From the NCBI GenBank assembly GCA_017634975.1, contig JAGBMJ010000093.1, positions 98,099 through 162,098 on the forward strand: a stretch of 64,000 nucleotides of DNA, written 5' to 3'. The notes beneath the pieces were generated by a model, which saw only the letters and a list, made by a program, of their open reading frames with translations, was not told the origin of the DNA and did not search any database. Shown piece by piece: positions 1 through 64,000 of this stretch (position 1 is the first letter of the stretch; each line of letters begins with the position of its first letter). The stretch comes from Lachnospiraceae bacterium. GTDB taxonomy: Bacteria > Bacillota > Clostridia > Lachnospirales > Lachnospiraceae. The position numbers were made by a program, and so were the translations under genes.

Positions 1-1
1 C

Positions 2-382
2 AACGGAAACTATATCCCGCTTAAGGATATTGCCGAACGACAGGAGATCTCCAAAAAATATCTGGAGATCATCGTAAAAGATCTGGTCACACACAAACTG
101 TTATCCGGTGCCAGCGGAAAAGGCGGCGGATATAAACTGGTACGCAAGCCGGAAGAATACTCCGTCGGGGAAGTCCTGGAGCTTATGGAAGGTACTCTCT
201 GTCCGGTTGCCTGTCTGGCGGATCCGGAATATGAATGTTCCCGTAAAGACCACTGTCTGACTCTTCCGATGTGGACGGAGTTTGATACCATGGTGCACGA
301 CTTCTTTAATAGCAGGACGCTGGAAGATCTCATTCATCCGAAAAAGGCTTCCGGCAAACCGAAGGCACCGAAAAAGAGTTAA
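2..382 (+). CDS. Rrf2-family transcriptional regulator (5' end outside window)
   Basis: Only the C-terminal 126 residues are present; the reading frame is open from base 2 and the start lies before the window. The visible part runs from the end of the winged-helix domain (KKYLEIIVKDL, GGGYKL) into the signal-sensing region. Four cysteines in the stretch CPVACLADPEYECSRKDHC (roughly residues 66-84 of the visible part) match the cysteine cluster that binds an Fe-S centre in IscR/NsrR/RsrR-type Rrf2 proteins. The family represses Fe-S, cysteine or redox genes; the target here is unknown. A strong terminator follows, so it is the last gene of its transcript. Family call is firm, ligand is inference. 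Confidence 0.88.
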   Translation, partial: NGNYIPLKDIAERQEISKKYLEIIVKDLVTHKLLSGASGKGGGYKLVRKPEEYSVGEVLELMEGTLCPVACLADPEYECSRKDHCLTLPMWTEFDTMVHDFFNSRTLEDLIHPKKASGKPKAPKKS

Positions 383-386
383 ATAA

Positions 387-422
387 TAGGTTCCTGTCTG
401 TGTGTACGACAGGAACCTTTTT
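387..422 (+). terminator. Rho-independent terminator after the Rrf2 gene
   Basis: An 11-bp perfect stem (AGGTTCCTGTC paired with GACAGGAACCT) with a 9-nt loop and a T-run follows the stop codon by 5 nt. Confidence 0.88.
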
Positions 423-438
423 ATAGATACTGTTCTTC

Positions 439-552
439 TTACAGGAAGGTCTCACGGATCAGCTTCATCTGCTCTCCGTATAATTCACTCTCACATCTGG
501 CAAGAATGATCACTTCCTCATCATAGAGCAGATATACATATTCCGACTCCCC
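439..552 (-). other. In-frame open stretch after the ABC gene stop codon
   Basis: Directly after the TAA of the upstream ABC gene the same frame stays open for about 37 codons (ESEYVYLLYDEEVIILARCE and onward) to a TAA at 439-441. It has no convincing start codon. The composition looks protein-like, so it may be the tail of a lost gene or simply chance. No function can be given. Confidence 0.2.
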
Positions 553-2322
553 TTATCCCGCGATCTGCCAGTTTTCTGCAGCCTGCCGGATCTTCACAAA
601 GCCGGCATACTTTCCGCCGAGTTTCACCAATTCCTCATGCCGCCCCCTTTCCGCAACATGTCCGTTATCAATCACCAGGATCTGGTCCGCCGCTTCGATC
701 GTCGCCAGACGATGCGCGATAATGATCACGGTTTTCCCTTTGGAAAGTTCGGTAAGCGCTCCCTGGATCAGATGTTCATTTTCCGGATCGATGCTGGCCG
801 TTGATTCATCCAGGATGATGATCGGGGAATTTTTCAATATTGCCCTGGCAATGGAAACCCGCTGCTTCTGTCCGCCGGAAAGTGTTCCGCCGCCTTCTCC
901 GATCACCGTATCGTAACCATCGGGCAGTTCCATAATAAAGTCATGGCAGCGTGCTTTCTTCGCCGCATCAATCATTTCTTCTTCCGTGACATTGTCCCGC
1001 CCGAAGCAGATATTTGCCCGGATCGTATCATTGAACAGATATACATTCTGGAATACCATGGAAATATTGGATAACAGACTGTCCAGACTGTATTTTCTTA
1101 CATCCACTCCGCCAAGGGAGATCTCGCCTTTGGAAACATCATAAAATCTGGCGATCAGGTTACAGATCGTTGTCTTTCCGCTGCCGGAAGGACCGACGAT
1201 CGCTGTGGTAGAACCCTGCGGGATCTCAAAGCTGACATCCTGCAATACCTTCCGGTTTTCCGTGGACACCGCATCGGAATAGGAAAACTCTACATTCCGG
1301 AACGCGATATCATAGTTCTGCGGGTGGATATCCTCTCCTTCCGCATCCAGCAGATGATCGTCGGAAAACATCTCCATTTTGTCAAACGCATTGTTGATCA
1401 CTGCCAGAACATGCGCACTGTCCGTGATCGGCTCTACCGAGTTAAAAACGGACATCGAAAGAAAAGAAACGATCAGCACCATAAACAATTCCAGTTTTCC
1501 CGCCATCCCGGCATACATGACCGCCAGGATCATCCACACGCTCGCTGCCTTCAGCGCAAAGATATGCAAACAGTTATATGGTATGAATCCCCATTCGATC
1601 TTTAACGCGATCTTCTTTGCACTTGCACACGCCTCTGTGAAATCTCTTACCGACGCCCCTTCCATGCCAAAGGATTTTACGACCGGCAGTCCTCTGGTAT
1701 ATTCCAGTGCTGCTCTGGTCAGTTTTTCATTCTCCGCATTGAGCACTTTTGTATTGTCTGAACTGTGTTTGGAGATCATCAGCAAAAATACAAACGAAAC
1801 AAGGACACCGACGATCGCGATCAGCGCACATTCCGGTACCATAACTCCCAGAAAAATAAGGATACACAAAAAATTCAGATATCCTCCGATGAAATTGTCC
1901 AGCATACGGATTCCCATATTTTCCAGCGTTGCCAGTCCGGTGGTGATTTCATTTAAGATCGCACCGGTATCGTTGGTCTGGAAATAACCGAGTGATACAC
2001 GTTTCAATGCTTCCCCGATCTTCATACGGTCTCTTGCCACCAGCTCATAACCGATCTTTTCATGGCAGCGCGCTTTCAGATAGTCAAATAAAAACCTGGC
2101 CAATACCATCAGGGCGATCATCAGAAAACTTTTTCCCGCAAGGGACGCATCGATCGCATTTCCTTTGCGCAGCTCCCCGATGATCTCACCGATCACATAT
2201 CCCGCATACCCCACCGGTGCCGCAATGGCCCACGATGACAAAAACGAAAAGAAAAAACCTGCAAATAAACTTCCTTTAAAATCATCGCACCAGTCGATGA
2301 TCCGCTTTACCGTTTTAAACAT
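553..2322 (-). CDS. ABC transporter, fused permease-ATPase, second subunit of heterodimer 1
   Basis: A 589-residue type-IV (exporter-fold) half transporter. Six predicted membrane segments occupy about residues 1-310. The nucleotide-binding domain begins near residue 345, with Walker A GPSGSGKT at about 377, signature LSGGQKQR near 481, Walker B IIILDEST near 500 and the switch His in IIIAHR near 537. It starts 2 nt after the stop of the partner ABC gene, so the two should form a heterodimer. Best family match is the YbtQ/IrtB group, which includes siderophore importers, although drug or peptide exporters share the fold. Direction of transport is inferred from the iron-gene context only. It belongs to the TetR operon at 4.9 kb. 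Confidence 0.85.
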   Translation of the reverse strand: MFKTVKRIIDWCDDFKGSLFAGFFFSFLSSWAIAAPVGYAGYVIGEIIGELRKGNAIDASLAGKSFLMIALMVLARFLFDYLKARCHEKIGYELVARDRMKIGEALKRVSLGYFQTNDTGAILNEITTGLATLENMGIRMLDNFIGGYLNFLCILIFLGVMVPECALIAIVGVLVSFVFLLMISKHSSDNTKVLNAENEKLTRAALEYTRGLPVVKSFGMEGASVRDFTEACASAKKIALKIEWGFIPYNCLHIFALKAASVWMILAVMYAGMAGKLELFMVLIVSFLSMSVFNSVEPITDSAHVLAVINNAFDKMEMFSDDHLLDAEGEDIHPQNYDIAFRNVEFSYSDAVSTENRKVLQDVSFEIPQGSTTAIVGPSGSGKTTICNLIARFYDVSKGEISLGGVDVRKYSLDSLLSNISMVFQNVYLFNDTIRANICFGRDNVTEEEMIDAAKKARCHDFIMELPDGYDTVIGEGGGTLSGGQKQRVSIARAILKNSPIIILDESTASIDPENEHLIQGALTELSKGKTVIIIAHRLATIEAADQILVIDNGHVAERGRHEELVKLGGKYAGFVKIRQAAENWQIAG

Positions 2323-2324
2323 AA

Positions 2325-4115
2325 TTATGCCTCCATTCCTGCTGCCTGATCATTTCCTGCAGCCCAGTTTTTCGCTCCGATATGCGCCTGCCACATTCTC
2401 TGATACAACGGCGATCGTTCCATCAGTTCTTCCTGCGTTCCCTGCGCCTCGATCCGTCCGCCGTTCAATACCACGATCTGATCCGCATTCTTGATCGTAG
2501 ACAGACGGTGCGCGATCACGAGCAGCGTTTTTCCTTTGGTCAGGTTGGCGATGGATTCCTGCAGCTTCGTTTCATTCTCCGGATCGGTAAATGCCGTCGC
2601 TTCATCCAGGATCACGATGGGCGCATCTTTGAGCATCATTCTGGCAATGGCGATCCTCTGCCGTTCTCCGCCGGACAGCCGCTTTCCGGCTTCGCCTGCA
2701 GAGGTATTGTATCCATCCGGAAGCTTCCTTATAAACTCATCACAGCAGGCTGCCTTGGCCACGGCAATCACTTCTTCATCCGTCGCCTTCGGATTACCCA
2801 GACGGATGTTTTCCATCAGCGATCTGGAGAACAGGAAATTATCCTGCGTCACAAAACTGACGATATCTGCCAATGTGGTCACTTTCAGATCTTTGATATC
2901 GACACCGCCGATCGTTATGCTTCCGCTGCTCACATCCCAGAACCGTGCGATCAGTTTGGCTACCGTCGACTTACCGCCGCCGCTGGGCCCCACCAATGCG
3001 GTGAAGCTGCCTTCCTTCATCGTCAGATCGATCCCATGGAGCACCTCCCCATCCTCTTCGTCGTAGGTAAAATGCACATCCTTCAGTTCGATCACATAAT
3101 GTTCCGGCTTCTTCTCCGTTACCGGTTCCGGCAGACTCCGGATATTTAACAGTTTCTGGATCTCCAGTACGGTGTACTGCATCTGCCGTAAACCATTGGA
3201 AAAGATCTCGATCTTGGCCATACTGATGACCATAGACATCGCAAGCATAACGGAAAGAGCCATCTCCGATACCGTCATACTACCTTTTCCTACCAGCAGG
3301 ATGCTTACAGGTATCACCCCCAGCAGGGTAGCCGGCATAAAAGCAAATGCCAGCTTCATCGTTACCCACGTGGATTCCAGCCAGTCAATGACAAAATCCC
3401 TGTAATCCCGGATGGATCCCGCAAATTTCTCGTAGCTCACACCGGCCTTTCCAAATGCCTTGATGACTTCGATCCCCTCCACATATTCCACGATCACACT
3501 GCTCATATGCGCATTGGCTTCCTGATATTTCGTCATATTCTTACCGCTGATCTGAAAGGTCAGTATCATAAAGATCAGGCCAAACGGTAATGCGAGAAGG
3601 GCCGCAAGCGCTACGCGGATATCCACCATCGCCAGCGCCACGAAACAGACGATCGGGAGCACGATGTGTCCTGCACCCTCCGGAACCACATGCGCCAGGG
3701 GCGGTTCGATATCCTCGATCTTATCCACGATCACGCCCTTGATCTCACCGATCGAGTGTGCGTATACCTCTCCGAGGGGGGCCTTCAGAAAAGCATCTGC
3801 CACCCGTAACCGCAGACCTTCCAGCACATGAAATGCCACGTAATGGGATATGCCCGTTGAAAAACCGAAACATACTACTTTTACCAGATAAGCGATCAGT
3901 GCGATCAGACAAAACTGTATCACATAATTCCGGTCCAGACTCTCCGCGATATACCGGTCCAGAATACGATACACGCAATAGTACGGCACCAGTCCGGCCA
4001 AAAGACTGATCACCGACAGCAGCATCGATGCTCCCAGTCTTCCTCCGCTCCCTTTTGCATAGGAGAGCAATGTTCCAAACCAGTTCTTTTCTTCCTTTGT
4101 TACTTCTTCCTTCAT
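2325..4115 (-). CDS. ABC transporter, fused permease-ATPase, first subunit of heterodimer 1
   Basis: A 596-residue half transporter (from the chosen start) with membrane domain first and ATPase last. It has Walker A GPSGGGKST, signature LSGGERQR, Walker B IVILDEATAF and switch LLVIAHR. The frame is open upstream to 4298, but the start at 4115 is preferred: it has an AGGAAA site 8 nt upstream, and the extra 60 residues are Arg/Gly-rich and lie over a conserved hairpin. The IEDIEPPLAHVVPE segment in the membrane domain recurs in the first subunit of pair 3 as VDSVETTLAHIIPE, so these first subunits are one subfamily (YbtP/IrtA-like). Substrate unknown; siderophore or metal chelate is the leading guess. 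Confidence 0.85.
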   Translation of the reverse strand: MKEEVTKEEKNWFGTLLSYAKGSGGRLGASMLLSVISLLAGLVPYYCVYRILDRYIAESLDRNYVIQFCLIALIAYLVKVVCFGFSTGISHYVAFHVLEGLRLRVADAFLKAPLGEVYAHSIGEIKGVIVDKIEDIEPPLAHVVPEGAGHIVLPIVCFVALAMVDIRVALAALLALPFGLIFMILTFQISGKNMTKYQEANAHMSSVIVEYVEGIEVIKAFGKAGVSYEKFAGSIRDYRDFVIDWLESTWVTMKLAFAFMPATLLGVIPVSILLVGKGSMTVSEMALSVMLAMSMVISMAKIEIFSNGLRQMQYTVLEIQKLLNIRSLPEPVTEKKPEHYVIELKDVHFTYDEEDGEVLHGIDLTMKEGSFTALVGPSGGGKSTVAKLIARFWDVSSGSITIGGVDIKDLKVTTLADIVSFVTQDNFLFSRSLMENIRLGNPKATDEEVIAVAKAACCDEFIRKLPDGYNTSAGEAGKRLSGGERQRIAIARMMLKDAPIVILDEATAFTDPENETKLQESIANLTKGKTLLVIAHRLSTIKNADQIVVLNGGRIEAQGTQEELMERSPLYQRMWQAHIGAKNWAAGNDQAAGMEA

Positions 4116-4226
4116 TTCTTTTTCCTTTCTCACCTTTCTTTTTCTAACGGTTTCGAACCTCTCCGGTTCGTCCCGTCGTCTTCCGTTAACGTTTCGCCCC
4201 TTTTGTTTGCTTACCCCCAAAACGGC

Positions 4227-4263
4227 CTCACCGCCTGATCCCATTACAGAACCAGACGGTGAG
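4227..4263 (-). promoter_or_regulatory. Conserved hairpin between tetR and the ABC genes
   Basis: CTCACCGTCTG and CAGGCGGTGAG form an 11-bp stem with a 15-nt loop between the tetR stop and the ABC start. A hairpin with almost the same arms lies in the equivalent position of the decayed cassette at 49266-49304, which suggests selection for an attenuator or processing site rather than chance. Confidence 0.5.
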
Positions 4264-4294
4264 TGAGTATTTCTGATATTTAATTTTAAGTACT

Positions 4295-4903
4295 TCAAAC
4301 GCCCATCAGTTTTTTCCAGCCGGGCAGGAAAAATTTTTCAAGCGTCACTAAAGCTTCATCCGCTTCCTCCCGCGGATAGTTGTGAACCACCGGCTCAAAC
4401 AGTGCTGTAAGATAGGCCGTCAGCAAAAGATGCAGCTGCTGTGATGCTATTTCCGGCGCATCGATCCCGGATGCTCTCAGCTCCTGCAGGTATTCCAGAA
4501 ACTTATCCTGCGCCAGCTCTGTCATATCGTGCAGGAAGTTTTCGTATTTACTCCCCTTGGATTTTGCGATCAGCAGATGATAGTCTTCCATATCCGGGTA
4601 GATCACCTCGCGCATCATATCGATAAAGGAATCTTTCCAAATCATCTTCCTGCGTTTCTTTACCGGCTCCTCATATCGCTGCATATGTGCATAGGCCCAG
4701 CTCATCAGTTTTTCTTCTGCCGGAGATACCAGCTGGCAGAAGAGATCCTCCTTGTCCGTGCAATGTCGGTAAATGGCTGCCGCTGTCATCCCGCAGCGGT
4801 CACCGATGCTGCGCATCGATGCTTTTTCATATCCCATTTCCAAAAATTCCGCTTTGGCTGCCGCCATGATCTTTACGTGACTCGCTGACTTATCTCTCGG
4901 CAA
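4295..4903 (-). CDS. TetR/AcrR-family regulator of ABC pair 1
   Basis: A 202-residue TetR protein. The N-terminal helix-turn-helix spans about residues 8-50 (MRSIGDRCGMTAAAIYRHC), followed by an all-helical ligand domain. It starts with TTG behind AAGGGG. It is first in the operon with the two ABC genes, and its promoter carries three 13-bp iterons that are the likely autorepression operator. A paralogue reduced to its two ends lies at 49331-49488. The ligand is unknown. Confidence 0.85.
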   Translation of the reverse strand: MPRDKSASHVKIMAAAKAEFLEMGYEKASMRSIGDRCGMTAAAIYRHCTDKEDLFCQLVSPAEEKLMSWAYAHMQRYEEPVKKRRKMIWKDSFIDMMREVIYPDMEDYHLLIAKSKGSKYENFLHDMTELAQDKFLEYLQELRASGIDAPEIASQQLHLLLTAYLTALFEPVVHNYPREEADEALVTLEKFFLPGWKKLMGV

Positions 4904-4925
4904 GACCTGTTCCCCTTTCTTTTTT

Positions 4926-4992
4926 GTTAACGCTATATGCTAACATTATTAGCTAACGTGTATATATTATCAACCGTGCCGATATTTGTCAA
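4926..4992 (-). promoter_or_regulatory. tetR promoter with three 13-bp iterons
   Basis: A perfect-spacing promoter TTGACA-N17-TAATAT (4987-4992 and 4964-4969) is followed by GTTAGC, GTTAGC and GTTAAC at exact 13-bp intervals. The same arrangement occurs upstream of the tetR remnant at 49502-49568, so the iterons are probably the TetR operator. Confidence 0.7.
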
Positions 4993-4993
4993 G

Positions 4994-5020
4994 AAAAAAA
5001 CAGCCGTTAAGCTGTTTTTA
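4994..5020 (-). terminator. Terminator after the DtxR-family gene
   Basis: AAAACAGC / GCTGTTTT stem with a 6-nt loop and a T-run on the minus strand (A-run on plus), between the DtxR stop and the tetR promoter. Confidence 0.75.
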
Positions 5021-5021
5021 T

Positions 5022-5086
5022 GTTACGCAAAGTGTTTTGAGTCGTAATCGCGCAGCAAGTGCGCGATTCGACTGTGAATGGTAACG
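5022..5086. repeat. Palindromic dispersed repeat, copy 1
   Basis: A 54-nt core (5028-5081) is identical to 63947-64000. It folds into a hairpin with GCGCGA arms (GAGTCGTAATCGCGC against GTGCGCGATTCGACT), and in this copy it is framed by GTTAC and GTAAC. No coding capacity. It looks like a small intergenic palindromic element. Confidence 0.75.
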
Positions 5087-5089
5087 TTT

Positions 5090-5464
5090 TTATTCTTTCC
5101 TGCATTCGGCGATATGTTTCTTGATCGCTGCAAAGCTTTCTTCGCTGAGATAATGTTCCACACGACAGGCATCTTTTAATGCATTTTCCTCCGATATCCC
5201 AAGACTGAGAAACCATTCCGAAAGGATCTTGTGCCGTTCATAGATCTTATCCGCGATCTCCATGCCGCTCTCCGTCAGAACAATAAATCCCTGCGAAGTG
5301 ATCCGGACCAGCCCTTTCTCGATCAGATTCTTCATAGCGACACTGACACTCGATTTCTTGTAACCGAGATGTCTGGAGATATCCACTGCCCGTACCATAT
5401 ACCCCCGTTCTTTCAGCACAAGGATTGCTTCCAGATAGTCTTCTGCAGATTCATTACTTTTCAT
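5090..5464 (-). CDS. DtxR/MntR-family metal-dependent repressor
   Basis: A 124-residue protein: winged helix at about residues 1-65 (AEDYLEAILVLKERG, VRAVDISRHLGYKKSSVSVA) followed by the metal-binding dimerisation domain (ESGMEIADKIYERHKILSEW, then EHYLSEESFAAIKKHI). The glutamate/histidine residues of ERH, CRVEH and EES fit the MntR/DtxR metal site. There is no C-terminal SH3/FeoA domain, so it is the short form. The start at 5464 has GAGAGGGAATCCT upstream. DtxR proteins with Fe2+ or Mn2+ repress uptake genes. Its location among ECF, flavodoxin and ABC genes makes it the leading candidate to bind the TTAG-N6-CTAA boxes described here; that link is inference. Confidence 0.88.
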   Translation of the reverse strand: MKSNESAEDYLEAILVLKERGYMVRAVDISRHLGYKKSSVSVAMKNLIEKGLVRITSQGFIVLTESGMEIADKIYERHKILSEWFLSLGISEENALKDACRVEHYLSEESFAAIKKHIAECRKE

Positions 5465-5532
5465 AGGATTCCCTCTCCCCCCTCTGTCAAGGCGTCTACC
5501 GTTGCCCCATATCTTCCTGCGTTTTACGCCCC

Positions 5533-6099
5533 TTAAGCTGCGACCGTCATATCCGCCAGGCTGCGTCCTTTCCGGTATACTTCCCGGTAGACTGTATTGC
5601 AATGATCGATCTTTTCAAAGTATGCCGCAGCCCTGTGCGGATCTGAATACACCTTCCACAATCCGCAGATCAGGCAGTTCTTTCCATGATTGTCTATAAA
5701 TCCCCGGATATCCTCTACCGGATATCCAAGGAACACACCGATCTCGTGCGGGAAGCGATCCGTTTGACGAAATCGTATTCCCAGATGTGACAGGATCTCT
5801 TCCGTTCCTGCTTTTGCCGGATACCCGTATTCCGCTAGAAATCCGGATACCGCCGGATCTTCCTGCAGCTGATCCACCATATTCCTGCGATAGATCAGGA
5901 TTAGATAAAAAGTGGCCTTCTGTGCCAGCAGTTTCAGATACACCCCTTTTTCATTCAATACCCTGCCGGCCTCCGAAAGATTGTGTCTGCAGGATGCTTC
6001 CGATGCAAAACGGAAATTAAACAGGCTGGCTGTCTTGATCCCCGCCAGCGTCGCCGCCCCATATTCAATAATGCTTTTTTCAAAAGATTTATCCATCAT
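5533..6099 (-). CDS. DUF3793 family protein
   Basis: A 188-residue soluble protein matching, from memory, the clostridial DUF3793 family (start EYGAATLAGIKTASLF, then PHEIGVFLGYPVEDIRGFI and CLICGLWKVYSDP). Two cysteines in the C-terminal CLICG are characteristic. The biochemical function is unknown, but family members commonly sit beside flavodoxin and iron-transport genes, as here. A longer reading to 6132 would begin inside the preceding terminator, so the start near 6099 is preferred although no strong ribosome site is visible. The DtxR gene follows by 68 nt. Confidence 0.75.
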   Translation of the reverse strand: MMDKSFEKSIIEYGAATLAGIKTASLFNFRFASEASCRHNLSEAGRVLNEKGVYLKLLAQKATFYLILIYRRNMVDQLQEDPAVSGFLAEYGYPAKAGTEEILSHLGIRFRQTDRFPHEIGVFLGYPVEDIRGFIDNHGKNCLICGLWKVYSDPHRAAAYFEKIDHCNTVYREVYRKGRSLADMTVAA

Positions 6100-6122
6100 T
6101 TTTAACGATCGATCCAACCCGC

Positions 6123-6166
6123 AAAAAAACATAACTGTACAGAACCACTGATCCTGTACAGCTATG
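6123..6166 (-). terminator. Terminator after flavodoxin
   Basis: CATAGCTGTACAG pairs with CTGTACAGTTATG (13 bp, one wobble) around an 11-nt loop, followed by a T7 run on the minus strand. Confidence 0.85.
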
Positions 6167-6182
6167 CAGCATCTTTTCTTCC

Positions 6183-6614
6183 TTACAGTTTCGCCAATGC
6201 TTTTCCCAATTCATTGCAGGCCAGAACCGCCTCTGCATCCGGCGCTTCATGTGCAATGACACCGGCTCCGCCTACAACCGTGGCTCCGGCATTCTTCATA
6301 CGCTCCGTCCAGTCTCTCATCCACTGTCCGTCGCCCCAGCCATAGGAACCGAAGAGCGCTACGGTCTTTCCTTTTACAATCGCTTCCACTTCTGCAACAA
6401 ACGGTTCCATCTCGCTCTCTTCCAGCACTTCATCGCCCATGGCAGGACAGCCCATGGCAAAACCGGCCACATCCTTCAGGTCATCCACATTTGCCTGACC
6501 GGGCTGCAGATATACCACTTCTTTACCTTCCGCAGTCACGCCATCGCCAACTGCCTGCGCCATCTGACCGGTATTTCCGCCCTGGGTCCAAAAGATTACA
6601 TAAACCTTATCCAT
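6183..6614 (-). CDS. Flavodoxin
   Basis: A 143-residue short-chain flavodoxin. The FMN phosphate loop is TQGGNTG at about residues 10-16. The ring-binding loops are near residues 54-60 (MGCPAMGDE) and 88-96 (GSYGWGDGQW), with Trp at the usual stacking position. Flavodoxins carry single electrons and replace ferredoxin when iron is short. The gene is monocistronic, with its own promoter containing a TTAG-N6-CTAA box and its own terminator. This fits iron-starvation induction, which is inferred from the box and the neighbours. Confidence 0.92.
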   Translation of the reverse strand: MDKVYVIFWTQGGNTGQMAQAVGDGVTAEGKEVVYLQPGQANVDDLKDVAGFAMGCPAMGDEVLEESEMEPFVAEVEAIVKGKTVALFGSYGWGDGQWMRDWTERMKNAGATVVGGAGVIAHEAPDAEAVLACNELGKALAKL

Positions 6615-6663
6615 CGAATAAAACCTCCTTGAAATAAATTTAGTTTCATTATTCTACCGTAGA

Positions 6664-6694
6664 TTAGTTTATACTAACTTCTAAAAAAAGTCAA
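6664..6694 (-). promoter_or_regulatory. Flavodoxin promoter with TTAG-N6-CTAA box
   Basis: TTGACT-N17-TAAACT (6689-6694 and 6666-6671). The inverted repeat at 6664-6677 (TTAG TTTATA CTAA on plus) overlaps the -10 element, as expected for a repressor operator. Confidence 0.7.
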
Positions 6695-6723
6695 TTACCA
6701 TTTCCTCTCATCCGTCAAAACAT

Positions 6724-8115
6724 TTAACCAAAAGGTTCACAGATCCGGTCACAGCACAGATTCATAAACTCATGATCATGCGATACCAGGATCACATACT
6801 TCTCCTGTTTTTTCAGTTCCTTCACGATATCCGCAACCCTTCTTATATTCCCGGCATCCAAACCGCTGGTCGGTTCATCAAACAGTATCACCTCGCGCTT
6901 ACTGAGCAATCCTACCGCAACGGAAAGTCTCTGTTTCTGCCCGCCGGATATGGTATTCGGATGCCGGTCTTTTAAGCCGTACAGATCCAGCCGCTTAAGA
7001 AGCTCGTCCACCTGTTGTTCCGGGATATTCTTTTGTCCGAGTATGCATTCGCCGTATACCGATTCCGCAAACAACTGATAATTGACATCCTGCATAACCA
7101 GATACGCCTTCTTCAGCAACCGTTTCGGATCCTGTTTTACCCCTTCCAGCGTGATTCCTCCATTGTATTCCCTGTGCAATCCGGCCAGCGTTCGCAGCAG
7201 GGTCGATTTGCCGACGCCGTTTTCGCCGACGATCCCGGTTACACTGCCCCTTGGGATCGACAGATTTATTTCCGCATGCAGCTGCCTCTTTCCCCGCAGC
7301 AGCTTGAGATGTTCCAGACACAGACAGTTCTCTCCTGTCGTTTTACCGCCTGCTTTGTCCGGTGTAAGCGGAGTTTTCCGAACCGATCGAAGCCCCATAT
7401 CCGCAAGCTGTTTTTCCGAAAAACCAAGCATCTCCTCTTTGGTAAATTCTCCCTGTATCCGTCCCTTCTTCAGATAGACAAAACGGTCTGCCAGATCCAT
7501 AAGATAATAGAGCCGGTGCTCCGCACACAGAACCGTTCGCCCTTCCGACTTTATCTTTTCCAGAGATTGTTTTAGTGAGCCGATTCCTTTTTCATCCAGG
7601 TTCGAAGACGGTTCATCCAGCACATATACTTCCGGCCGTACGGCATAGATGCCCGAAAACGCGATCTTTTGCTTTTCTCCGCCGGATAACTGAAAAATAC
7701 TTCTCCCGCGCAGCTCCGCAATCTCCAGTTCCGATGTTACCTCCTCCATTCTCCGTCCGATCGCATCCGGATCCATCCCCATGTTTTCCAGGCCAAATGC
7801 CAGTTCACTGTCCGTATCCGTGTTAAAAAACTGCGTTCTCGGATTCTGAAATACACTGCCGACGATCCCGGACAGTTCATAGCTTTTTCGTTCCCCGACC
7901 GGGCGATCCCCCAGCAGCACTTCCCCACTGAGTTTTCCTTTATGATAATACGGACTGATCCCGTTGATCAGTCTGGTGATCGTTGTCTTTCCGCAGCCGG
8001 ATTCGCCGATCAGTACAACAAATTCGCCATCGCGTATTTTCAGATCCACATCATAAAGGGCTCCTTCGGAAGAGCCCTCATAACAAAAACTGACTTTTTT
8101 TAATTCTGCTGTCAT
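6724..8115 (-). CDS. ECF transporter ATPase, two fused ATP-binding domains
   Basis: A 463-residue protein with two complete ABC ATPase domains. Domain 1: Walker A GESGCGKTT near residue 37, signature LSGGEKQK, VLDEPSSNLD. Domain 2: Walker A GENGVGKST, signature ISGGQKQR, FDEPTSGLD, switch VSHDH. It equals a fused EcfA1-EcfA2 pair and energises the T and S subunits encoded just upstream (3-nt gap, then an ATGA overlap). A homologous but 5'-truncated ATPase is at 53013-53837. The substrate is set by the S component and is unknown; iron or metal chelate is inferred from context. Confidence 0.88.
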   Translation of the reverse strand: MTAELKKVSFCYEGSSEGALYDVDLKIRDGEFVVLIGESGCGKTTITRLINGISPYYHKGKLSGEVLLGDRPVGERKSYELSGIVGSVFQNPRTQFFNTDTDSELAFGLENMGMDPDAIGRRMEEVTSELEIAELRGRSIFQLSGGEKQKIAFSGIYAVRPEVYVLDEPSSNLDEKGIGSLKQSLEKIKSEGRTVLCAEHRLYYLMDLADRFVYLKKGRIQGEFTKEEMLGFSEKQLADMGLRSVRKTPLTPDKAGGKTTGENCLCLEHLKLLRGKRQLHAEINLSIPRGSVTGIVGENGVGKSTLLRTLAGLHREYNGGITLEGVKQDPKRLLKKAYLVMQDVNYQLFAESVYGECILGQKNIPEQQVDELLKRLDLYGLKDRHPNTISGGQKQRLSVAVGLLSKREVILFDEPTSGLDAGNIRRVADIVKELKKQEKYVILVSHDHEFMNLCCDRICEPFG

Positions 8116-8118
8116 CTC

Positions 8119-8802
8119 TTAACCCATTATCCCAAATATGACCAATCCGATGTAACCAAACAAAATAAACATATCCGCCGGCCCAAAGCGTATCTTTAAC
8201 CGGCTGGTCCGCGGCTTCGGATTCTCGATCCCTCTTGTAACGGCCGCTACCGACAGTTCATCCGCCGTCTTGGATGCCGACACCAGTATCGGAACATAAA
8301 GTGCATCGATCACCGCCGACGGATTCTTCACAAATCCAACCGGTGTAGGACGCAGCCCGCGCAACGCCATGGCATCTTTAATATGCGACCAGTCCTCCCG
8401 TACTACCGGAAAGTACCGAAACATCACTGCCAGCGGGATCACTATACTCCGCGGTATTTTCATCTTTGCCATGCCTGCCATAAATTCGCTGATCTGCGTC
8501 GTACGGATGACGATCCCCGCCAGCATGCAGCAGGGATAGCATTTAAAGATCAGCGCCAGCCACGCCAAAAGACTGGTATGTACGACTCCTCCGATGTGCG
8601 GCAATCCGTAGATTGCAAACAAATACAGCAGAAACCAGATTGCAGCCGGGACAAGGCTTCTTTTTCGTTCTCCCAGCAGCAGTCCTGTGACCATGATATA
8701 GACGATCACGGCACAATCTTTCACGCCGGACTCTGCAAATGCCGTGTATACCACGACCAGAAGTAACAGAAACAGTTTGGTTCTCGGATCCAGGCGGATC
8801 AT
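8119..8802 (-). CDS. ECF transporter transmembrane (T) component
   Basis: A 227-residue membrane protein starting MIRLDPRTKLFLLLL. It has about five membrane helices and the coupling-helix motifs near residues 140-165 (SHIKDAMALRGLRP) and 185-200 (KTADELSVAAVTRGIE), both typical of EcfT. The start at 8802 overlaps the S-gene stop by ATGA, showing translational coupling; an apparent upstream extension is out-of-frame S-gene sequence. It bridges the ATPase and the S component. Confidence 0.87.
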   Translation of the reverse strand: MIRLDPRTKLFLLLLVVVYTAFAESGVKDCAVIVYIMVTGLLLGERKRSLVPAAIWFLLYLFAIYGLPHIGGVVHTSLLAWLALIFKCYPCCMLAGIVIRTTQISEFMAGMAKMKIPRSIVIPLAVMFRYFPVVREDWSHIKDAMALRGLRPTPVGFVKNPSAVIDALYVPILVSASKTADELSVAAVTRGIENPKPRTSRLKIRFGPADMFILFGYIGLVIFGIMG

Positions 8803-9401
8803 GCTGCGATCCCTGCTTTCACAAACTGTTTCTTCATCAGTTTGACTCCCAGCATTCCGCTGAGCAGCGCAACGATCACCGTACCGGCAACCATAATGAT
8901 CATGGTCTGTACCGTAGCCACTGCACTCATCTGCGTGATGTATTCCTGCTCCGTGCCCTTGTTCAGCATAAAGCTGATCCACGATTCCCGGTTAAAGAAA
9001 AATACGATATAGGTTCCCATCGGTCCGATGCTGTATATGATATAGGCCAGTACATTCCATCCCATATTCCGAAACTTTTTCAGACCTGCAACCAGCGCCG
9101 CGATACAGCAGCAGATCAAATAGCCAAAGTTCATCCCCCAATGCATTCCTGTCAGTGTCCCCAAAATGCAAAGAACTACTCCGACGATCATCAGCCCGCC
9201 AAGCTTCGGTACTTTTGCCAGAAACAGCATAAACACCGGCCCCGCAAGCAACGCTGCACCGATCGGATAGTAAAATGTTAAGGTAGGAACCGCCGCAAAC
9301 GGACCTCCGGTCAGTATTGCACAAAGCAGCAGCAGTACTCCGAATATACCGATCGTGATCAGATCCTTTGCACTGAATCCTTTTTCGTTTCTCTCATTCA
9401 T
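8799..9401 (-). CDS. ECF transporter S component, MptD/Trep_Strep family
   Basis: A 200-residue hydrophobic protein with about six helices, matching the Trep_Strep (MptD-like) S-component family from memory: FSAKDLITIGIFGVLLLL at the N-terminus and a central LVAGLKKFRNMGWNVLAYIIYSIG-type loop. S components capture the substrate. This family is not the biotin, riboflavin or thiamine type, and in some streptococci it occurs in siderophore loci. First gene of the S-T-A operon, with an AGGAGAT ribosome site and a TTAG-N6-CTAA box over its promoter. Confidence 0.8.
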   Translation of the reverse strand: MNERNEKGFSAKDLITIGIFGVLLLLCAILTGGPFAAVPTLTFYYPIGAALLAGPVFMLFLAKVPKLGGLMIVGVVLCILGTLTGMHWGMNFGYLICCCIAALVAGLKKFRNMGWNVLAYIIYSIGPMGTYIVFFFNRESWISFMLNKGTEQEYITQMSAVATVQTMIIMVAGTVIVALLSGMLGVKLMKKQFVKAGIAA

Positions 9402-9421
9402 AATCTCTTATCTCCTTTAAG

Positions 9422-9467
9422 TTAGTTTCATCTAACCGATAGTAATACTTTCTTTTCTCTTTTTCAA
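9422..9467 (-). promoter_or_regulatory. ECF operon promoter with TTAG-N6-CTAA box
   Basis: TTGAAA-N17-TACTAT (9462-9467, 9439-9444). The box at 9422-9435 lies 3 nt downstream of the -10 element, covering the expected transcription start. Confidence 0.7.
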
Positions 9468-9539
9468 ATATGTTGCAGCCGGTACGTCCGATCCGCACAA
9501 AATTGCGTCCTATCCGAACCGTATGCCTCCTCGAAAATC

Positions 9540-11255
9540 TCAGCCCTGCAACACCTGCGACGCCCGGCACATCTGTGCATATTTTCCGTTCTGTTGCAGC
9601 AATTGCACATGAGTACCGCATTCTGCGATCTTTCCGTGATCCACCACCAGGATACTGTCTGCATTCTCCACGATCGACATGGTGTGCGCGATCAGGATCA
9701 CCGTCCGCTTTGTTTTCAGCAGGTTTTGGATCGCCCGTTTTACCAGCAGTTCATTCTCGATATCCAGGGAAGCCGTGACTTCATCCAGCAGAATGATCGG
9801 ACTGTTTCTCAAGATGGCCCGCGCGATTGAAAGTCTCTGTCTCTCCCCGCCGGACAAGCGGTTTCCGTTTTCTCCGATCACGGTATCATAGCCGTTTTCC
9901 AGCTGTGAGATAAAATCGTGGCAATTGGCCTGCTTACACGCCTGTATCACCTGTTCGTCCGATGCATCTTCCCTCGCATATCGGATGTTGCTTAATACCG
10001 TATCGTTGAAAAGAAACACCTCCTGATCCACCATACTGATACAGCGCAGCACTTCTTCTGTGGAAATATCCCGGATGTCCTTTCCCCCGATGCGGATCGT
10101 TCCATGTTCCGGTTCATAGTACTTGCTGATCAGGTTAAAGATCGTGGATTTTCCGGACCCCGAATCCCCAACGATCGCAGTCAGCTGGTTTTCCCGGATC
10201 GTACACGAAACCCCGTCCAGTACTTTTTCTCCTTCTACATAGGAAAAATCCACATCCTGAAATTCGATGTCGTACGTCTTTGCGTTCAGGTGCTTTTCGC
10301 TTTTCAACTCCTCTTTTTCTTCAAAGATCCCTTCGATCTTTTTCCGGGAGATCAGCAGATTCCGATAGGCAACCAGACTGATGTAAAGACTCATCTCCAC
10401 TTTTGCCATAAACAAAAGCATCATCATCAGAATGATCAGTTCCGCTGCCGTGATCCTTTGCGCCTGCAAAGCATTTGCCATCAAAAGCAGTGACGCGGCA
10501 ATACCGATATAGACCAGAAAGACATAGGCAAACCCGATGGGAAGGACCGCCTTCTCGTATTGAAAGCTGATCTCCGAATATTTCCGCATTGCCTCCGTCA
10601 GGGAAACGTTCTTGGTTCCGGCCAGTGCATAGGACCGCAGCGTCTGGCTTCCGGTAAGATACTCTGTGATCGCACTGACATTTTCCTCCCGCGCCAGGTT
10701 TTTGGCCTTACCATATTGGTTCACCTGTCGAATCGAAAACAGCATGGCCGGGATCAGCAGAATCAGTGTCAGAAAAATGACCGCGCCCACTCCGGGATGA
10801 AGTGTACATGCATACAGGGCCAGCATCATGATCAGTGCTGCAAATTTGATAATGTCCGCCAGCTTATGCGTAAGGATCTGTTCATAGTCTGCCGTCTCAC
10901 TCGTCGCCGCATTGATGTAAAAACCGGTCCGGTTTTCCGTAAAAATTCCCAGCGGTATCTTTTTCAACTTATCTCCGATCGATATTCTTATCCTGCGGGT
11001 TACCTCCGCACCACCCGTCTGACTTCCGGTATAGGCAACCGCATAAAGAACCAGCCTCAAAACATAGATGACCGCAAGATATACAACCGACTGCAGCACA
11101 TCTCCGAAATCGATTCCGCCGTCAAAGATCAGATTCAGCAGCCTAAGCAAAACCAGAAAATTCAATCCGGTTAAAAAGCCTTCCAGAACCACGCCGGCGA
11201 TTGCCAGTTTCAGCTTCCGCCCCGGGCGGAAGATCTCTGCATATTGCATTTTCAT
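9540..11255 (-). CDS. ABC transporter, fused permease-ATPase, second subunit of heterodimer 2
   Basis: A 571-residue half transporter. Membrane domain covers roughly residues 1-310; ATPase has Walker A GDSGSGKST, signature LSGGERQR, Walker B IILLDEVTAS (Val where most have Ala) and switch IAHTM, where Thr replaces the usual Arg after the switch His. The start at 11255 has GGGAGG 6 nt upstream and overlaps the partner's stop by ATGA. YbtQ-like by position and order. It lies directly upstream of the ECF operon, which has its own promoter in the gap. Confidence 0.85.
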   Translation of the reverse strand: MKMQYAEIFRPGRKLKLAIAGVVLEGFLTGLNFLVLLRLLNLIFDGGIDFGDVLQSVVYLAVIYVLRLVLYAVAYTGSQTGGAEVTRRIRISIGDKLKKIPLGIFTENRTGFYINAATSETADYEQILTHKLADIIKFAALIMMLALYACTLHPGVGAVIFLTLILLIPAMLFSIRQVNQYGKAKNLAREENVSAITEYLTGSQTLRSYALAGTKNVSLTEAMRKYSEISFQYEKAVLPIGFAYVFLVYIGIAASLLLMANALQAQRITAAELIILMMMLLFMAKVEMSLYISLVAYRNLLISRKKIEGIFEEKEELKSEKHLNAKTYDIEFQDVDFSYVEGEKVLDGVSCTIRENQLTAIVGDSGSGKSTIFNLISKYYEPEHGTIRIGGKDIRDISTEEVLRCISMVDQEVFLFNDTVLSNIRYAREDASDEQVIQACKQANCHDFISQLENGYDTVIGENGNRLSGGERQRLSIARAILRNSPIILLDEVTASLDIENELLVKRAIQNLLKTKRTVILIAHTMSIVENADSILVVDHGKIAECGTHVQLLQQNGKYAQMCRASQVLQG

Positions 11256-13003
11256 ACCGCACCTCCCAATTGGTATTTCGTATTCCTTGCCTCTTTGTAT
11301 TGTTCCCATACGCCCGCAAAATAACTGCTTTTCTTCAGCATTTCATCAAAGGAACCGATTGCAGATATTCCCCGGTCTTCCACTACCGCAATACGGTCAC
11401 ATTTCTTCACGATATCCAGACGATGTGCCACGATCAAAACCGTCTTGTTTCTGCAGAGATTATCGATCGCCTTGTCGATCTCGACCTGGTTTTCCGGATC
11501 CGCCGCACTGGTTGCTTCATCCAGCAGCAGGATGGGCGCATTTTTCAGGATGGCCCTGGCAATACAGATCCTCTGTTTCTGTCCTCCTGAAAAGCGGCTC
11601 CCATAGCCGCCGCAGAGCGTATCATAGCCGTCCGGCAGACTCATGATAAAATCATCAATCTGTGCCGCTTTTGCGGCCTCCCGTACCTCCTGCATAGTCA
11701 CATCCATTCCCATGGCAATATTTTCATACACGCTCCCTCTGGTCAGAAAACTGTTCTGAAACACCACCGAAACATGTGCGAGAAGATCCTCATAATCGAT
11801 CTCCTTTACATCGATCCCTCCGATCTTTACCGAGCCGGAAGAAACATCGTAAAATCTGGAAACAAGCTGAACGATCGTACTTTTCCCGGCACCGGAGGCT
11901 CCGATGATCGCAATCTTCTCTCCGTTTGCAACCGTCAGATCCGTGTTTTCAAGCACATTATTTTCGCCGTCATAGGAAAACGTCACATCCCGCAATTCGA
12001 TATCGTATTTTTCAGGAAACGGCCTGTCTCCTTTCAGGATCGGTGTATCCAGGATCTCTTTTACCTGTGTGACACCATTTAATACATAAGCCAGATTGTT
12101 GGACAGTTCCTGCAGCGGCCGTATATCAGCCAGATACTGTGATCCGATAAATGCAAACAGAAGCAGCACACCCGCGGTGATATGGCCGTTGACATACAGA
12201 TAGCCTCCGGCCGGAACCAGCATCAGGATGCCGCATTCCAGCAATACCACATATGCCGCATACAACGGTCCTGTAGCCTTCGAGATGTCACACCATAACC
12301 GGTACTGCTGATCGATCGCATCGGAATATTTTCGGAAAGACCGTACGGACTTATTATAAGCTTTGATCAGACGCATACCGTTCACATATTCCCCGACACT
12401 GCCCGACAATGCTCCGGAAGATGCATTCACAGCATCCATAAATTTCCCGAATCGCAGAAACATAAGCATCATCACGATCACGACCGGAACAAGCGGTAAA
12501 ATACTGAGCAGTCCCAGCTTCCCGTTCACCGTAACCAGGAAGATAAACATAACGACCGGGCCGGACGCATACAATACCAGTTCCGGAAGGTTATGTGCAA
12601 GAAACAGTTCCATTTTTTCAATGCTTTCATTCATTACATACTTGATTTCTCCGGTACTCCGCTCCCCCAATGCTCCAAGCGGCATCTTCGCCATATGTTC
12701 CGTAACCATACATCTGACTCGAAACAGGGTATTGTATGCCCCCTTATGGGAGGAAATCGATGCATACAGATTGCAGACAACCCGCAGCAATGTCGTTCCA
12801 AGCAGGATCAAAGCCAGCCGGATCGCCGTCTGCATGTCAAATACACCCGCTACCAGCGCATCGATCATCCTGTAAAAAATGAAATACGGCACGATCCCGC
12901 AAATACTTGAGATCAATGCCAAAATGATCGAAAGGTAGATATAGATTTTGTTCCGATCCGACCATTCCATCAATAGAGAAAATCCTTTTTTCTCCTTCTT
13001 CAT
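11252..13003 (-). CDS. ABC transporter, fused permease-ATPase, first subunit of heterodimer 2
   Basis: A 583-residue half transporter. ATPase has Walker A GASGAGKST, signature FSGGQKQR, Walker B ILLLDEATSA and switch VAHR. First gene after a strong TTGTAT-N17-TACAAT promoter and divergent from an AraC regulator, the arrangement seen with ybtA-ybtPQ. The membrane domain has the MEKMELFLAHNLPE segment shared with the first subunits of the other two pairs. Transport direction and substrate are inference. Confidence 0.85.
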   Translation of the reverse strand: MKKEKKGFSLLMEWSDRNKIYIYLSIILALISSICGIVPYFIFYRMIDALVAGVFDMQTAIRLALILLGTTLLRVVCNLYASISSHKGAYNTLFRVRCMVTEHMAKMPLGALGERSTGEIKYVMNESIEKMELFLAHNLPELVLYASGPVVMFIFLVTVNGKLGLLSILPLVPVVIVMMLMFLRFGKFMDAVNASSGALSGSVGEYVNGMRLIKAYNKSVRSFRKYSDAIDQQYRLWCDISKATGPLYAAYVVLLECGILMLVPAGGYLYVNGHITAGVLLLFAFIGSQYLADIRPLQELSNNLAYVLNGVTQVKEILDTPILKGDRPFPEKYDIELRDVTFSYDGENNVLENTDLTVANGEKIAIIGASGAGKSTIVQLVSRFYDVSSGSVKIGGIDVKEIDYEDLLAHVSVVFQNSFLTRGSVYENIAMGMDVTMQEVREAAKAAQIDDFIMSLPDGYDTLCGGYGSRFSGGQKQRICIARAILKNAPILLLDEATSAADPENQVEIDKAIDNLCRNKTVLIVAHRLDIVKKCDRIAVVEDRGISAIGSFDEMLKKSSYFAGVWEQYKEARNTKYQLGGAV

Positions 13004-13036
13004 CCGTTCTCATCTCCTTTGTTTTATGATTTTGCC

Positions 13037-13111
13037 ATTGTATATCCGAACTGTTTCTGATACAATATACATTGCTTTCTTTCGTCGGATCGTGTCACAA
13101 AATCGTCCGAT
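13037..13111. promoter_or_regulatory. Divergent promoter region for ABC pair 2 and AraC regulator
   Basis: The minus-strand promoter is TTGTAT-N17-TACAAT (-10 at 13037-13042, -35 at 13060-13065). Upstream of it are two near-identical 8-mers, CGTCGGAT (13083-13090) and CGTCCGAT (13104-13111), 21 bp apart on the same strand. That is the two-turn direct-repeat geometry used by AraC proteins, so they are a candidate binding site for the adjacent regulator. Confidence 0.5.
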
Positions 13112-13150
13112 AGGAACATCGCAGAAGAATGGTAAAAGCCGGAGAAAATC

Positions 13151-14131
13151 ATGAGCAAAACAAAAAAAGACCTTAACAGCCGCTACTACAAAGATATGTT
13201 CCAAAGTTCCGGATTTACCTTATGTCCGGATATGGAGGCCTATCCGCCCTGCGGACACACCTTTCAGTTATCCCCACAGATCGGCGACGGCTATTTCTGG
13301 TATTATGAATCGCCCGGAAAATATAATATCAAGATCCACGATTTTCGTTTTTACGAAGACACGGTCATCAATATGCAGATCCCGGAGTGTTTGAGCATTA
13401 CCCGTTACGATTCCATTTCCGGCGAAGAATTGAAACCTTACCGCAAGCTGCGTTCCGGCGTCATCAAAAGTTTTCGTGGCGGATACGAACCGTATCATGC
13501 CCTGATCCACAAAAACGTTCCCATCCGCTCCACCGGGATCGAATACCATCCGAACTATTATAACGATACTCTGAAAACGCTTTTCGGGGATTCCTACCGT
13601 AATCCTGCCGAAGCCTTTCAAAGCATCGATGAGACTTCAGATTTTCCGGAAATGATGAAACTGTTGTGGGATATCAGAAACTACAAAGGAGATTCTTTGT
13701 CCGCCGCCCTCTTTTTCGAGGGAAAAGCGAACGAAGCACTCTCCCTCGTTTTTCACAGACATCTAATGATCAATTCCCGGAAAAAAGCGGTTCTTTCGGA
13801 AGATGACAAAGCAATGCTGGATGCCCTGGCTGCTTATATCAATGATCATTACGCGGATAACTTAAGCATCGAATTGCTTTCCAGGATCGGATGCATGGGG
13901 AGTACCAAGCTGAAGAACTGTTTCCGCATCTATTATGACTGTACGGTAAATGAATATATCCGGAACGTTCGTCTGGATCACGCCGAGCATCTGCTGGCCT
14001 ACACCGATCTTCCGGTCGGTGAGATTGCCAAAGCCGTAGGCTATTCCGCCGCCGGCCATTTTGCAAATCTGTTTGCAAAACATACGGGCGTCCTTCCCTT
14101 GGAATACAGGAAGAGCGCCCGCGACAGCTGA
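13151..14131 (+). CDS. AraC-family transcriptional regulator (YbtA-like)
   Basis: A 326-residue regulator. The first 210 residues form a sensory domain of the YbtA/PchR-like kind. Two helix-turn-helix motifs occupy about 230-320 (LSIELLSRIGCMGSTKLKNCF and GEIAKAVGYSAAGHFANLF), ending in the typical LPLEYRKS. Starts ATG with GGAG 6 nt upstream. It diverges from ABC pair 2. In yersiniabactin and pyochelin loci such regulators are activated by the ferric siderophore and turn on uptake, a role suggested here only by analogy. Confidence 0.85.
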   Translation: MSKTKKDLNSRYYKDMFQSSGFTLCPDMEAYPPCGHTFQLSPQIGDGYFWYYESPGKYNIKIHDFRFYEDTVINMQIPECLSITRYDSISGEELKPYRKLRSGVIKSFRGGYEPYHALIHKNVPIRSTGIEYHPNYYNDTLKTLFGDSYRNPAEAFQSIDETSDFPEMMKLLWDIRNYKGDSLSAALFFEGKANEALSLVFHRHLMINSRKKAVLSEDDKAMLDALAAYINDHYADNLSIELLSRIGCMGSTKLKNCFRIYYDCTVNEYIRNVRLDHAEHLLAYTDLPVGEIAKAVGYSAAGHFANLFAKHTGVLPLEYRKSARDS

Positions 14132-14197
14132 TCATGATATTCTTTTTTAACTATCCCGGCATTGCTTGGCCGGAGTATCCTGCACGCCGATACCTCC

Positions 14198-14270
14198 CTA
14201 TTTGACCAGTTCCATCTTAAAATCGCACATTTTTTTTACGCAGTTCACCTTTTTCCTGTTCTGTCAGCAT
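14198..14270 (-). other. Possible tiny gene with an A8 run
   Basis: Downstream of ABC pair 3 an AGGAGA site precedes ATG and codons for MLTEQEKGELRKK. An A8 tract then separates that frame, which stops within five more codons, from a second frame reading MCDFKMELVK. A one-base slip would join them into about 24 residues. No known family; a chance reading frame is equally possible. Confidence 0.25.
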
Positions 14271-14308
14271 ATTCTTTCTCCTTGATGTGTACCGCACTCT
14301 TTTTCCTG

Positions 14309-16045
14309 TTATGCGATCTTCCAGGAAACCGCTTCTTTCCGTTCAGATACGAAATCCTTATAAATACCGTCTTCCTTCATCAGCTCTGCATGTGTTCCTT
14401 TTTGGGTGATCCTGCCGTTTGCGACAACCAGGATCTGGTCTGCTCCGCGAACGGTTTTCAGTCTGTGTGCGATCATTATGATCGTCTTGTTTTGGGTAAG
14501 TTCGGCGATCGCTTTGGACAATTCTGCCTCATTTTCCGGATCGATATTTGCGGTGGCCTCGTCCAGAATAATGATCGGTGCATCTTTCAGTATAGCTCGT
14601 GCAATGGAGATACGCTGTTTTTCCCCTCCGGACAGAGAGGCTCCGCCTTCCCCGATCACAGTATCGTACCCATCCGGCAGACTCATAATAAAGTCATGAC
14701 ACCTTGCTTTCTTTGCCGCTTCCATCACCCGCTCCATCGATGCATCCGGTTCACCAAAGCGGATATTGTTTGCGATCGTATCCCCGAACAGATATACCTT
14801 CTGGAATACAAAGCTGAAGTTTTTCATCAGGGAGTCAAAACTGTAGTCCTTTACATTCCGGCCTCCCAGAAGCACCTCACCGCTCGCCACATCCCAGAAT
14901 CTTGCCATCAGACTGGTCAGCGTTGTTTTTCCGCCACCGGACGGTCCTACAATGGCGGTAGTCGTATTAGCCGGGATCTTTATTGACACATCATCAATGA
15001 TCGTTTTGTCTTCATACGCAAAAGATACATGTTTCAGCTCGATATCCATAGCAGACGGCGTGATCTCTTCGCCGTCAATATCCATCGGTGGGATCGCGAG
15101 CACTTCATTGGCCTGGCTGACCACAATATTGACATTACGCATCAGCGCTGAAAATCCCCCCATCAGATCCAGGCTTTCATAAACCATAAACGAAGATATG
15201 ATCATCAGGATCGCATACAGCAGTGGCATACTTCCGTTGATACAAAAGTATACGGAAGCCAGCACCATCAGCACGCCGGTCAGCTTTGTCGTAAGTCCCT
15301 GCAAAAACATAAACGGGATAACGGTGAATTCCAATTTCGTATCCGCCGCTCTCTTTTCATTAATGGCACCTTCCAGCTTCTTCGCCGTTTTGTCCGTTAG
15401 ATTAAAATTCTTTACTTCCGCGATCCCCTGAATATATTCGATCACCGCAGCAACAAGACTTTCATCTGCACGGGATTTCCTGGGTGCTGCCGGTTTGGTC
15501 GCCTTCTGCATCATCGTATTAAAGAAGGAAAATAAGCATGTTCCAGCCAGCAGGATCATTGCAATGCGCAGATCAAAGAACAACATACATACAAAGATCA
15601 CACCGGTAGTAATAATGCCCTGTGTAGTGATCATGATCACCAGCGTTGCCACATCCGCCAGCATCTCCATCGTGTTTGTTGTGATACTCGTGATCCGTCC
15701 CAGACTGTTGGCGTTAAAAAAGCCCATAGGAAGATATCTCAAATGCTCTGCGATTTCTACACGTTTTGCACAGCAGGTATTATATCCCCCTTCGCACTGC
15801 AGCATGGTTGTTTTTAATCCGACCAGCACCTGTCCGACTATGGATATGATCATGATCCCAAACGACAGCCATACATTGCGCATACTCATATTATTGTTCA
15901 GTATCCCATGCAGTACCACTGCGATCGCTGGGATGCGAAAAGCTGCACACATTGCTTTTAATACTCCCAAAAGCATCGCGGTTTGCAGTTTTTTTCGGTT
16001 TTCGTTATTGCAAAAATCAAAGTATATCTTTAATGTTTGAAACAT
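14309..16045 (-). CDS. ABC transporter, fused permease-ATPase, second subunit of heterodimer 3
   Basis: A 578-residue half transporter. ATPase: Walker A GPSGGGKTT, signature LSGGEKQR, Walker B IIILDEATAN, switch IAHR; it ends VSWKIA. The ATG at 16045 has GGAGG 7 nt upstream and overlaps the partner's TGA. Its tail is very similar to that of pair 1 (ENWQIAG) and to the ABC remnant at 42016-42138 (ENWKI), showing the three derive from one duplicated family. YbtQ/IrtB-like. Confidence 0.85.
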   Translation of the reverse strand: MFQTLKIYFDFCNNENRKKLQTAMLLGVLKAMCAAFRIPAIAVVLHGILNNNMSMRNVWLSFGIMIISIVGQVLVGLKTTMLQCEGGYNTCCAKRVEIAEHLRYLPMGFFNANSLGRITSITTNTMEMLADVATLVIMITTQGIITTGVIFVCMLFFDLRIAMILLAGTCLFSFFNTMMQKATKPAAPRKSRADESLVAAVIEYIQGIAEVKNFNLTDKTAKKLEGAINEKRAADTKLEFTVIPFMFLQGLTTKLTGVLMVLASVYFCINGSMPLLYAILMIISSFMVYESLDLMGGFSALMRNVNIVVSQANEVLAIPPMDIDGEEITPSAMDIELKHVSFAYEDKTIIDDVSIKIPANTTTAIVGPSGGGKTTLTSLMARFWDVASGEVLLGGRNVKDYSFDSLMKNFSFVFQKVYLFGDTIANNIRFGEPDASMERVMEAAKKARCHDFIMSLPDGYDTVIGEGGASLSGGEKQRISIARAILKDAPIIILDEATANIDPENEAELSKAIAELTQNKTIIMIAHRLKTVRGADQILVVANGRITQKGTHAELMKEDGIYKDFVSERKEAVSWKIA

Positions 16046-17799
16046 CATGCCACCTCCGAATCTCTCGATGATACATGGGCCTCCCACATATCCCGATACA
16101 GCGGACAATTTCTTAACAGCTCCTCCTGTGTCCCGCAAGCCTCTACATTGCCGTCATTGATCACTATGATCTGATCGGCTGATACGATGGTCGACAGTCG
16201 GTGTGCGATAACAATCAGCGTTTTTCCCTGCACCAGTTTTGCGACCGATCGCTGTACCAAAGCCTCATTTTCCGGATCGGTATAAGCCGTTGCTTCATCC
16301 AGGATCACAACCGGTGCATTTTTCAACATCGCTCTGGCAATACTGATCCGCTGCCTTTCTCCACCGGACAAGTGGCCACCTGCTCCGCCCGCAATGGTGT
16401 CATAGCCTTTTTCCAGCTTTGTTATGAAATCATGACATCCACAAGCCTTAGCCGCATTCATCACTTCTTCGTCGCTTGCCCCCGGGCGTCCCATACGAAT
16501 ATTTTCCATAACCGTTTCATCAAACAGATAGTTCTCCTGGGAAACATAACCGATATACCGGTTATATATATCCAATGGGATCTCCTTTATATTCACACCG
16601 CCATAGGATATCTCCCCGCTGTCCACATCCCAGAACGATGCGATCAGTTTCGCAATGGTTGATTTTCCGGAACCGGAAGGTCCCACCAGTGCATTCACCG
16701 TACCTTCTTTGATCGTCAGGTCGATCCCATGCAAAACTTCCGTTTCTTTATATCCGAAATGTACATTGCGAAAGCAGATATCCGTTCCCTGCGGTACTTT
16801 CTTCATCTGATCCGGACGATCCATCTCCCGCATTTCCAAAATGCTCGTCACTTCTCCGATGATGGAACTCATCTTCCCCACATTATCCACGTGTCCAGCA
16901 ACAACCATAAACGGTGATACCAGACCAAGAGCCAGAATGATCAGCAAAAGTGCATCCGCACCATCCACACGTCCCGTCATATAAAACCATGCGGTAAACG
17001 GAAGAAGCGTGAGCAGCTGCGCCGGAAGAAGTGCCATCGCAATATTCTGTACCACATTACAGCGCCGCATCCATTCGATAAAGCAATCGGCACCTTCTTT
17101 TGCAGCTTTCGAAAACTTTTCATAAGATGATCTGGTTTTGCTGAATGCTTTGATCACTTCGATCCCATTGATGTATTCCACTGCAGTATCATTCAGGGCT
17201 TTGGTCTTTTCTATGGTATTTTGGTAGCTCTCCGTTGCACCAACCATCATCAGGCAGTAAAAGATAAGTCCGACCGGAACACTGATCAGCGCCAGCAGGG
17301 TAAGATGCCGGTTGATCGTAAACATCAGGATCAGTATTCCAACCGGAACGATCGCGTTAGAGATCACCTCCGGAATGATATGCGCCAACGTGGTCTCGAC
17401 AGAATCCACACGCTCCACGATTATATTTTTATAGGACCCGGAAGAATCCTCCAGAACATCTCCCAGAGGCATACGACTTAACTTTTTGGTCAGTCTTCTT
17501 CGGATCTCTGCCAGCACTCCAAATGTCGCTTTGTGCGATGTTGCTGTGGATATGATATGAAATGCACGATTGGCCAGCCAGCAAAGTGCCATATATCCGC
17601 ACTGCGTCAGGTAAAACTGCATATCACGATTACCATCGATCAATGCCCGTACCGTATTGGCCACAAACAGATACGGTATAAATCCGGCGATCACGCTTAG
17701 TATTGCCATCACAATACTGAACAGATAGGCGCTGCGGTCCATTCCGGCAAATTCCAGTACCCAGGCCAGAGTTCCTTTCTTTTTTTCTTTTTTGTTCAT
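16045..17799 (-). CDS. ABC transporter, fused permease-ATPase, first subunit of heterodimer 3
   Basis: A 584-residue half transporter from ATG 17799. Walker A GPSGSGKST, signature LSGGERQR, Walker B VVILDEATAY, switch IAHR; the membrane domain has the VDSVETTLAHIIPE segment of the first-subunit subfamily. An in-frame ATG at 17826 exists, but it lies 2 nt from the TTAG-N6-CTAA operator and has no ribosome site, whereas AGGAGG sits 14 nt before 17799. YbtP/IrtA-like. Confidence 0.85.
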   Translation of the reverse strand: MNKKEKKKGTLAWVLEFAGMDRSAYLFSIVMAILSVIAGFIPYLFVANTVRALIDGNRDMQFYLTQCGYMALCWLANRAFHIISTATSHKATFGVLAEIRRRLTKKLSRMPLGDVLEDSSGSYKNIIVERVDSVETTLAHIIPEVISNAIVPVGILILMFTINRHLTLLALISVPVGLIFYCLMMVGATESYQNTIEKTKALNDTAVEYINGIEVIKAFSKTRSSYEKFSKAAKEGADCFIEWMRRCNVVQNIAMALLPAQLLTLLPFTAWFYMTGRVDGADALLLIILALGLVSPFMVVAGHVDNVGKMSSIIGEVTSILEMREMDRPDQMKKVPQGTDICFRNVHFGYKETEVLHGIDLTIKEGTVNALVGPSGSGKSTIAKLIASFWDVDSGEISYGGVNIKEIPLDIYNRYIGYVSQENYLFDETVMENIRMGRPGASDEEVMNAAKACGCHDFITKLEKGYDTIAGGAGGHLSGGERQRISIARAMLKNAPVVILDEATAYTDPENEALVQRSVAKLVQGKTLIVIAHRLSTIVSADQIIVINDGNVEACGTQEELLRNCPLYRDMWEAHVSSRDSEVA

Positions 17800-17827
17800 A
17801 CTACGTTTTCTATCCTCCTTACTCATA

Positions 17828-17841
17828 TTAGTCTTTTCTAA
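17828..17841 (-). promoter_or_regulatory. TTAG-N6-CTAA box upstream of ABC pair 3
   Basis: Exact TTAG TCTTTT CTAA at 17828-17841. A TATACT -10-like hexamer lies just upstream on the minus strand, so the box again falls at the expected transcription start. Confidence 0.6.
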
Positions 17842-17856
17842 CTCTTCGAGTATAAT

Positions 17857-17879
17857 AAAGGCCTGATCCTCGTCAGGCC
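17857..17879 (-). terminator. Terminator after tetR at 17892
   Basis: GGCCTGA / TCAGGCC stem with a 6-nt loop and a T-rich tail on the minus strand, 12 nt after the tetR stop. Confidence 0.75.
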
Positions 17880-17891
17880 AATACTATCATC

Positions 17892-18509
17892 CTATAAACC
17901 CATGATCTGCTTCATACCGGCGATACAAAAAGAGGAAGATAAACAGGTTTCATGGATAGTCTCTTCTTCCGTCATCCCATTCAAAAAACTGTCAAAGACA
18001 GAAGATACCATAAAAAAACTCATGCGCTTGACTACACCGGCAGTTATATTTTCCGGATGTGCGATATAAGGACGGCACTTGTCCAAAAACTCCATCGTGC
18101 TTTCCATTTCACATTCGGCAAGACGGTCGCAATAATCATCATAACCGGTACCACTGCTTGCCGCAAGCAGCAGGCGGAAAATATCTGCATGCTCATAAAG
18201 ATAACGGATCAGGATACGGTCAGAAGAAAAGGTCTGCTCTAATACCTTCGTAATATCGGAAGCAGAATAAATCTCCTGATAGGGTGCATTCTCATTTGTA
18301 AAAAGCTCATTCAAACCGTTCACGACAGGCTCTACCAATTGCGCAAACAGGTCTTCCTTGCTTTTGAAATGGGCATAAAATGCTCCATTTGTTACTCCGG
18401 CATCTGTACAGATCCGGCGGATCGACGCCCCGGAAAAACCATATTCCGTAAAATGCGACAAAGCGCTTTTTAATATGCGTTCATGCGTTTGTTCAAAATC
18501 GTATGCCAC
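17892..18509 (-). CDS. TetR/AcrR-family regulator upstream of ABC pair 3
   Basis: A 205-residue TetR protein; helix-turn-helix at about residues 15-55 (ASIRRICTDAGVTNGAFYAHF). The start is taken as GTG 18509 with GGGAG 7 nt upstream; a longer TTG reading to 18530 lacks a site. Its promoter holds a TGTAATATTACA palindrome, the probable autorepression site. A terminator separates it from ABC pair 3, whose promoter instead carries the TTAG box, so control of the pair by this TetR is uncertain. Confidence 0.83.
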   Translation of the reverse strand: MAYDFEQTHERILKSALSHFTEYGFSGASIRRICTDAGVTNGAFYAHFKSKEDLFAQLVEPVVNGLNELFTNENAPYQEIYSASDITKVLEQTFSSDRILIRYLYEHADIFRLLLAASSGTGYDDYCDRLAECEMESTMEFLDKCRPYIAHPENITAGVVKRMSFFMVSSVFDSFLNGMTEEETIHETCLSSSFCIAGMKQIMGL

Positions 18510-18539
18510 AGATGATCTCCCGGCCCTCAAATTATTACC

Positions 18540-18573
18540 TTGTAATATTACATTGTAATATTTTGATTGTCAA
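18540..18573 (-). promoter_or_regulatory. tetR promoter and operator
   Basis: TTGACA-N17-TAATAT (18568-18573, 18545-18550). A perfect 12-bp palindrome TGTAATATTACA (18541-18552) covers the -10, and TTGTAATATT is directly repeated at 18540 and 18553. Confidence 0.7.
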
Positions 18574-18580
18574 GCATTTT

Positions 18581-19231
18581 TCATTTTTTTGAAATCTTTT
18601 CGAAATCTGTTTTCGAAAGCGACGTAATATCTACGATCCGCGTGCAGATCTTCTTTGCCAAGGCGATATTGTGCGTGACAACGAGCATTCCCAGATTCCT
18701 GCTTTCCGCTTCTTCCAGCAATACCTTCCAGATCTGTGCCTGCGTAATGGCATCCAGCATGGTACTCATCTCATCCGAAAGAATAAACTCGGTTTCCGGT
18801 CCCAGCACCCTGGCAACACAAAAACGCTGCAGTTCTCCTCCGGAAAGCTCGTTCGGCCACCGTTCTTTCCACTCCTCCCGGATACACAGTCTTCTTAACA
18901 ATCCGGGATCGGCATCCCATCCTTCGCACAGCGACTGCCCGAGTTTCAGGCGTGGATTCAGTGCTTTTTCCGGATGCTGGTAAATCAGCTGTACCGGACA
19001 ATAGCCCTTTTCCGGAAGCCTTTTTCCTTTCCAAAGCACCTCCCCTTCCGATGGTTGCAGATATCCACCCAGGAGTTTTGCCAGCGTACTCTTTCCGTAT
19101 CCGGACGGTCCCACTAGGCCGACCCGCTCCCCTTTTCGTATCGTCAGATCCACGCCCCGCAGGATCCACGCATTCTTCTTATATCCAAAACCAAGCTTTC
19201 GGCACTCCAGAAGTGCTTCATCGTTCTGCAT
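18581..19231 (-). CDS. Opp/Nik-type ABC importer ATPase 2 (NikE-like)
   Basis: A 216-residue ATPase: Walker A GPSGYGKST near residue 41, signature LSGGELQR near 129, Walker B FILSDEMSTMLD, switch THN (Asn after His). The C-terminus is shorter than OppF and lacks the oligopeptide-type tail, as in NikE. It overlaps the preceding ATPase gene by 14 nt and is the last of five genes. It pairs with the NikD-like subunit to drive the importer. Confidence 0.83.
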   Translation of the reverse strand: MQNDEALLECRKLGFGYKKNAWILRGVDLTIRKGERVGLVGPSGYGKSTLAKLLGGYLQPSEGEVLWKGKRLPEKGYCPVQLIYQHPEKALNPRLKLGQSLCEGWDADPGLLRRLCIREEWKERWPNELSGGELQRFCVARVLGPETEFILSDEMSTMLDAITQAQIWKVLLEEAESRNLGMLVVTHNIALAKKICTRIVDITSLSKTDFEKISKK

Positions 19232-20051
19232 TTCGTTTATCCCTTCTTCCTTTCATAAGCTGCACCGGATCCGCCGGGACAAAGCCATTCTGCGGCAGTG
19301 CCGCCCACAATGCTTTTGTGTACGGATGCTCCAATCCTTTTCCGTCCTCAGCAAAAGCTTCCGCCCTGCAGGTATCGATCACTTCCCCGTCATAGAATAC
19401 CGCAATGGTGTCGGCAACATGCAGGGCGATATCCAGATCATGCGTGATCATCAGTATCCCTTTGCCGGCATCCGCCAGTTCCCGGAAATTCTGCATCGTT
19501 TCCAATGCCAGATCTTCACTCAGCCCCGGCGTCGGTTCGTCTGCCAGGATCAGTTTTGCTTCCGTGATCACCGCCGTAGAGATCAGCGCTCTTCTTGCCA
19601 TTCCGCCCGACAGTTGAAACGGATATTTTCCGGTCGCCGACTCGTCCAGACCATAGCGTTCAAATGCTTTCTTTCGCTGTGCAGTGCTTCCTTTGATACC
19701 CTGCACCTGTGCTCCGGTTTTCATCAAAGGGTCCAGATACGTCACCGATTGCGGGATCATAATGATCTCTGTACCCACCTTTTCTTTCCGCAGTTTATCA
19801 TCCAGCTCGTGTTCTTCATACAGGATCGTCCCACTTGTACGGGCATTTCCCGGAAGCAGCCCGAGTACGGCGTGTGCCAGCACACTCTTACCGCTACCGC
19901 TGGCACCCACGATGGCAACGATCTCTCCTTTGTGTACTGCAATATTCATATTTCTGACAACCGTGAGCGTCCGTTTTTTCAATCCCCGGTCATACATCTG
20001 AAAACTCACACGATAGTCTTTTATTTCCAACAGTTTATTTTGCTCGCTCAT
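19218..20051 (-). CDS. Opp/Nik-type ABC importer ATPase 1 (NikD-like)
   Basis: A 277-residue ATPase: Walker A GASGSGKS near residue 43, signature LSGGMARR, Walker B LILADEPTPGL, switch THD, and a C-terminal tail (HPYTKALWAALP) that is the hallmark of the OppD/DppD/NikD family. ATG 20051 is preferred to an upstream in-frame start because a GGAGTG site precedes it. Fourth of five genes; overlaps the next by 14 nt and lies 4 nt after the permease. Confidence 0.85.
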   Translation of the reverse strand: MSEQNKLLEIKDYRVSFQMYDRGLKKRTLTVVRNMNIAVHKGEIVAIVGASGSGKSVLAHAVLGLLPGNARTSGTILYEEHELDDKLRKEKVGTEIIMIPQSVTYLDPLMKTGAQVQGIKGSTAQRKKAFERYGLDESATGKYPFQLSGGMARRALISTAVITEAKLILADEPTPGLSEDLALETMQNFRELADAGKGILMITHDLDIALHVADTIAVFYDGEVIDTCRAEAFAEDGKGLEHPYTKALWAALPQNGFVPADPVQLMKGRRDKRNAER

Positions 20052-20055
20052 CCCA

Positions 20056-20898
20056 TCACTCCTGCGCACTGTACGGATCCATCAGCAGACGGATATTCTT
20101 TCCCAGCACCTCAAACAGTATTACGATCAACAGCAGGCTGATCCCCGGATATACCGCCAGCCACCACATCCCCGTTGTCAGGTATCGCATCGATTCGGAT
20201 AAAATGATCCCGATCGCCGGTTCCTCCGGCCGCAGACCAAATCCCAAAAAGGTAACGGAGGATTCGTGCATAATTGCATGCGGAAACATCAGTACCAGTC
20301 CCACGATGAACTGCGGTATTACGTGCGGCATCATATGATGCAGTGCAACCCACCAGCGGCTCTTTCCCATCCGATAAGATGCCTGTATATATTGTGTGCC
20401 TCTTAACGACAGTACCTCGGCATGTACAATACGCCCCAGCGAACACCAATGCGTAATGATCACACCGATTGCAACTCCTTTTGCTCCTTTTCCGACCAGC
20501 ATCGATATCAGGATCAAAAGGATCAGGTGCGGGATCCCCATAAACAGATCGACCATCCAGTTAAATGCCAGCGCTGCCTTTCCTCCGAAAGTCGCTGCCG
20601 TCACGCCGAGAAACAGTGCGATCACCGAGGTAAACGCTGAAGCGATCAATCCGATACAGATACTTATTGACAGCCCCTTGATCGTTCTGGCAAACATATC
20701 CCTTCCCATCCAGTCCGTACCAAAGAGATGTCTTACACAAGGCGCAAGATTTTTGTTTGCAAACTGCGGTGCATAGCTTTCCGGATCCAGAAACACACCG
20801 ATCACAGTAATTGCGATCAGCAGCGCCCCCGAAAACAGAATGATCACGATCGTTGTCCGTCTTCGGTTTTGTTCCGATTTTGATTTCTCAGTTTTCAT
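20056..20898 (-). CDS. Opp/Nik-type ABC importer permease 2 (NikC/DppC-like)
   Basis: A 280-residue permease with six membrane helices. The family signature HLFGTDWMGRDMFARTIKG is at about residues 58-76, and the EAA loop follows near 178-200 (QASYRMGKSRWWVALHHMMP). The start at 20898 has GGAG 6 nt upstream and lies inside the end of the first permease gene. It forms the pore with the NikB-like subunit. Confidence 0.87.
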   Translation of the reverse strand: MKTEKSKSEQNRRRTTIVIILFSGALLIAITVIGVFLDPESYAPQFANKNLAPCVRHLFGTDWMGRDMFARTIKGLSISICIGLIASAFTSVIALFLGVTAATFGGKAALAFNWMVDLFMGIPHLILLILISMLVGKGAKGVAIGVIITHWCSLGRIVHAEVLSLRGTQYIQASYRMGKSRWWVALHHMMPHVIPQFIVGLVLMFPHAIMHESSVTFLGFGLRPEEPAIGIILSESMRYLTTGMWWLAVYPGISLLLIVILFEVLGKNIRLLMDPYSAQE

Positions 20899-21868
20899 GT
20901 GCCACTCCTTCTTCCCGTATTCGCGGATCAATGATCACGTACAGGATATCCGCGATCAGATTTCCTCCGAAAACAAATAACGCCGAGAACAAGGCGATAC
21001 CGATAAATAACGGAATATCTCCCTTCAATGCCGACTGTACCGTAACATTTCCCAGCCCCGGATAGGTAAAGACCGTCTCTGCCAATACCGATCCGCCAAA
21101 AAGTTCGCTGATCGCACCAAACTGAAGTGTCACAAACGGAAGCAGCACATTCCGCAGGCCATGTCTTTGGATGATCTGCGCAGTACTCTCGCCCCGGCTT
21201 CTCGCAAACAGCACATAATCGCTCTCCAGGATTTGCCGGAACTTTTCCCCGGTCTGCAGTGTGATCTTGGACACACCGGTCAGGCCAAGTGTGACTGCCG
21301 GCAGGATCAAGTGACGCAGTCGCTCCGCCAGGCTTGCGCTTTCCGCCGGTACCCCCACCGGCGATGCCAGCCCCATCGGAAGCCATTTCAGTTTTACGGA
21401 AAAGATCAGTAAAAGTACCATCCCTACCCAAAAGGCCGGCGCCGACTCCAACGCCAGACAGTATGCGCGTATTCCCGCTCCCAGTGGCCGGTCTTTGTAT
21501 ACCGCCAACAGGATCCCCAGGAGGAGTCCTACCACACCGGACAGGATCCAAGCTGTGATCATCAGCCACAGAGACAGCCGGAAATGTTCTCCGATCACTT
21601 TGATCACCGGCTGCCGATAGATCATGGATGTCCCCATATCTCCATGTGTAATATTTCCTGCCCATTTCACATAACGAACTACCGGAGGCTCGTTGAGCCC
21701 CCAGTACTCTTCGATCTGCTGCCGTTTTTCTTCGCTGATCCCATTTTCGCCCACATACGCATCCACCGTATCAATCGGCGATAATTCCACCAGCCCGAAA
21801 GTCACAATGCTCACGGCTACCATCAGTATGATTGCCCTGAAAAAACGTACCAGTATCTTCTTTGCCAT
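20888..21868 (-). CDS. Opp/Nik-type ABC importer permease 1 (NikB/DppB-like)
   Basis: A 326-residue permease: N-terminal helix, the long periplasmic-type loop and five further helices, with the EAA-loop segment SDYVLFARSRGESTAQIIQR near residues 200-220 and the C-terminal PGLGNVTVQSALKGD typical of DppB/NikB. It starts at 21868 in a TGATATG overlap with the binding-protein stop. Together with the other four genes this is a complete nickel/peptide-type importer. Confidence 0.87.
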   Translation of the reverse strand: MAKKILVRFFRAIILMVAVSIVTFGLVELSPIDTVDAYVGENGISEEKRQQIEEYWGLNEPPVVRYVKWAGNITHGDMGTSMIYRQPVIKVIGEHFRLSLWLMITAWILSGVVGLLLGILLAVYKDRPLGAGIRAYCLALESAPAFWVGMVLLLIFSVKLKWLPMGLASPVGVPAESASLAERLRHLILPAVTLGLTGVSKITLQTGEKFRQILESDYVLFARSRGESTAQIIQRHGLRNVLLPFVTLQFGAISELFGGSVLAETVFTYPGLGNVTVQSALKGDIPLFIGIALFSALFVFGGNLIADILYVIIDPRIREEGVAHEN

Positions 21869-21869
21869 A

Positions 21870-23564
21870 TCATTTCCATTCCCAGTCACAGATATTACTC
21901 AGCACAACCTGTCCATTCGCACAGTGCGGCTGGATCGGCTGCTCTCCGATATCCAGACCTTCCCTTACAAAATAACAGTGATCCGCGCGCACCAGCCAGC
22001 AATCCGGCGCATCTCCGATCAGACTGGCTCCTGTCTTTCCGTCCCACTGTGCCAGTTTATAGTATTTATATACATCGTTGATGTCCGCAGAGGCCATTGC
22101 CTTTCTCATATACTCATCCACGACCGGATTGGAATAGTATCCTGTATTGCTCCAGCCACTGCCAATCGTATCTGTCGCCGTCATCAGGTAAAACTCGTTG
22201 GGTGTATAATCACCGCGCCCGAATACATAAGGAGTCGAATAAGCAACCGCTTTCACATCATCATTGGAAGCTCCTTTCGGCTCGATCGCAATCCCCAGCG
22301 TTTTGGCCTGCTCTGCCACCGCCATTGCCATCGCCTGACGATTGGCATTTGTTGCCGTATAGTACAGTTCAAACTCCGCTTCCACACCGTTCTTATCTCT
22401 GATACCGTCATTATTGCTATCTACCCAGCCTGCTTTTTCCAAAATATCGATCGCTGCATCTATACCGGAATTACTTTCGTTCAGCACGGTTTCTTCATTA
22501 AACCAGGGCATCGTATCGCACATCGAAAACGAAGCTTTTCCATATCCGTTAAACACATCCGTGATCAGCGCCTCCCTGTCCAGCCCTACGCTCAGCGCTC
22601 TTCGGATGGCTACATCCCCGGTCACATCATTTCCGATCGCTCTTCCGTCCTCCGATACTTTTCCTTCGTTCAGCGTAGTCGGAAAAATGATGCCGTAATT
22701 ATCGATCGACTCGATGTTTTCCATCCGGTATCCCGGGATTTCCTGTATGGCCAGATTCTGATTGGTAAATACCAGATCCACATCTCCTCTCTGCGCTGCC
22801 AGAAAAGCCGCATCATCATCCATAAAAAGCAAAACAATCCGCTTGATCGAAGGCTCTTTGCCGTAATAATATTCGTTGTACTCCCAGACGGACTGCTGCC
22901 CCTTTTCCCAGGAAACCAGCTTAAACGGCCCGGATCCGATCGGCTGCTGTCCATAGTTTTCGTCATACAGCGCCTCCGGTACAATGCCCACTTTGTAAGT
23001 CACATACACAAAGGTGTAATCCGGCTCTTTCAAAGTAAACACAACCGTGGTATCATCTATGGCTTTTGCCGATACGATATTGCTCAGATCCAGGCTTGTG
23101 CTGTTGTCTCTTACTGCTTCGTAGGTAAAAGCAACATCCGATGCCTTCACCGGATCGCCATTGGAATAATATGCATCCTCACGGATCGTAAAGGTCCATT
23201 CTTTTCCGTCATCGCTTACGCTGTACCCTGTTGCCAGATCGTTGGTGATCTCTCCGCCATAGGCTTTGGTAAGTGTGCTCTGCAGGATCGGGTCATAACG
23301 CTGCCCGTATCCGGTGATTGGATCCCAGCCGGATCCCGGTTCGGAATTGATCGCGGCGATCACTTCCGTCTTTGCTTCTCCGTTCTTTGCAGTAGCCGGA
23401 TCATTCTGTGCCGTATCTGCCGTACCACCCGGCAATTCCGCTGTCTGTATCCCGGCACTCTGTGCCTCGCCGCCGGTCGCACTGACCGTTTCCGGTCCGC
23501 ATGCTGCCAGACCCAGAACCATTCCTCCGGCGATCAGCCCTGCCATAAATCTCTTACTTCTCAT
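21870..23564 (-). CDS. Nickel/peptide-type solute-binding lipoprotein (family 5)
   Basis: A 564-residue lipoprotein from ATG 23564 (GGGAGG 11 nt upstream), with signal peptide and lipobox LAAC at about residues 15-18. The mature protein is an SBP_bac_5 fold (YSVSDDGKEWTFTIREDAYYSNGDPVKASDVAFTYEA) like NikA, CntA and DppA. It delivers substrate to the NikBCDE-like genes downstream. A Fur/Zur-like box in front and the zinc lipoprotein next door favour a metal or metal-chelate substrate over peptides; whether nickel, zinc or an opine-metal complex cannot be told from sequence. Confidence 0.85.
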   Translation of the reverse strand: MRSKRFMAGLIAGGMVLGLAACGPETVSATGGEAQSAGIQTAELPGGTADTAQNDPATAKNGEAKTEVIAAINSEPGSGWDPITGYGQRYDPILQSTLTKAYGGEITNDLATGYSVSDDGKEWTFTIREDAYYSNGDPVKASDVAFTYEAVRDNSTSLDLSNIVSAKAIDDTTVVFTLKEPDYTFVYVTYKVGIVPEALYDENYGQQPIGSGPFKLVSWEKGQQSVWEYNEYYYGKEPSIKRIVLLFMDDDAAFLAAQRGDVDLVFTNQNLAIQEIPGYRMENIESIDNYGIIFPTTLNEGKVSEDGRAIGNDVTGDVAIRRALSVGLDREALITDVFNGYGKASFSMCDTMPWFNEETVLNESNSGIDAAIDILEKAGWVDSNNDGIRDKNGVEAEFELYYTATNANRQAMAMAVAEQAKTLGIAIEPKGASNDDVKAVAYSTPYVFGRGDYTPNEFYLMTATDTIGSGWSNTGYYSNPVVDEYMRKAMASADINDVYKYYKLAQWDGKTGASLIGDAPDCWLVRADHCYFVREGLDIGEQPIQPHCANGQVVLSNICDWEWK

Positions 23565-23612
23565 TACTTTGTTTTCCTCCCTTTTTTTCATTTGCTCGAT
23601 ATCTTAAATATA

Positions 23613-23635
23613 AAAATGTAAATCATTTTCATTTT
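23613..23635 (-). promoter_or_regulatory. Fur/Zur-like box upstream of the Nik-type operon
   Basis: AAAATGAAAATGATTTACATTTT on the minus strand is an imperfect inverted repeat close to the Bacillota Fur/Zur TGAxAATxATTxTCA core. It lies about 50 nt before the start codon. Confidence 0.6.
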
Positions 23636-23677
23636 AAGCTGTTGCCAATTATACCGTTCTCATATTCATCGGAAGTC

Positions 23678-25354
23678 TTACTGCAATGCTTCTTTGATCA
23701 CTTTCAGGTTCTGCGTCATAACCGAAAGATATGTCACTCCGTTTGCTACATCCGAAGAAGTGGTTCCCTGCATAGAATCCAGTGTCAGAATCTGCTGATC
23801 TTTCTTTTCTGTATTATCCCTGATCGCCTCAGCGATTTTATGTTCCGGTCCTTCGATCGTCATAATTGCAGAAAGACCGAGTTCATCTGTTTTTTCTGCA
23901 AGAAACATAATGGTATCGAAACTTGCCTCCGCCTCTGCAGAGCAACCGGCAAATGCCGCATAATAGGAGAGTCCGTAATCATCCACCATGTACCGGAACG
24001 GGAAGTGGTCTCCAAAGAGAAGCGTTTTCACTCCGGCCTCATTCACAGCTGCCGCATAGGCTGCGTCCAGTTCGGAAAGCTGTGCCTTGTATGCCGATGC
24101 ATTCGCCTTGTACTCCTCAGCATTTTCTGCATCGATCTGCCCCAGACCATCCGCTATCGCATCGCACAATAACTGTGTATTTTTCAGAGACAGCCATACA
24201 TGCTCATCCATTTCCTCTTCGTGTTCATGCTCACCCTCTTCATGCTCCTCGTGATCATGTTCTTCGTGATCATGTTCTTCGTGTTCATCTTCCTCGTGGT
24301 CATGTTCTTCGTGTTCATCTTCCTCAGTAATATAATGCTTTAAAAACTCATGGATCATATCTTCCTCAGATGTAATATCCGCCGGATAATAGGTTGGCCA
24401 GTTATACATAATGTCCAGCATCTCCGTGCCATCCTCGCCGCAATAGATATGGAAGTGCTCTGCCTTTGTCGGATAATTCAGGTGATCATCAAACTGCACG
24501 ATTGCAGGTGCCTCTGATGTTGTATCCGTATTCTTAAACTGGTAACGGATACTTGTTTCTCCCCAGCAATCCGAATAGTATCCATCATATTCATAAGTAC
24601 CGCTCGTCTTCGTGCCGTCTTCCTTTATGAATTCGATCTCATCCCCCTTGATATTGACATAGCGCACGTCTGTCTCATTCCCTTTATAGAAAAAGTTCCA
24701 AGCTTCTTCTTCCTCTTCAAATCCCTCTGCCTCTGCCATATATGAAGCGGTTTCTGCTTTAAAGTTCTCATTCATAAACGGATACAGCGACTGCCATTCT
24801 CCTTCATAGTCGGAAAGGGTTCTGTCTTCGGGTACTTCTCTCTTCTCATGACTGTGCTCATGTTCATGTTCATGTTCATGCTCATGATCGTGATCATGTT
24901 CCATGCCTTCCACGATTTCTTCCTCTTTCACACGTTCCCCAAGTACATCCAGCAGGTTGATCACTACCATATCCTTGTTATCTGCGGCCCGGAGCACATC
25001 TGTCACCCACTCATCCGACTCTCCGCCGACATAGACAAACATATCGCAGTCCGAGATTTTCATAATATCCTCTGCCGTAGGTTCAAAACTGTGCAGATCC
25101 ACCCCATTATCCAGCAGCATTGTTATCTCCGCATTTGCCGTCTGATCTCCGAGAATTGTTTTCACCCAGTCGTATTCCGGAAAGATCGTGGTAACCACCT
25201 GAATAGGGTCTGCGGATGCTCCTGCCTGCGCCCCTTCTTCAACGCCACTTGTTCCTTGCGGCTGCTCCGCATCTGCATTGACTGCAGACCCGCATCCTGC
25301 CATACAGCTTACGGTATACATCGCAGCCATAGCCATGATCATTCTTCTTTTCAT
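23678..25354 (-). CDS. Zinc-binding lipoprotein, ZnuA/AdcA fold with ZinT domain inserted
   Basis: A 558-residue lipoprotein from ATG 25354 (AGGAGG 9 nt upstream); lipobox near residues 18-21 (MAGC). Order: ZnuA N-lobe 49-150 (ligand H88 in DLHSF), His/Glu-rich loop 151-170, ZinT domain about 180-341 (EGEWQSLYPF; HFHIYCG at 300-306), second His/Glu loop 344-380, then ZnuA C-lobe 381-558 (DEHVW with H385, GDHFPF with H450, TIEGPEH with E501). In AdcA the ZinT domain follows the ZnuA part; here it interrupts it. No ZnuB/ZnuC genes lie nearby. High-affinity zinc capture outside the membrane is the expected role. Confidence 0.87.
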   Translation of the reverse strand: MKRRMIMAMAAMYTVSCMAGCGSAVNADAEQPQGTSGVEEGAQAGASADPIQVVTTIFPEYDWVKTILGDQTANAEITMLLDNGVDLHSFEPTAEDIMKISDCDMFVYVGGESDEWVTDVLRAADNKDMVVINLLDVLGERVKEEEIVEGMEHDHDHEHEHEHEHEHSHEKREVPEDRTLSDYEGEWQSLYPFMNENFKAETASYMAEAEGFEEEEEAWNFFYKGNETDVRYVNIKGDEIEFIKEDGTKTSGTYEYDGYYSDCWGETSIRYQFKNTDTTSEAPAIVQFDDHLNYPTKAEHFHIYCGEDGTEMLDIMYNWPTYYPADITSEEDMIHEFLKHYITEEDEHEEHDHEEDEHEEHDHEEHDHEEHEEGEHEHEEEMDEHVWLSLKNTQLLCDAIADGLGQIDAENAEEYKANASAYKAQLSELDAAYAAAVNEAGVKTLLFGDHFPFRYMVDDYGLSYYAAFAGCSAEAEASFDTIMFLAEKTDELGLSAIMTIEGPEHKIAEAIRDNTEKKDQQILTLDSMQGTTSSDVANGVTYLSVMTQNLKVIKEALQ

Positions 25355-25392
25355 GTTTTCCAACCTCCTATATAATGCATTTTTGTTTTTTA

Positions 25393-25419
25393 ATATGAAA
25401 ATGGTTTTCATTTTCATAT
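25393..25419 (-). promoter_or_regulatory. Fur/Zur-like box upstream of the zinc lipoprotein
   Basis: An ATATGAAAAT / ATTTTCATAT inverted repeat with the core TGAAAATGGTTTTCATTTTCA, 39 nt before the start codon. This is a close match to a Fur-superfamily operator; Zur is the natural candidate for a zinc gene. Confidence 0.75.
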
Positions 25420-25468
25420 TGCAACGATGGTTATTATACATACCGCACTTCCGTATGTCAATCAAAAA

Positions 25469-25604
25469 AAACCATGGGGACGCACCTCATGGTTTTTTGT
25501 TCTAAAACCATGGGGACGGTCCTCATGGTTTTTTGTTCTGAAACCACGGGGACGGTCCTCATGGTTTTTATTCTGAAACCATGGGGACGGTCCTCATGGT
25601 TTTT
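25469..25604. repeat. Array of four GGGGAC palindromes
   Basis: Four copies of a 23-nt hairpin (ACCATGGGGAC, one base, GTCCTCATGGT) start at 25471, 25507, 25543 and 25578, a 35-36 bp period, each followed by a T-rich stretch. They sit between the MerR-methyltransferase stop and the zinc-gene promoter and could act as bidirectional terminators. Single inverted copies occur at 26879, 27892 and 31231. REP-like. Confidence 0.85.
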
Positions 25605-25608
25605 ATTC

Positions 25609-26790
25609 TTACTTGAAACAGTGATGGAATTCTGAATCGATGTCGATCACGATCTCGCCGTCTTTCGCGATCCGCTCGGCAAAGTATTCCTTCATCCGGC
25701 TCTGCTTAGCACAGATAAACTTTTCCTGTTCCGCAAAGACTTCTTTCATTTTCTGCAAGAGTTCCTCCGCATCCTCATAATGCCAGTGGTTGGTCAGCTT
25801 TACCGTTTCCACTTTGCTGAAATACTTTTGCAGCACTGCACACTCTTTCTCTTTTTTCACCTCCTGCGCCCGGATCAGATCATCCACAAACTCTGCCTTG
25901 ATCCCCAGTTTCCCCGTCACATTCTGCATAAAGAGATACCACTTGCTGACTGTCGTACCGTTCACGGAGAATACCCCTCCGGGCGCAAGGACTTCCGATG
26001 CCCGCCGGATCAACACTTCCGGTTCCTTCAGCATATACTTCAGATAATGCGCAAGGATCATGGAGTATTCCTTGTTCGTATCGATCCCTGCCCAGGTATC
26101 CTCCTGTTCCAGATCCGCGAATGTCAGCGCGATCTCCACATTGTCAGGGAGTTCTGCGCGATGCTCTTCCACATATTTTGCGAAATCGTCGGCCCAGCTG
26201 CCGTGCAGATCATAGCCGTAGATCTTTGTATTTTCCGGAATCCTGTTCCAGTTGTTTCTCCAGAGTTTTGCAAAGCCGCAGCCCAGATCCAGCACCTTTT
26301 CGCCCTTCTGTATCTTCAGGCTTTCAAAGATCTTCTCATACCAGTCCTGCTCTTTTGCGGTATGCTTCAATGCATCCCAGTGATGCTCATCCGCTTTCTG
26401 ATCCAGACTGATGTTTTGCACCATAACGGCCACATCATCCCAGTCGAGTTCCTTGTCTTTTCGTTCCAGTGTACGACGGATCGCAGCACAAACCTTTTCA
26501 ATCTGATAACGCTTCTCTTCCATCTGCTTCAGCTGAATACGAAGCGCCTCTTCCACATTTCCCGCATCCCCCGCGATCAGGTTATCCCGGATCTCTTCCA
26601 GTGAAAAACCGATGTTCTTTAAGGCTACGATCTTCTCCAGGATTGCCAATGCTCCCTCATCATAAAGCCGGTAATTTCCCTCCGAGTAACCGGTCGGTTT
26701 CAATAACCCCTTCTCATCATAAAGACGAACTGCTTTCTGGGATACTCCCGCTTTTTTGGCGATCTCGCCGGATGTCATTTTCTTATCCAT
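25609..26790 (-). CDS. MerR-type regulator fused to a SAM methyltransferase
   Basis: A 393-residue two-domain protein. Residues 1-75 are a MerR winged helix (SGEIAKKAGVSQKAVRLYDE, GNYRLYDEGALAILEKIVAL), and 76-120 form a dimerisation coil. Residues 150-390 are a class I methyltransferase with the SAM motif VLDLGCGFAKLW near 172 and acidic EIALTFADLEQED. Such fusions may couple ligand detection to its modification. The methyl acceptor is unknown, and no drug-efflux gene is adjacent. AGGAGG precedes the start. Confidence 0.85.
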   Translation of the reverse strand: MDKKMTSGEIAKKAGVSQKAVRLYDEKGLLKPTGYSEGNYRLYDEGALAILEKIVALKNIGFSLEEIRDNLIAGDAGNVEEALRIQLKQMEEKRYQIEKVCAAIRRTLERKDKELDWDDVAVMVQNISLDQKADEHHWDALKHTAKEQDWYEKIFESLKIQKGEKVLDLGCGFAKLWRNNWNRIPENTKIYGYDLHGSWADDFAKYVEEHRAELPDNVEIALTFADLEQEDTWAGIDTNKEYSMILAHYLKYMLKEPEVLIRRASEVLAPGGVFSVNGTTVSKWYLFMQNVTGKLGIKAEFVDDLIRAQEVKKEKECAVLQKYFSKVETVKLTNHWHYEDAEELLQKMKEVFAEQEKFICAKQSRMKEYFAERIAKDGEIVIDIDSEFHHCFK

Positions 26791-26878
26791 GTTACTGCCT
26801 CCTTTTCCTTTGATGATCCCAGCATAAGGGATTCCCCAAGGGCAGAGTCAATATCCTTTTTTGCATTTTTTCAAAAAA

Positions 26879-26900
26879 ACGCGAGGTACGTCCCCGTGGT
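26879..26900. repeat. GGGGAC palindrome, solitary inverted copy
   Basis: ACGCGAGGTACGTCCCCGTGGT, a diverged copy of the hairpin in the 25469-25604 array, in the opposite orientation, behind an A-run. Confidence 0.6.
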
Positions 26901-26927
26901 CTTCTCCTATAGATTCTTTCTATCTGC

Positions 26928-27128
26928 TTAGCTTTTATATTCCATAAGATCTCCCGGCTGACAATCCAGGACCTTGCAGATAGCATCCAGCGTTTCGAAG
27001 CGGATACCTTTCATCTTTCCGGTCTTAAGATTGGACAGGTTCACATTTGTCATCCCAACCTTTTCGGCCAGCTCATTCAACGAAATCTTACGATCCGCCA
27101 TCACACGATCCAGTCTGATGATTATCAT
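26928..27128 (-). CDS. Small Xre/Cro-type DNA-binding protein (YozG-like)
   Basis: A 66-residue protein that is essentially one helix-turn-helix (SLNELAEKVGMTNVNLSNLK, then IRFETLDAICKVLDCQPGDL). It follows a DUF2975 membrane protein gene by 11 nt, a pairing that is common in Bacillota and suggests a regulator and membrane-partner unit. AAGGAGG precedes the start. Confidence 0.85.
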   Translation of the reverse strand: MIIIRLDRVMADRKISLNELAEKVGMTNVNLSNLKTGKMKGIRFETLDAICKVLDCQPGDLMEYKS

Positions 27129-27139
27129 ATCGATCCTCC

Positions 27140-27751
27140 TTATGCGATACTATCGATATCTTCCTGCAGCTTCACACCATAATCAAAAACCTGCGCCAGT
27201 GTCATGATCGCAAAAGCAATAGCGAACATATAAAATCCGTTTACATCCAGTTCCGCATTGACATATTGGAACTTAAAGAAACACATCAGAAACCTTACCA
27301 GCCCCGGAACGATCGCCAGCGCAAATTGAAGCACTCCGATAAGACGTATCCTGTTTGCGTTTTTATGTGTGAAAGGAGACGCGCCGATGGCGCTGTTTGC
27401 GATCACAATTGCCACGATCAGCATTGCTCCCAGAAGGATCGAATAGGCCAACCTCTTTGCCTGATGCATCAATGCGCAGTATTTCAGATCCGTTTCCCCA
27501 TCCTCGTCCAGAAGCATATACTCATTAACATCTGCATCGCCATAGTTCTCGCCGTTTATATACAGCACATTGATCTCCTGTCCGTTGGTCACCCCAAGCG
27601 GCATTTCCCTGCGTATCTCATACACATCCCCTTTCGTGAAGATCACTCCGACAAAATCTGTCACCTGTAAAAACAAAAACATGATAATCCCGAACATGAG
27701 CGCCTGCATGATCCTGAGCCTGCTGCGTCTTTTCTTTAATTTCTCTTCCAT
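27140..27751 (-). CDS. DUF2975 membrane protein
   Basis: A 203-residue membrane protein with four predicted helices: about residues 12-32, 98-120 (LAYSILLGAMLIVAIVIANS), 138-160 and 176-195. The first and second helices flank an extracytoplasmic loop. It matches the DUF2975 family that is typically encoded with a small Xre protein, as here. It may sense a signal and control the regulator, but this is not established by the sequence. GGAGG precedes the start. Confidence 0.75.
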   Translation of the reverse strand: MEEKLKKRRSRLRIMQALMFGIIMFLFLQVTDFVGVIFTKGDVYEIRREMPLGVTNGQEINVLYINGENYGDADVNEYMLLDEDGETDLKYCALMHQAKRLAYSILLGAMLIVAIVIANSAIGASPFTHKNANRIRLIGVLQFALAIVPGLVRFLMCFFKFQYVNAELDVNGFYMFAIAFAIMTLAQVFDYGVKLQEDIDSIA

Positions 27752-27781
27752 ATCTCCAACCTCCAGTTTTTAAAGTAACAG

Positions 27782-27858
27782 TTTAAATATTTAAATTTCT
27801 TTTGTCGACACGGTAAATATATCATCTTCGTGCTTAAGTGTCAATATAAATATTTAAA
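27782..27858 (-). promoter_or_regulatory. AT-rich palindromes upstream of DUF2975/Xre pair
   Basis: TTTAAATATTTAAA (27782-27795) is a perfect 14-bp palindrome, and a related TAAATATTTA lies at 27847-27856. Both precede the operon and are candidate sites for the small Xre protein. Confidence 0.4.
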
Positions 27859-27891
27859 GTTTTACTTTAAATTCGATTGACGCACAAAAAA

Positions 27892-27915
27892 ACCACGAGG
27901 TCCGTCCCCGTGGTT
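27892..27915. repeat. GGGGAC palindrome, solitary inverted copy
   Basis: ACCACGAGGTCCGTCCCCGTGGT: an 11-bp stem copy of the REP-like element, opposite in orientation to the array at 25.5 kb, right after the isomerase gene. Confidence 0.7.
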
Positions 27916-27931
27916 CCCTGTGGTCCTATTT

Positions 27932-28789
27932 TCAGATGCTTTCCAGGATATTCAGAAGGGCTTGATGTGCCACTGAGAAAGCTGCAGGTCCGTCAAGCGC
28001 TTCTCCGACTTCAGACAATACAGCTGTTCTTCCGCGTTCGAGATTTTCAAAGCCCTTAAATCCAAACAGATGCGGCTCCAGCGAAAGGAACCCTTCAAAC
28101 CCGTTTGCAAACAACTGTTTTAAGATTTTCTCCACATTACCATCGCCGTATCCGGATGGTACTACCGTTCCGTTTTCTATACGTGCATCTTTCACATGGA
28201 TATATGCGATATGATCCTTTAAGAGTTCGTATGCTTCCAGAGTATCCTGCTTTACCTGCACAAAATTTGCAAAATCAAAGATAGCCATGAAATGCTCTCC
28301 GGAAAAAGCATCCATCAGTTCTCTGCATTCCGGCGCTTTTTCTCCATAGATCCCTTTTTCGTTCTCGTGGAGTATCACCGCATCATTCGCAGAAGCATAA
28401 TCCACAAATTTACCAATCCGCTCCCAAACAGCGCCTTTCCATTCTTTTTGCCGGCCTTCCGGGATATAAAAACTGAACATTCTGAGATTTCTCGTTTCCA
28501 TTTTATGCGCGATCTCTATGGCGCGTTTGAAGTCGTCAAAATGTTTTTCAAACGGCTCCTCGATACCGATCTTTCCGAGAGGGGTTCCCAATGCCGAAAG
28601 TGCAATTCCCGCATCATCAAGTTTCTTTTTGATCTCTGCGACCTTTGCATCCGAATGGTAGATCAGATTATCGCCGTCCACACCACGCATCTCCACAAAA
28701 CGGATACCCATTTTTTTCAAATAACCGATCTGCACATCCAGTTCCGGTGCGATCTCATCTGCAAAGCCCGTGATCTTTTCATATTTCAT
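27932..28789 (-). CDS. Sugar phosphate isomerase/epimerase (xylose isomerase-like TIM barrel)
   Basis: A 285-residue AP-endonuclease-2-type TIM barrel. Conserved metal/substrate segments include ILHENEKGIYG (near 137), AIFDFANFVQ (near 170), AYIHVKDAR (near 199) and LSLEPHLFGF (near 235). ATG 28789 is preferred (AGGAGG upstream). It lies 22 nt after the Gfo/Idh dehydrogenase, a frequent pair in the breakdown of inositols or unusual sugars. The exact substrate is unknown. Confidence 0.82.
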   Translation of the reverse strand: MKYEKITGFADEIAPELDVQIGYLKKMGIRFVEMRGVDGDNLIYHSDAKVAEIKKKLDDAGIALSALGTPLGKIGIEEPFEKHFDDFKRAIEIAHKMETRNLRMFSFYIPEGRQKEWKGAVWERIGKFVDYASANDAVILHENEKGIYGEKAPECRELMDAFSGEHFMAIFDFANFVQVKQDTLEAYELLKDHIAYIHVKDARIENGTVVPSGYGDGNVEKILKQLFANGFEGFLSLEPHLFGFKGFENLERGRTAVLSEVGEALDGPAAFSVAHQALLNILESI

Positions 28790-28811
28790 TTTCTTATCCT
28801 CCTTCGTATCC

Positions 28812-29978
28812 TTAATAGGTTCCCGTAGTATCAAACACGATACCCGTGTCTGCCTTCGCGTTTGATCTGCGGCGCCGCTTATTGAGTTCCTGCAAAAATA
28901 ATTCTTCGTCCACCGGAAGTTCTATCGTCTGATCGAGCCAGGAAGACAGATACATTGCATTCGAAAGCATCAGAGCGTTGATCCCTTCTTCCCCCTCGGC
29001 AACTAATGGTGTTCCATCCAGGATCCTTCCGACAAAAGCTTTCAATACCCCCACATGCTGTTCATTCCCACCATCCGTTTCCACTTCGATCCGTTCCATC
29101 TCTGGCTTGGCAAAACCATTCTGCTCATTTTTGCAGAATTCTCTCTCATTTACCTTCAGCCGGTCATAGATCAGCCTGTCATGTTCGCATACGATTTTTC
29201 CCATTTCAAAAGTCAGCTCCAGCCGATTGGTCCCCGGAGCATCTCCGGTCGTGGTAACAAAAACTCCGGTTGCTCCGTTGGAAAACTCCATATACGCAGT
29301 AACATCATCCTCTACTTCAATATCATGCCATTTGGCTTCGTGACAGAATGCACGTACCTTTACCGGTAATCCGCAAAGCCATTGCAGCAGATCCAGCTGA
29401 TGAGGACACTGGTTCAGAAGCACGCCGCCACCTTCCCCGTCCCAGGTAGCCTTCCATCCGGCAGCATCATAATAACTCTGTGTCCGATACCAATCGGTAA
29501 TGATCCAGTTTACACGCTTGAGTGCTCCCAGTTCTCCGCTATGCATCATTTCGTAGAGCTTTCGATATACACAGTTGGTCCGCTGGTTAAACATAATCGC
29601 AAATACTCTATTGCTTTTCTTTGCCACCTCATTCATCTCCCGAACCTGTTTCGTATAGACCCCGGCCGGTTTTTCGCTGATTGCGTGTAATCCATGCTGC
29701 AATGCATAGATCACAAATTCCGGATGCTGATAATGCGGGGTAGCGATAAACACCGCATCACAAGTACCGGACTCGATCAGTTCTTTTCCGTCGGTAAATC
29801 GTGCCACCTCCGCCGGCAATTCCTCCTTCGCCCATTCCAGACGGCTCTGACGGGTATCTGCGACAGCCGTCAGACGCATCCTAGGCACTTTTCCGTCCGC
29901 GATCGAACGCGCATGATTTCCTCCCATTCCTCCAAGACCTATAATGCCGATCCGTACTTCATTGTTCTCTTTTTCCAT
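28812..29978 (-). CDS. Gfo/Idh/MocA-family NAD(P)-dependent oxidoreductase
   Basis: A 388-residue dehydrogenase: N-terminal Rossmann fold with IGIIGLGGMGGNHARSI at about residues 10-26, the EKPAG lysine motif near 97, then the C-terminal beta-sheet domain with QCPHQLDLLQWLCG near 185. It probably oxidises or interconverts a sugar or inositol hydroxyl. Operon with the isomerase, and divergent from an AraC regulator that is its likely activator. Start ATG 29978 with AAAGGAG upstream. Confidence 0.87.
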   Translation of the reverse strand: MEKENNEVRIGIIGLGGMGGNHARSIADGKVPRMRLTAVADTRQSRLEWAKEELPAEVARFTDGKELIESGTCDAVFIATPHYQHPEFVIYALQHGLHAISEKPAGVYTKQVREMNEVAKKSNRVFAIMFNQRTNCVYRKLYEMMHSGELGALKRVNWIITDWYRTQSYYDAAGWKATWDGEGGGVLLNQCPHQLDLLQWLCGLPVKVRAFCHEAKWHDIEVEDDVTAYMEFSNGATGVFVTTTGDAPGTNRLELTFEMGKIVCEHDRLIYDRLKVNEREFCKNEQNGFAKPEMERIEVETDGGNEQHVGVLKAFVGRILDGTPLVAEGEEGINALMLSNAMYLSSWLDQTIELPVDEELFLQELNKRRRRSNAKADTGIVFDTTGTY

Positions 29979-30162
29979 CACTCTTTTCTCCTTCTCTTTC
30001 AGAATTCCTGCTTATTGTTTAAGGTTACGATTCATGATATTTTTTCAATTTTTTCAATTCTTCTGTTGCATCCTATTGTATTCAAAGACACTTCGTAATA
30101 ATATGTACATAGAATACTATTTTTATGTAATATTCCGACCTTTCTTTGGAGGGCTGTATTGT

Positions 30163-31020
30163 ATGGCTGAACAGGGCAAAAGCAAAACATCCGATGTACC
30201 TCTTTACTATGTAAGCTCCCCCTTCGATATCGCTTACCGAAATTCGATATCCGAGTATCCCGTAGGACCGCATTCACACAATGCTTTAGAATGCTACTTT
30301 ACTCTGACGGATCTGCCGGATGTATTGCTAAACGATACCGTACAGGCCGTTCCTGCCGGCGCCTTGCTTATCATTCCGGCTTTTTGCGTGCACCAGCTTT
30401 TCCACGAAGTCAATATTCCATATGAACGCTACATCCTGACGATACACGACAAATGGCTGAAATCCGTTCTATGGGAAAGCAGTGCAGAATACAGCTATCT
30501 CAGTGACTCGGATCATCCTGTGGTCGTTTTTCCGACTGATGAAAAAAAAGAAGAGCTGATCCGTCATTTTGACGAATTGCTCTCCCATACGGATCGAAGC
30601 TCTCTTATGGCTCTGATCCATCTGTTCCGTCTGTTAGATGATATCCACTCTATGAAGACTGCTCTGAAGGATCCGAAAAAAACTTCATCTCTTCCTATCT
30701 CCACATCCCAAAAGAAGGTAAATGAGATCATCTCCTATCTGAATGAACATCTGTCGGAAAACATAAGTCTTTCTGCTCTGGCCGCCCATTTCTATCTTCA
30801 CCCGGATTATCTTGCCAGACTCTTCAAAAAACATATGCACATCTCTATCGGTCAGTACATTACCCTGCAAAAGATCAGCACAGCCGAAACGCTTCTCCGC
30901 GAAGGAAAAACTGTTACCGAAGTGCAGGAACTCCTTGGTTTTTCCAGCTATGCTTATTTTTTCCGCACTTTTCAAAAGATCACCGGAATCTCTCCAAGCA
31001 AATACCGCCGACTAACCTGA
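30163..31020 (+). CDS. AraC-family regulator of the sugar operon
   Basis: A 285-residue regulator from ATG 30163 (GGAGG 10 nt upstream); the long upstream reading frame is low-complexity and rejected. An N-terminal cupin (GPHSHNALECYF near 34, PAGALLIIPAFCVHQLFH) binds the inducer. The C-terminal pair of helix-turn-helices spans about 185-285 (ISLSALAAHFYLHPDYLARLF; VTEVQELLGFSSYAYFFRTF; ISPSKYRR). Divergent from Gfo/Idh and isomerase, so a sugar-responsive activator is expected. Confidence 0.87.
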   Translation: MAEQGKSKTSDVPLYYVSSPFDIAYRNSISEYPVGPHSHNALECYFTLTDLPDVLLNDTVQAVPAGALLIIPAFCVHQLFHEVNIPYERYILTIHDKWLKSVLWESSAEYSYLSDSDHPVVVFPTDEKKEELIRHFDELLSHTDRSSLMALIHLFRLLDDIHSMKTALKDPKKTSSLPISTSQKKVNEIISYLNEHLSENISLSALAAHFYLHPDYLARLFKKHMHISIGQYITLQKISTAETLLREGKTVTEVQELLGFSSYAYFFRTFQKITGISPSKYRRLT

Positions 31021-31053
31021 TTGGCCTGCATCTAAAACCACAAGACTCGTTCG

Positions 31054-31213
31054 CTAGTACATCGAACAATTAATAACTGGCCAAATCCGCCGTGCGATAG
31101 TCCGTAGGCAATGAAGAGGAAGGAGTCGTAGCGGGCTACGGCGACTGACGATGAAGCAGCATACAGGCTATCGAACAAGGATATGGCTAGTTAATTAATG
31201 TTCGATGTACTAG
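31054..31213. mobile_element. MITE-like element with 30-bp inverted ends and nested hairpins
   Basis: The two 30-bp ends (31054-31083 and 31184-31213) match 26 of 30 as inverted repeats, beginning CTAGTACATCGAACA. Inside, CGATAGTCCGTA pairs with TACAGGCTATCG and GTCGTAG with CTACGGCGAC, giving a long nested fold. There is no open reading frame and no clear target duplication. A non-autonomous mobile element or a structured RNA are the two readings. Confidence 0.6.
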
Positions 31214-31230
31214 TATAACGGCCGCAAAAA

Positions 31231-31253
31231 ACCACGAGGTCCGTCCCCGTGGT
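31231..31253. repeat. GGGGAC palindrome, solitary inverted copy
   Basis: Identical 23-nt core to 27892-27914, placed between the MITE-like element and the P-type ATPase stop; may double as its terminator. Confidence 0.7.
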
Positions 31254-31266
31254 TTCCCCATGGTTC

Positions 31267-33128
31267 TCAATCATCCTTCATCCGAAGCAGCAGTGCTGCA
31301 TTCACGACAACAAATACAGAACCGCAGTTATGCCACAACGCTCCCGTAACCGGTGTAAGTATGCCCGCTGTCGACAGGATGACCGCCGACAGATTGATGA
31401 TCAGTGATGCAATAATATTAATCTTTACTTTGGTCATTACTCTCTGCATTAAACGGAACAGATACGGCAGGCGCCGGATCTCATCGCTCACCAGTACTGC
31501 ATCCGCCGACTCGATCGCAATATCCGAACCGATCCCGCCCATCGCGATCCCGGCATCAGCTGCCGTCAATGCAAGCGCATCGTTTACACCATCGCCGATC
31601 ATGCAGACACCTTCTTTTCCTCCCGCCTGCTCTTTGAGGATCTTCATCTTATCTTCCGGAAGGAGATCCGCCCTAACATCCACGATCCCCACAGTCTGTG
31701 CCACCCCTGCAGCTGCCGCCATATTATCTCCCGTCAAAAGCATCGGTTCGATCCCGAGAGCTTTCAGTTTTTCAACGGTTACTGCCGCATCTTCCCGGAT
31801 GGTATCTTTCAAGGCGATCATACCGATCACTTTATGCTCCATCGCAACATATACGATCGTCGCTCCGGCATCCGACAGAGATCTGCTGATGTCTTCGGTA
31901 TCGTTCAACAATATCTTCTGCGCAGCCATAAACTGCTTTTTCCCCGCCAGGATCTGTTTCCCGTCAAGAACTGCCGAGATCCCCTGTCCGGCCAGCACCT
32001 GAAATTCCTCCACGGGCGTCTCTTTTCCGCCCTTCTGTCGGAAATGCTCTACTATCGCTTTTCCAAGCGGATGTTCGGATCGCTGTTCTGCAAGTGCTGT
32101 AAGATGCAGTATCTCATCCTCACTGTATTGTTCATCTACACTGTATACTCCGGATACTCCCGGCTTTCCGCAGGTAAGCGTTCCCGTTTTATCAAACGCG
32201 ATCTTTTGGATACGCGCCAATCGTTCCAAGGCATCGCCGGATCTTACTATGATCCCGTACTTCGCAGCATTTCCGATCCCCGCCAGAACAGCCGTTGGCG
32301 TAGCCAGGATAAAGGCGCACGGACAGAATACCACCAAAACCGTAACCGCTCTGATAAATTCTCCCGTGATGATCCATGTAAGGACTGCACAGGACAAAGC
32401 TATAATGACCAGCCATGTAGCCCACTTATCTGCCGCTGTAACGATCGGCGCCTTGTTTTCTTCCGCCTCCTCTGCCAGCTTGATCATCCTCTGCAGGGAA
32501 CTGTCCGTACTCAGCGAATCTGCCTTCATGGTGAATGTTCCATACTGATTCAATGTCCCGCTGAACACTTTATCCCCCGCCTTTTTATCTACCGGAATAC
32601 TTTCTTCGGTCATTACCGACTGGTCGATCGTAGTCTCACCTTCCAGGATCGTACCATCCACCGGTATCGTTTCACCGGCGATCACACTCAGCAGATCTCC
32701 TACCTTTACCTCTTCCACTGCTACTTCCTGTGATTGGCCACCCCGGATCACCCTTGCCTTCTGCGGCGTGATCTTTATCAGTTTCTCTATGCTTTCTCTT
32801 GCCTTGCCTGAAGTATAATCTTCCAGCAGGGAACCGATCTGCATGATCAGTGCCACTTCTCCGGCTGCAAAGTATTCCCCGGTCGCTACGGAAGCAACCA
32901 GCGCCAGTGAAACCAGCAGGTCTGCCTTGATATCGTGTTCAAACACTACACCCTTCACCGCACCTGTAAGGATGGGAATCCCGCACAGTACGATCGCAGC
33001 CCAGGCCGTGTATCCAACGGGATCGTATCTTTCAGTATCCCGCTGATACTGAGCACCAGACAGATCACGGAAACTACAGCGCAAAAAAGCGTTTCCTTCG
33101 GTTCATTTTCCAGCCAGTTTTTTAACAT
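31267..33128 (-). pseudogene. Heavy-metal P1B-type ATPase with a 5' frameshift
   Basis: From ATG 33128 the frame reads MLKNWLENEPKETLF through VICLVLSISGILKDTIP, then leaves frame; the rest (VGYTAWAAIVLCGIPI onward) continues one frame over from about 33025. The remainder is a complete P1B ATPase: CPC in VVFCPCAFILATP, phosphorylation site DKTGTLT, HPLGKAI, and GDGVNDALAL. It lacks an N-terminal HMA domain. The tail has HNCGSVFVVVNA, unlike the Asp-containing ZntA tail, so metal specificity is open. A one-base indel in the first helix makes it inactive unless a downstream start is used. Divergent from a TetR. Confidence 0.8.
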
Positions 33129-33181
33129 TCTTTTATCTCCTTGACGAATGGCAGCATATTATGTACCATGTATCTGATAAC

Positions 33182-33269
33182 GAACATTGTGTTCAGTATC
33201 TAAGATCTGATTTTATTTTCTGTTTTCAGAAATAGCAATGATCAGAATACGCAATCCGTTCGTTACGGA
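33182..33269. promoter_or_regulatory. Candidate operators between P-type ATPase and TetR
   Basis: Two short palindromes lie in the divergent gap: GAACATTGTGTTC (33182-33194) and TCCGTTCGTTACGGA (33255-33269). Either could bind the adjacent TetR. Confidence 0.35.
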
Positions 33270-33296
33270 ACAAAAAGGAGAAAATGTTCGGAAACT

Positions 33297-33842
33297 ATGG
33301 ACCGACGGCAGAAAAAAACAAGACAGGCCATCTTTGATGCTTTTACCGGATTATTAAAAGAAGAGAACTATGCAAAGATCACGATCCAGCAGATCATAGA
33401 CCGCGCCGATATCGGCCGTACCACATTTTACAGCCATTTTGAGACCAAAGACGATCTGCTCAAAGCCTTTTGCACAGATATTTTCGGCCATGTATTTTCG
33501 AAAGAGCTGCATAAAGAAAAAACGCATGATTTCTCATGCGTTAATGATATCCGCTCCCAAACCACACATATACTGTATCATCTGCAGGAGCATATGGAGT
33601 ATCTCCCGGGCATTTTAAGCGGAGAAAGCGGTGAGATCTTTATGGGCTACTTTAAGAAGGATCTCACCCGTCTCTTCCGAAACTGTCTGAAAAATGCCTC
33701 TTCAGATATTCCGACCGATTATACGTTAAATCATATGGTCTGTGACTTTATGGAAACGATCCGGTGGTGGGCTGCCCACAAAAAGTATTCACCGGAGGAA
33801 ATCAGTTCCTTCTTTTGGGAGACCACGCCTCTGCCAAAATGA
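33297..33842 (+). CDS. TetR/AcrR-family regulator
   Basis: A 181-residue TetR protein; helix-turn-helix at about residues 10-50 (ITIQQIIDRADIGRTTFYSHF), and a C-terminal part resembling the YbiH/DhaS-like TetR group. It diverges from the metal ATPase gene and converges on the FAA-hydrolase gene, so the ATPase is its most likely target. The AAGGAG motif lies 16 nt before ATG 33297, rather far, so the start is not certain. Confidence 0.8.
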   Translation: MDRRQKKTRQAIFDAFTGLLKEENYAKITIQQIIDRADIGRTTFYSHFETKDDLLKAFCTDIFGHVFSKELHKEKTHDFSCVNDIRSQTTHILYHLQEHMEYLPGILSGESGEIFMGYFKKDLTRLFRNCLKNASSDIPTDYTLNHMVCDFMETIRWWAAHKKYSPEEISSFFWETTPLPK

Positions 33843-33850
33843 TTCTGGCA

Positions 33851-34708
33851 TTACCCGACGGTATTTTTCAGGCTTCCGATCCCTTCGATCTCACAGCGGA
33901 TCGCATCCCCGGATTTGAGATATACCGGCGGCTTCATTCCCATACCCACGCCGCCGGGAGTGCCGGTTGCAATAATGGTTCCTGCCTTCAGCGTCATGCC
34001 TTGTGACAGTTCGGAGATGGCTTCTTCTACCGTGGTGATCATATATTTGGTATTACTCTCCTGCCGTTTCTCATCATTCACATAGCAACAGATTTCCAGA
34101 TCATGCGCATCCCCGATCTCATCCTTTGTCACGATACATGGTCCCATCGGCGTATAACCATCCAGGCTCTTTCCTCTGTACCACTGCTGATGCTTGAACT
34201 GCAGATTTCTGGCGCTCACATCGTTGATGATCGTATAGCCCAGGATCACATCTGCCGCCTCTTCTACCGTCACATTAAATGCATCCTTCTTCAGGATCAC
34301 GCCCAGTTCCACTTCATAATCCAGTGCATCCACAAAGTCGTATACAGGAATATTTCCATCCGGATCATTTGCACGGTTCACACGTTTCGAGAAATACACT
34401 GCATCTTTCTTTTTGGTAAAATCCAGTACATCCACCGTTTCCTTGATGTGATCATGATAGTTTACACCCAGACAGACTACGTCCTGCATCGGCACCGGGA
34501 TCGGTGCTAATACACTGTATTCGTCTTTTGCAAGCGTTTTCGCTCCCGCCATTTTTTCTGTTATTACATTCTGCAACTCATCATATCTTCGCACCAGTTC
34601 ATTCATGTCTGCAACATATATGCCGACAGATTCCAGCGTCACCATCCCATCCTCTGTCTGTACTGCTACACATTCTTTTCCCTGATACTTTATCGTTGTT
34701 AATCTCAT
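33851..34708 (-). CDS. Fumarylacetoacetate hydrolase-family protein
   Basis: A 285-residue protein. N-terminal small domain, then the FAH catalytic core with metal ligands in DYEVELGVIL (near residue 129), INDVSARNLQ, KSLDGYTPMGPCI and the GTPGGVGMGM loop. The family cleaves or decarboxylates C-C bonds of beta-diketo or oxo acids (acylpyruvase, 2-hydroxyhepta-diene-dioate isomerase). Last gene of a four-gene TetR operon, coupled to the hydrolase upstream by an ATGA overlap. The substrate is unknown. Confidence 0.85.
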   Translation of the reverse strand: MRLTTIKYQGKECVAVQTEDGMVTLESVGIYVADMNELVRRYDELQNVITEKMAGAKTLAKDEYSVLAPIPVPMQDVVCLGVNYHDHIKETVDVLDFTKKKDAVYFSKRVNRANDPDGNIPVYDFVDALDYEVELGVILKKDAFNVTVEEAADVILGYTIINDVSARNLQFKHQQWYRGKSLDGYTPMGPCIVTKDEIGDAHDLEICCYVNDEKRQESNTKYMITTVEEAISELSQGMTLKAGTIIATGTPGGVGMGMKPPVYLKSGDAIRCEIEGIGSLKNTVG

Positions 34709-35493
34709 CTTTCGTTATCTCCTTCCATCCTCGTTTCTATCGCATCCATTACCGGTTTGCGCCACTTATCATCAAACATCCAGACTTCGTGTGCCATATC
34801 AAACCTTATAATATCCGGATCTGCAAAATGCTGCAAGTAACGCTTCTCGTATTTCTTTCCCATCTTCAAAGCATAAATGACATGGATTGTAGTTCCGGGA
34901 ACATCAATCCCATTCTCCAAAGGCGTCACATAATCCGAATAATACTCTCTCATGATCGCATCCGGATGATAATCTTCCATAGCAGATATATATTGCTCCG
35001 CAAATTCCCGAACCTTATCATCCGCTTTCAATCCCAAAACCAATTCAAACAGTTTAAAAAGTCTTTTCCTTTTTCCCGGATCATGAAGCGAACCCTGCAG
35101 CGTTCCCCCGATGATCCTTGTTGCGATCTTTGCTGCAAATGGACTTCCCTGATCCAAATCTGAACTGCCGATAAATCCGTGATCTATATGGATATTCTTT
35201 CTCTGAATGAGCAGCCCCACAAAACTGCCGCCCAAGCTGGATCCATAGGCTCCGTCCACTTTTCCTCCGTGATTCTTTTGAATATACTTCTCTATCTTTT
35301 TCGTTACGGAGATCATCCCCGGAAACGAAACAGTTTTATCCCCGTCAAATCCATCATAGTTCACACAGATCAGATGATACTTCTTTTCCAGTTCTTCCTT
35401 TACTCCCCCGAAATTGATCTGCCATGTGCACCCCGTACCGGGAAGCAGCATCAGCGTTTTTTCATTTTCCAGCCCAAACTCTTCAAACTTCAT
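34705..35493 (-). CDS. Alpha/beta hydrolase
   Basis: A 262-residue hydrolase. It starts FEEFGLENEKTLMLLPGTGC, with an oxyanion region near residue 18; the nucleophile elbow is probably GSSLGGSF (near 82-90), and a C-terminal His sits in DMAHEVWMF. It overlaps the genes on both sides by 4 nt. Between an ATC hydrolase-like enzyme and an FAA hydrolase it may act in the same degradation or detoxification route. Family call good, reaction unknown. Confidence 0.75.
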   Translation of the reverse strand: MKFEEFGLENEKTLMLLPGTGCTWQINFGGVKEELEKKYHLICVNYDGFDGDKTVSFPGMISVTKKIEKYIQKNHGGKVDGAYGSSLGGSFVGLLIQRKNIHIDHGFIGSSDLDQGSPFAAKIATRIIGGTLQGSLHDPGKRKRLFKLFELVLGLKADDKVREFAEQYISAMEDYHPDAIMREYYSDYVTPLENGIDVPGTTIHVIYALKMGKKYEKRYLQHFADPDIIRFDMAHEVWMFDDKWRKPVMDAIETRMEGDNER

Positions 35494-36200
35494 TTCACAT
35501 CTCCCCTTTCTCTGCTTACCAGAAATCCTCCATCATCTGTTTCAATTTCATATTTTTGCGCTAACGGATTCTTGTTCCCGACCACCCGGTAATCACATAA
35601 ATCACTGTTTCCGCAGGTTCCGCACCGGATCAATCTGCCATGCACCTGCTCCATCGCAAAGAAATCACTGTTACATAAAAGCGGTAATACGTGCAGCAGA
35701 TTATGCTTTTTCGCAAATTCCGCATTCGGACATTGCGTAAAGTTATAGGAAGCCACTTTGTTTTCTTTATCATATGGTTTACCGACATTTACAAATCCCG
35801 TAGGGTATTTCCGGATATCTTTCCGATCCCTGTTTCCCGAGTTCTCAAATACTTTATTGATCAGCGCCATATCCAAAGAACGGTTCAGATCAAACACTTT
35901 TCCCAGTTTCACAAACGGTCCGAAAAACATATGATTTATAAAATCCGACAGTTCTGAGATCGGCGGCTGGTCCGGAAGCGCCGGATATAATGCAAATACC
36001 AGCAGTCCACCGTAGATAGCCTTTGCATGATTACTCTTTTTTCCGCCCACATCCTCCATCTCTGCCAGATAAGAATTATAGTTTTCAACCACCTTATTCC
36101 ATATAGCATCTGCCTCTTTCGCTCCATATCGTTCCGTAAGCCATTCCTTTACCGGCTCGCAGTAGGATAATTTTTCGATTGGAATATGATTCTCTGCCAT
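35490..36200 (-). CDS. L-2-amino-thiazoline-4-carboxylic acid hydrolase-family protein
   Basis: A 236-residue protein matching from memory the ATC hydrolase family: the C-terminal half has CPNAEFAKKHNLLHVLPLLC (near 158-177), the next segment contains EQVHGRLIRCGTCG, and it ends with CDYRVVG. The conserved Cys/His residues fit a metal or thiol chemistry. ATC hydrolase opens a thiazoline ring in cysteine synthesis; many family members have unknown substrates. First enzyme gene after the tetR, 7 nt downstream. Confidence 0.75.
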   Translation of the reverse strand: MAENHIPIEKLSYCEPVKEWLTERYGAKEADAIWNKVVENYNSYLAEMEDVGGKKSNHAKAIYGGLLVFALYPALPDQPPISELSDFINHMFFGPFVKLGKVFDLNRSLDMALINKVFENSGNRDRKDIRKYPTGFVNVGKPYDKENKVASYNFTQCPNAEFAKKHNLLHVLPLLCNSDFFAMEQVHGRLIRCGTCGNSDLCDYRVVGNKNPLAQKYEIETDDGGFLVSRERGDVK

Positions 36201-36207
36201 AACTTTC

Positions 36208-36813
36208 TCATTCCTCCTCCCACAATTCTTTTTGTATGATCCGTATCACTTCCCCGCGCATATATTTCAGTTCTTTTATCGAGAGCAAACCCTCCATATA
36301 GGTATGACAGTAATTCTCCATCAGTCCAATCATTATGTGAAGTTTCTCCCGGGAATGCGGTTTCTCCCGAATCTCCTTCGGCAATGCCTCCTGTAAACGC
36401 ATTAACGCGTTTTCCAACACGCCCAGATACAATTTTCGCACATCTTCATCACTGTGCCGAAGACCTTCCAACTCTTCGTGAAATGCCCGGTATTCTATGT
36501 GCATCTTTTCAAAAAAAATTAGTACTTCTTCGATCCCGCCGTTATATAAATCTGCTTCCGATATCCCAACCAGTTCTTTGAGATGTTCAAAAGCAAATGT
36601 CAATGCGGCCAGCAAAAGTTCCTTTTTATTTTTAAAATAACGATAAGCAATCCCGGTGGATACTCCTGCCCTTTTAGCGATCTCATCCACCGTTGTCTTG
36701 TGGTATCCCTTCTCTGTATATAATTCCAACGCTGCCATCAGAATCTTCTCTCTGGTCTTCAGCGCCCGCTCCTGTACAATCTCTTTCTCTGTGATCCTTT
36801 GTATTATCCCCAT
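36208..36813 (-). CDS. TetR/AcrR-family regulator of the ATC hydrolase operon
   Basis: A 201-residue TetR protein; helix-turn-helix at about 28-65 (TTVDEIAKRAGVSTGIAYRYF). It heads the operon with the ATC hydrolase-like, alpha/beta hydrolase and FAA hydrolase genes. The promoter spacer carries AGTTAGGCAAGGCTTACT, close to both the TTAG-N6-CTAA box and the DtxR consensus, so dual control is possible. Confidence 0.85.
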   Translation of the reverse strand: MGIIQRITEKEIVQERALKTREKILMAALELYTEKGYHKTTVDEIAKRAGVSTGIAYRYFKNKKELLLAALTFAFEHLKELVGISEADLYNGGIEEVLIFFEKMHIEYRAFHEELEGLRHSDEDVRKLYLGVLENALMRLQEALPKEIREKPHSREKLHIMIGLMENYCHTYMEGLLSIKELKYMRGEVIRIIQKELWEEE

Positions 36814-36859
36814 TTTCGACCACCTCAGTAATTATATGAGATTTTTCTCACTTTTTATT

Positions 36860-36888
36860 ATAGTAAGCCTTGCCTAACTTCTTGTCAA
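36860..36888 (-). promoter_or_regulatory. tetR promoter with near-match TTAG box
   Basis: TTGACA-N17-TACTAT (36883-36888, 36860-36865). The spacer holds an inverted repeat AGTTAGGC / GGCTTACT (36862-36879), one base off the exact TTAG-N6-CTAA motif. Confidence 0.65.
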
Positions 36889-36902
36889 GCACTTTTTCAA
36901 TT

Positions 36903-36934
36903 AAAAAAAGCCTCGGAGGATTCCCAAGGCTTTT
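36903..36934 (-). terminator. Terminator after the VOC gene
   Basis: AAAAGCCT / AGGCTTTT stem with A-run before and T-run after, 26 nt past the VOC stop; it can work in both directions. Confidence 0.75.
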
Positions 36935-36959
36935 ACACATAGATACGCTGCTGCAACAT

Positions 36960-37592
36960 CTAAGTTGTTATATATTCAACCGCTTCAATACTTGTCTTAT
37001 CCCCTTCCACAACCTGCAGGATATCATCCTGCACCAGATGGCTCAACGCTTCCGCATTTTTCCTGCTCGTTCTGTAGATAACCTTTGCAATACCTTTCAC
37101 GCCGTTTGGATGCACATAGTTCTTCGGCTTGGGATCTATATTGAAATAACTCATTAGAAACGGCATATTGTAATCATGTGTGAAATAACACTTATACTTA
37201 AGCTCCCTGTTTTGTGTATCTACACGTTTCAGATCCTTCATGTAGGTTCCTTTGATCCCGACAGTATCAAGATACGCAATCTCTTCTTCCAGCCCTCCGG
37301 GATCCTTTTCAATACAAAGACTCGTCCATCCCTCCGGAGCATTCGCCCAATAATCAAAACGATCCATGAACTCACCCTTTCCCATCAATCGCATAATCTT
37401 TCTTGCCATGGAGCTCATACCTCCATCCTTCAAAAGTTCAATATAAGGGCCTTCACTGAAATATACAAGCGCATTTATCGGTTTCTTTGTTCTGCCATAC
37501 TCAACCGTAAAACCTTTATCACGCCATTCTTTTACAGCTGCATCCAAATCCTTTACAACATAGATTACATGTCCCAGTCTCATTTCATTCAC
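36960..37592 (-). CDS. VOC (glyoxalase-fold) protein
   Basis: A 210-residue protein starting with the VOC motif LGHVIYVVKDLDAAVKEWRDKG and a second repeat (GVKGIAKVIYRTSRKNAEALSHL) in the C-terminal half, as in the Glyoxalase_3 group. VOC proteins bind metal and act as dioxygenases, glyoxalases, isomerases or drug-binding proteins. Here it ends an operon TetR - GD/PxW membrane protein - VOC. Specific activity unknown. Confidence 0.75.
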   Translation of the reverse strand: MNEMRLGHVIYVVKDLDAAVKEWRDKGFTVEYGRTKKPINALVYFSEGPYIELLKDGGMSSMARKIMRLMGKGEFMDRFDYWANAPEGWTSLCIEKDPGGLEEEIAYLDTVGIKGTYMKDLKRVDTQNRELKYKCYFTHDYNMPFLMSYFNIDPKPKNYVHPNGVKGIAKVIYRTSRKNAEALSHLVQDDILQVVEGDKTSIEAVEYITT

Positions 37593-37597
37593 TCCTC

Positions 37598-38269
37598 CTA
37601 TTCAGTTTGAAAACACTGCATTTCTTCTTGTATAATTGCAGACTTTTTTAACATCACAAAAAGTCCCGCAAACATGATCATTGCACCCAAACTCATATAT
37701 CCGGGATACCCGATCACCATTAAAATCGGATAAAAGATCATAATATTGAATATAGCCCCCCATCTGCTAAATACTGTTTTCTTTCCTATCATAGCGATAA
37801 ATAAACAAATGCCAAACAAACAAAAGAGTCCCCCGCACAAACGCATAGGTATCTCATGCTGCGACATAAACTCCGAAAGATACTCATATCTAACATCGCT
37901 TTCGCTCATACGCACATAATACCATTCCGATGATGTACATATAACATGATATACCGCACCACATACAGTTCCTGCGATTCCCGAAAAAACCGTCAGTTTT
38001 GATAATATCTTCTGTTTGCGGAAACATACATATATCCCCAAATACCCAAATACCGACATAGCCATGCCTAACATTCCAAATCCGGCAGAAGCCGGAAAAC
38101 GCCACAGTGGCGCCCCATCAAGTATCTCCGCAAGAATTTGCGGATCACTCATAAAACCGGCTTTTGCGATCCCCCCAGGCAAGTATCCTAATATGATATC
38201 TGCTACCAGCCACAATGCGCTTCCAAATAGCCCTATAAGCAATAATACCCCTGTAGAAGAATTTTTCAA
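37598..38269 (-). CDS. Multi-pass membrane protein, GD/PxW family (DUF6796-like), paralogue 1
   Basis: A 223-residue membrane protein with about seven helices. TTG 38269 with GGGAGG 9 nt upstream is preferred to ATG 38323, because homologues in this window align from that point. Shared marks of the family: an acidic residue at the end of helix 1 (LWLVAD), then P-x-W-R before helix 2 (APLWRFPAS). Three paralogues occur at 43833, 44497 and 49618. Function unknown; similarity to DUF6796 is from memory. Confidence 0.65.
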   Translation of the reverse strand: MKNSSTGVLLLIGLFGSALWLVADIILGYLPGGIAKAGFMSDPQILAEILDGAPLWRFPASAGFGMLGMAMSVFGYLGIYVCFRKQKILSKLTVFSGIAGTVCGAVYHVICTSSEWYYVRMSESDVRYEYLSEFMSQHEIPMRLCGGLFCLFGICLFIAMIGKKTVFSRWGAIFNIMIFYPILMVIGYPGYMSLGAMIMFAGLFVMLKKSAIIQEEMQCFQTE

Positions 38270-38290
38270 AACAATCTTCCTCCCTTGTAA

Positions 38291-38315
38291 GTTAATTGTT
38301 CGGGATAGTATTAAC
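38291..38315 (-). promoter_or_regulatory. GTTAAT / ATTAAC inverted repeat before membrane gene
   Basis: Arms identical to half-sites in the tetR promoter at 39021-39058, 13 bp apart; probable second binding site of that TetR. Confidence 0.4.
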
Positions 38316-38331
38316 TCTCCCATAAAATGAA

Positions 38332-38358
38332 GAAAGTCCCGATTTCTCGGGATCTTTC
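38332..38358 (-). terminator. Hairpin between tetR and membrane gene
   Basis: GAAAGTCCCGA pairs with TCGGGATCTTTC (one bulge). Only a weak T-run follows, so it may be an attenuator rather than a full terminator. Confidence 0.4.
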
Positions 38359-38403
38359 CATGTTACGATTCTGCTATGAACTTTCTGCTATGAACTTTCT
38401 GCT

Positions 38404-39006
38404 TTACCCTATCCCATAGATTTCCTTCCATCCGGGATAAAGAAGTTCGCTGACAAACTTCATATGTTTCATTGCTTCCTTCTTATTCATATCATGCCTT
38501 ACAATTTCAAATACCAGATGCGTATAGGCTGTCGCCAGCATATGCCACTGTTCATCAGAAATTTCCTTTACTTTCTTCCCGGACGCCTTCAGTATTTCAT
38601 AATATCTCTTATCTTCTTTTGCTTCGTGTTCGATCAATTCTTCCTCAAAGGATTCATACGGCGATCCCTCCGAACAGCATATAAGCAGTTTTATCCCTTC
38701 GTAATGCTTAAAGATAAAATCTACCCAGATCGTTGCCCAGTCATCTGCAAAGGGGTTATAGGATATGTCCGTTTCCATCTGCTCCACATTACGATCTGTC
38801 ATATTCCGGAAGTCTTCCAACACATCCTTCACCAGAAAACAGAACATGTCCTCTTTGCTTTTAAAGTGCTTATACAAGCCGGCAGTTGTAATTCCTACCT
38901 TCGCGGATACTCTGTTAAGAGAAGCCTTCTCATAACCATACATGAGAAATTCCTCTCTCATATACTGTATGATCTTTGCATTTGTAGCAGTTTTATCCTT
39001 CGGCAA
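38404..39006 (-). CDS. TetR/AcrR-family regulator
   Basis: A 200-residue TetR protein close to the one at 4295-4903 (shared MP[RK]DK start, LYPGWKEIYG / LPGWKKLMG ends). Helix-turn-helix at about 22-48 (LNRVSAKVGITTAGLYKHFK). Starts TTG behind GAGGT. It heads the operon with the membrane protein and VOC gene; its promoter overlaps two 15-bp palindromes. Confidence 0.85.
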   Translation of the reverse strand: MPKDKTATNAKIIQYMREEFLMYGYEKASLNRVSAKVGITTAGLYKHFKSKEDMFCFLVKDVLEDFRNMTDRNVEQMETDISYNPFADDWATIWVDFIFKHYEGIKLLICCSEGSPYESFEEELIEHEAKEDKRYYEILKASGKKVKEISDEQWHMLATAYTHLVFEIVRHDMNKKEAMKHMKFVSELLYPGWKEIYGIG

Positions 39007-39020
39007 ATCGCACCTCTATA

Positions 39021-39071
39021 GTTAATATAGTTAACTATAGCTAGTTAATCATATTAACCATATTTTGTCAA
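39021..39071 (-). promoter_or_regulatory. tetR promoter with two GTTAA-N5-TTAAC palindromes
   Basis: TTGACA-N17-TTAACT (39066-39071, 39043-39048). Palindromes at 39021-39035 and 39044-39058, centres 23 bp apart, cover the -10 and start. Confidence 0.65.
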
Positions 39072-39088
39072 GCCTTTTTGTTTCAAAT

Positions 39089-39577
39089 TTACGAAAGTAG
39101 CATAACTACCAGTCCTACGAGCAGGCACGCAGGCAATCCGAGCAGCGAACCGATACAACTCTGTTCGATATGAAACAGATAGTCGTGATATTCCTTCATA
39201 TCTTCCGTCCCGGGAATTCGTACCCGTTTCGAATGGCAGAACCATCCACAGTCCAGTACCAACGCATCAAACCAGGCAATCGCCAGCCAGATAATGTAGG
39301 TGTAGCCAAAACCCTGTATAAAACTTTGCGCATGATTTACCTTGATCATCACCAATGCTGCCACCAGTACCAGAACAATGATCGCTACACCTTTGCGGAT
39401 CAGATCCTTTGTTTCAAATCTTTTTTCTGTCTCCTTTGTTAGTCCCAGTTCCACGCAGCGTTTTCGGATCGCCGGCGGATAATCACTGATCACTCCAAGA
39501 GGATCCTTTGCCGTCATGGGTACAACGATCAATGAAAATAAAACAATCGCAATCAGGCATTCTATAAATAAGATCAT
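39089..39577 (-). CDS. Small four-helix membrane protein, paralogue A
   Basis: A 162-residue membrane protein with helices at about 1-20, 62-82, 92-110 and 142-162. The motif WLAIAWFDALVLDCGWFCHS in the third helix has a counterpart (MKIFDIVVQDQWLV) in the protein at 41335-41829. Last gene of the operon TetR (41139) - BAAT-like hydrolase - this gene. No recognised family; the conserved FD...D..W suggests a polar site in the membrane. Confidence 0.6.
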   Translation of the reverse strand: MILFIECLIAIVLFSLIVVPMTAKDPLGVISDYPPAIRKRCVELGLTKETEKRFETKDLIRKGVAIIVLVLVAALVMIKVNHAQSFIQGFGYTYIIWLAIAWFDALVLDCGWFCHSKRVRIPGTEDMKEYHDYLFHIEQSCIGSLLGLPACLLVGLVVMLLS

Positions 39578-39591
39578 TTATCTGCTCCTCC

Positions 39592-40512
39592 TTACCACTT
39601 TCTTAACGCCGCCTGCACTTTTTCATCGATATCCACTCTTGTCCTTTCACATTCTAACGGATGCTCTTTGGCAGAGCGGAACAATTTTCCGAGAATAAAT
39701 CTGCTTCCGACCGGTAATATCATTTTAATAATGGACTGCGGAAATACAAAGTGAGTTCCGTATTCATAAGTAAGCGCATCATACGTGCATTCATGCGGAA
39801 GCGTTTTTAACCGTTCATCCATTCGTTTAACATACTTATATGCATTCCAGAGTGTATCATCTCTGGCACCGACCATCATCACATGCCCTTTGATGTTTTC
39901 CACCTTGATCTTTTCTTCTTCCTGCAACGGATGTCTTCTCTCACTCTCTTCAAACATCTCCACAGAACAAAGCATATTGCCGGTCCCCTTCGTTTCTTCC
40001 ATGATCTTTTGCCAGTATTCCGGATGCCGGTATGCAAACGGAAAATAGGTTAGCGGTTTTCCATGATAGGAAACCGTCGATTCACCGTCTCCCGGGCGTT
40101 CCTTCATTCCGTCTTTCCCGTCCTGATAGAAACCTTCCATCACAAAATCGCTTGGTGTAAATGCCAGCGTCATTGTAATATCCGGAAAATAGGACGCTGC
40201 GATCAGTGCCAGCATTGCTGTCGTGGAACCTCCGATGATCCCGATCTTTACATTTCCTTGCCGCTTCAGATAGACAATCGCTTTTTCAAACCGCTCCAGA
40301 GGATAATTATGATGTCCGTAATCCTTCTTTGCCGGTGACATTGCCAGACAGTTATATCCTCTTTTATGAAGCCATTTCACAGCACTCCTTGCCAGTAAGC
40401 CGTCTACATCATCTCCCAGCATTACGATAAAGGCGTGATCCGCCTCCATCTTGTTTGCAAAATAGGCTCCGTAAAAACCATCCCTCTCTGCTTCAAATCG
40501 TATTCCTTTCAC
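39592..40512 (-). CDS. BAAT/acyl-CoA thioesterase-like alpha/beta hydrolase
   Basis: A 306-residue hydrolase resembling the C-terminal catalytic domain of bile acid-CoA:amino acid N-acyltransferase and acyl-CoA thioesterases: nucleophile region GIIGGSTTAMLALIAASYFP near residue 95, the family motif FTPSDFVMEGF near 118, and His in GTHFVFP near 252. GTG start behind GGGGAGG. Substrate unknown; acyl transfer or ester hydrolysis is likely. Middle gene of a TetR operon, 27 nt after tetR. Confidence 0.75.
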   Translation of the reverse strand: MKGIRFEAERDGFYGAYFANKMEADHAFIVMLGDDVDGLLARSAVKWLHKRGYNCLAMSPAKKDYGHHNYPLERFEKAIVYLKRQGNVKIGIIGGSTTAMLALIAASYFPDITMTLAFTPSDFVMEGFYQDGKDGMKERPGDGESTVSYHGKPLTYFPFAYRHPEYWQKIMEETKGTGNMLCSVEMFEESERRHPLQEEEKIKVENIKGHVMMVGARDDTLWNAYKYVKRMDERLKTLPHECTYDALTYEYGTHFVFPQSIIKMILPVGSRFILGKLFRSAKEHPLECERTRVDIDEKVQAALRKW

Positions 40513-40539
40513 AGCAAATTCCTCCCCGAAAAAGCCTCT

Positions 40540-41139
40540 TCACATATCTTTCTGTTCAAAAACCTGATCCAATATACAATCGATCAAAGTGTCTATCGTT
40601 TTTTCATAAACGCTTTCATGTAATTCTTCTTTTGCCTCGGCAGTAAGTACAAGTACTTTTATCATATTTGCGAGCAGCAAAAGATCCACATCCCCTCTTA
40701 CATTCTCTAAATACCCAAGAAGCCCGGCAGCTATAGTGCTTTCCTTCTTTGCATCCGGATCAAAACTACTTGTTTTAGAGGTAAGCCTCGCCTCGTCGGC
40801 AAGTGACAAATGCGGATATATGCTTATTTCCTTATCCACCATTGCTCGCAGATATGCACGGGCATCTTCACGTCCAAGCTTCCTTTTCCCCGCAAGTACA
40901 TCTTCTCCAATGAGTTTAGGATATGTTGTGATCCTGTGATAATGGATCAACTCCGCCATATATTCTTCCTTATTCTTCCAGAAATGATAAAAAGTCCCCT
41001 TTGCGATCCCCGCCGCATCTGCGATCTTCTCCACGGTTGTATGCGTCACTCCGTATTTTTTTATCAGGGGAAAACCGGCCTGTAACATGATCTGCCGAAG
41101 TTTCTCCTTCTCTTCCTGTGTAAATACTCTGTCCGGCAT
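40540..41139 (-). CDS. TetR/AcrR-family regulator of the BAAT-like hydrolase operon
   Basis: A 199-residue TetR protein; helix-turn-helix at about 28-62 (VEKIADAAGIAKGTFYHFWK). It resembles the TetR at 57094-57672 (REKVRTLLLESGFELIKTYG versus KEKLRQIMLQAGFPLIKKYG). Its promoter contains an exact TTAG-N6-CTAA box between -35 and -10, so the operon may answer to the box-binding repressor as well as to TetR. Confidence 0.85.
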   Translation of the reverse strand: MPDRVFTQEEKEKLRQIMLQAGFPLIKKYGVTHTTVEKIADAAGIAKGTFYHFWKNKEEYMAELIHYHRITTYPKLIGEDVLAGKRKLGREDARAYLRAMVDKEISIYPHLSLADEARLTSKTSSFDPDAKKESTIAAGLLGYLENVRGDVDLLLLANMIKVLVLTAEAKEELHESVYEKTIDTLIDCILDQVFEQKDM

Positions 41140-41184
41140 ATGCCCTCCTTTATTGTGACCGTTTTTATTATTTGGTCACATTGT

Positions 41185-41213
41185 ATGTTAGCAGCATCTA
41201 ACCCGTTTGTCAA
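41185..41213 (-). promoter_or_regulatory. tetR promoter with TTAG-N6-CTAA box in the spacer
   Basis: TTGACA-N17-TAACAT (41208-41213, 41185-41190). The box TTAG CAGCAT CTAA is at 41188-41201. Confidence 0.75.
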
Positions 41214-41256
41214 GATTAGTTTAGATATTCCTTACATTCGAGTGCGCATCCCCCAG

Positions 41257-41286
41257 CTGGCTTTTTACTATAGCAAAAAGCCCCAG
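41257..41286 (-). terminator. Hairpin after small membrane gene B
   Basis: CTGGCTTTTT pairs with AAAAAG-CCCCAG around ACTATAG. T-rich within the stem; terminator role is uncertain. Confidence 0.4.
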
Positions 41287-41334
41287 ATTACTCCGAGACC
41301 TTATCAGAGGCGATGCAAAGATAGCGCTTAATTG

Positions 41335-41829
41335 TTATCTGAACAACATGAAGATTCCTGCTGTCATCATACATAAAAACGGATACAGGATGATCCTGAT
41401 GATCTGATTTTTATTATTGAAACTACGATCCTTCCATCCTGTGCACTCCGCCGTTTCAGGAAATATCTTCTTAAAATATCCGACCGTCATCACCAGCCAT
41501 TGATCCTGTACGACAATATCGAATATCTTCATCACATAAAGCATCACAATAAAACGAAGCGTAAGTTCCCAGTATCCTATGTCGCTTCGCACTCCATCCA
41601 GACCAATATAGATCATTCCCGCAAACATCGAGATCAGAAAGAAAGCTAAAAGACAATGCGCGATCATCTGCTTATGTTTCGGAGGATCAACGTGATCTTT
41701 AGCCGCTTCCCGCACATCCTCCGGCAGAAACCGCAATACCACTGAAGATTTTGCCATCGGACTTGCGATCACGATGACAAGTATTTCTATTAGGCATAAG
41801 ATTAATGCGACAATTATTGCTTTTATCAT
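41335..41829 (-). CDS. Small four-helix membrane protein, paralogue B
   Basis: A 164-residue membrane protein with helices near 3-22, 58-78, 90-112 and 142-162 and the FDIVVQDQW motif in helix 3. It is a diverged copy of the 39089-39577 protein. Monocistronic, with its own conserved TGGATT-N17-TATTAT promoter and a TTAG-N6-CTAA box. AGGAGC precedes the ATG. Function unknown. Confidence 0.6.
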   Translation of the reverse strand: MIKAIIVALILCLIEILVIVIASPMAKSSVVLRFLPEDVREAAKDHVDPPKHKQMIAHCLLAFFLISMFAGMIYIGLDGVRSDIGYWELTLRFIVMLYVMKIFDIVVQDQWLVMTVGYFKKIFPETAECTGWKDRSFNNKNQIIRIILYPFLCMMTAGIFMLFR

Positions 41830-41862
41830 TTTGCTCCTCGTTATTTCTTCTTTTTATTGAGG

Positions 41863-41911
41863 TTAGGCATTCCTAACTTCTTATAATACTACCATTTATA
41901 CGAAAAATCCA
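41863..41911 (-). promoter_or_regulatory. Conserved TGGATT promoter with TTAG box
   Basis: TGGATT-N17-TATTAT (41906-41911, 41883-41888) and the box TTAG GCATTC CTAA at 41863-41876. This box is a 15-of-19 match to the DtxR consensus. Confidence 0.7.
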
Positions 41912-41934
41912 TACATTTTTGGTTTTGTGACATA

Positions 41935-41974
41935 TAAAAAAAGGAATCCCTGACTCATCAGTCCGGATTCCTTT
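41935..41974 (-). terminator. Terminator after the ABC remnant
   Basis: AAGGAATCC / GGATTCCTT stem with a 15-nt loop and a T-run on the minus strand. Confidence 0.8.
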
Positions 41975-42015
41975 CATTCTTTAAATTCTGAAATAAGCAT
42001 CGCAGCTTATCCTTA

Positions 42016-42138
42016 TTATATCTTCCAATTCTCCGCTTCCTGTCTTCCAAGGATGAATCTTCGATAAATACCTTCCTCTTCTACAAGATCTTCATGCTTC
42101 CCGGCTTGAACAATCTTACCGTTATCAACTACCAGGAT
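42016..42138 (-). pseudogene. 3' remnant of an exporter-fold ABC gene
   Basis: About 40 codons of an ABC ATPase tail: QILVVDNGKIVQAGKHEDLV, then EEEGIYRRF and ENWKI before the stop. It matches the ends of the second subunits at 553-2322 and 14309-16045 (QILVV, WKIA). Walker A, signature and Walker B are gone. It begins right after the hydrolase stop at 42147, so a deletion joined the hydrolase gene to this tail; the original terminator remains at 41935-41974. Confidence 0.85.
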
Positions 42139-42146
42139 CTGTTCCC

Positions 42147-43049
42147 TCATTCAGATATGTCCCATTTATCCAGAAAATCTATGACCTCCTTCATGCTGTC
42201 CCGGCGAGCTTTATCACAGGCTGACGGATTCTTTTTCTCCATTGTCAGCATGGACTGCATTTTCTTCTTTCTGTCCGGCGTAGCATTCAGATCAAGCGCA
42301 ATAATGTGACTTCCCTGTGGATAGATCACGGTCTTTAATCTCTTTACTTTTCCGGCTTCTTTGATTCTTTTCTCTATTCTGGGAGCTGCAACATCGGAAG
42401 GACAGCAGTCATCAACAGCAGGCGCCAGCAACAAAACGTCTGCTGTGATATCTTCACAACGAACTCTTGCTCCTTCTTTCTCAACACAACTGTTATATCC
42501 CCAGCGCATCATATTTCCCAGGCCATAACCTTTACTGAATAACAATTTGATAAAACCGCCGAGCAGATTATGATGAAGCACCTTAACATCGATATAAGGA
42601 AGATCTTTTCCCTTATATGTGATCGTCGAGCATTTAAGCGGCTTGGTAACACCTTTGACCGATTCCGTTATATAGTCATATGGTGCTGCGGATATTACAA
42701 CCTCGATTTCTTTAAACATCGATGCACAGACCAGATCGTATCTTGCGCCAAAAGACACTCCGAACATCGCAATGTGCTTAAAACCGTCTTTTTTCAGCAG
42801 TTCGATTGCTCTTTCAACATATTCCAGGGGCACCTGTATCGGATCCGTAGGAAGATCATCGTTCCAGACGGAATGTCCGATCACCAGCATCGAGTATCCT
42901 GCTCTCGGAATATACCCCAATAGCTTCATCATATTCTCTTCCGCAGTTCCGGTACCCGGAATGGCGATCACAACTTTCTCCCGGTTTGTTGTTCCCTCAA
43001 ACCATCTTCCGCATATTCCGTCTTTCTTCAAGTCATATCTTTCTTTCAT
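42147..43049 (-). CDS. BAAT-like alpha/beta hydrolase
   Basis: A 300-residue hydrolase of the same group as 39592-40512: VVIAIPGTGTAEENMMKLLG (oxyanion region), nucleophile elbow FGVSFGARYD near 97, AAPYDYITES near 124, and catalytic His probably in GSHIIALD near 250. AGGAGG precedes the ATG, 5 nt after the tetR stop. Operon TetR - hydrolase - ABC remnant. Substrate unknown. Confidence 0.72.
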   Translation of the reverse strand: MKERYDLKKDGICGRWFEGTTNREKVVIAIPGTGTAEENMMKLLGYIPRAGYSMLVIGHSVWNDDLPTDPIQVPLEYVERAIELLKKDGFKHIAMFGVSFGARYDLVCASMFKEIEVVISAAPYDYITESVKGVTKPLKCSTITYKGKDLPYIDVKVLHHNLLGGFIKLLFSKGYGLGNMMRWGYNSCVEKEGARVRCEDITADVLLLAPAVDDCCPSDVAAPRIEKRIKEAGKVKRLKTVIYPQGSHIIALDLNATPDRKKKMQSMLTMEKKNPSACDKARRDSMKEVIDFLDKWDISE

Positions 43050-43054
43050 GTCTT

Positions 43055-43633
43055 TTATTTCCTCCTTGCTATTTGTATCAATTTCTTAAAACCGGCTTCC
43101 GAATACGATCCATAATACCCGGAAAGCTGATATTTCCGTTCATCCGAAAGGTCCGATGTTACGATCTTTGCAATTCCGTTATATCTTACCTGCGCGATCA
43201 GAACTATAAGATCCTCATCCGGATCTTCCATATATTTACAGAAAAACCTCCTGCAGACTTCGGTAAATCGATCCAGACATCGTGCCGCATACCCTTCATA
43301 AGATGTTCCTTCCGCCTTTTCGGTAAGCAGGATAAAAGCCTCTTTGTGATTCAGAAAAAACTCCATCATTGCATGCTCATTAGACGCTGCCAGAGAAGGA
43401 TCTTTTAATTCATCCTTTATCCATTTTTCGAATAGTTCATCAAACTGCTCTGCCTGTTTTTCCGTAAGCGCAAGGAAGAGATCCTCTTTGCTCTTGAAAA
43501 AGTAGTACAAAGCTCCGATCGTCACACCCGCACCTGCCGCAATATTTCTTATGGATGCCTTTTTAAATCCGCATCTGATAAATTCATCGCAGGCGCTCCG
43601 AAGCAGTTTATCTTTTACTTCCGTATCGTTCAC
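43055..43633 (-). CDS. TetR/AcrR-family regulator
   Basis: A 192-residue TetR protein from GTG 43633 (AGGAG 6 nt upstream); helix-turn-helix at about 24-52 (IRNIAAGAGVTIGALYYFFK). It heads the operon with the BAAT-like hydrolase. Two palindromes with the half-site TTGATATGT flank its leader and are the probable operators. Confidence 0.85.
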   Translation of the reverse strand: MNDTEVKDKLLRSACDEFIRCGFKKASIRNIAAGAGVTIGALYYFFKSKEDLFLALTEKQAEQFDELFEKWIKDELKDPSLAASNEHAMMEFFLNHKEAFILLTEKAEGTSYEGYAARCLDRFTEVCRRFFCKYMEDPDEDLIVLIAQVRYNGIAKIVTSDLSDERKYQLSGYYGSYSEAGFKKLIQIARRK

Positions 43634-43651
43634 AGCCAGCTCCTTTCCGTT

Positions 43652-43679
43652 ACATATCAATATTTGTATTTTGATATGT
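43652..43679 (-). promoter_or_regulatory. Leader operator for TetR at 43055
   Basis: ACATATCAA (43652-43660) and TTGATATGT (43671-43679) form an inverted repeat with a 10-bp gap, just before the start codon. Confidence 0.5.
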
Positions 43680-43685
43680 TGAAAC

Positions 43686-43715
43686 AAAAAACCGGTTCGC
43701 ACTGATCGAACCGGT
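43686..43715 (-). terminator. Terminator after membrane paralogue 3
   Basis: ACCGGTTCG / CGAACCGGT perfect 9-bp stem with a T-run on the minus strand. Confidence 0.8.
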
Positions 43716-43761
43716 CTGAAAAATATCTAAATGCAATTGTATTATATTAAAATCATCTCTC

Positions 43762-43805
43762 AACATATCACTTGATATGTTATCCTGTTTTTACTGATTT
43801 GTCAA
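43762..43805 (-). promoter_or_regulatory. tetR promoter with AACATATCA-CT-TGATATGTT operator
   Basis: TTGACA-N17-TAACAT (43800-43805, 43777-43782) with a perfect 20-bp palindrome at 43762-43781 over and past the -10. Confidence 0.75.
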
Positions 43806-43832
43806 CTGAGAATTAGTCTCCTACTATTCCTA

Positions 43833-44504
43833 CTATTCCTTTCCCTGAAATTCTGCCCCCGGTCTAACCAGCAAGCGGATAAACCAGGCAATCATCCCGC
43901 CATTCATACAAAAGGTGTATAGGCCTTTTGAGAACAGACTTGCCGGTAACACCATTGAAACCGTTCCAATTATGAGCATCCATGTAAGCGGTGTGATAAA
44001 AGCATCTGTCCTCTTAAGTTTCGTCTTTCCTCTTGCTATCACGATAATAAGATCGATCAGTGCTACACTCAGGATAAAGTATGCGATAAGAATACAGGGG
44101 TCCAACACCTTATCCAGCCCATTTGTTATAATCACCGCCTGCTCGTTTCCAAGTGTCCTGCACGAATATGAATAAATGAAGACTATGATCGTTACTACAA
44201 AATGTATGGTCAGCCAGGAATATGTCAGGAATGTAAAAACTCTTTTCGCCCCTTCCTTATCCTTATCTTCTTTCATCAGGTCTGCGATATGTACAAAGCC
44301 CTGCCAAAGAAACAGTACTCCTATGATTGCGCACACCATCGTGACCATGATCTTCCAATCCGGATATTCCGCGCCATGTCCTGCGCTGATAAAATAGAAC
44401 ACTTCCTCCGAAACTTCTCCCGGATCAACAAATCCGAGTAGCCAGTCTCCGACACCGAAAAGTGCACATCCTATTATTCCCTGTATTGCATATTTCTTAT
44501 CCAT
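43833..44504 (-). CDS. Multi-pass membrane protein, GD/PxW family, paralogue 3
   Basis: A 223-residue membrane protein with about seven helices; helix 1 ends GVGDWLLGF and PDWKIMVTM precedes helix 2. ATG 44504 has AGGGG 6 nt upstream. It overlaps the preceding paralogue by 8 nt, so the two are coupled and may form a hetero-oligomer. Function unknown. Confidence 0.65.
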   Translation of the reverse strand: MDKKYAIQGIIGCALFGVGDWLLGFVDPGEVSEEVFYFISAGHGAEYPDWKIMVTMVCAIIGVLFLWQGFVHIADLMKEDKDKEGAKRVFTFLTYSWLTIHFVVTIIVFIYSYSCRTLGNEQAVIITNGLDKVLDPCILIAYFILSVALIDLIIVIARGKTKLKRTDAFITPLTWMLIIGTVSMVLPASLFSKGLYTFCMNGGMIAWFIRLLVRPGAEFQGKE

Positions 44505-45180
44505 TTTCATCCCCTTCAGCCGTCTGTTTTTTCCAATATGCCCAAGCTGTTATATACATATATCCTTCTCCCAGACTTTCACATGCTCCCCATGCGCCTT
44601 CCAGGACAGTACCCTTAAAAATGACACTCCATAGTATTCCCAATGCGATAGCACCTATGGGGCTGACCAGGATATACCATCTCGAAAGGCCGGATTTTTT
44701 GCTGATTATCATATATCCAAGAACAATAAACTGTATATACAGTGCTATTATTATGACCAGATTGATCGAAGTGATCCAACCCGCCATTGTATGACATGAT
44801 TTTTCTGCCAGATCAACAGAACCACCGTTTGACAATATCGCCTTATATGTCAACGGCATCAGACTCCCGAGATTAAAATGCGCAAATGCAGTACCTCCGA
44901 CCCCAGCCCCGCCGATAAGCATGATTTTCTGCATTATTGCTCCGCAGACCTTCTTCGTCATCTGATAAAGGCTTTGAAATCCGAAAAGCATCAACGCCAT
45001 CCCAAAGAATCCTAAAAATGCTGATGCCGTAAATCTCCATACCGGCATTTCTGCAAATACAGGATCAATGTCCATATGCGCGTCTCTGCCGGGATAAACA
45101 TAGAGCAGGCAATCCCCGATCATAAACAAAACCGCTCCGACGAAACCTGTTATAGCATTTCTTTTATGATTTTCCTTCAC
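44497..45180 (-). CDS. Multi-pass membrane protein, GD/PxW family, paralogue 2
   Basis: A 227-residue membrane protein with about seven helices: MIGDCLLYVYPG at the end of helix 1 and MPVWRFTASAFLGFFGMALM leading into helix 2, closely resembling paralogue 1 (PLWRFPASAGFGMLGMAMS). GTG start behind GGAG. Preceded by a TGGATT-N17-TAACAT promoter and a TTAG-N6-CTAA box. First of a two-gene operon. Confidence 0.65.
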   Translation of the reverse strand: MKENHKRNAITGFVGAVLFMIGDCLLYVYPGRDAHMDIDPVFAEMPVWRFTASAFLGFFGMALMLFGFQSLYQMTKKVCGAIMQKIMLIGGAGVGGTAFAHFNLGSLMPLTYKAILSNGGSVDLAEKSCHTMAGWITSINLVIIIALYIQFIVLGYMIISKKSGLSRWYILVSPIGAIALGILWSVIFKGTVLEGAWGACESLGEGYMYITAWAYWKKQTAEGDENG

Positions 45181-45288
45181 TACAATGTCTCCATTTTCAT
45201 TAACTGCGGATCAGTTACCCTGTTACCTATCGTCCAGTAGTCGCAGATACCGCCCCCTTCCACTATTGTATGTCTTGCCGCACTTTGA

Positions 45289-45337
45289 TTAGCATTCGCT
45301 AACCTCATATGTTATCACCATATTCATAAAAAATCCA
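45289..45337 (-). promoter_or_regulatory. Conserved TGGATT promoter with TTAG box
   Basis: TGGATT-N17-TAACAT (45332-45337, 45309-45314) and the box TTAG CATTCG CTAA at 45289-45302, 109 nt upstream of paralogue 2. Confidence 0.7.
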
Positions 45338-45435
45338 TACCATTTTTTTCTTTTTTCGCTATTTTCCAAAGTTTGCAGGTATCTTTTTCAAGGTACAGTT
45401 ATGTTTGAGTGTGCAAGCTCAGGGAAGTTCACACT

Positions 45436-47733
45436 CTATCTGTCCTGATTCTTCAACATAATCGTCATTGATACTTTTTTTATCTTATATACCGAGCATA
45501 GACTGGATATCAAATAGCAGATAATGCCTGTTACAACAATAATGACATATTCCCCGGTTCCCATAACAAAATCCAGAAATCCCGGAATTGTCGCGATACA
45601 AGTCGACCAACTGGGCCCCATTAACATAGTTTGAAGCGGCAGTGTAATCAAAATCAAAATAATTACCACTATTGTATTTGCCCTAATATACAATATGCCA
45701 ATCTCCTTCTCTGTATATCCAAAAATCTTAAGCAGGGAAATACCGCTTTCATTTTGTGACAAGATCATATTTATCAATAAATACATCAAAATCAGATACA
45801 CTATGACTGCCATCACAATGAGCAGGATGATCATGCTCCGCGTAACACTTTTCATAATGACTCCATTCGCTACTAATGAATCCTTTGTCATTACTGATAT
45901 TAGATATTCCTCCGGAATATCCAACTCTGTATCAGAAAAATAATAATTAAAATAATCCACATGCTTTCGAAAAATATTATTCATTTCCGTCTGCTTCATA
46001 AATATTGCCAAGCCCATGTTATAGGCGGCAATGTCCACTACTCTATAATTATCTCTAATTCCCGTAGCGGAATTTTCCAGCTCGATCACGTCTCCCACAC
46101 GGATATCAAATTTCTTTGCTGCTGCATCGGAAACGATAATCTCGCCAAAACCGACAGCCTTTAATTCACTGAAGTACCTACTGTCCTCACACACGCCTAC
46201 ACCGGTCAGACTGTAACTCTGCCCAAAGGCTTCGCTGTAATAATCAAAACACCCAACGGTCGCCTTTTCCATGCCGGTCGCATCTACTTCATACTGTTCC
46301 GATACCATATACTGATACTGGCTGACCGCCTCTGCCTCCTGGTCTTCAATATAGGCATCATAGGACGAAGACATACCGATTCCAAACATCATCAGCCATC
46401 CGCCCAGGAAGATTCCAACCAGCAGTAAGACATATGCTCCCAGACTTTGAGTAAATACTCTGAGTCTGAATCGAAAATCAAATCCTAAACCGTTAAATCT
46501 GCTATGATTCCGGATACGCTTACTTCCAATATCCTTTCGAATAAGCTTCAACGGCTTTATAGAAAGTTTTCGGGCAATTGCAATCGTATTTATTACAATA
46601 ATTAAAAGGATTGGTGCAAAAATGGCCACAAGCAATGTAGCTGTATCCAGATGCAAAATGCTCTTAGGAATACTATAATAGCCTTCCAGACTATTTACCG
46701 GAATGTGATAAAGCACCTTACTTCCCAGCACACATCCTATCAGACTGCCTGCCAAAGTCACAATACACGGTGGCAACATGTAGGAAAGAAGAATATCTTT
46801 CCTACTAATCCCTAACGCCAGAAGGGTTCCTAGCACAGAACACTCCTGATTCATGGTCTGTTTTATAAAAATCATGTACAAAAAAGCAATAATCACAAAT
46901 AGTACTCCCACAAATATCTTTGCCATTTCCATATTGCTTTCCATTTTAGGAACAACAGCAGAAATCCTCTTATTACTAATGGTATCCGTATAATTCTCAA
47001 TATTTGCCGCATTACTCATCTTTTCAAATGCTTCGTCCAGATTTCCATGATTCTTTATGGGCGCTATGCATGCCGCTGTCGATATAATCTCCCGCATCAA
47101 GTCTTTCTGCTCAGACTCGGTCATTGCTTCATCCCGAAACAGAACTGCGTAATTATAGCTGATATCCCTCTCATCCAGCTTGGCAAATCCTTTTTCCGAG
47201 AGCATTGCCACACCAAAAGTTCTACGGTCCGCTATCATTTGCGAAGAATCCTCCAGACTGATTGTGTAATCCGGAAATGCTCCAACACCGCTAATAATGT
47301 ACTCCTCATGATTCAGTATAATGGGATCCCCTACTGCAAGTTGCTGCTCTAATGCAAATATCTGATCCAAAAAGATTTCATTTTCTTTCGGTAAGTTGCC
47401 CTCTGCCACATAAGGTATATTAACTTCGGTTCTTTCGCAAAATGCTCTGACAGTAGCCCCCTTTTCACTTACTAAATCGGCATACAAATTGTCATAGACG
47501 CTTACTTCCAATTCTTCTATATCCTTGCGGATACTATCGTCCAGTTTCCCATCCAGTGTAAAATATCCATCCTCCATCTTATTCTCTTTCTGGAAATTAA
47601 CAAAAAACATTTCTGCGCTACTGGTTCCGCACAAAAAGCCTATATACATCCCTACGGCAATAATCGTCATAACCATCAATGCCATGTATCTTATTCTGTT
47701 TTCCAATATTTCTCTTAATATTCTCTTATACAT
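45436..47733 (-). CDS. FtsX/MacB-type ABC permease
   Basis: A 765-residue permease with two FtsX repeats: N-terminal helix (about 15-35), a large extracytoplasmic domain, three helices around 285-390, a further helix near 430, a second extracytoplasmic domain and three C-terminal helices from about 630. Paired with a LolD-type ATPase 7 nt upstream. Such systems move lipoproteins, peptides or antibiotics across or out of the membrane, or serve in stress sensing. The ZinT-like lipoprotein pseudogene is upstream in the same cassette. Confidence 0.85.
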   Translation of the reverse strand: MYKRILREILENRIRYMALMVMTIIAVGMYIGFLCGTSSAEMFFVNFQKENKMEDGYFTLDGKLDDSIRKDIEELEVSVYDNLYADLVSEKGATVRAFCERTEVNIPYVAEGNLPKENEIFLDQIFALEQQLAVGDPIILNHEEYIISGVGAFPDYTISLEDSSQMIADRRTFGVAMLSEKGFAKLDERDISYNYAVLFRDEAMTESEQKDLMREIISTAACIAPIKNHGNLDEAFEKMSNAANIENYTDTISNKRISAVVPKMESNMEMAKIFVGVLFVIIAFLYMIFIKQTMNQECSVLGTLLALGISRKDILLSYMLPPCIVTLAGSLIGCVLGSKVLYHIPVNSLEGYYSIPKSILHLDTATLLVAIFAPILLIIVINTIAIARKLSIKPLKLIRKDIGSKRIRNHSRFNGLGFDFRFRLRVFTQSLGAYVLLLVGIFLGGWLMMFGIGMSSSYDAYIEDQEAEAVSQYQYMVSEQYEVDATGMEKATVGCFDYYSEAFGQSYSLTGVGVCEDSRYFSELKAVGFGEIIVSDAAAKKFDIRVGDVIELENSATGIRDNYRVVDIAAYNMGLAIFMKQTEMNNIFRKHVDYFNYYFSDTELDIPEEYLISVMTKDSLVANGVIMKSVTRSMIILLIVMAVIVYLILMYLLINMILSQNESGISLLKIFGYTEKEIGILYIRANTIVVIILILITLPLQTMLMGPSWSTCIATIPGFLDFVMGTGEYVIIVVTGIICYLISSLCSVYKIKKVSMTIMLKNQDR

Positions 47734-47740
47734 ATTCTCT

Positions 47741-48439
47741 CTACCATTCTATTTCATCTACAGAAAGCGGATTTTCTACTTCCTTATTACTTATAATTTC
47801 TCCACCTCTTACTCTTATGATCCTGTCTGCCATTTTACCAATCGCCTCATTATGTGTTACGATCAGAACTGTTGTACCATATCTTTTTTTTACTCGATCT
47901 ATGAGTTTTAATGTGTCCTTAGATGTCTCATAGTCTAACGCACCTGTTGGTTCATCACATAAAAGAAGCTTTGGGTTCTTCACAATAGCACGCGCAATAG
48001 CGGTTCTCTGCTGCTGTCCACCGGAAAGGTGTCTTGGGAACTTGTTTTTATGCGCGGTCAATCCTAAAAATTCAATCACCTCATCAATATCCAAAGACTT
48101 ATCACCAATTTTCCAGCAAATCTCAATGTTTTCCTTTACCGTAAGATTTGGAATCAGGTTATACGACTGAAAAATGAAGCCTAATGTATCTCGTCTATAT
48201 TTTGCTACACTGTCTTTATTCTCGTTGGTTACTGATTTTCCGTCTACAATGATTTTGCCATCATCTGCTGTCTCTAATCCGCCGATCAGATTAAGAACAG
48301 TGGATTTTCCCGATCCGGAAGGTCCAAGAATAACCACAAGTTCCCCTTTTCCCACGCTAAAGTCAACGCCATTTAGTACGCAAATCTGACTATCACCATC
48401 TCCATAATACTTTTTTAAATTTTTTACTTCCAAAAACAT
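47741..48439 (-). CDS. LolD/MacB-type ABC ATPase
   Basis: A 232-residue ATPase: Walker A GPSGSGKST near 38, Q-loop FQSYNLIPNLTVKENIE, signature LSGGQQQR near 141, Walker B LLLCDEPTGALD, switch VTHN. Typical of the MacB/BceA/LolD group. It drives the FtsX permease encoded next. AGGTATAAGA upstream is a moderate ribosome site. Confidence 0.9.
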   Translation of the reverse strand: MFLEVKNLKKYYGDGDSQICVLNGVDFSVGKGELVVILGPSGSGKSTVLNLIGGLETADDGKIIVDGKSVTNENKDSVAKYRRDTLGFIFQSYNLIPNLTVKENIEICWKIGDKSLDIDEVIEFLGLTAHKNKFPRHLSGGQQQRTAIARAIVKNPKLLLCDEPTGALDYETSKDTLKLIDRVKKRYGTTVLIVTHNEAIGKMADRIIRVRGGEIISNKEVENPLSVDEIEW

Positions 48440-48460
48440 TCTTATACCTCCATTCTATTC

Positions 48461-49168
48461 TTAATTCTCGCTGCCAAGAAAAAATCCATATAATGTCTGT
48501 AGCTTTTCTTTCTCTGTAATACCATCATCCAGCATAGATGGAAACCCACTGCGGTTTGTTGCCTTTTCAATGGTAGATCCATAGTTGAAATGGAAATGAT
48601 TAGCCAGCTCTATTCCATCATCCGAATGCTCCTGCGGGCAGCGAGGCATCAAACAAAGATATTTAAAATTCCCTGCGCCCTCATCTGCAGTTTCAAAAAG
48701 ATAGGATTTTTTCCCTTCAAACACGGTCTTATCACTATCACCTTCAAATACACCCACTATGTGGTATTTCCCGGAAAAAACCACTTTATCCGCTGTATCA
48801 TAGGCCGTGACCACACCATCTGTAATTTCAAATTTCACAACATCATCCGTAATAAAGCACAGACTGTCAAATATGGATTTTAGTTGCTCTTCCTACACTC
48901 CGAACGAATCAGCAATATCGCCCCAGGCATCTTGCATCTTTTCATCATTACAATACTCTGTAAAGGAACACCATGTGCCTTCCCATTCCTCCATATTTTT
49001 AATTTCAGTTTCCACCTTACTGGTATCACCGATATCCTTTTCAACCTCCGTTACTTCCTCCACCTCTGCCTGCTCCTGCCTGCCGCAACCACCCAAAGCT
49101 ACAAGCCCGGATACGCATGCTATGTACAGCATCAAATGTTTTTTCTTCACTATAGTTTCTTTAAGCAC
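48461..49168 (-). pseudogene. ZinT-like metal-binding lipoprotein with an in-frame amber stop
   Basis: The gene reads a lipoprotein signal (LYIACVSGLVALGGCG) followed by ZinT-type sequence (MEEWEGTWCSFTEYC), hits TAG at 48893-48895, and continues in the same frame (EEQLKSIFDSLCFITDD) through FSGKYHIV, ANHFHFNYG and SMLDDGI to the stop at 48461, 236 codons in all. HFHFNYG corresponds to HFHIYCG of the intact ZinT domain at 23.7 kb. A single nonsense change explains the break; read-through is not excluded. Confidence 0.82.
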
Positions 49169-49265
49169 TGTCTTTTTTCTCCTTTATTCGTCGCAACCGT
49201 TCAGACTCCCGCGGTTACTGTTTGTTAACATTTTTGTTTTTTTGTTAGCATACCCTTATCGCAAA

Positions 49266-49304
49266 TTCACCGCCTGCCTTCAAAACTCGAAGACAGACGG
49301 TGAA
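49266..49304 (-). promoter_or_regulatory. Conserved hairpin after tetR remnant
   Basis: TTCACCGTCTGTCTTC pairs with GAAGGCAGGCGGTGAA (wobbles allowed). Arms and position match the hairpin at 4227-4263. Confidence 0.5.
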
Positions 49305-49330
49305 TACTGTGACCTTTATTTTATTGTTTT

Positions 49331-49488
49331 TTATCCTCCGAAGAATTTCTTCCATCCCGGAAGGAAAAATTTCTCCAGTGTTTTCAATGCACTAAGCGCT
49401 CCCTCATTTTCTCATATCCCATCTCCAAGAACTCTTCCCTTGCCGCCTCCAGGATCTTTCCATGGTTTTCTGTCTTATCTCTCGGCAT
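49331..49488 (-). pseudogene. tetR with internal deletion
   Basis: The 5' end reads MPRDKTENHGKILEAAREEF then LEMGYEK, nearly the same as the TetR at 4295-4903 (MPRDKSASHVKIMAAAKAEF, LEMGYEK). After about 27 codons it jumps, out of frame, to the C-terminal ALKTLEKFFLPGWKKFFGG (compare TLEKFFLPGWKKLMGV). About 450 bp covering the helix-turn-helix and ligand domain is missing. Promoter, iterons and downstream hairpin are preserved. Confidence 0.88.
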
Positions 49489-49501
49489 ATCGCTCCTTTT
49501 T

Positions 49502-49568
49502 GTTAATTGTGTTTGCTAACATCGTTTGCTAACATTCATAAACTATCACGAAACGAGAACTTTGTCAA
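49502..49568 (-). promoter_or_regulatory. Promoter and iterons of the tetR remnant
   Basis: TTGACA-N17-TAGTTT (49563-49568, 49540-49545) followed by GTTAGC, GTTAGC and ATTAAC at 13-bp steps, the same layout as 4926-4992. Probably now controlled in trans by the intact paralogous TetR. Confidence 0.65.
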
Positions 49569-49617
49569 CCCTCACCAGCATCGTTTTTCCATTTCCCAGA
49601 CCATTATTCATCTCATT

Positions 49618-50343
49618 TTATGAATTCTCTCTGCCGCTCCCAAGGAACATCAATGTAAACCACAAGATCATGCTTTCGCTCATTAGACCATTCGTAAATC
49701 CCAGTCGGAAAGCACCTACAGGCATAATGGATGCTATCATCTTCAAAACGGCAAATATAACCAACACATTCGTAAATGCCATACCTTTCCTGAACAAAGT
49801 CTTGCCTGTGATTTGAAGATAAAACCAGTACAGAAATACCGGCAGCATCACCACTTCGCTTACCGGAATCAACCACGCAAAATTATCATACAACGCCTCA
49901 CATATCGTAAGTGCATCTCTTGCGAATCCATTGTTGTTCAGCCACGCAAAAAGGCTAAGGATCACAACATAGATCAGATGAAGCGCGATCCAAGGTGTAA
50001 GACCAAAAGCATTCAGATAATGATATATCCTTTTGCGCTTTTCGTCCTTGATATAGTCCTGTATCGCAAAGAGACCTATACCATAGAACAGGATCCCCGG
50101 AAAGGCAAGCGTCATTGCAAGTATATATCTCCACTGAGGAATCTTAGCTGTACCAACGGTAAGCCAGTATAGTTTTCCCATGTTTGTGGGATCTCCGTAC
50201 ATCATCAGCCAATCTCCGCCGCCATAGCACAGGCAGCCGAGTATCCCACATATAAGCGCCCGTATATTTTTTGTTATATCAGAAGATTTCTTCCTCGGGA
50301 TACATTTCGGAGCATCCGTTTCATCATACTCATTGCTGAACAT
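49618..50343 (-). CDS. Multi-pass membrane protein, GD/PxW family, paralogue 4
   Basis: A 241-residue membrane protein with a hydrophilic N-terminus of about 28 residues and seven helices; helix 1 ends YGGGDWLMMYGDP and IPQWRYILAM precedes helix 2. AGGAGAG lies before ATG 50343, inside the end of the hydrolase gene (14-nt overlap), so the two are coupled. Function unknown. Confidence 0.65.
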   Translation of the reverse strand: MFSNEYDETDAPKCIPRKKSSDITKNIRALICGILGCLCYGGGDWLMMYGDPTNMGKLYWLTVGTAKIPQWRYILAMTLAFPGILFYGIGLFAIQDYIKDEKRKRIYHYLNAFGLTPWIALHLIYVVILSLFAWLNNNGFARDALTICEALYDNFAWLIPVSEVVMLPVFLYWFYLQITGKTLFRKGMAFTNVLVIFAVLKMIASIMPVGAFRLGFTNGLMSESMILWFTLMFLGSGRENS

Positions 50344-51541
50344 TGCTATTTCTCTCCTTATTCCTGTCCGTCTGCTCGATCCAATCGCAGATTACATCAA
50401 TCGTCAGCTGCCCATTGCCGACATTACAGTGATTCTGAGCATCTTCCTTGTCGGTAAACAGCCGGAAAGTCAGAGACCGTACATTCTTAAGCATATTGAT
50501 CTCGCGGCCGATCAGTGTATAATCAATGAAATGATCTCCGTTTGCCCCTAAGATCAGCATATCCTGTGTGATCTTGTCCGCGATTGGCGCCAGATCATAT
50601 TTCTTCAGCTTCCTGGCATAGGAATAGGCATCCTTCGCCTCATAAGCATAGCATCCATGTTTGATGCCCCAGTCAATGATCGGTGATTCTTTCGCCTTCT
50701 TCGTAAATACCATATTCATCAGCGGGCGCGCATGAAGCTTCATCAGGATATGAAATGCCTTCTGTACATTGACCGGCTGCATACTAACCAATATATCCTG
50801 AAAGCATGGGAAAACCGACCAGGCCACTACTTTCGTGATTCGCTTATCGAATGCCGCTGCTCTTGGCGCAAGATATCCTCCCAGAGAGATACCGATGATC
50901 GTAACATCCTTTAGCTTGAAGTAATCCAGGATCGCTTTTACCGGTTTCTCCCACTTGTGCGTAAAATGCATTCCCTGCAAGCGCATCACACCACCCTGTC
51001 CGGGTCCTTCAAACATATAAACCTCAAAGCCCTTTTCCTGCATATAAAGCACCGTAAAAAGGAACTCCTCGAAATAGCTGTCATTTCCGCCGTGGATCAG
51101 TATCGTTCCCTTACTCTTCCCTGCCGGCACTACATGCATCACAGGGAGCTTTACATGTTCAAACGGCACATCATATCTCTCGATCCTCGGATGATCTCCT
51201 TCAAAGAAATCCGCATAATACTCATAAAACAGTTCTGTCGCCTTCTCGTAATACTTCCTCTTATCCGGATCACCATCATACATAAAAAACTCACTCATTC
51301 TGTAATATGCGATCGCATTTCCCGTTCTTCCCTCTTTCATAGCCGCATCACCCAATCCGATCAGTTCCCGCTTCCAATCGGCACTGTTGCGGATCTTTCC
51401 GGCTACTTTCTTTACATCGGACAGTTCTCCGCCATCCCAGTTTATAACACGGTTCAACTGATAATTGAAGTTTGCCTCGTCATTCAACTGGTATACGCCT
51501 CTCTTAAGGACGATGGGCTGGTTCACATCATATTTTTCCAT
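50330..51541 (-). CDS. FrsA-like alpha/beta hydrolase
   Basis: A 403-residue enzyme: helical N-terminal region of about 140 residues (GRTGNAIAYYRMSEFFMYDGDP), then an alpha/beta hydrolase with GTILIHGGNDSYFEE (oxyanion), nucleophile elbow IIGISLGGYLAPRAA near 220 and likely acid/base residues in GANGDHFIDY and AQNHCNVG. Similar to DUF1100/FrsA-type esterases. GGGAGG before the ATG. Coupled to membrane paralogue 4; divergent from nothing, with an AraC gene 98 nt upstream on the same strand. Confidence 0.78.
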   Translation of the reverse strand: MEKYDVNQPIVLKRGVYQLNDEANFNYQLNRVINWDGGELSDVKKVAGKIRNSADWKRELIGLGDAAMKEGRTGNAIAYYRMSEFFMYDGDPDKRKYYEKATELFYEYYADFFEGDHPRIERYDVPFEHVKLPVMHVVPAGKSKGTILIHGGNDSYFEEFLFTVLYMQEKGFEVYMFEGPGQGGVMRLQGMHFTHKWEKPVKAILDYFKLKDVTIIGISLGGYLAPRAAAFDKRITKVVAWSVFPCFQDILVSMQPVNVQKAFHILMKLHARPLMNMVFTKKAKESPIIDWGIKHGCYAYEAKDAYSYARKLKKYDLAPIADKITQDMLILGANGDHFIDYTLIGREINMLKNVRSLTFRLFTDKEDAQNHCNVGNGQLTIDVICDWIEQTDRNKERNSNVQQ

Positions 51542-51638
51542 AATAAAAACCTCCCGTTCATGATGATCCCATGATAACAGGAGATTTCTTATCCTACTTT
51601 CAAATAGATGCTAACTTTTGATCTTCAGAATCGTAACA

Positions 51639-52361
51639 CTAACTTTTGACAAATTCAGAAAAGGATATGCCGAACATTCTCTTGCAGGTAGCCGCAAAGT
51701 GTGATGGAGAGTCGAATCCGGCATTAAGAGCCGCCTCAGTGATATTTCTTGTATTGCAATAATGAAGATATCCCTTCTTCATCTTCTCAAGAGCAAGATA
51801 TCTTCCAAGGGCAATTCCCATCTGCGCCTTGAATAAATGCGACAGCCTGCTTTCCGAAAGGCTTGCTTCACGACACAGCCGCTCCATAATATCTGTTGGT
51901 ATCGAATCGCTGCTTTCCAGATAGGTCAATACGCTCTGTACCCTCTCGTCTGTTGTCAGCTTAACACCCATGTGAATTCCACACACTTCCAGCAGTCTTT
52001 GATCCGCTTCTTTAAGATCATCGGAACACTTCTTCCATATATCTGCCATGTTATCTACAGTTGCCTTTTCCATCATGGCATAGTCATTACCATGAAGATA
52101 GTTTTCATCTACGATCCTTGCCATGTCGCTGGTCGTATCCAATAGAAACAACAGCATATCGCCTGTTTCTGCATATATGGTATGCTCCCTATCCGATGTG
52201 ATAAATACTCCCCTGCATTTGAATGTATCTGCGCCTACGATACAGGTAAGTTCGTCCTTTATTCCGAATACGATATGCGCCGCAAGATGTTTATGAATAT
52301 CCGGTGTCCGGTATTCCGACCGTATCAATATATGATCATATTCAAACAGAATGTCCGTCAT
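51639..52361 (-). CDS. AraC-family regulator
   Basis: A 240-residue regulator with a small N-terminal cupin-like domain and two helix-turn-helices in the last 100 residues (EASLSESRLSHLFKAQMG and ITEAALNAGFDSPSHFAATC, ending ISFSEF). ATG 52361 is taken, though an in-frame TTG six bases upstream has a better-spaced AAAGGA. It precedes the hydrolase/membrane pair and probably controls it. Confidence 0.83.
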   Translation of the reverse strand: MTDILFEYDHILIRSEYRTPDIHKHLAAHIVFGIKDELTCIVGADTFKCRGVFITSDREHTIYAETGDMLLFLLDTTSDMARIVDENYLHGNDYAMMEKATVDNMADIWKKCSDDLKEADQRLLEVCGIHMGVKLTTDERVQSVLTYLESSDSIPTDIMERLCREASLSESRLSHLFKAQMGIALGRYLALEKMKKGYLHYCNTRNITEAALNAGFDSPSHFAATCKRMFGISFSEFVKS

Positions 52362-52383
52362 ATCCAAACTACATCCTTTACAA

Positions 52384-52896
52384 TCATGTTTTTTTCCTCG
52401 GGAACCAGGGAATGCAGCGATTCACATGTTTTTTATATTCTTCGTATTCTTTTCCATATAGTCCAAGCAGCCACTTTTCTTCTGTATTGATCAGCGCTAT
52501 TGTCATAATCCCCCAGTCAATCAGTGGGAGAATCAATGTCCATATATTATGCCACATAAATGTGATACCGGTTAGCGCTATCCAAATTCCGCTGTACATG
52601 GGATTTCTTACCCATGAATATATCCCCTTCGTCTGAAGTCGGTTCTCACTTATGGAGGCATCCATGTCCGATCCTAGTGCCCCTTTATACCATAGAATCC
52701 CGCCAAGGATCATCAGAAGAACCGCAACCACCCGAAATATTAATATCCATGTTGCCTCCAATAATCCAATTTTGAAAACATAACAAAGCAAAACGATTCC
52801 GATCACATTTACCATCACCATTCCATATACAATGTATGGTCCCACCCCAAATAAGGGGAGTTTCTGGCCGTCTTTTACGAAATTTTTCAGTTTCAT
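52384..52896 (-). CDS. Isoprenylcysteine/phospholipid methyltransferase-family membrane protein
   Basis: A 170-residue membrane enzyme with four or five helices and the ICMT/PEMT signature: TKGIYSWVRNPMYSGIW at about 90-106, then EEKWLLGLYGKEYEEYKKHV near 140-160. It uses SAM to methylate a lipid, isoprenoid or cysteine at the membrane. Preceded by a TGGATT-N17-TAATAT promoter with a TTAG-N6-CTAA box; 17 nt before the AraC gene. Acceptor unknown. Confidence 0.82.
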   Translation of the reverse strand: MKLKNFVKDGQKLPLFGVGPYIVYGMVMVNVIGIVLLCYVFKIGLLEATWILIFRVVAVLLMILGGILWYKGALGSDMDASISENRLQTKGIYSWVRNPMYSGIWIALTGITFMWHNIWTLILPLIDWGIMTIALINTEEKWLLGLYGKEYEEYKKHVNRCIPWFPRKKT

Positions 52897-52936
52897 GATA
52901 TCTCGCTTCCTTGGTTACAGAGTTGTTATATTACAG

Positions 52937-52985
52937 TTAGTTTATGCTAACTATATATATTACCACTATTTTCAAGGAAAATCCA
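52937..52985 (-). promoter_or_regulatory. Conserved TGGATT promoter with TTAG box
   Basis: TGGATT-N17-TAATAT (52980-52985, 52957-52962) and the box TTAG TTTATG CTAA at 52937-52950. Confidence 0.7.
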
Positions 52986-53012
52986 TACCAAATTTCATTT
53001 TTTCACAGAAAA

Positions 53013-53837
53013 TCAATGAATCTCCAGTACCTCATCTGCAGCAATATTGATAAACTCCCTATCATGTGTGATCACCAGAATGCATGTGTCTTTTTCTGCT
53101 GCTCTTCTTAAGTATTCCGCTATGATCCGCATATGCCGCCCATCCAGTCCACTGGTCGGTTCATCCAGGATCAGGATCGGCCGATTTCTCAATAGTGCAG
53201 CTGCCAGGATGACCCGCTGTTTCTGCCCTCCGGATAAGGATGCCGGATGCCGGTTCCGAAACTGCCACAGATCAAACTCCTTCAACATACGGATCACTTC
53301 CTCATCATCTGCCGAAAATCCCGTATTTAGAGTTACTTCCTGCAAAACCGTCGGTGTAAAGATCTGATAATCTGCATCCTGCCCGACAAAAAAGCAGTCA
53401 TGGATACGCTTTTTTGCCGGTGTGTTCTCGCCATAAATAAAAACGGATCCCTTCTGCTGCTTTATCTCTCCGCTAATGATCTTGCAAAAGGTCGTTTTTC
53501 CTACTCCGTTTACGCCGGTGATCGCGGTGATCTGTCCACGGTAAAACTCCGCTGACATGTCATCAAATAGTGTTCGTTTCCCCCGTTTTAAGCAGATCTT
53601 CTCCACCCGCAGTATCGGCGTATCTCCTTTTTTTCTACCTGTCGGTTCAAATTCCGGTATCTCTGACAGAACACGCAGTCCCATCCCGATCATTTTCATA
53701 TCGCTCAGTTTATAAAATTCCTCATGCCGGAACTCCTTTTCGATCATCCCGGAGCGCATCACGATCATCCGGTCTGCCACATCCTTAAGATAACCCAACC
53801 GATGCTCTCCTTTTTGATTTATTTGTTTTTCCTTCAT
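53013..53837 (-). pseudogene. 5'-truncated ECF double ATPase
   Basis: 274 codons. Residues 10-60 (GEHRLGYLKDVADRMIVMRSG) correspond to the end of domain 1 of the ECF ATPase at 6724-8115 (AEHRLYYLMDLADRFVYLKK). The rest is a full domain 2 with GVNGVGKTT, LSGGQKQR, ILDEPTSGLD and THDRE. Domain 1 is lost, and the first codons overlap the end of the ABC-2 permease gene in another frame, marking a deletion junction near 53810. The second domain could still fold, but no S or T gene is near. Confidence 0.8.
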
Positions 53838-54855
53838 AACACATACCGATCACAAACAATACCACCGATACCACCAGCACCATCAGCGCTTCTTTCAAAC
53901 CACTGCTGATCGCTCCGCTCTGCTGCATTTTTTCGATCCCGTATGCGATCCATCTCTGCGGGAAACAGGAACCGATCCTTTGCATTGCCTGTGGCATATA
54001 CCGAAACGGAAACAATACACCGGAAAACAACGACATCGGCATCAGGATAAATGTTCCCACAAATCCGAGAGCATCCTCTTTTTTCAAAAAAGCAGCGAAG
54101 AAGACGTAGATCGAAACCGACAGCACATTACTGATAAACAACATCAGCAGGAATCCGAGAGAGTTGCGCATTCCGAAATCAAAATTCAGAACCAGCCCAA
54201 CCAGGTAATAACTGACAGAACCGATCATCATAAATGCCAGATACACCAATGCCATTCCCAACAGATAGGATGACTTCTTTACGCCACTTAACATGATACG
54301 GTCTTTCATCCGGTTCCTGCGCTCTTCGATGATCAACGCTCCCAAAAGATTTCCGGCAGTCAGCGTCTTAAAGATCATGAATGCCAGTGAATTGGAGATG
54401 GATATCCATTTCTTCAGTGCAGCATTCACGGAAACCTCCGCTCCCGCACCTGTATCTCCGCTTCGATATGCTCGTAATGATTCATTTACGCACAGTTCCA
54501 CCGCGTCTTCCACTTCTGAGTCTTCTATGCTGATCAGCTCCACCAAGGGGCGTTCAATGTTCTCAGAATCCGAGATCAGAACCGCCAGTTCTGCATTTCC
54601 TCCGATCAGTTTCTCCGTGATCTTCTCCGCATCGATCTCCCGTACACTGATACCTTCCAATGCCTGCAGATTCTCCAGTACCATTGCTGCCGCTTCGGAA
54701 TCGCATTCCTTTGCAACAACGATATCATGCGTTGATTTGTAGGGAAGCAAAAACGACATCAGCAAGAATATCATGACCGGCTGTATCGTGATCAGATAGA
54801 TCAATTCCTTATTCCTTCGAAATAATGTATAAGTATTTTTCATTACACTGATCAT
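53785..54855 (-). CDS. ABC-2 type permease, subunit 2
   Basis: A 356-residue permease: helix near 20-40, a large loop of about 140 residues, then five helices in the C-terminal half with the ABC-2 segment FVGTFILMPMSLFSGVLFPF near 283. It overlaps the first permease by ATGA. The last seven residues (RASVGLS) are encoded by out-of-frame ECF ATPase sequence, so the natural C-terminus was probably altered by the deletion. Confidence 0.82.
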   Translation of the reverse strand: MISVMKNTYTLFRRNKELIYLITIQPVMIFLLMSFLLPYKSTHDIVVAKECDSEAAAMVLENLQALEGISVREIDAEKITEKLIGGNAELAVLISDSENIERPLVELISIEDSEVEDAVELCVNESLRAYRSGDTGAGAEVSVNAALKKWISISNSLAFMIFKTLTAGNLLGALIIEERRNRMKDRIMLSGVKKSSYLLGMALVYLAFMMIGSVSYYLVGLVLNFDFGMRNSLGFLLMLFISNVLSVSIYVFFAAFLKKEDALGFVGTFILMPMSLFSGVLFPFRYMPQAMQRIGSCFPQRWIAYGIEKMQQSGAISSGLKEALMVLVVSVVLFVIGMCYEGKTNKSKRRASVGLS

Positions 54856-55937
54856 ACTTTTTTACCCACCTTCTTTCCTGCAAATATTCCCACTATGGCC
54901 AGCATGATCGTAAGCCCTCCCAGCACCAGGATACTGTATAGCATCTTCTCATCCACAATACCGTTATACAGGCTGGTTACCGAACGGTTCACATAGTATA
55001 GCGGGCTCAGTTGTATGATCCGGTTCAGTACCGGCACATTTTCCAGCAGATACAACGGCGTGATCGAACCTCCCAGATAACCACAGAGCATTGCAAACAT
55101 CATCACCATACTCTGGCACATAGTCTTGTTCTTTCCGATCATTCCGACAACACAGCCGAATGCTGCGCTGAAGATCACCAGGCACAGAAGGATCAACAGG
55201 ATATACACTGTCTTATCTCCCCAGTTTACATTCAGAACTGTACGGGAATACAGATACGATGCCCCGATCATTACCATCCCGCATACGACACCGGTCAGCA
55301 CTTTGGAAAAGACCATTCCCGGTATGCCAGCATTGGATAGTTTAATACGTTCGATCGTTCCGTGTTCTTTTTCGTCATAGACCATGAATGCCACCAGTAA
55401 TCCCATAAACATGATCGAGAAGGACAATCCTGCAAAAGTATAATAATTTTTCGCTTCAAACCGCTGTACTTCGATCTGTGTTCTTTTTACACCGTTTCCT
55501 ATCTCCGTTCTTTCAAACTCTTTCGGATCTCCCGCCATCTGAGCAAAAAGAGTTCTAACCAGTTTCGCTCCCTCCGGCTCATTAAAACTACTCCGGAAGT
55601 AGCCATAACCGTCTTGTTTTACGGAAATCACACCATAAGCCCGGCTGGATTCCACTTCGCTGCAGGCTGCCTTGTAATCATTCACCTGCTCAAAGCACAC
55701 TCCCAGGCCTTCCAGTTTCTGACGGATCTCTTCGAATCCGGATAAAACCGCTCCTTCATCCTCAACATAATAGTATACTTTTGCATTCTGAAATGTCCCG
55801 TATTCCCCACCTATATAATCCCGCAGCGCATAACTGAAGATCGTGATCAGCAGCAGCGGCATGCAAAACATAAACATGAGATTACCTTTACTTGTGAAGA
55901 ATACTTTGATCTCTTTTCCCAGCTGTAATAAAAACAT
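54852..55937 (-). CDS. ABC-2 type permease, subunit 1
   Basis: A 361-residue permease with one N-terminal helix, a long extracytoplasmic loop (about 45-165) and five C-terminal helices, including the ABC-2 motif DEKEHGTIERIKLSNAG near 189 and MFAMLCGYLGGSITPLYLLE near 275. AGGTGAG before the ATG. With the ATPase 8 nt upstream and the second permease it forms a DrrAB-like exporter. Confidence 0.85.
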   Translation of the reverse strand: MFLLQLGKEIKVFFTSKGNLMFMFCMPLLLITIFSYALRDYIGGEYGTFQNAKVYYYVEDEGAVLSGFEEIRQKLEGLGVCFEQVNDYKAACSEVESSRAYGVISVKQDGYGYFRSSFNEPEGAKLVRTLFAQMAGDPKEFERTEIGNGVKRTQIEVQRFEAKNYYTFAGLSFSIMFMGLLVAFMVYDEKEHGTIERIKLSNAGIPGMVFSKVLTGVVCGMVMIGASYLYSRTVLNVNWGDKTVYILLILLCLVIFSAAFGCVVGMIGKNKTMCQSMVMMFAMLCGYLGGSITPLYLLENVPVLNRIIQLSPLYYVNRSVTSLYNGIVDEKMLYSILVLGGLTIMLAIVGIFAGKKVGKKV

Positions 55938-55945
55938 GATCTCAC

Positions 55946-56899
55946 CTACTCTCCATCTCTCAATTCTTTTCCTGTGAGTGTCAGGAAGATCTCTTCCAGA
56001 CTGGGTTCCAGATTACGTATGTTCGTAATCGTAAGTCCCGCATCCGCTGCCAGACGTATCACATCTTCCAGCACCTTCACTTCCTCTGCATAAAAGATCT
56101 TACAAACCTTTTTCTCTTCTTCCACAGTTACCGTACTTCGGTGTACACCGTATATATTTCGGATAGCGTTTTCAAATCCTTCAAGATTCTCATCCTTCTC
56201 AGAGAACTCTACATCCAGCTCCAAATCTTTTCCCATCTTCTCGATGATCTCCGCCTTGGTCCCCCCGGCAACTACTTTTCCGTGATCGATGACCGTGATC
56301 TTATTACAGATCTCTTCCACCTCCGGCATATAGTGTGTGGTATATATGATCGTTGCTCCATTTTCGTTTAGTGCATGTACATTTTCCAGAATTCGATTGC
56401 GTGACTGCGGATCAATACCGACTGTCGGTTCATCCATTATGATCAGTTTCGGAGAATGCACGATCCCGCACGCCATATTCAGTCTGCGTTTCATACCTCC
56501 GGAATACTCGGATGCTTTCTTTCTCTTTACTTCCAAAAGTCCGACAAAATCCAATGCCGCTTCTACCTTTTCTTTCAGTTCGCTTCCCTTATAACCATAC
56601 AATGAACAAAAGAACCGTACATTCTCTTTCGCCGACAGATCCGGATAAATTGCAAGATCCTGTGGTACATACCCTATGTTCCTTTTCCATTTGGCGATCG
56701 ACTGTCCGTTTTCAAAACTGATCTTTCCTCCATCATATGGCAGAAGCCCCGTCATACAATTGATCGTCGTGCTCTTTCCTGCACCGTTCGGCCCCAGGAT
56801 CCCGTGTACCTCTCCCTGTTCTACCGTAAAAGATACCCCATTCACCGCAGTAAGATCTGCAAATGTTTTTTGCAGGTTTTCAATCGTAACGATTCCCAT
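55946..56899 (-). CDS. ABC-2 exporter ATPase (DrrA/CcmA type)
   Basis: A 317-residue ATPase from ATG 56899 (GGAGG 5 nt upstream): Walker A GPNGAGKST near 40, signature YSGGMKRR near 136, Walker B LIIMDEPTVGID, switch TTHYM, and a DrrA-type C-terminal domain (LRNLEPSLEEIFLTLTG-like end). Drives export of a drug, lipid or signalling molecule. Its promoter and the divergent TetR promoter share one TTAG-N6-CTAA box. Confidence 0.88.
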   Translation of the reverse strand: MGIVTIENLQKTFADLTAVNGVSFTVEQGEVHGILGPNGAGKSTTINCMTGLLPYDGGKISFENGQSIAKWKRNIGYVPQDLAIYPDLSAKENVRFFCSLYGYKGSELKEKVEAALDFVGLLEVKRKKASEYSGGMKRRLNMACGIVHSPKLIIMDEPTVGIDPQSRNRILENVHALNENGATIIYTTHYMPEVEEICNKITVIDHGKVVAGGTKAEIIEKMGKDLELDVEFSEKDENLEGFENAIRNIYGVHRSTVTVEEEKKVCKIFYAEEVKVLEDVIRLAADAGLTITNIRNLEPSLEEIFLTLTGKELRDGE

Positions 56900-56969
56900 T
56901 TTTCCCTCCAATTGTTTATTTTGTGTTTTATATGAATATTTTTATCATTTTATTCATTTTGCAGTTAAT

Positions 56970-57033
56970 AAGTTAGCAAATACTAACGACATTGTCAATA
57001 GCATTTGACAAAGATTTTCATAAATGGTATATT
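56970..57033. promoter_or_regulatory. Divergent promoters sharing one TTAG-N6-CTAA box
   Basis: Minus strand: TTGACA-N17-TAACTT (56993-56998, 56970-56975), with the box TTAG CAAATA CTAA (56973-56986) in the spacer. Plus strand: TTGACA-N17-TATATT (57005-57010, 57028-57033) for the TetR gene, about 20 bp from the box. Confidence 0.72.
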
Positions 57034-57093
57034 TGCACAAATGAATTGTTTTTATCGGATATTCATTTATTATATTATTTCCGAGGTAAAAAA

Positions 57094-57672
57094 ATGCCAC
57101 AGATCTTTGACGAAGCAGGACGTGAAAAAGTCAGAACTCTGCTTTTGGAAAGCGGATTTGAACTGATCAAAACCTATGGTTTGAAGAAGACATCGATCAG
57201 CGATATCACCAAATGCGCCGGTATTGCCACCGGAACGTTTTATAATTTTTTCAAAACGAAAGAAGAATTTGTATATCAGATCGTATTATACAAAAGAAAC
57301 CAGTCCAAGGAACTCCTGTCCGGACTGACCAAAAAAGGAAAAATAGATAAAAAAGGCTTTAAAGAAGACCTGACCGGCCTCTTCATCTCAGACAATAATA
57401 TTTTTGCATATTTGAGCGAAAGTGAGATTGCCCAGCTCAAAGCCCGCTGGCCGGAAGAATATTGGAAAAATGCCGGCAATGAAGAAGTCACGATTCAGCA
57501 TATGCTGGGTCTGCTCAAATCTCCCCGCGCCGATCTGGACTGGAAGATCGTCGGCAATATGTTCAAAGCCATGGCTCTCATCGGACATGGCCGTGAGCAG
57601 ATGTATGCCGACTGTTACGCAGACACGATCAAAATCTTCATTGACGGCATCGTACGCTACATATTCGGTTGA
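57094..57672 (+). CDS. TetR/AcrR-family regulator of the ABC-2 exporter
   Basis: A 192-residue TetR protein from ATG 57094 (GAGG 7 nt upstream; an upstream in-frame reading covers the promoter). Helix-turn-helix at about 30-58 (ISDITKCAGIATGTFYNFFK). Divergent from the exporter and convergent with the double methyltransferase. Close relative of the TetR at 40540-41139. Confidence 0.87.
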   Translation: MPQIFDEAGREKVRTLLLESGFELIKTYGLKKTSISDITKCAGIATGTFYNFFKTKEEFVYQIVLYKRNQSKELLSGLTKKGKIDKKGFKEDLTGLFISDNNIFAYLSESEIAQLKARWPEEYWKNAGNEEVTIQHMLGLLKSPRADLDWKIVGNMFKAMALIGHGREQMYADCYADTIKIFIDGIVRYIFG

Positions 57673-57681
57673 CGGACCGCA

Positions 57682-59124
57682 TCACTCCCAGAAACGATAT
57701 ACCGCCAGACGGTCATTAAACTTTTTGAAAAACACATTCCCGATCTTCCCGGCCAGCGTATACTTCTTCATCTCTTCAAAGAAACTGGTCTCACGCAGGA
57801 GCTGAAAATCGTCACACAGCTCCTCCAGCTCATGTCCATCCTCGATCCCCCATTGGAATACAGCATTGGTATTCTTCACGGTATCATGTTTCTCCGTATT
57901 CTTCGCTGCAAACGGATGCATCAGTTCCGCCAGCAGATAACCCTTATGGAAATGTCCGCTGATCCGTGTCAGGATCTGCTTCACCTGTTCCCCGGTAAAA
58001 TACATGAACAGTCCCTCTGCGATCACGATGGTGACACGGTCATTCGGTATTCCGTTTGTCCAATTCTCCGAGAGCAGATCCCCCTCGATCAAAAACTCCC
58101 GCGGTCTTTCTTCAAAGCATTTTCTGCGTATCGCTATAGAATCCGGCAGATCCACATTGTACCAGAGCACCTGTCCGTTATCCACACGCGAAAAACGATC
58201 ATCAAAGCCACAGCCGATATTGACCACTATCGCATTCGGGTATTTCTTCAGAGCCTTCTTCATCTCATTATCAAACAGGATCGTTCTCGCTACAACACCT
58301 TCATGCGACATAAACCGGTCATATTTCTCCGTATCGATCTTTAAACTGTCTATGATCTCGATCGCCTTTGCATCGTAGATCCGGTGATTTGCCCGTTTGC
58401 TTTCGTTTGCTTTGATCGCTAACGGGATCAATGCGGTTTCCTGCACATCCCCCAGTTCAATATTCAGCTTCTGTCTGCCCTTTACCGGCTTTCTGGCCAC
58501 ACTGTGCAGGCGGCAGAAACCACGTCTCTCAAATGATTCCATCACCAGTCCCGCCCTGTTGCACAGACGATTGACATCCTCTTTTCCGTAGATCCGTACA
58601 TCCCCTTTTCCAAACAGATTAAAGATGGGGATCTCGACATGATTACAAAACCAGCGTACCGCCCCGTTATCCATCGTCATATCCCGCAGGATCAGTCTCC
58701 CGCCCGGACGAAGTACACGGTATACACTGTCGAAGAAATCCTGCACGTTCGGATAATGGTGAAAACTCTCGCAACAGATCACCACATCAAAACTTTCCGG
58801 TGCAAACGGAAGATTCTCACAATCTCCTACCACCAGTTCCACACCTTCCATATTCTTGCCCTTTGCCACTTCGATCATCTTTGGTGTCAGATCGATCCCG
58901 GTATAATGTTTTTCCGGATATTTCTCATGCAACAGCGTGAGCATCGGCGCCGGTCCGCATCCGCAATCCAGCAGATCTGTAAAGGGTTCCTTTTCCAATT
59001 CTGCAAGAACATCCGGGTAATCTTTCTTGCACATCTTGTATACGCCGCCCTTGTCTGTTTCATAGACCTCAGCTGCTTTGGTAAATTCCCCTACGGATAT
59101 TTCTTTATATTTTTTGTCAGTCAT
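57682..59124 (-). CDS. Fusion of two SAM methyltransferases (UbiE-type plus LCM/TcmP-type)
   Basis: A 480-residue protein from ATG 59124 (GGGAGGC upstream). Residues about 1-210 are a Methyltransf_11/UbiE-type enzyme (LLDCGCGPAPMLTLL near 50, VVGDCENLPFAPESFDVVIC, LRPGGRLILRDM). Residues about 215-480 resemble the leucine carboxyl methyltransferase/TcmP O-methyltransferase family (VVNIGCGFDDRFSRVDNG, NVDLPDSIAIRRK, IAEGLFMYFTGEQV, ending AVYRFWE). The two active sites may act on one substrate in turn. A strong promoter with a TTAG-N6-CTAA box precedes it. Confidence 0.82.
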   Translation of the reverse strand: MTDKKYKEISVGEFTKAAEVYETDKGGVYKMCKKDYPDVLAELEKEPFTDLLDCGCGPAPMLTLLHEKYPEKHYTGIDLTPKMIEVAKGKNMEGVELVVGDCENLPFAPESFDVVICCESFHHYPNVQDFFDSVYRVLRPGGRLILRDMTMDNGAVRWFCNHVEIPIFNLFGKGDVRIYGKEDVNRLCNRAGLVMESFERRGFCRLHSVARKPVKGRQKLNIELGDVQETALIPLAIKANESKRANHRIYDAKAIEIIDSLKIDTEKYDRFMSHEGVVARTILFDNEMKKALKKYPNAIVVNIGCGFDDRFSRVDNGQVLWYNVDLPDSIAIRRKCFEERPREFLIEGDLLSENWTNGIPNDRVTIVIAEGLFMYFTGEQVKQILTRISGHFHKGYLLAELMHPFAAKNTEKHDTVKNTNAVFQWGIEDGHELEELCDDFQLLRETSFFEEMKKYTLAGKIGNVFFKKFNDRLAVYRFWE

Positions 59125-59168
59125 CGAAACGCCTCCCATCCCACTATGTAACACGCATAGAATCATCG

Positions 59169-59217
59169 TTAGTCTCTGCTAACCTATGATTATAGTACAA
59201 CCTTTCTATTCATGCAA
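59169..59217 (-). promoter_or_regulatory. Double methyltransferase promoter with TTAG box
   Basis: TTGCAT-N17-TATAAT (59212-59217, 59189-59194), with the box TTAG TCTCTG CTAA at 59169-59182 starting 6 nt past the -10. Confidence 0.75.
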
Positions 59218-59218
59218 G

Positions 59219-59247
59219 CAAAAAACGACCACTGTCCGGTCGTTTTT
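59219..59247 (-). terminator. Terminator after the MntP-ZIP gene
   Basis: AAAAACGACC / GGTCGTTTTT stem with a 7-nt loop; symmetrical, so it may serve both directions. Confidence 0.8.
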
Positions 59248-59279
59248 CACGTCTTCATACAGGGAACTTCTGGCTCCTC

Positions 59280-60641
59280 TCAGACAAAGATCATAAACAT
59301 TACGATAGCAAATCCCAGTACAAATGCAAAAGCCCCTTTGTCATTATCTTTTTTAGATGCCAGTTGCGGAATTTCCTCAATCGTCGTATAAATCAATGCT
59401 CCGCCGGCCAGCGCCATAGCATAGGGCAGCGCATTTTTGAAAAGCAGCAAAATAATAACGGTAATGATACCAAGCAGCGGGATCGGCATTCCGGAAATAA
59501 CACCCATTAAGAACGCTTTCCCGGTATTGGTTCCTTTTTCACGTATCGGAAGGGATACAAACAGTGCCTCCGGAATGTTCTGGATGGCGATTGCAATCGC
59601 CATAACCAATGCTGTGGATGCCGTGATCCATTCGGTCTTCAGAAAATCTCCGGCATAAATCGCCCCCAGAGCAATTCCTTCCGGTATGTGATGGATCACT
59701 TCCGACAGCATCACCTTCATATCCGGATCCAGTTTACTCTTGGGTCCTTCCGTGATATCCGCATATACGTGGGTATGGGGGATGATACTATCCAGAATGT
59801 ATTGAAGCAAAACGCCACCGCAGAAAAATGCAACCACAGGAATGATCCCATTTTCAAACCTGGCCTTTAATCCCAAAACTGCCGGTTCAATCATTCCCCA
59901 AACGGCGATCGAGATCATAATACCGGAGGTACCGCCTACCAGTATCATCCTTAGATTATCGGATATTTTATTCTTTGCATAAACAACGGCCGCGCCGAGA
60001 ACCGTTCCGACGAATGGGATCAGCAAGCCGAAAATGGTTTCGCTGTCGGATAATGCCTGTGATTTATCCAGATGTGTGATCAGCGAACGAAAACCAATGA
60101 AGATCAGGATCGTTCCGCCCATGATCTCAGAACCGGATTTATAACGTGTCCCGAAGATATGTCCGATCTTAACACCGAGCATAGAGATAATACAGGTAAT
60201 CACTGCGATCACGATGACCGCTAAGATAACATTTGAGATTCCTTCTGTCTCAAATACCTTAACCGGAACTGCCACAAAAGTGATGCCGACTGCTAATGCA
60301 TCAATACTGGTGGCCACCGCCATCAGAAACATGGTTTTCACGTCAAATTCCGGTTTTACTTCCTCCGGCGGTGCAAATGCTTCCTTCACCATATTTCCGC
60401 CGATCAGGGTAAGCAGTACAAAGGCAACCCAGGGTGCTATGATACTGATGAGGTGTTCGAAACGTGAGCCGACAAGATAACCGATGAATGGCATTATGCC
60501 CTGAAATGAACCAAACCAGATTCCACAGAGAAGATATTCTTTGGCTGTTATTTTCTTAACGGCCAATCCCTTGCAGATCGATACGGCAAATGCATCCATT
60601 GCCAGACCGACTGCCAAAAGTATCAATTCAAACAGTCCCAT
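59280..60641 (-). CDS. Fusion of MntP manganese exporter and ZIP metal transporter
   Basis: One uninterrupted 453-residue frame. Residues 1 to about 188 are MntP-like: AMDAFAVSICKGLA (near 14-27) and ATSIDALAVGI (near 110-120) carry the conserved Asp residues of the manganese export path, and GTILIFIGFRSLI ends the domain. Residues about 200-453 are ZIP-like: SEVIHHIPEGIALGAIYAGD (near 317) and AIAIQNIPEALFVSLPIREKG (near 348-368) hold the His/Asn/Glu metal site of ZIP helices 4 and 5. A single polypeptide joins an exporter and an importer family. No yybP-ykoY riboswitch is seen upstream. Confidence 0.85.
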   Translation of the reverse strand: MGLFELILLAVGLAMDAFAVSICKGLAVKKITAKEYLLCGIWFGSFQGIMPFIGYLVGSRFEHLISIIAPWVAFVLLTLIGGNMVKEAFAPPEEVKPEFDVKTMFLMAVATSIDALAVGITFVAVPVKVFETEGISNVILAVIVIAVITCIISMLGVKIGHIFGTRYKSGSEIMGGTILIFIGFRSLITHLDKSQALSDSETIFGLLIPFVGTVLGAAVVYAKNKISDNLRMILVGGTSGIMISIAVWGMIEPAVLGLKARFENGIIPVVAFFCGGVLLQYILDSIIPHTHVYADITEGPKSKLDPDMKVMLSEVIHHIPEGIALGAIYAGDFLKTEWITASTALVMAIAIAIQNIPEALFVSLPIREKGTNTGKAFLMGVISGMPIPLLGIITVIILLLFKNALPYAMALAGGALIYTTIEEIPQLASKKDNDKGAFAFVLGFAIVMFMIFV

Positions 60642-60721
60642 TTTCGCTCTCCCATTGCAAATGTAGCTTTCTCATTCTATACGAAAAGTGCCCATTTTTC
60701 AAGCATAATGGCGACATTTAA

Positions 60722-60760
60722 CAAAAAACTGCCTGATCCTTTCAGATTCCGACAGTTCTT
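60722..60760 (-). terminator. Terminator after the hydrolase remnant
   Basis: AACTG / CAGTT outer arms with CTGA / TCAG inside, followed by a T6 run on the minus strand. Confidence 0.55.
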
Positions 60761-60803
60761 CTCTGATTACTCTAATTTGCAACAGGCATATATTTACATT
60801 ATC

Positions 60804-61040
60804 CTATACCAGACTGGCCTCATATGCCTCCGTCATCTCGCTGACAAACCGGTCCGGGTGTTCCCCGGCAAGCCCTCCGTGACCGAGTTCTTTAAAGATC
60901 TTCACCTGAAACGGATACCCTTTTGCCTTCAGTTCCTCCAGACTGTTAGCGAATTTCTTATCCACCGTTCCCTTGATCCCATACCATAAATACACGTTAG
61001 ATCTATTAAACAGTGAGTAATCCGTCTTTTTATTCCGCAA
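60804..61040 (-). pseudogene. C-terminal fragment of an alpha/beta hydrolase
   Basis: 78 codons (SNVYLWYGIKGTVDKKFANS then FKELGHGGLAGEHPDRFVSEM) that align with the last third of the complete hydrolase just upstream (IALWCGSDEPYAIKSHNIIK, GYGHGELLSKHREEFVTKVE). The nucleophile is missing and the fragment overlaps the end of the intact gene by 11 nt in another frame. Best explained as a tandem paralogue that lost its first two thirds. Confidence 0.75.
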
Positions 61041-61950
61041 AAAAGCTTTCCACTTTTGTTACAAATTCTTCTCTGTGTTTTGAAAGAAGTTCTCCGTGCC
61101 CATACCCGTCAAACAGTGTTTCCGTATAGTTTGCGATATGTGCCTTAATGATATTGTGTGATTTGATTGCATATGGCTCATCACTGCCGCACCATAATGC
61201 AATCTCGGTATCCATGATCATCGCCTGCGGATCCACCTCGTAAGTATAGCATGCATAGGCTGCGCGGCTCATATTTTCATAGGTCATATGATTTGCTGTC
61301 ATATCTTTTACAACCATATCTTTTGCTTCTTCCTCGGTGATCCCCATCAATTTACAGGCGATCGTCATGATACCCAGATCAAAATCTTCTCCTGCCAGAG
61401 CCTTCTCATGAAAATCATAATAATTCGTGGAAGTCATATATGCCGCCATCGGTCCCTGATCCGCAACATAGATCCCGTCCAGGATTACTTTATCAATGGT
61501 TATTTCTTTCCGTTCCAGCATATTGTAGATCGTGGTGGCTCCCATGGATATACCGTATGCATATTCGATATGACCACCACATTCTGTTTTTATATAATCC
61601 TCAATATAGGCGCATTCATTATCGATCGAATCGAATACAGTATCCTGATTTCCTTCCATTCCATGCATCGTCGGTACGATCAGATAATATTTCTCCGAGA
61701 GTTCATTGCAATAATCCGCCAGCATCTTTCCATCCATATACATCCCATGCACCATCAGCACCGTCGGATTTTCGGGATCTCCATAGGTATCAAAAACCAT
61801 ATCTGCTTTCTTTACATCAAAGGAACCTACCTGTTCCTCAAATGCTTTGACTTTCAATGCAAAGAAGCCGCAAAACCCAAGTACTGCAACCAGCACTCCT
61901 CCCAGCACTCCCAAAATAATCTTTTTTCCTTTTTTGCTCTTTGTTTTCAT
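61030..61950 (-). CDS. Membrane-anchored alpha/beta hydrolase
   Basis: A 306-residue enzyme with an N-terminal signal anchor (about 10-32: IILGVLGGVLVAVLGFCGFF) and an extracytoplasmic hydrolase domain: VLMVHGMYMDG (oxyanion), nucleophile elbow YGISMGATTIYNML near 146, LWCGSDEPYA (acid) and GYGHGELL (His). Esterase or lipase-like. Divergent from an AraC regulator that probably controls it. AAGGAGGA precedes the ATG. Confidence 0.82.
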   Translation of the reverse strand: MKTKSKKGKKIILGVLGGVLVAVLGFCGFFALKVKAFEEQVGSFDVKKADMVFDTYGDPENPTVLMVHGMYMDGKMLADYCNELSEKYYLIVPTMHGMEGNQDTVFDSIDNECAYIEDYIKTECGGHIEYAYGISMGATTIYNMLERKEITIDKVILDGIYVADQGPMAAYMTSTNYYDFHEKALAGEDFDLGIMTIACKLMGITEEEAKDMVVKDMTANHMTYENMSRAAYACYTYEVDPQAMIMDTEIALWCGSDEPYAIKSHNIIKAHIANYTETLFDGYGHGELLSKHREEFVTKVESFFAE

Positions 61951-62087
61951 ATCCGTCCTCCTTGTTATACTACGGATCTTACTTCCGGATTAGACAAAAA
62001 TATATATCCATTCAGCAAAAAAGGTTCATTTAGCATTTGATTTATGATATGATAAATTCATAGTACTTTACAACGGATGGAGTTATT

Positions 62088-63047
62088 ATGACAAAAGAAA
62101 CTTTTGCAAAAGAGATAAGTGCGGTTCTTTCGGACACAAAAAACGTTCACGTTCTGGAGCATAAATTCAACAACGGTCAGATCCGTATGACGACTTTCCC
62201 CATTGTTTCCGGCATTTATCTGGTGCTGAATGAAGTAGAGGGTTACGAGATCCCATTTGATATATACAGCAGTTCCTCATCCATGTATACGATCAACTAT
62301 TGTCTGTCCGGAAGATGTGAATTTCATAATCTTGAAAACGCTGTCGGATATATCTCGCCCGGGATTACCTGCATCGGCAAAAAAGAACATCTGAGCAATT
62401 TTTCGTATCCTCTCAGTTCCTATACCGGATACGAGATCTATTTTATCGAAAGACTGTACAACGCTGAAACCAGACAGTTCCTTAATCTTTTTGAACTCGA
62501 TATCCCCTCTCTCTTTTCCTCCTATATTCAGGAAAATACATTTTTTCTCGGAAAACACACGGATACCCGTCCAAACCCGTTTACAGCTCTTATTTCATCC
62601 ACTCCGATCAACCTCGGACAGATTCGCTGCAAGGTTATCCAACTTCTTCACTCTCTGCTGTATGACAATAGTATCATATCCGTCACACCACATTACATTA
62701 CCCCCGAGCAAAGCCGGATTGCAAAAAAGGCCCTCGACATCTTCGTCGAAGACCTTAGCATTCATATTCCTGTAAAAAAAGTTTCCGATCAATTCGGGAT
62801 CAGTGAGACCAGCCTGAAGAATTATTTCAGGGAAGTGTACGGGAACTGCATATCTGATTATCTTACTTCTCTTCGTATGAAAGAGGCTGCACGTCTTCTG
62901 GCGGATACAGATCTTTCTATCCTACAGATTGCAAACAAAGTCGGATATACCAACCAGGGCCGTTTCGCCAAAGTGTTTCAGCAATACCGGCATATGAAGC
63001 CTCTAGCCTATCGGCATTCCCATACAAAACACCCTATCGGATCTTGA
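62088..63047 (+). CDS. AraC-family regulator
   Basis: A 319-residue regulator: about 200 N-terminal residues of a sensor domain similar in plan to the YbtA-like protein at 13151-14131, then two helix-turn-helices (VKKVSDQFGISETSLKNYF near 230; ILQIANKVGYTNQGRFAKVF near 282), ending MKPLAYR. ATG 62088 with GGAG 7 nt upstream. Divergent from the anchored hydrolase and convergent with a methyltransferase. Confidence 0.86.
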   Translation: MTKETFAKEISAVLSDTKNVHVLEHKFNNGQIRMTTFPIVSGIYLVLNEVEGYEIPFDIYSSSSSMYTINYCLSGRCEFHNLENAVGYISPGITCIGKKEHLSNFSYPLSSYTGYEIYFIERLYNAETRQFLNLFELDIPSLFSSYIQENTFFLGKHTDTRPNPFTALISSTPINLGQIRCKVIQLLHSLLYDNSIISVTPHYITPEQSRIAKKALDIFVEDLSIHIPVKKVSDQFGISETSLKNYFREVYGNCISDYLTSLRMKEAARLLADTDLSILQIANKVGYTNQGRFAKVFQQYRHMKPLAYRHSHTKHPIGS

Positions 63048-63072
63048 GGATTCTCACATCTTTCAACGCTCC

Positions 63073-63663
63073 CTACTCTTTCCGGAAGACAATCTGTCTT
63101 TCACATAAACCAACTTTTGCCTGTCCTTTTTCCTGCAGCGACACTCTTTCTGCAGATGTGATCAGATCTATATCACGGTACATACAATCTTCCTCCGAAC
63201 AGTTTCCAACCGAAGCCGCATACATTCGGTTATAAGTATTCACAAATATTCCCCCCTCCGACAGAACCCTGCAAATTTCCTGTAATACCTGTTCCGGTTT
63301 CTTCCAAAAATAGAAGGTATCCGTTGTGATCACCGCATCGAAAAAATCATCCTGATAAGGGAGTTCACAGGCGTCCGCTATCTGCAGATCTGCTTTATTT
63401 CCAAGCCTTTTCGTCGCAGCATCAAACATATCCGCGGAGATATCCACCCCATACAATTCCGCTTCCGGGTACTCTCTTTGGATCAGTTCCAACTGTTTTC
63501 CGTTTCCGAAACCGATTTCAAGTATCCGTTTCTTTCCCTTCAGTATCCGGATATTGGCTTTATACATTTTATTATTCGACAGGTTCATGATTCCGGAGAG
63601 AAATCTTCCAAATCCACCTTCCGGTTTGCCGAATTGACGTATGAAATAATTCATCCTTTTCAA
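63073..63663 (-). CDS. Class I SAM-dependent methyltransferase
   Basis: A 196-residue enzyme with the full type-11 set: ILEIGFGNGKQLELIQREYP near 45, AELYGVDISADMF near 67, LQIADACELPYQDDFFDAVI near 93, and ILSEGG-like motif IV (CRVLSEGGIFVNTYNRMYA). Start either TTG 63663 or ATG 63654; neither has a strong ribosome site. It has a TTGATT-N17-TACACT promoter with a long palindrome containing the TTAG box. Substrate unknown. Confidence 0.83.
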   Translation of the reverse strand: MKRMNYFIRQFGKPEGGFGRFLSGIMNLSNNKMYKANIRILKGKKRILEIGFGNGKQLELIQREYPEAELYGVDISADMFDAATKRLGNKADLQIADACELPYQDDFFDAVITTDTFYFWKKPEQVLQEICRVLSEGGIFVNTYNRMYAASVGNCSEEDCMYRDIDLITSAERVSLQEKGQAKVGLCERQIVFRKE

Positions 63664-63761
63664 CTCACTTTCTTCCGGATCACCGCTATGGCACAGGGCA
63701 TACGTCCATCCACAATGTAATATTCTGCATTGCTATTCCTAACGATGATCATGGAAACAGT

Positions 63762-63820
63762 AGATGTGGTTAGATAAATCTAACCGCATCTAGTGTACCA
63801 CTTATACTCCGGAAAATCAA
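63762..63820 (-). promoter_or_regulatory. Methyltransferase promoter with extended TTAG palindrome
   Basis: TTGATT-N17-TACACT (63815-63820, 63792-63797). The box TTAG ATAAAT CTAA (63770-63783) is the centre of a 30-bp palindrome (63762-63791, 13 of 14 bp paired per arm) directly after the -10. Confidence 0.78.
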
Positions 63821-63842
63821 GTTCCGGAGATATTCGAAAGCC

Positions 63843-64000
63843 CATGAATCTGCCTTTACGTTACTATTCACAGCCCTTCGTGCTGTGATAGTAACGGGTT
63901 TTGCCAATAAAAATCGCCTGGGGCGATGGGCAAAACCCATCTCACTCAAAGTGTTTTGAGTCGTAATCGCGCAGCAAGTGCGCGATTCGACTGTGAATGG
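63843..64000. repeat. Composite palindromic repeat with copy 2 of the 54-nt element
   Basis: A hairpin CGTTACTATTCACAGC / GCTGTGATAGTAACG (63859-63896) is followed by GGTTTTGCC / GGGCAAAACC arms. The 54-nt core identical to 5028-5081 then occupies 63947-64000 and may continue past the window. Non-coding. Confidence 0.72.

Follow-up and report, generated by a model that had tools for sequence, protein, structure and literature searches.

The DNA analysed here (the window) is a stretch of 64,000 nt from a Lachnospiraceae bacterium, the minus strand of which carries a short DtxR-family gene and the following genes downstream of putative operators:

5090–5464, minus strand: short DtxR-family regulator, 124 aa, no SH3 domain, within a longer ORF (5090–5602)
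5533–6614, minus strand: flavodoxin (6183–6614) and DUF3793 protein (5533–6132), probably in one operon with the DtxR gene
6724–9401, minus strand: ECF importer with a double ATPase (6724–8115), CbiQ (8119–8982) and a Trep_Strep/MptD-type S component (8799–9401)
14309–17826, minus strand: ABC pair, whose subunit 16045–17826 resembles the siderophore importers IrtA and 6p6i (YbtPQ)
38404–41139, minus strand: TetR, BAAT_C-type hydrolase, a protein without assigned family, TetR
41335–41829, minus strand: 164-aa protein without a Pfam or NCBIfam match
42147–45180, minus strand: two DUF6796 proteins, TetR, BAAT_C hydrolase
49618–52896, minus strand: PEMT-like methyltransferase, AraC regulator, alpha/beta hydrolase, DUF6796 protein
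53013–56911, minus strand: ABC-2 type exporter (two ATPases and two permeases)
57682–59166, minus strand: class I methyltransferase fused to an LCM-like methyltransferase
63073–63663, minus strand: class I methyltransferase

Among the window ORFs submitted to Pfam, none was recognised as a siderophore synthase or NRPS, and two further ABC pairs (553–4298 and 9540–13003) are without a TTAG-N6-CTAA site.

This sequence is found exactly ten times in the window, spanning 57 kb, and all ten copies lie where the original prediction had placed them. About one copy had been expected by chance in 64 kb; 100 dinucleotide shuffles gave a mean of 0.60 (maximum 3). When the spacer was varied from 0 to 20 bases, N6 gave ten matches in the window and any other spacer at most one; in the whole genome (4.36 Mb), 25 N6 matches were found, compared with four for N5 and two for N9. 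A genome-wide count of coding versus intergenic copies, which had been proposed as a check, placed none of the 25 sites inside an ORF of a greedily chosen set (at least 75 aa), with two sites in identical surroundings (contigs C11 and C102) overlapping an ORF end by a few bases; intergenic position by itself counts for little, since the motif has stop codons in two of three frames per strand. What the sites have in common is the half sites, while the six central bases and most flanks vary. An outer G is present in 64% of half sites of this genome and 73% of external ones, both outer bases (GTTAG-N6-CTAAC) occur in seven of the ten window sites, and an inner G after TTAG is rare (14% and 4%, respectively). 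Each window site is a single core, a second core five bases away being absent. The near copy announced at 36864 does exist, with one mismatch, but sites of this class are no more frequent than chance predicts (17 against an expected 17.7), and it was therefore left out of the count. The sites, to which no strand is assigned, are:

6664–6677: putative operator before the flavodoxin, DUF3793 and DtxR genes; -35 box TTGACT upstream, -10 box within the site
9422–9435: putative operator before the ECF importer operon; kept with its flanking promoter at the orthologous locus of genome G024
17828–17841: putative operator before the ABC pair 14309–17826; kept in G024; promoter score met by 12% of shuffles
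41188–41201: putative operator before TetR/BAAT_C hydrolase genes; TTGACA just upstream, -10 box overlaps the site
41863–41876: putative operator before the 164-aa protein gene; a -10-like box, ending 7 bp upstream, scores no better than shuffles
45289–45302: putative operator before the DUF6796-DUF6796-TetR-BAAT_C genes; best-scoring promoter distant, none clear by score
52937–52950: putative operator before the PEMT-like methyltransferase/AraC/hydrolase/DUF6796 genes; a -10-like box, ending 7 bp upstream, scores no better than shuffles
56973–56986: putative operator before the ABC-2 exporter genes, with a divergent TetR gene opposite; TTGACA just upstream, -10 box overlaps the site
59169–59182: putative operator before the fused methyltransferase gene; TTGCAT-17-TATAAT ends 7 bp upstream
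63770–63783: putative operator before the class I methyltransferase gene; promoter ends 9 bp upstream
36864–36877: uncertain one-mismatch near copy before TetR (36208–36813)

The best σ70-like promoter at each site was scored against 200 letter shuffles. Most sites had been said to overlap or abut a promoter. By position, this holds for nine of ten, where the best promoter overlaps the site or ends at most 11 bp away, and most sites occupy two narrow positions relative to the promoter. By score, it holds for six, at which at most 4% of the shuffles did as well, and fails for four (17828, 41863, 45289 and 52937). The site at 6664 makes autoregulation of the DtxR gene run probable. A TetR gene of genome G003, related to that at site 41188, likewise has a site.

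The predicted DtxR-family gene at 5090–5464 was confirmed, as its longer ORF matches Pfam Fe_dep_repress and Fe_dep_repr_C (38.2 and 49.5 bits, both above cut-off). With a winged helix and a dimerisation/metal domain, the protein belongs to the DtxR/MntR superfamily; it ends after the dimerisation domain, and the SH3-like C-terminal domain of DtxR and IdeR proper is absent. The nearest PDB chains are MntR and IdeR. The MntR proteins of B. subtilis and E. coli, the closest solved structures, likewise have no SH3 domain, and part of their ligands is kept: the first is Asp in both, and Glu103 and His104 are retained. The window protein differs in having Cys100 at the column of MntR Glu99 (DACRVEH versus DVEGIEH), and its targets look like iron uptake.

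EqbA of Streptococcus equi is an SH3-less DtxR-like repressor whose promoter binding is improved by metal ions (PMC3672683). The authors link a Cys at the Fe-type ligand column (DtxR Cys102) to a response to Fe, and the equibactin (eqb) system of ICESe2 comprises a single NRPS siderophore locus, with YbtPQ-like ABC transporters and a single 36-bp palindrome as proposed operator. The window shares with it an SH3-less regulator, the core GTTAG-N6-CTAAC, the Cys (for EqbA, as stated in the paper), a YbtPQ-like ABC protein and iron uptake. The EqbA core, GTTAGATGTATCTAAC, is letter for letter that of a site in genome G002 (C1:310352, reverse strand), upstream of DUF3793-flavodoxin genes. The window differs in that a 14–16-bp core stands at ten places in 57 kb, feoB and unexplained enzymes are included while no NRPS is recognised, and the first ligand is Asp, whereas EqbA has Asn.

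The motif had also been taken to be contained in the 19-bp DtxR/IdeR box. In PMC8464063, a 14-bp consensus, TTAGGNNNNCCTAA, is proposed for the half site of one IdeR dimer, and earlier IdeR/DtxR complexes are described as two dimers of an SH3-containing protein on 19 bp. Since TTAGGNNNNCCTAA is a subset of TTAG-N6-CTAA, the claim stands for one dimer half but not for the whole box; with their single cores and rare inner G, the window sites do not have the two-dimer form.

Predicted regulon members are also found outside the window. On contig C28, a feoA-like ORF and feoB are preceded by a promoter with a site between its -35 and -10 boxes; feoB would join the regulon, to which contig C18 probably belongs as well. 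Two other FeoB genes of the genome (799 aa) have no site on their contigs. Sites on C6 (two), C11, C102, C54, C86 and C123 precede or adjoin genes for, among others, a glycosidase, a solute-binding protein, a phosphoglycerate mutase and a LysR protein, and C28 has sites before HlyD-type and TetR genes; none of these is claimed as a regulon member.

The nearest named relatives of the bacterium are mostly gut Clostridia. The comparison set consisted of 80 loci from named genomes, for the most part clostridial, each surrounding a DtxR relative; they share at most about 75% DNA identity with the genus loci compared (alignments of at least 500 bp). These loci gave 100 matches for N6 and between 3 and 25 for the other spacers, and 90 of the 100 N6 matches lay outside ORFs, compared with 3/7 and 2/10 for the same-frame controls N9 and N12. 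Sites were held by 48 of the 80 loci, with none within reach in 32; a DtxR ORF lay within 350 bp of 33 of the 100 sites, and a FeoB ORF of 23, these sites being placed upstream of the genes. In 28 loci, a site was located ~0–420 bp upstream of dtxR, while the same test gave 0 or 1 for spacers 3–5, 7–9, 11 and 12, and 11 for N10. TTAG-N10-CTAA (25 matches in the named loci) at first resembled a second motif; some matches come from a longer palindrome, TTAGTTAG-N6-CTAACTAA, and others are separate from it. Both dtxR and feoB have sites in Clostridium oryzae DSM 28571.

Within the genus, 26 of 56 DtxR genes have a site within 10 kb (19 within 1.5 kb), and ten have two or three sites just upstream. 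In a tree of these proteins (one of the 56, of 76 aa, left out), the presence of sites changes 8 times, compared with a shuffled mean of 18.6 and 0 of 500 shuffles as low, a result that near-copies favour. The window protein is placed outside the clade with most site triplets. A 19-member clade without nearby sites includes a second DtxR paralogue from the genome of the window, encoded on contig C33, where the surrounding 14 kb that were surveyed contain no site; a spacer scan for a second operator near the genes of this clade gave nothing that stood out (N11 three times, others 0–1). Four Pfam-confirmed FeoB genes of G002 and G003 adjoin sites, and the G024 island keeps sites before its ECF and ABC operons. 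The clustering is unusual, and related clusters are present in several congeners.

The reading as one large DtxR-type regulon, put forward in the original prediction, is best supported because the motif recurs at DtxR and feoB genes elsewhere, at feoB of this genome and its congeners, and in the EqbA operator core. We consider it very likely that the ten palindromes serve as operators for an iron-responsive metalloregulator of the DtxR/MntR superfamily that is short, lacks an SH3 domain and is of the EqbA type, and the window is probably an unusually clustered EqbA-like, iron-responsive regulon. Predicted operators at promoters of feoAB and siderophore-type transporters, as in an iron-uptake regulon, lie at feoB here and in relatives, and at 17828 before the IrtA-like subunit. 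Sites precede the flavodoxin, ECF importer, ABC pair, membrane protein, hydrolase and methyltransferase genes that had been proposed to be linked, and the predicted set is wider, with feoB on C28. Counted against the EqbA-type reading were the 32 site-free named loci, the site-free clade, the position of the window DtxR outside the triplet-rich clade, its MntR-like Asp, the lack of a recognised siderophore synthase, the site-free FeoB genes, and genomes G013, G033 and G034 (the first and second rated 100% and 97% complete), which have no detectable DtxR gene yet hold 3, 5 and 2 strict sites, those of G033 and G034 preceding genes like those of the window.

The metal, binding, repression and the response of all ten operons are what we infer in the following scheme. 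When ferrous iron is plentiful, the metal-loaded regulator would bind GTTAG-N6-CTAAC, one dimer per site, and, sitting inside the -35/-10 spacer or on the transcription start, would keep RNA polymerase off. As iron falls, the repressor would release and the operons would be expressed together: the ECF importer, the siderophore-importer-like ABC pair, flavodoxin, the regulator itself, the ABC-2 exporter, methyltransferases, hydrolases, DUF6796 proteins and the distant feoAB. Tentatively, the right half of the island (DUF6796, methyltransferases, hydrolases, ABC-2 exporter) might be an undescribed iron-starvation pathway run as a physically clustered DtxR regulon, for example, one that makes, remodels or salvages a small metallophore not derived from an NRPS.

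The main binder might instead be the C33 paralogue acting in trans, or both proteins, with the window gene secondary, which we regard as a serious though less probable arrangement. The recognition helices of the two proteins, window and C33, hardly differ (KKSSVSVAMKNL and RKSSVSIAMKNL), so binding may not be confined to the window gene product. G024 and G027 each have a single DtxR gene, which falls in the C33 clade and has no site within 10 kb, yet strict sites number 16 and 14 in these genomes, some of them in islands that share orthologues with the window. Against this, a site heads the window DtxR's own gene run, and within its clade each of the three genes has a site at 10 kb or less. 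A response mainly to manganese is rather unlikely: the MntR structures, the best NCBIfam models (MntR, below their cut-offs), the Asp ligand and an MntP-ZIP fusion gene in the island point that way, but the Cys at the Glu99 column is as in EqbA (PMC3672683), feoB accounts for many of the targets, two ABC proteins resemble siderophore importers, and no site precedes the MntP-ZIP gene itself.

That the palindromes belong to one of the TetR-family regulators, which are abundantly encoded in the island, with several of the genes beside sites, is very improbable, since one motif faces many different TetR genes, the same motif stands at dtxR and feoB promoters of other genomes, and EqbA offers a precedent (PMC3672683). 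Ten copies within 57 kb could also suggest a mobile or structural element that plays no part in regulation; with half sites alone shared and most sites at the two promoter-relative positions, we give this almost no weight compared with operators of an EqbA-type regulator.

A search of openly licensed papers, surveyed at listing level, returned no DtxR regulon described in Lachnospiraceae. A clean operator, GTTAG-N6-CTAAC, tied to a regulator family and recognisable in the sequence itself, would allow the iron regulon to be listed in Clostridia that carry the motif, and would turn what EqbA exemplifies at one locus into a widespread regulatory code. It would also link iron to families that have no assigned function, namely DUF6796, DUF3793 and the Trep_Strep ECF modules.

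All ten copies of the TTAG-N6-CTAA palindrome claimed by the original prediction were found exactly where it had placed them. Dinucleotide shuffles of the window (100 in all) had a mean of 0.60 sites and a maximum of 3, against 10 observed, and a scan of spacer lengths from 0 to 20 yielded 10 matches for N6 and at most one for every other spacer. The excess also held for the whole genome (4.36 Mb, 147 contigs, 7.46% contamination), where 25 N6 sites were counted, compared with 4 for N5 and 2 for N9. A backward-read control of the 14-bp pattern occurred 44 times in the genome, above the motif's own 25, because its base order differs; with one base added on each side, GTTAG-N6-CTAAC was present 12 times and its backward-read control was absent. 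The 25 sites are clustered: ten lie in the window (contig C45, which ends at the window's end), five within 14 kb of the 21.6-kb contig C18, three on C28 and two on C6, with five singletons. The singletons on C11 and C102 have identical surroundings, and C104 and C120 carry FeoB genes of equal scores; these contig pairs may represent two strains in the assembly.

No greedily chosen ORF of at least 75 aa enclosed any of the 25 genomic sites, as expected from the claim that the sites are intergenic. Because two of the three frames of the motif contain stop codons, non-coding placement alone is weak proof, and N9 and N12 were used as same-frame controls in 80 loci around DtxR relatives in named genomes (the named loci). 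Here, 90 of 100 N6 sites lay outside ORFs, compared with 3 of 7 for N9 and 2 of 10 for N12. The predicted overlap or abutment with promoters was seen for nine window sites when the best-scoring promoter was considered. With promoters read in the direction of the downstream operon, the sites at 6664, 41188 and 56973 lie between the -35 and -10 boxes or cover the -10 box; at 9422, 17828, 41863, 52937, 59169 and 63770, a -10-like box ends 4-11 bp before the site, which would therefore cover the transcription start. The exception was 45289, whose best promoter is distant. By score, six of the ten promoters were matched by at most 4% of 200 letter shuffles and four were not. We infer from this placement a repressor geometry.

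For three operators, the sequence GGTATGGATTTT begins at a distance of exactly 41 bp from the operator start, roughly at the -35 position (41904-41915, 45330-45341 and 52978-52989; two exact copies, one with one mismatch). A loose version of this pattern showed no enrichment in the window, with 12 occurrences against 8 expected; it is possibly an activator site or marks another promoter class. In seven named loci (L152, L160, L167, L174, L177, L186 and L192), operators come in pairs spaced 25-61 bp, mostly at promoters of dtxR, flavodoxin and feoB, which suggests cooperative binding; window promoters, unlike these, have single exact sites.

The candidate regulator is encoded in the window:

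5090-5464: window DtxR, 124 aa, both DtxR-family domains, no SH3 domain

Its gene is the last of a three-gene run, flavodoxin-DUF3793-dtxR, that follows the site at 6664, and among solved structures MntR and IdeR come nearest. The genome has one further DtxR gene, on C33. A profile search found DtxR-family genes in 32 of 35 genomes of the genus, the window's own included; in G013, G033 and G034 sites were present and no DtxR was found by this search, which weighs against the DtxR reading. A site was located within 10 kb of 26 of 56 DtxR tblastn rows, and within 1.5 kb of 19. On a tree of 55 of these rows, site presence tracked DtxR descent (8 changes compared with a shuffled mean of 18.6; none of 500 shuffles was as low), a fit that is helped by near-copies among the rows. 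Sites accompanied 13 of 15 rows of one clade, where in eight rows three sites, spaced 29-30 and 35-86 bp, lie just upstream of the DtxR gene; they also accompanied all three rows of the window DtxR clade. The vicinity scan revealed no site near any gene in the clade of 19 rows to which the C33 paralogue belongs. G024 and G027 each have a single DtxR, which is of this clade, and strict sites in other places (16 and 14, respectively); the C33-paralogue clade thus probably recognises this motif in trans. G023, G017 and G032 each have a pair of divergent DtxR paralogues no more than ca. 6 kb apart (loci L113, L115 and L116), with operators nearby.

The named loci, the best 80 from a larger number of candidates in one scan with the DtxR alignment, are mostly from Lachnospiraceae and other Clostridia, among them Enterocloster bolteae, Mediterraneibacter, Clostridium oryzae and an Eisenbergiella. 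They contain 100 N6 sites; of the other spacers between 0 and 20, N10 occurs 25 times, partly owing to the longer palindrome TTAGTTAG-N6-CTAACTAA, and the rest 3-13 times each. A site was carried by 48 loci; in the other 32, none was within reach, which again weighs against the DtxR reading. In 28 of the 80, it lies ca. 0-420 bp upstream of dtxR, where spacers 3-5, 7-9, 11 and 12 gave 0 or 1 and N10 gave 11. ORFs within 350 bp of the 100 sites encoded DtxR (33), FeoB (23), flavodoxin (4), DUF3793 (4) and enolase (1), and 46 sites had a nearby ORF outside the reference set (classes overlap).

The closest precedent is EqbA, an SH3-less DtxR-like repressor of the equibactin locus of Streptococcus equi. 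Its proposed operator is a 36-bp palindrome with the core GTTAGATGTATCTAAC, cations raised EqbA binding to the eqb promoter in mobility shifts, deletion of EqbA led to 13-fold more eqbE transcript and nearly doubled the iron content, and the missing SH3 domain and a Cys at the iron-type ligand are pointed out by the authors (PMC3672683). The 16-bp core, as given there, recurs letter for letter in G002, a genome of the window's genus (C1:310352, reverse strand). IdeR can occupy a half site as one dimer, with TTAGGNNNNCCTAA as the proposed half site (PMC8464063). Searches of the open-licence literature with four spellings of the motif brought up no paper; judged by title and the start of the abstract, none there on DtxR regulons in Lachnospiraceae or Clostridia dealt with this motif, except that on EqbA.

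Several targets point to iron. Four site-adjacent FeoB genes in G002 and G003 were confirmed by Pfam. On C28 of the window's own genome, TTGACA and TATACT flank a site that is upstream of a feoA-like ORF and FeoB (a 666-aa open frame), the feoA and promoter boxes being identified by reading the sequence. The remaining two large FeoB genes, both of 799 aa, are on contigs devoid of sites (C104 and C120). Structure matches of two ABC half transporters were compared among the best 60 of 590 and the best 60 of 582. Among those listed, 2325-4298 scored 335 and 294 bits with two 6p6i chains (the partner chain is named YbtQ in 8vsi) and at most 267 with IrtA, against 248 with Sav1866; 16045-17826, the only one of the two under a site, scored 278 with IrtA and 276 and 244 with 6p6i, against 243 with TM_0288. 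Full-length eukaryotic ABCB proteins gave higher scores via two matched halves. The lead of siderophore importers over exporters is modest, and no siderophore synthase was recognised among the window ORFs scanned with Pfam. The first metal ligand of the window DtxR is Asp, like that of MntR, and it is therefore from Cys100 and the targets that we infer Fe rather than Mn.

The site-rich gene block of the window has an orthologous island in G024, with identities of 92% (S component), 82% (CbiQ) and 81% (ATPase) for the ECF operon, 77-88% for the ABC pairs and 91% for AraC; the sites before the ECF operon and before the counterpart of the ABC pair 14309-17826 are conserved in the alignment. Sites also precede methyltransferase, PEMT or TetR-BAAT genes akin to the window's right half in G002, G003, G024, G025, G027 and G034. 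No site occurs at 17892-31020, a stretch whose products include a TetR, an ABC importer of the peptide/nickel type and a ZnuA-ZinT zinc protein; the regulon is therefore interrupted. G002, G003, G024 and G027 have an enolase gene in their site-bearing islands, in three of them immediately following a site, and one follows a site in C. citroniae. The features concerned are:

18581-25465: operator-free genes within the island, for a peptide/nickel-type ABC importer and a fusion of the zinc uptake families ZnuA and ZinT
59280-60641: ORF matching both MntP and ZIP, no operator before it; manganese exporter fused to importer, an odd pairing of opposite transporters
L031:2336-3643, L035:7783-9168, L257:16178-17476, L263:10800-12110 and L158: enolase-gene loci

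With sites at dtxR and feoB in other genomes and a match to the EqbA core, the proposed DtxR-type regulon is supported. Judged from sequence, the window sites are real and very probably DtxR-type operators of the EqbA kind, and the regulon that they would define is unusual in its size, its clustering and its unexplained gene content.
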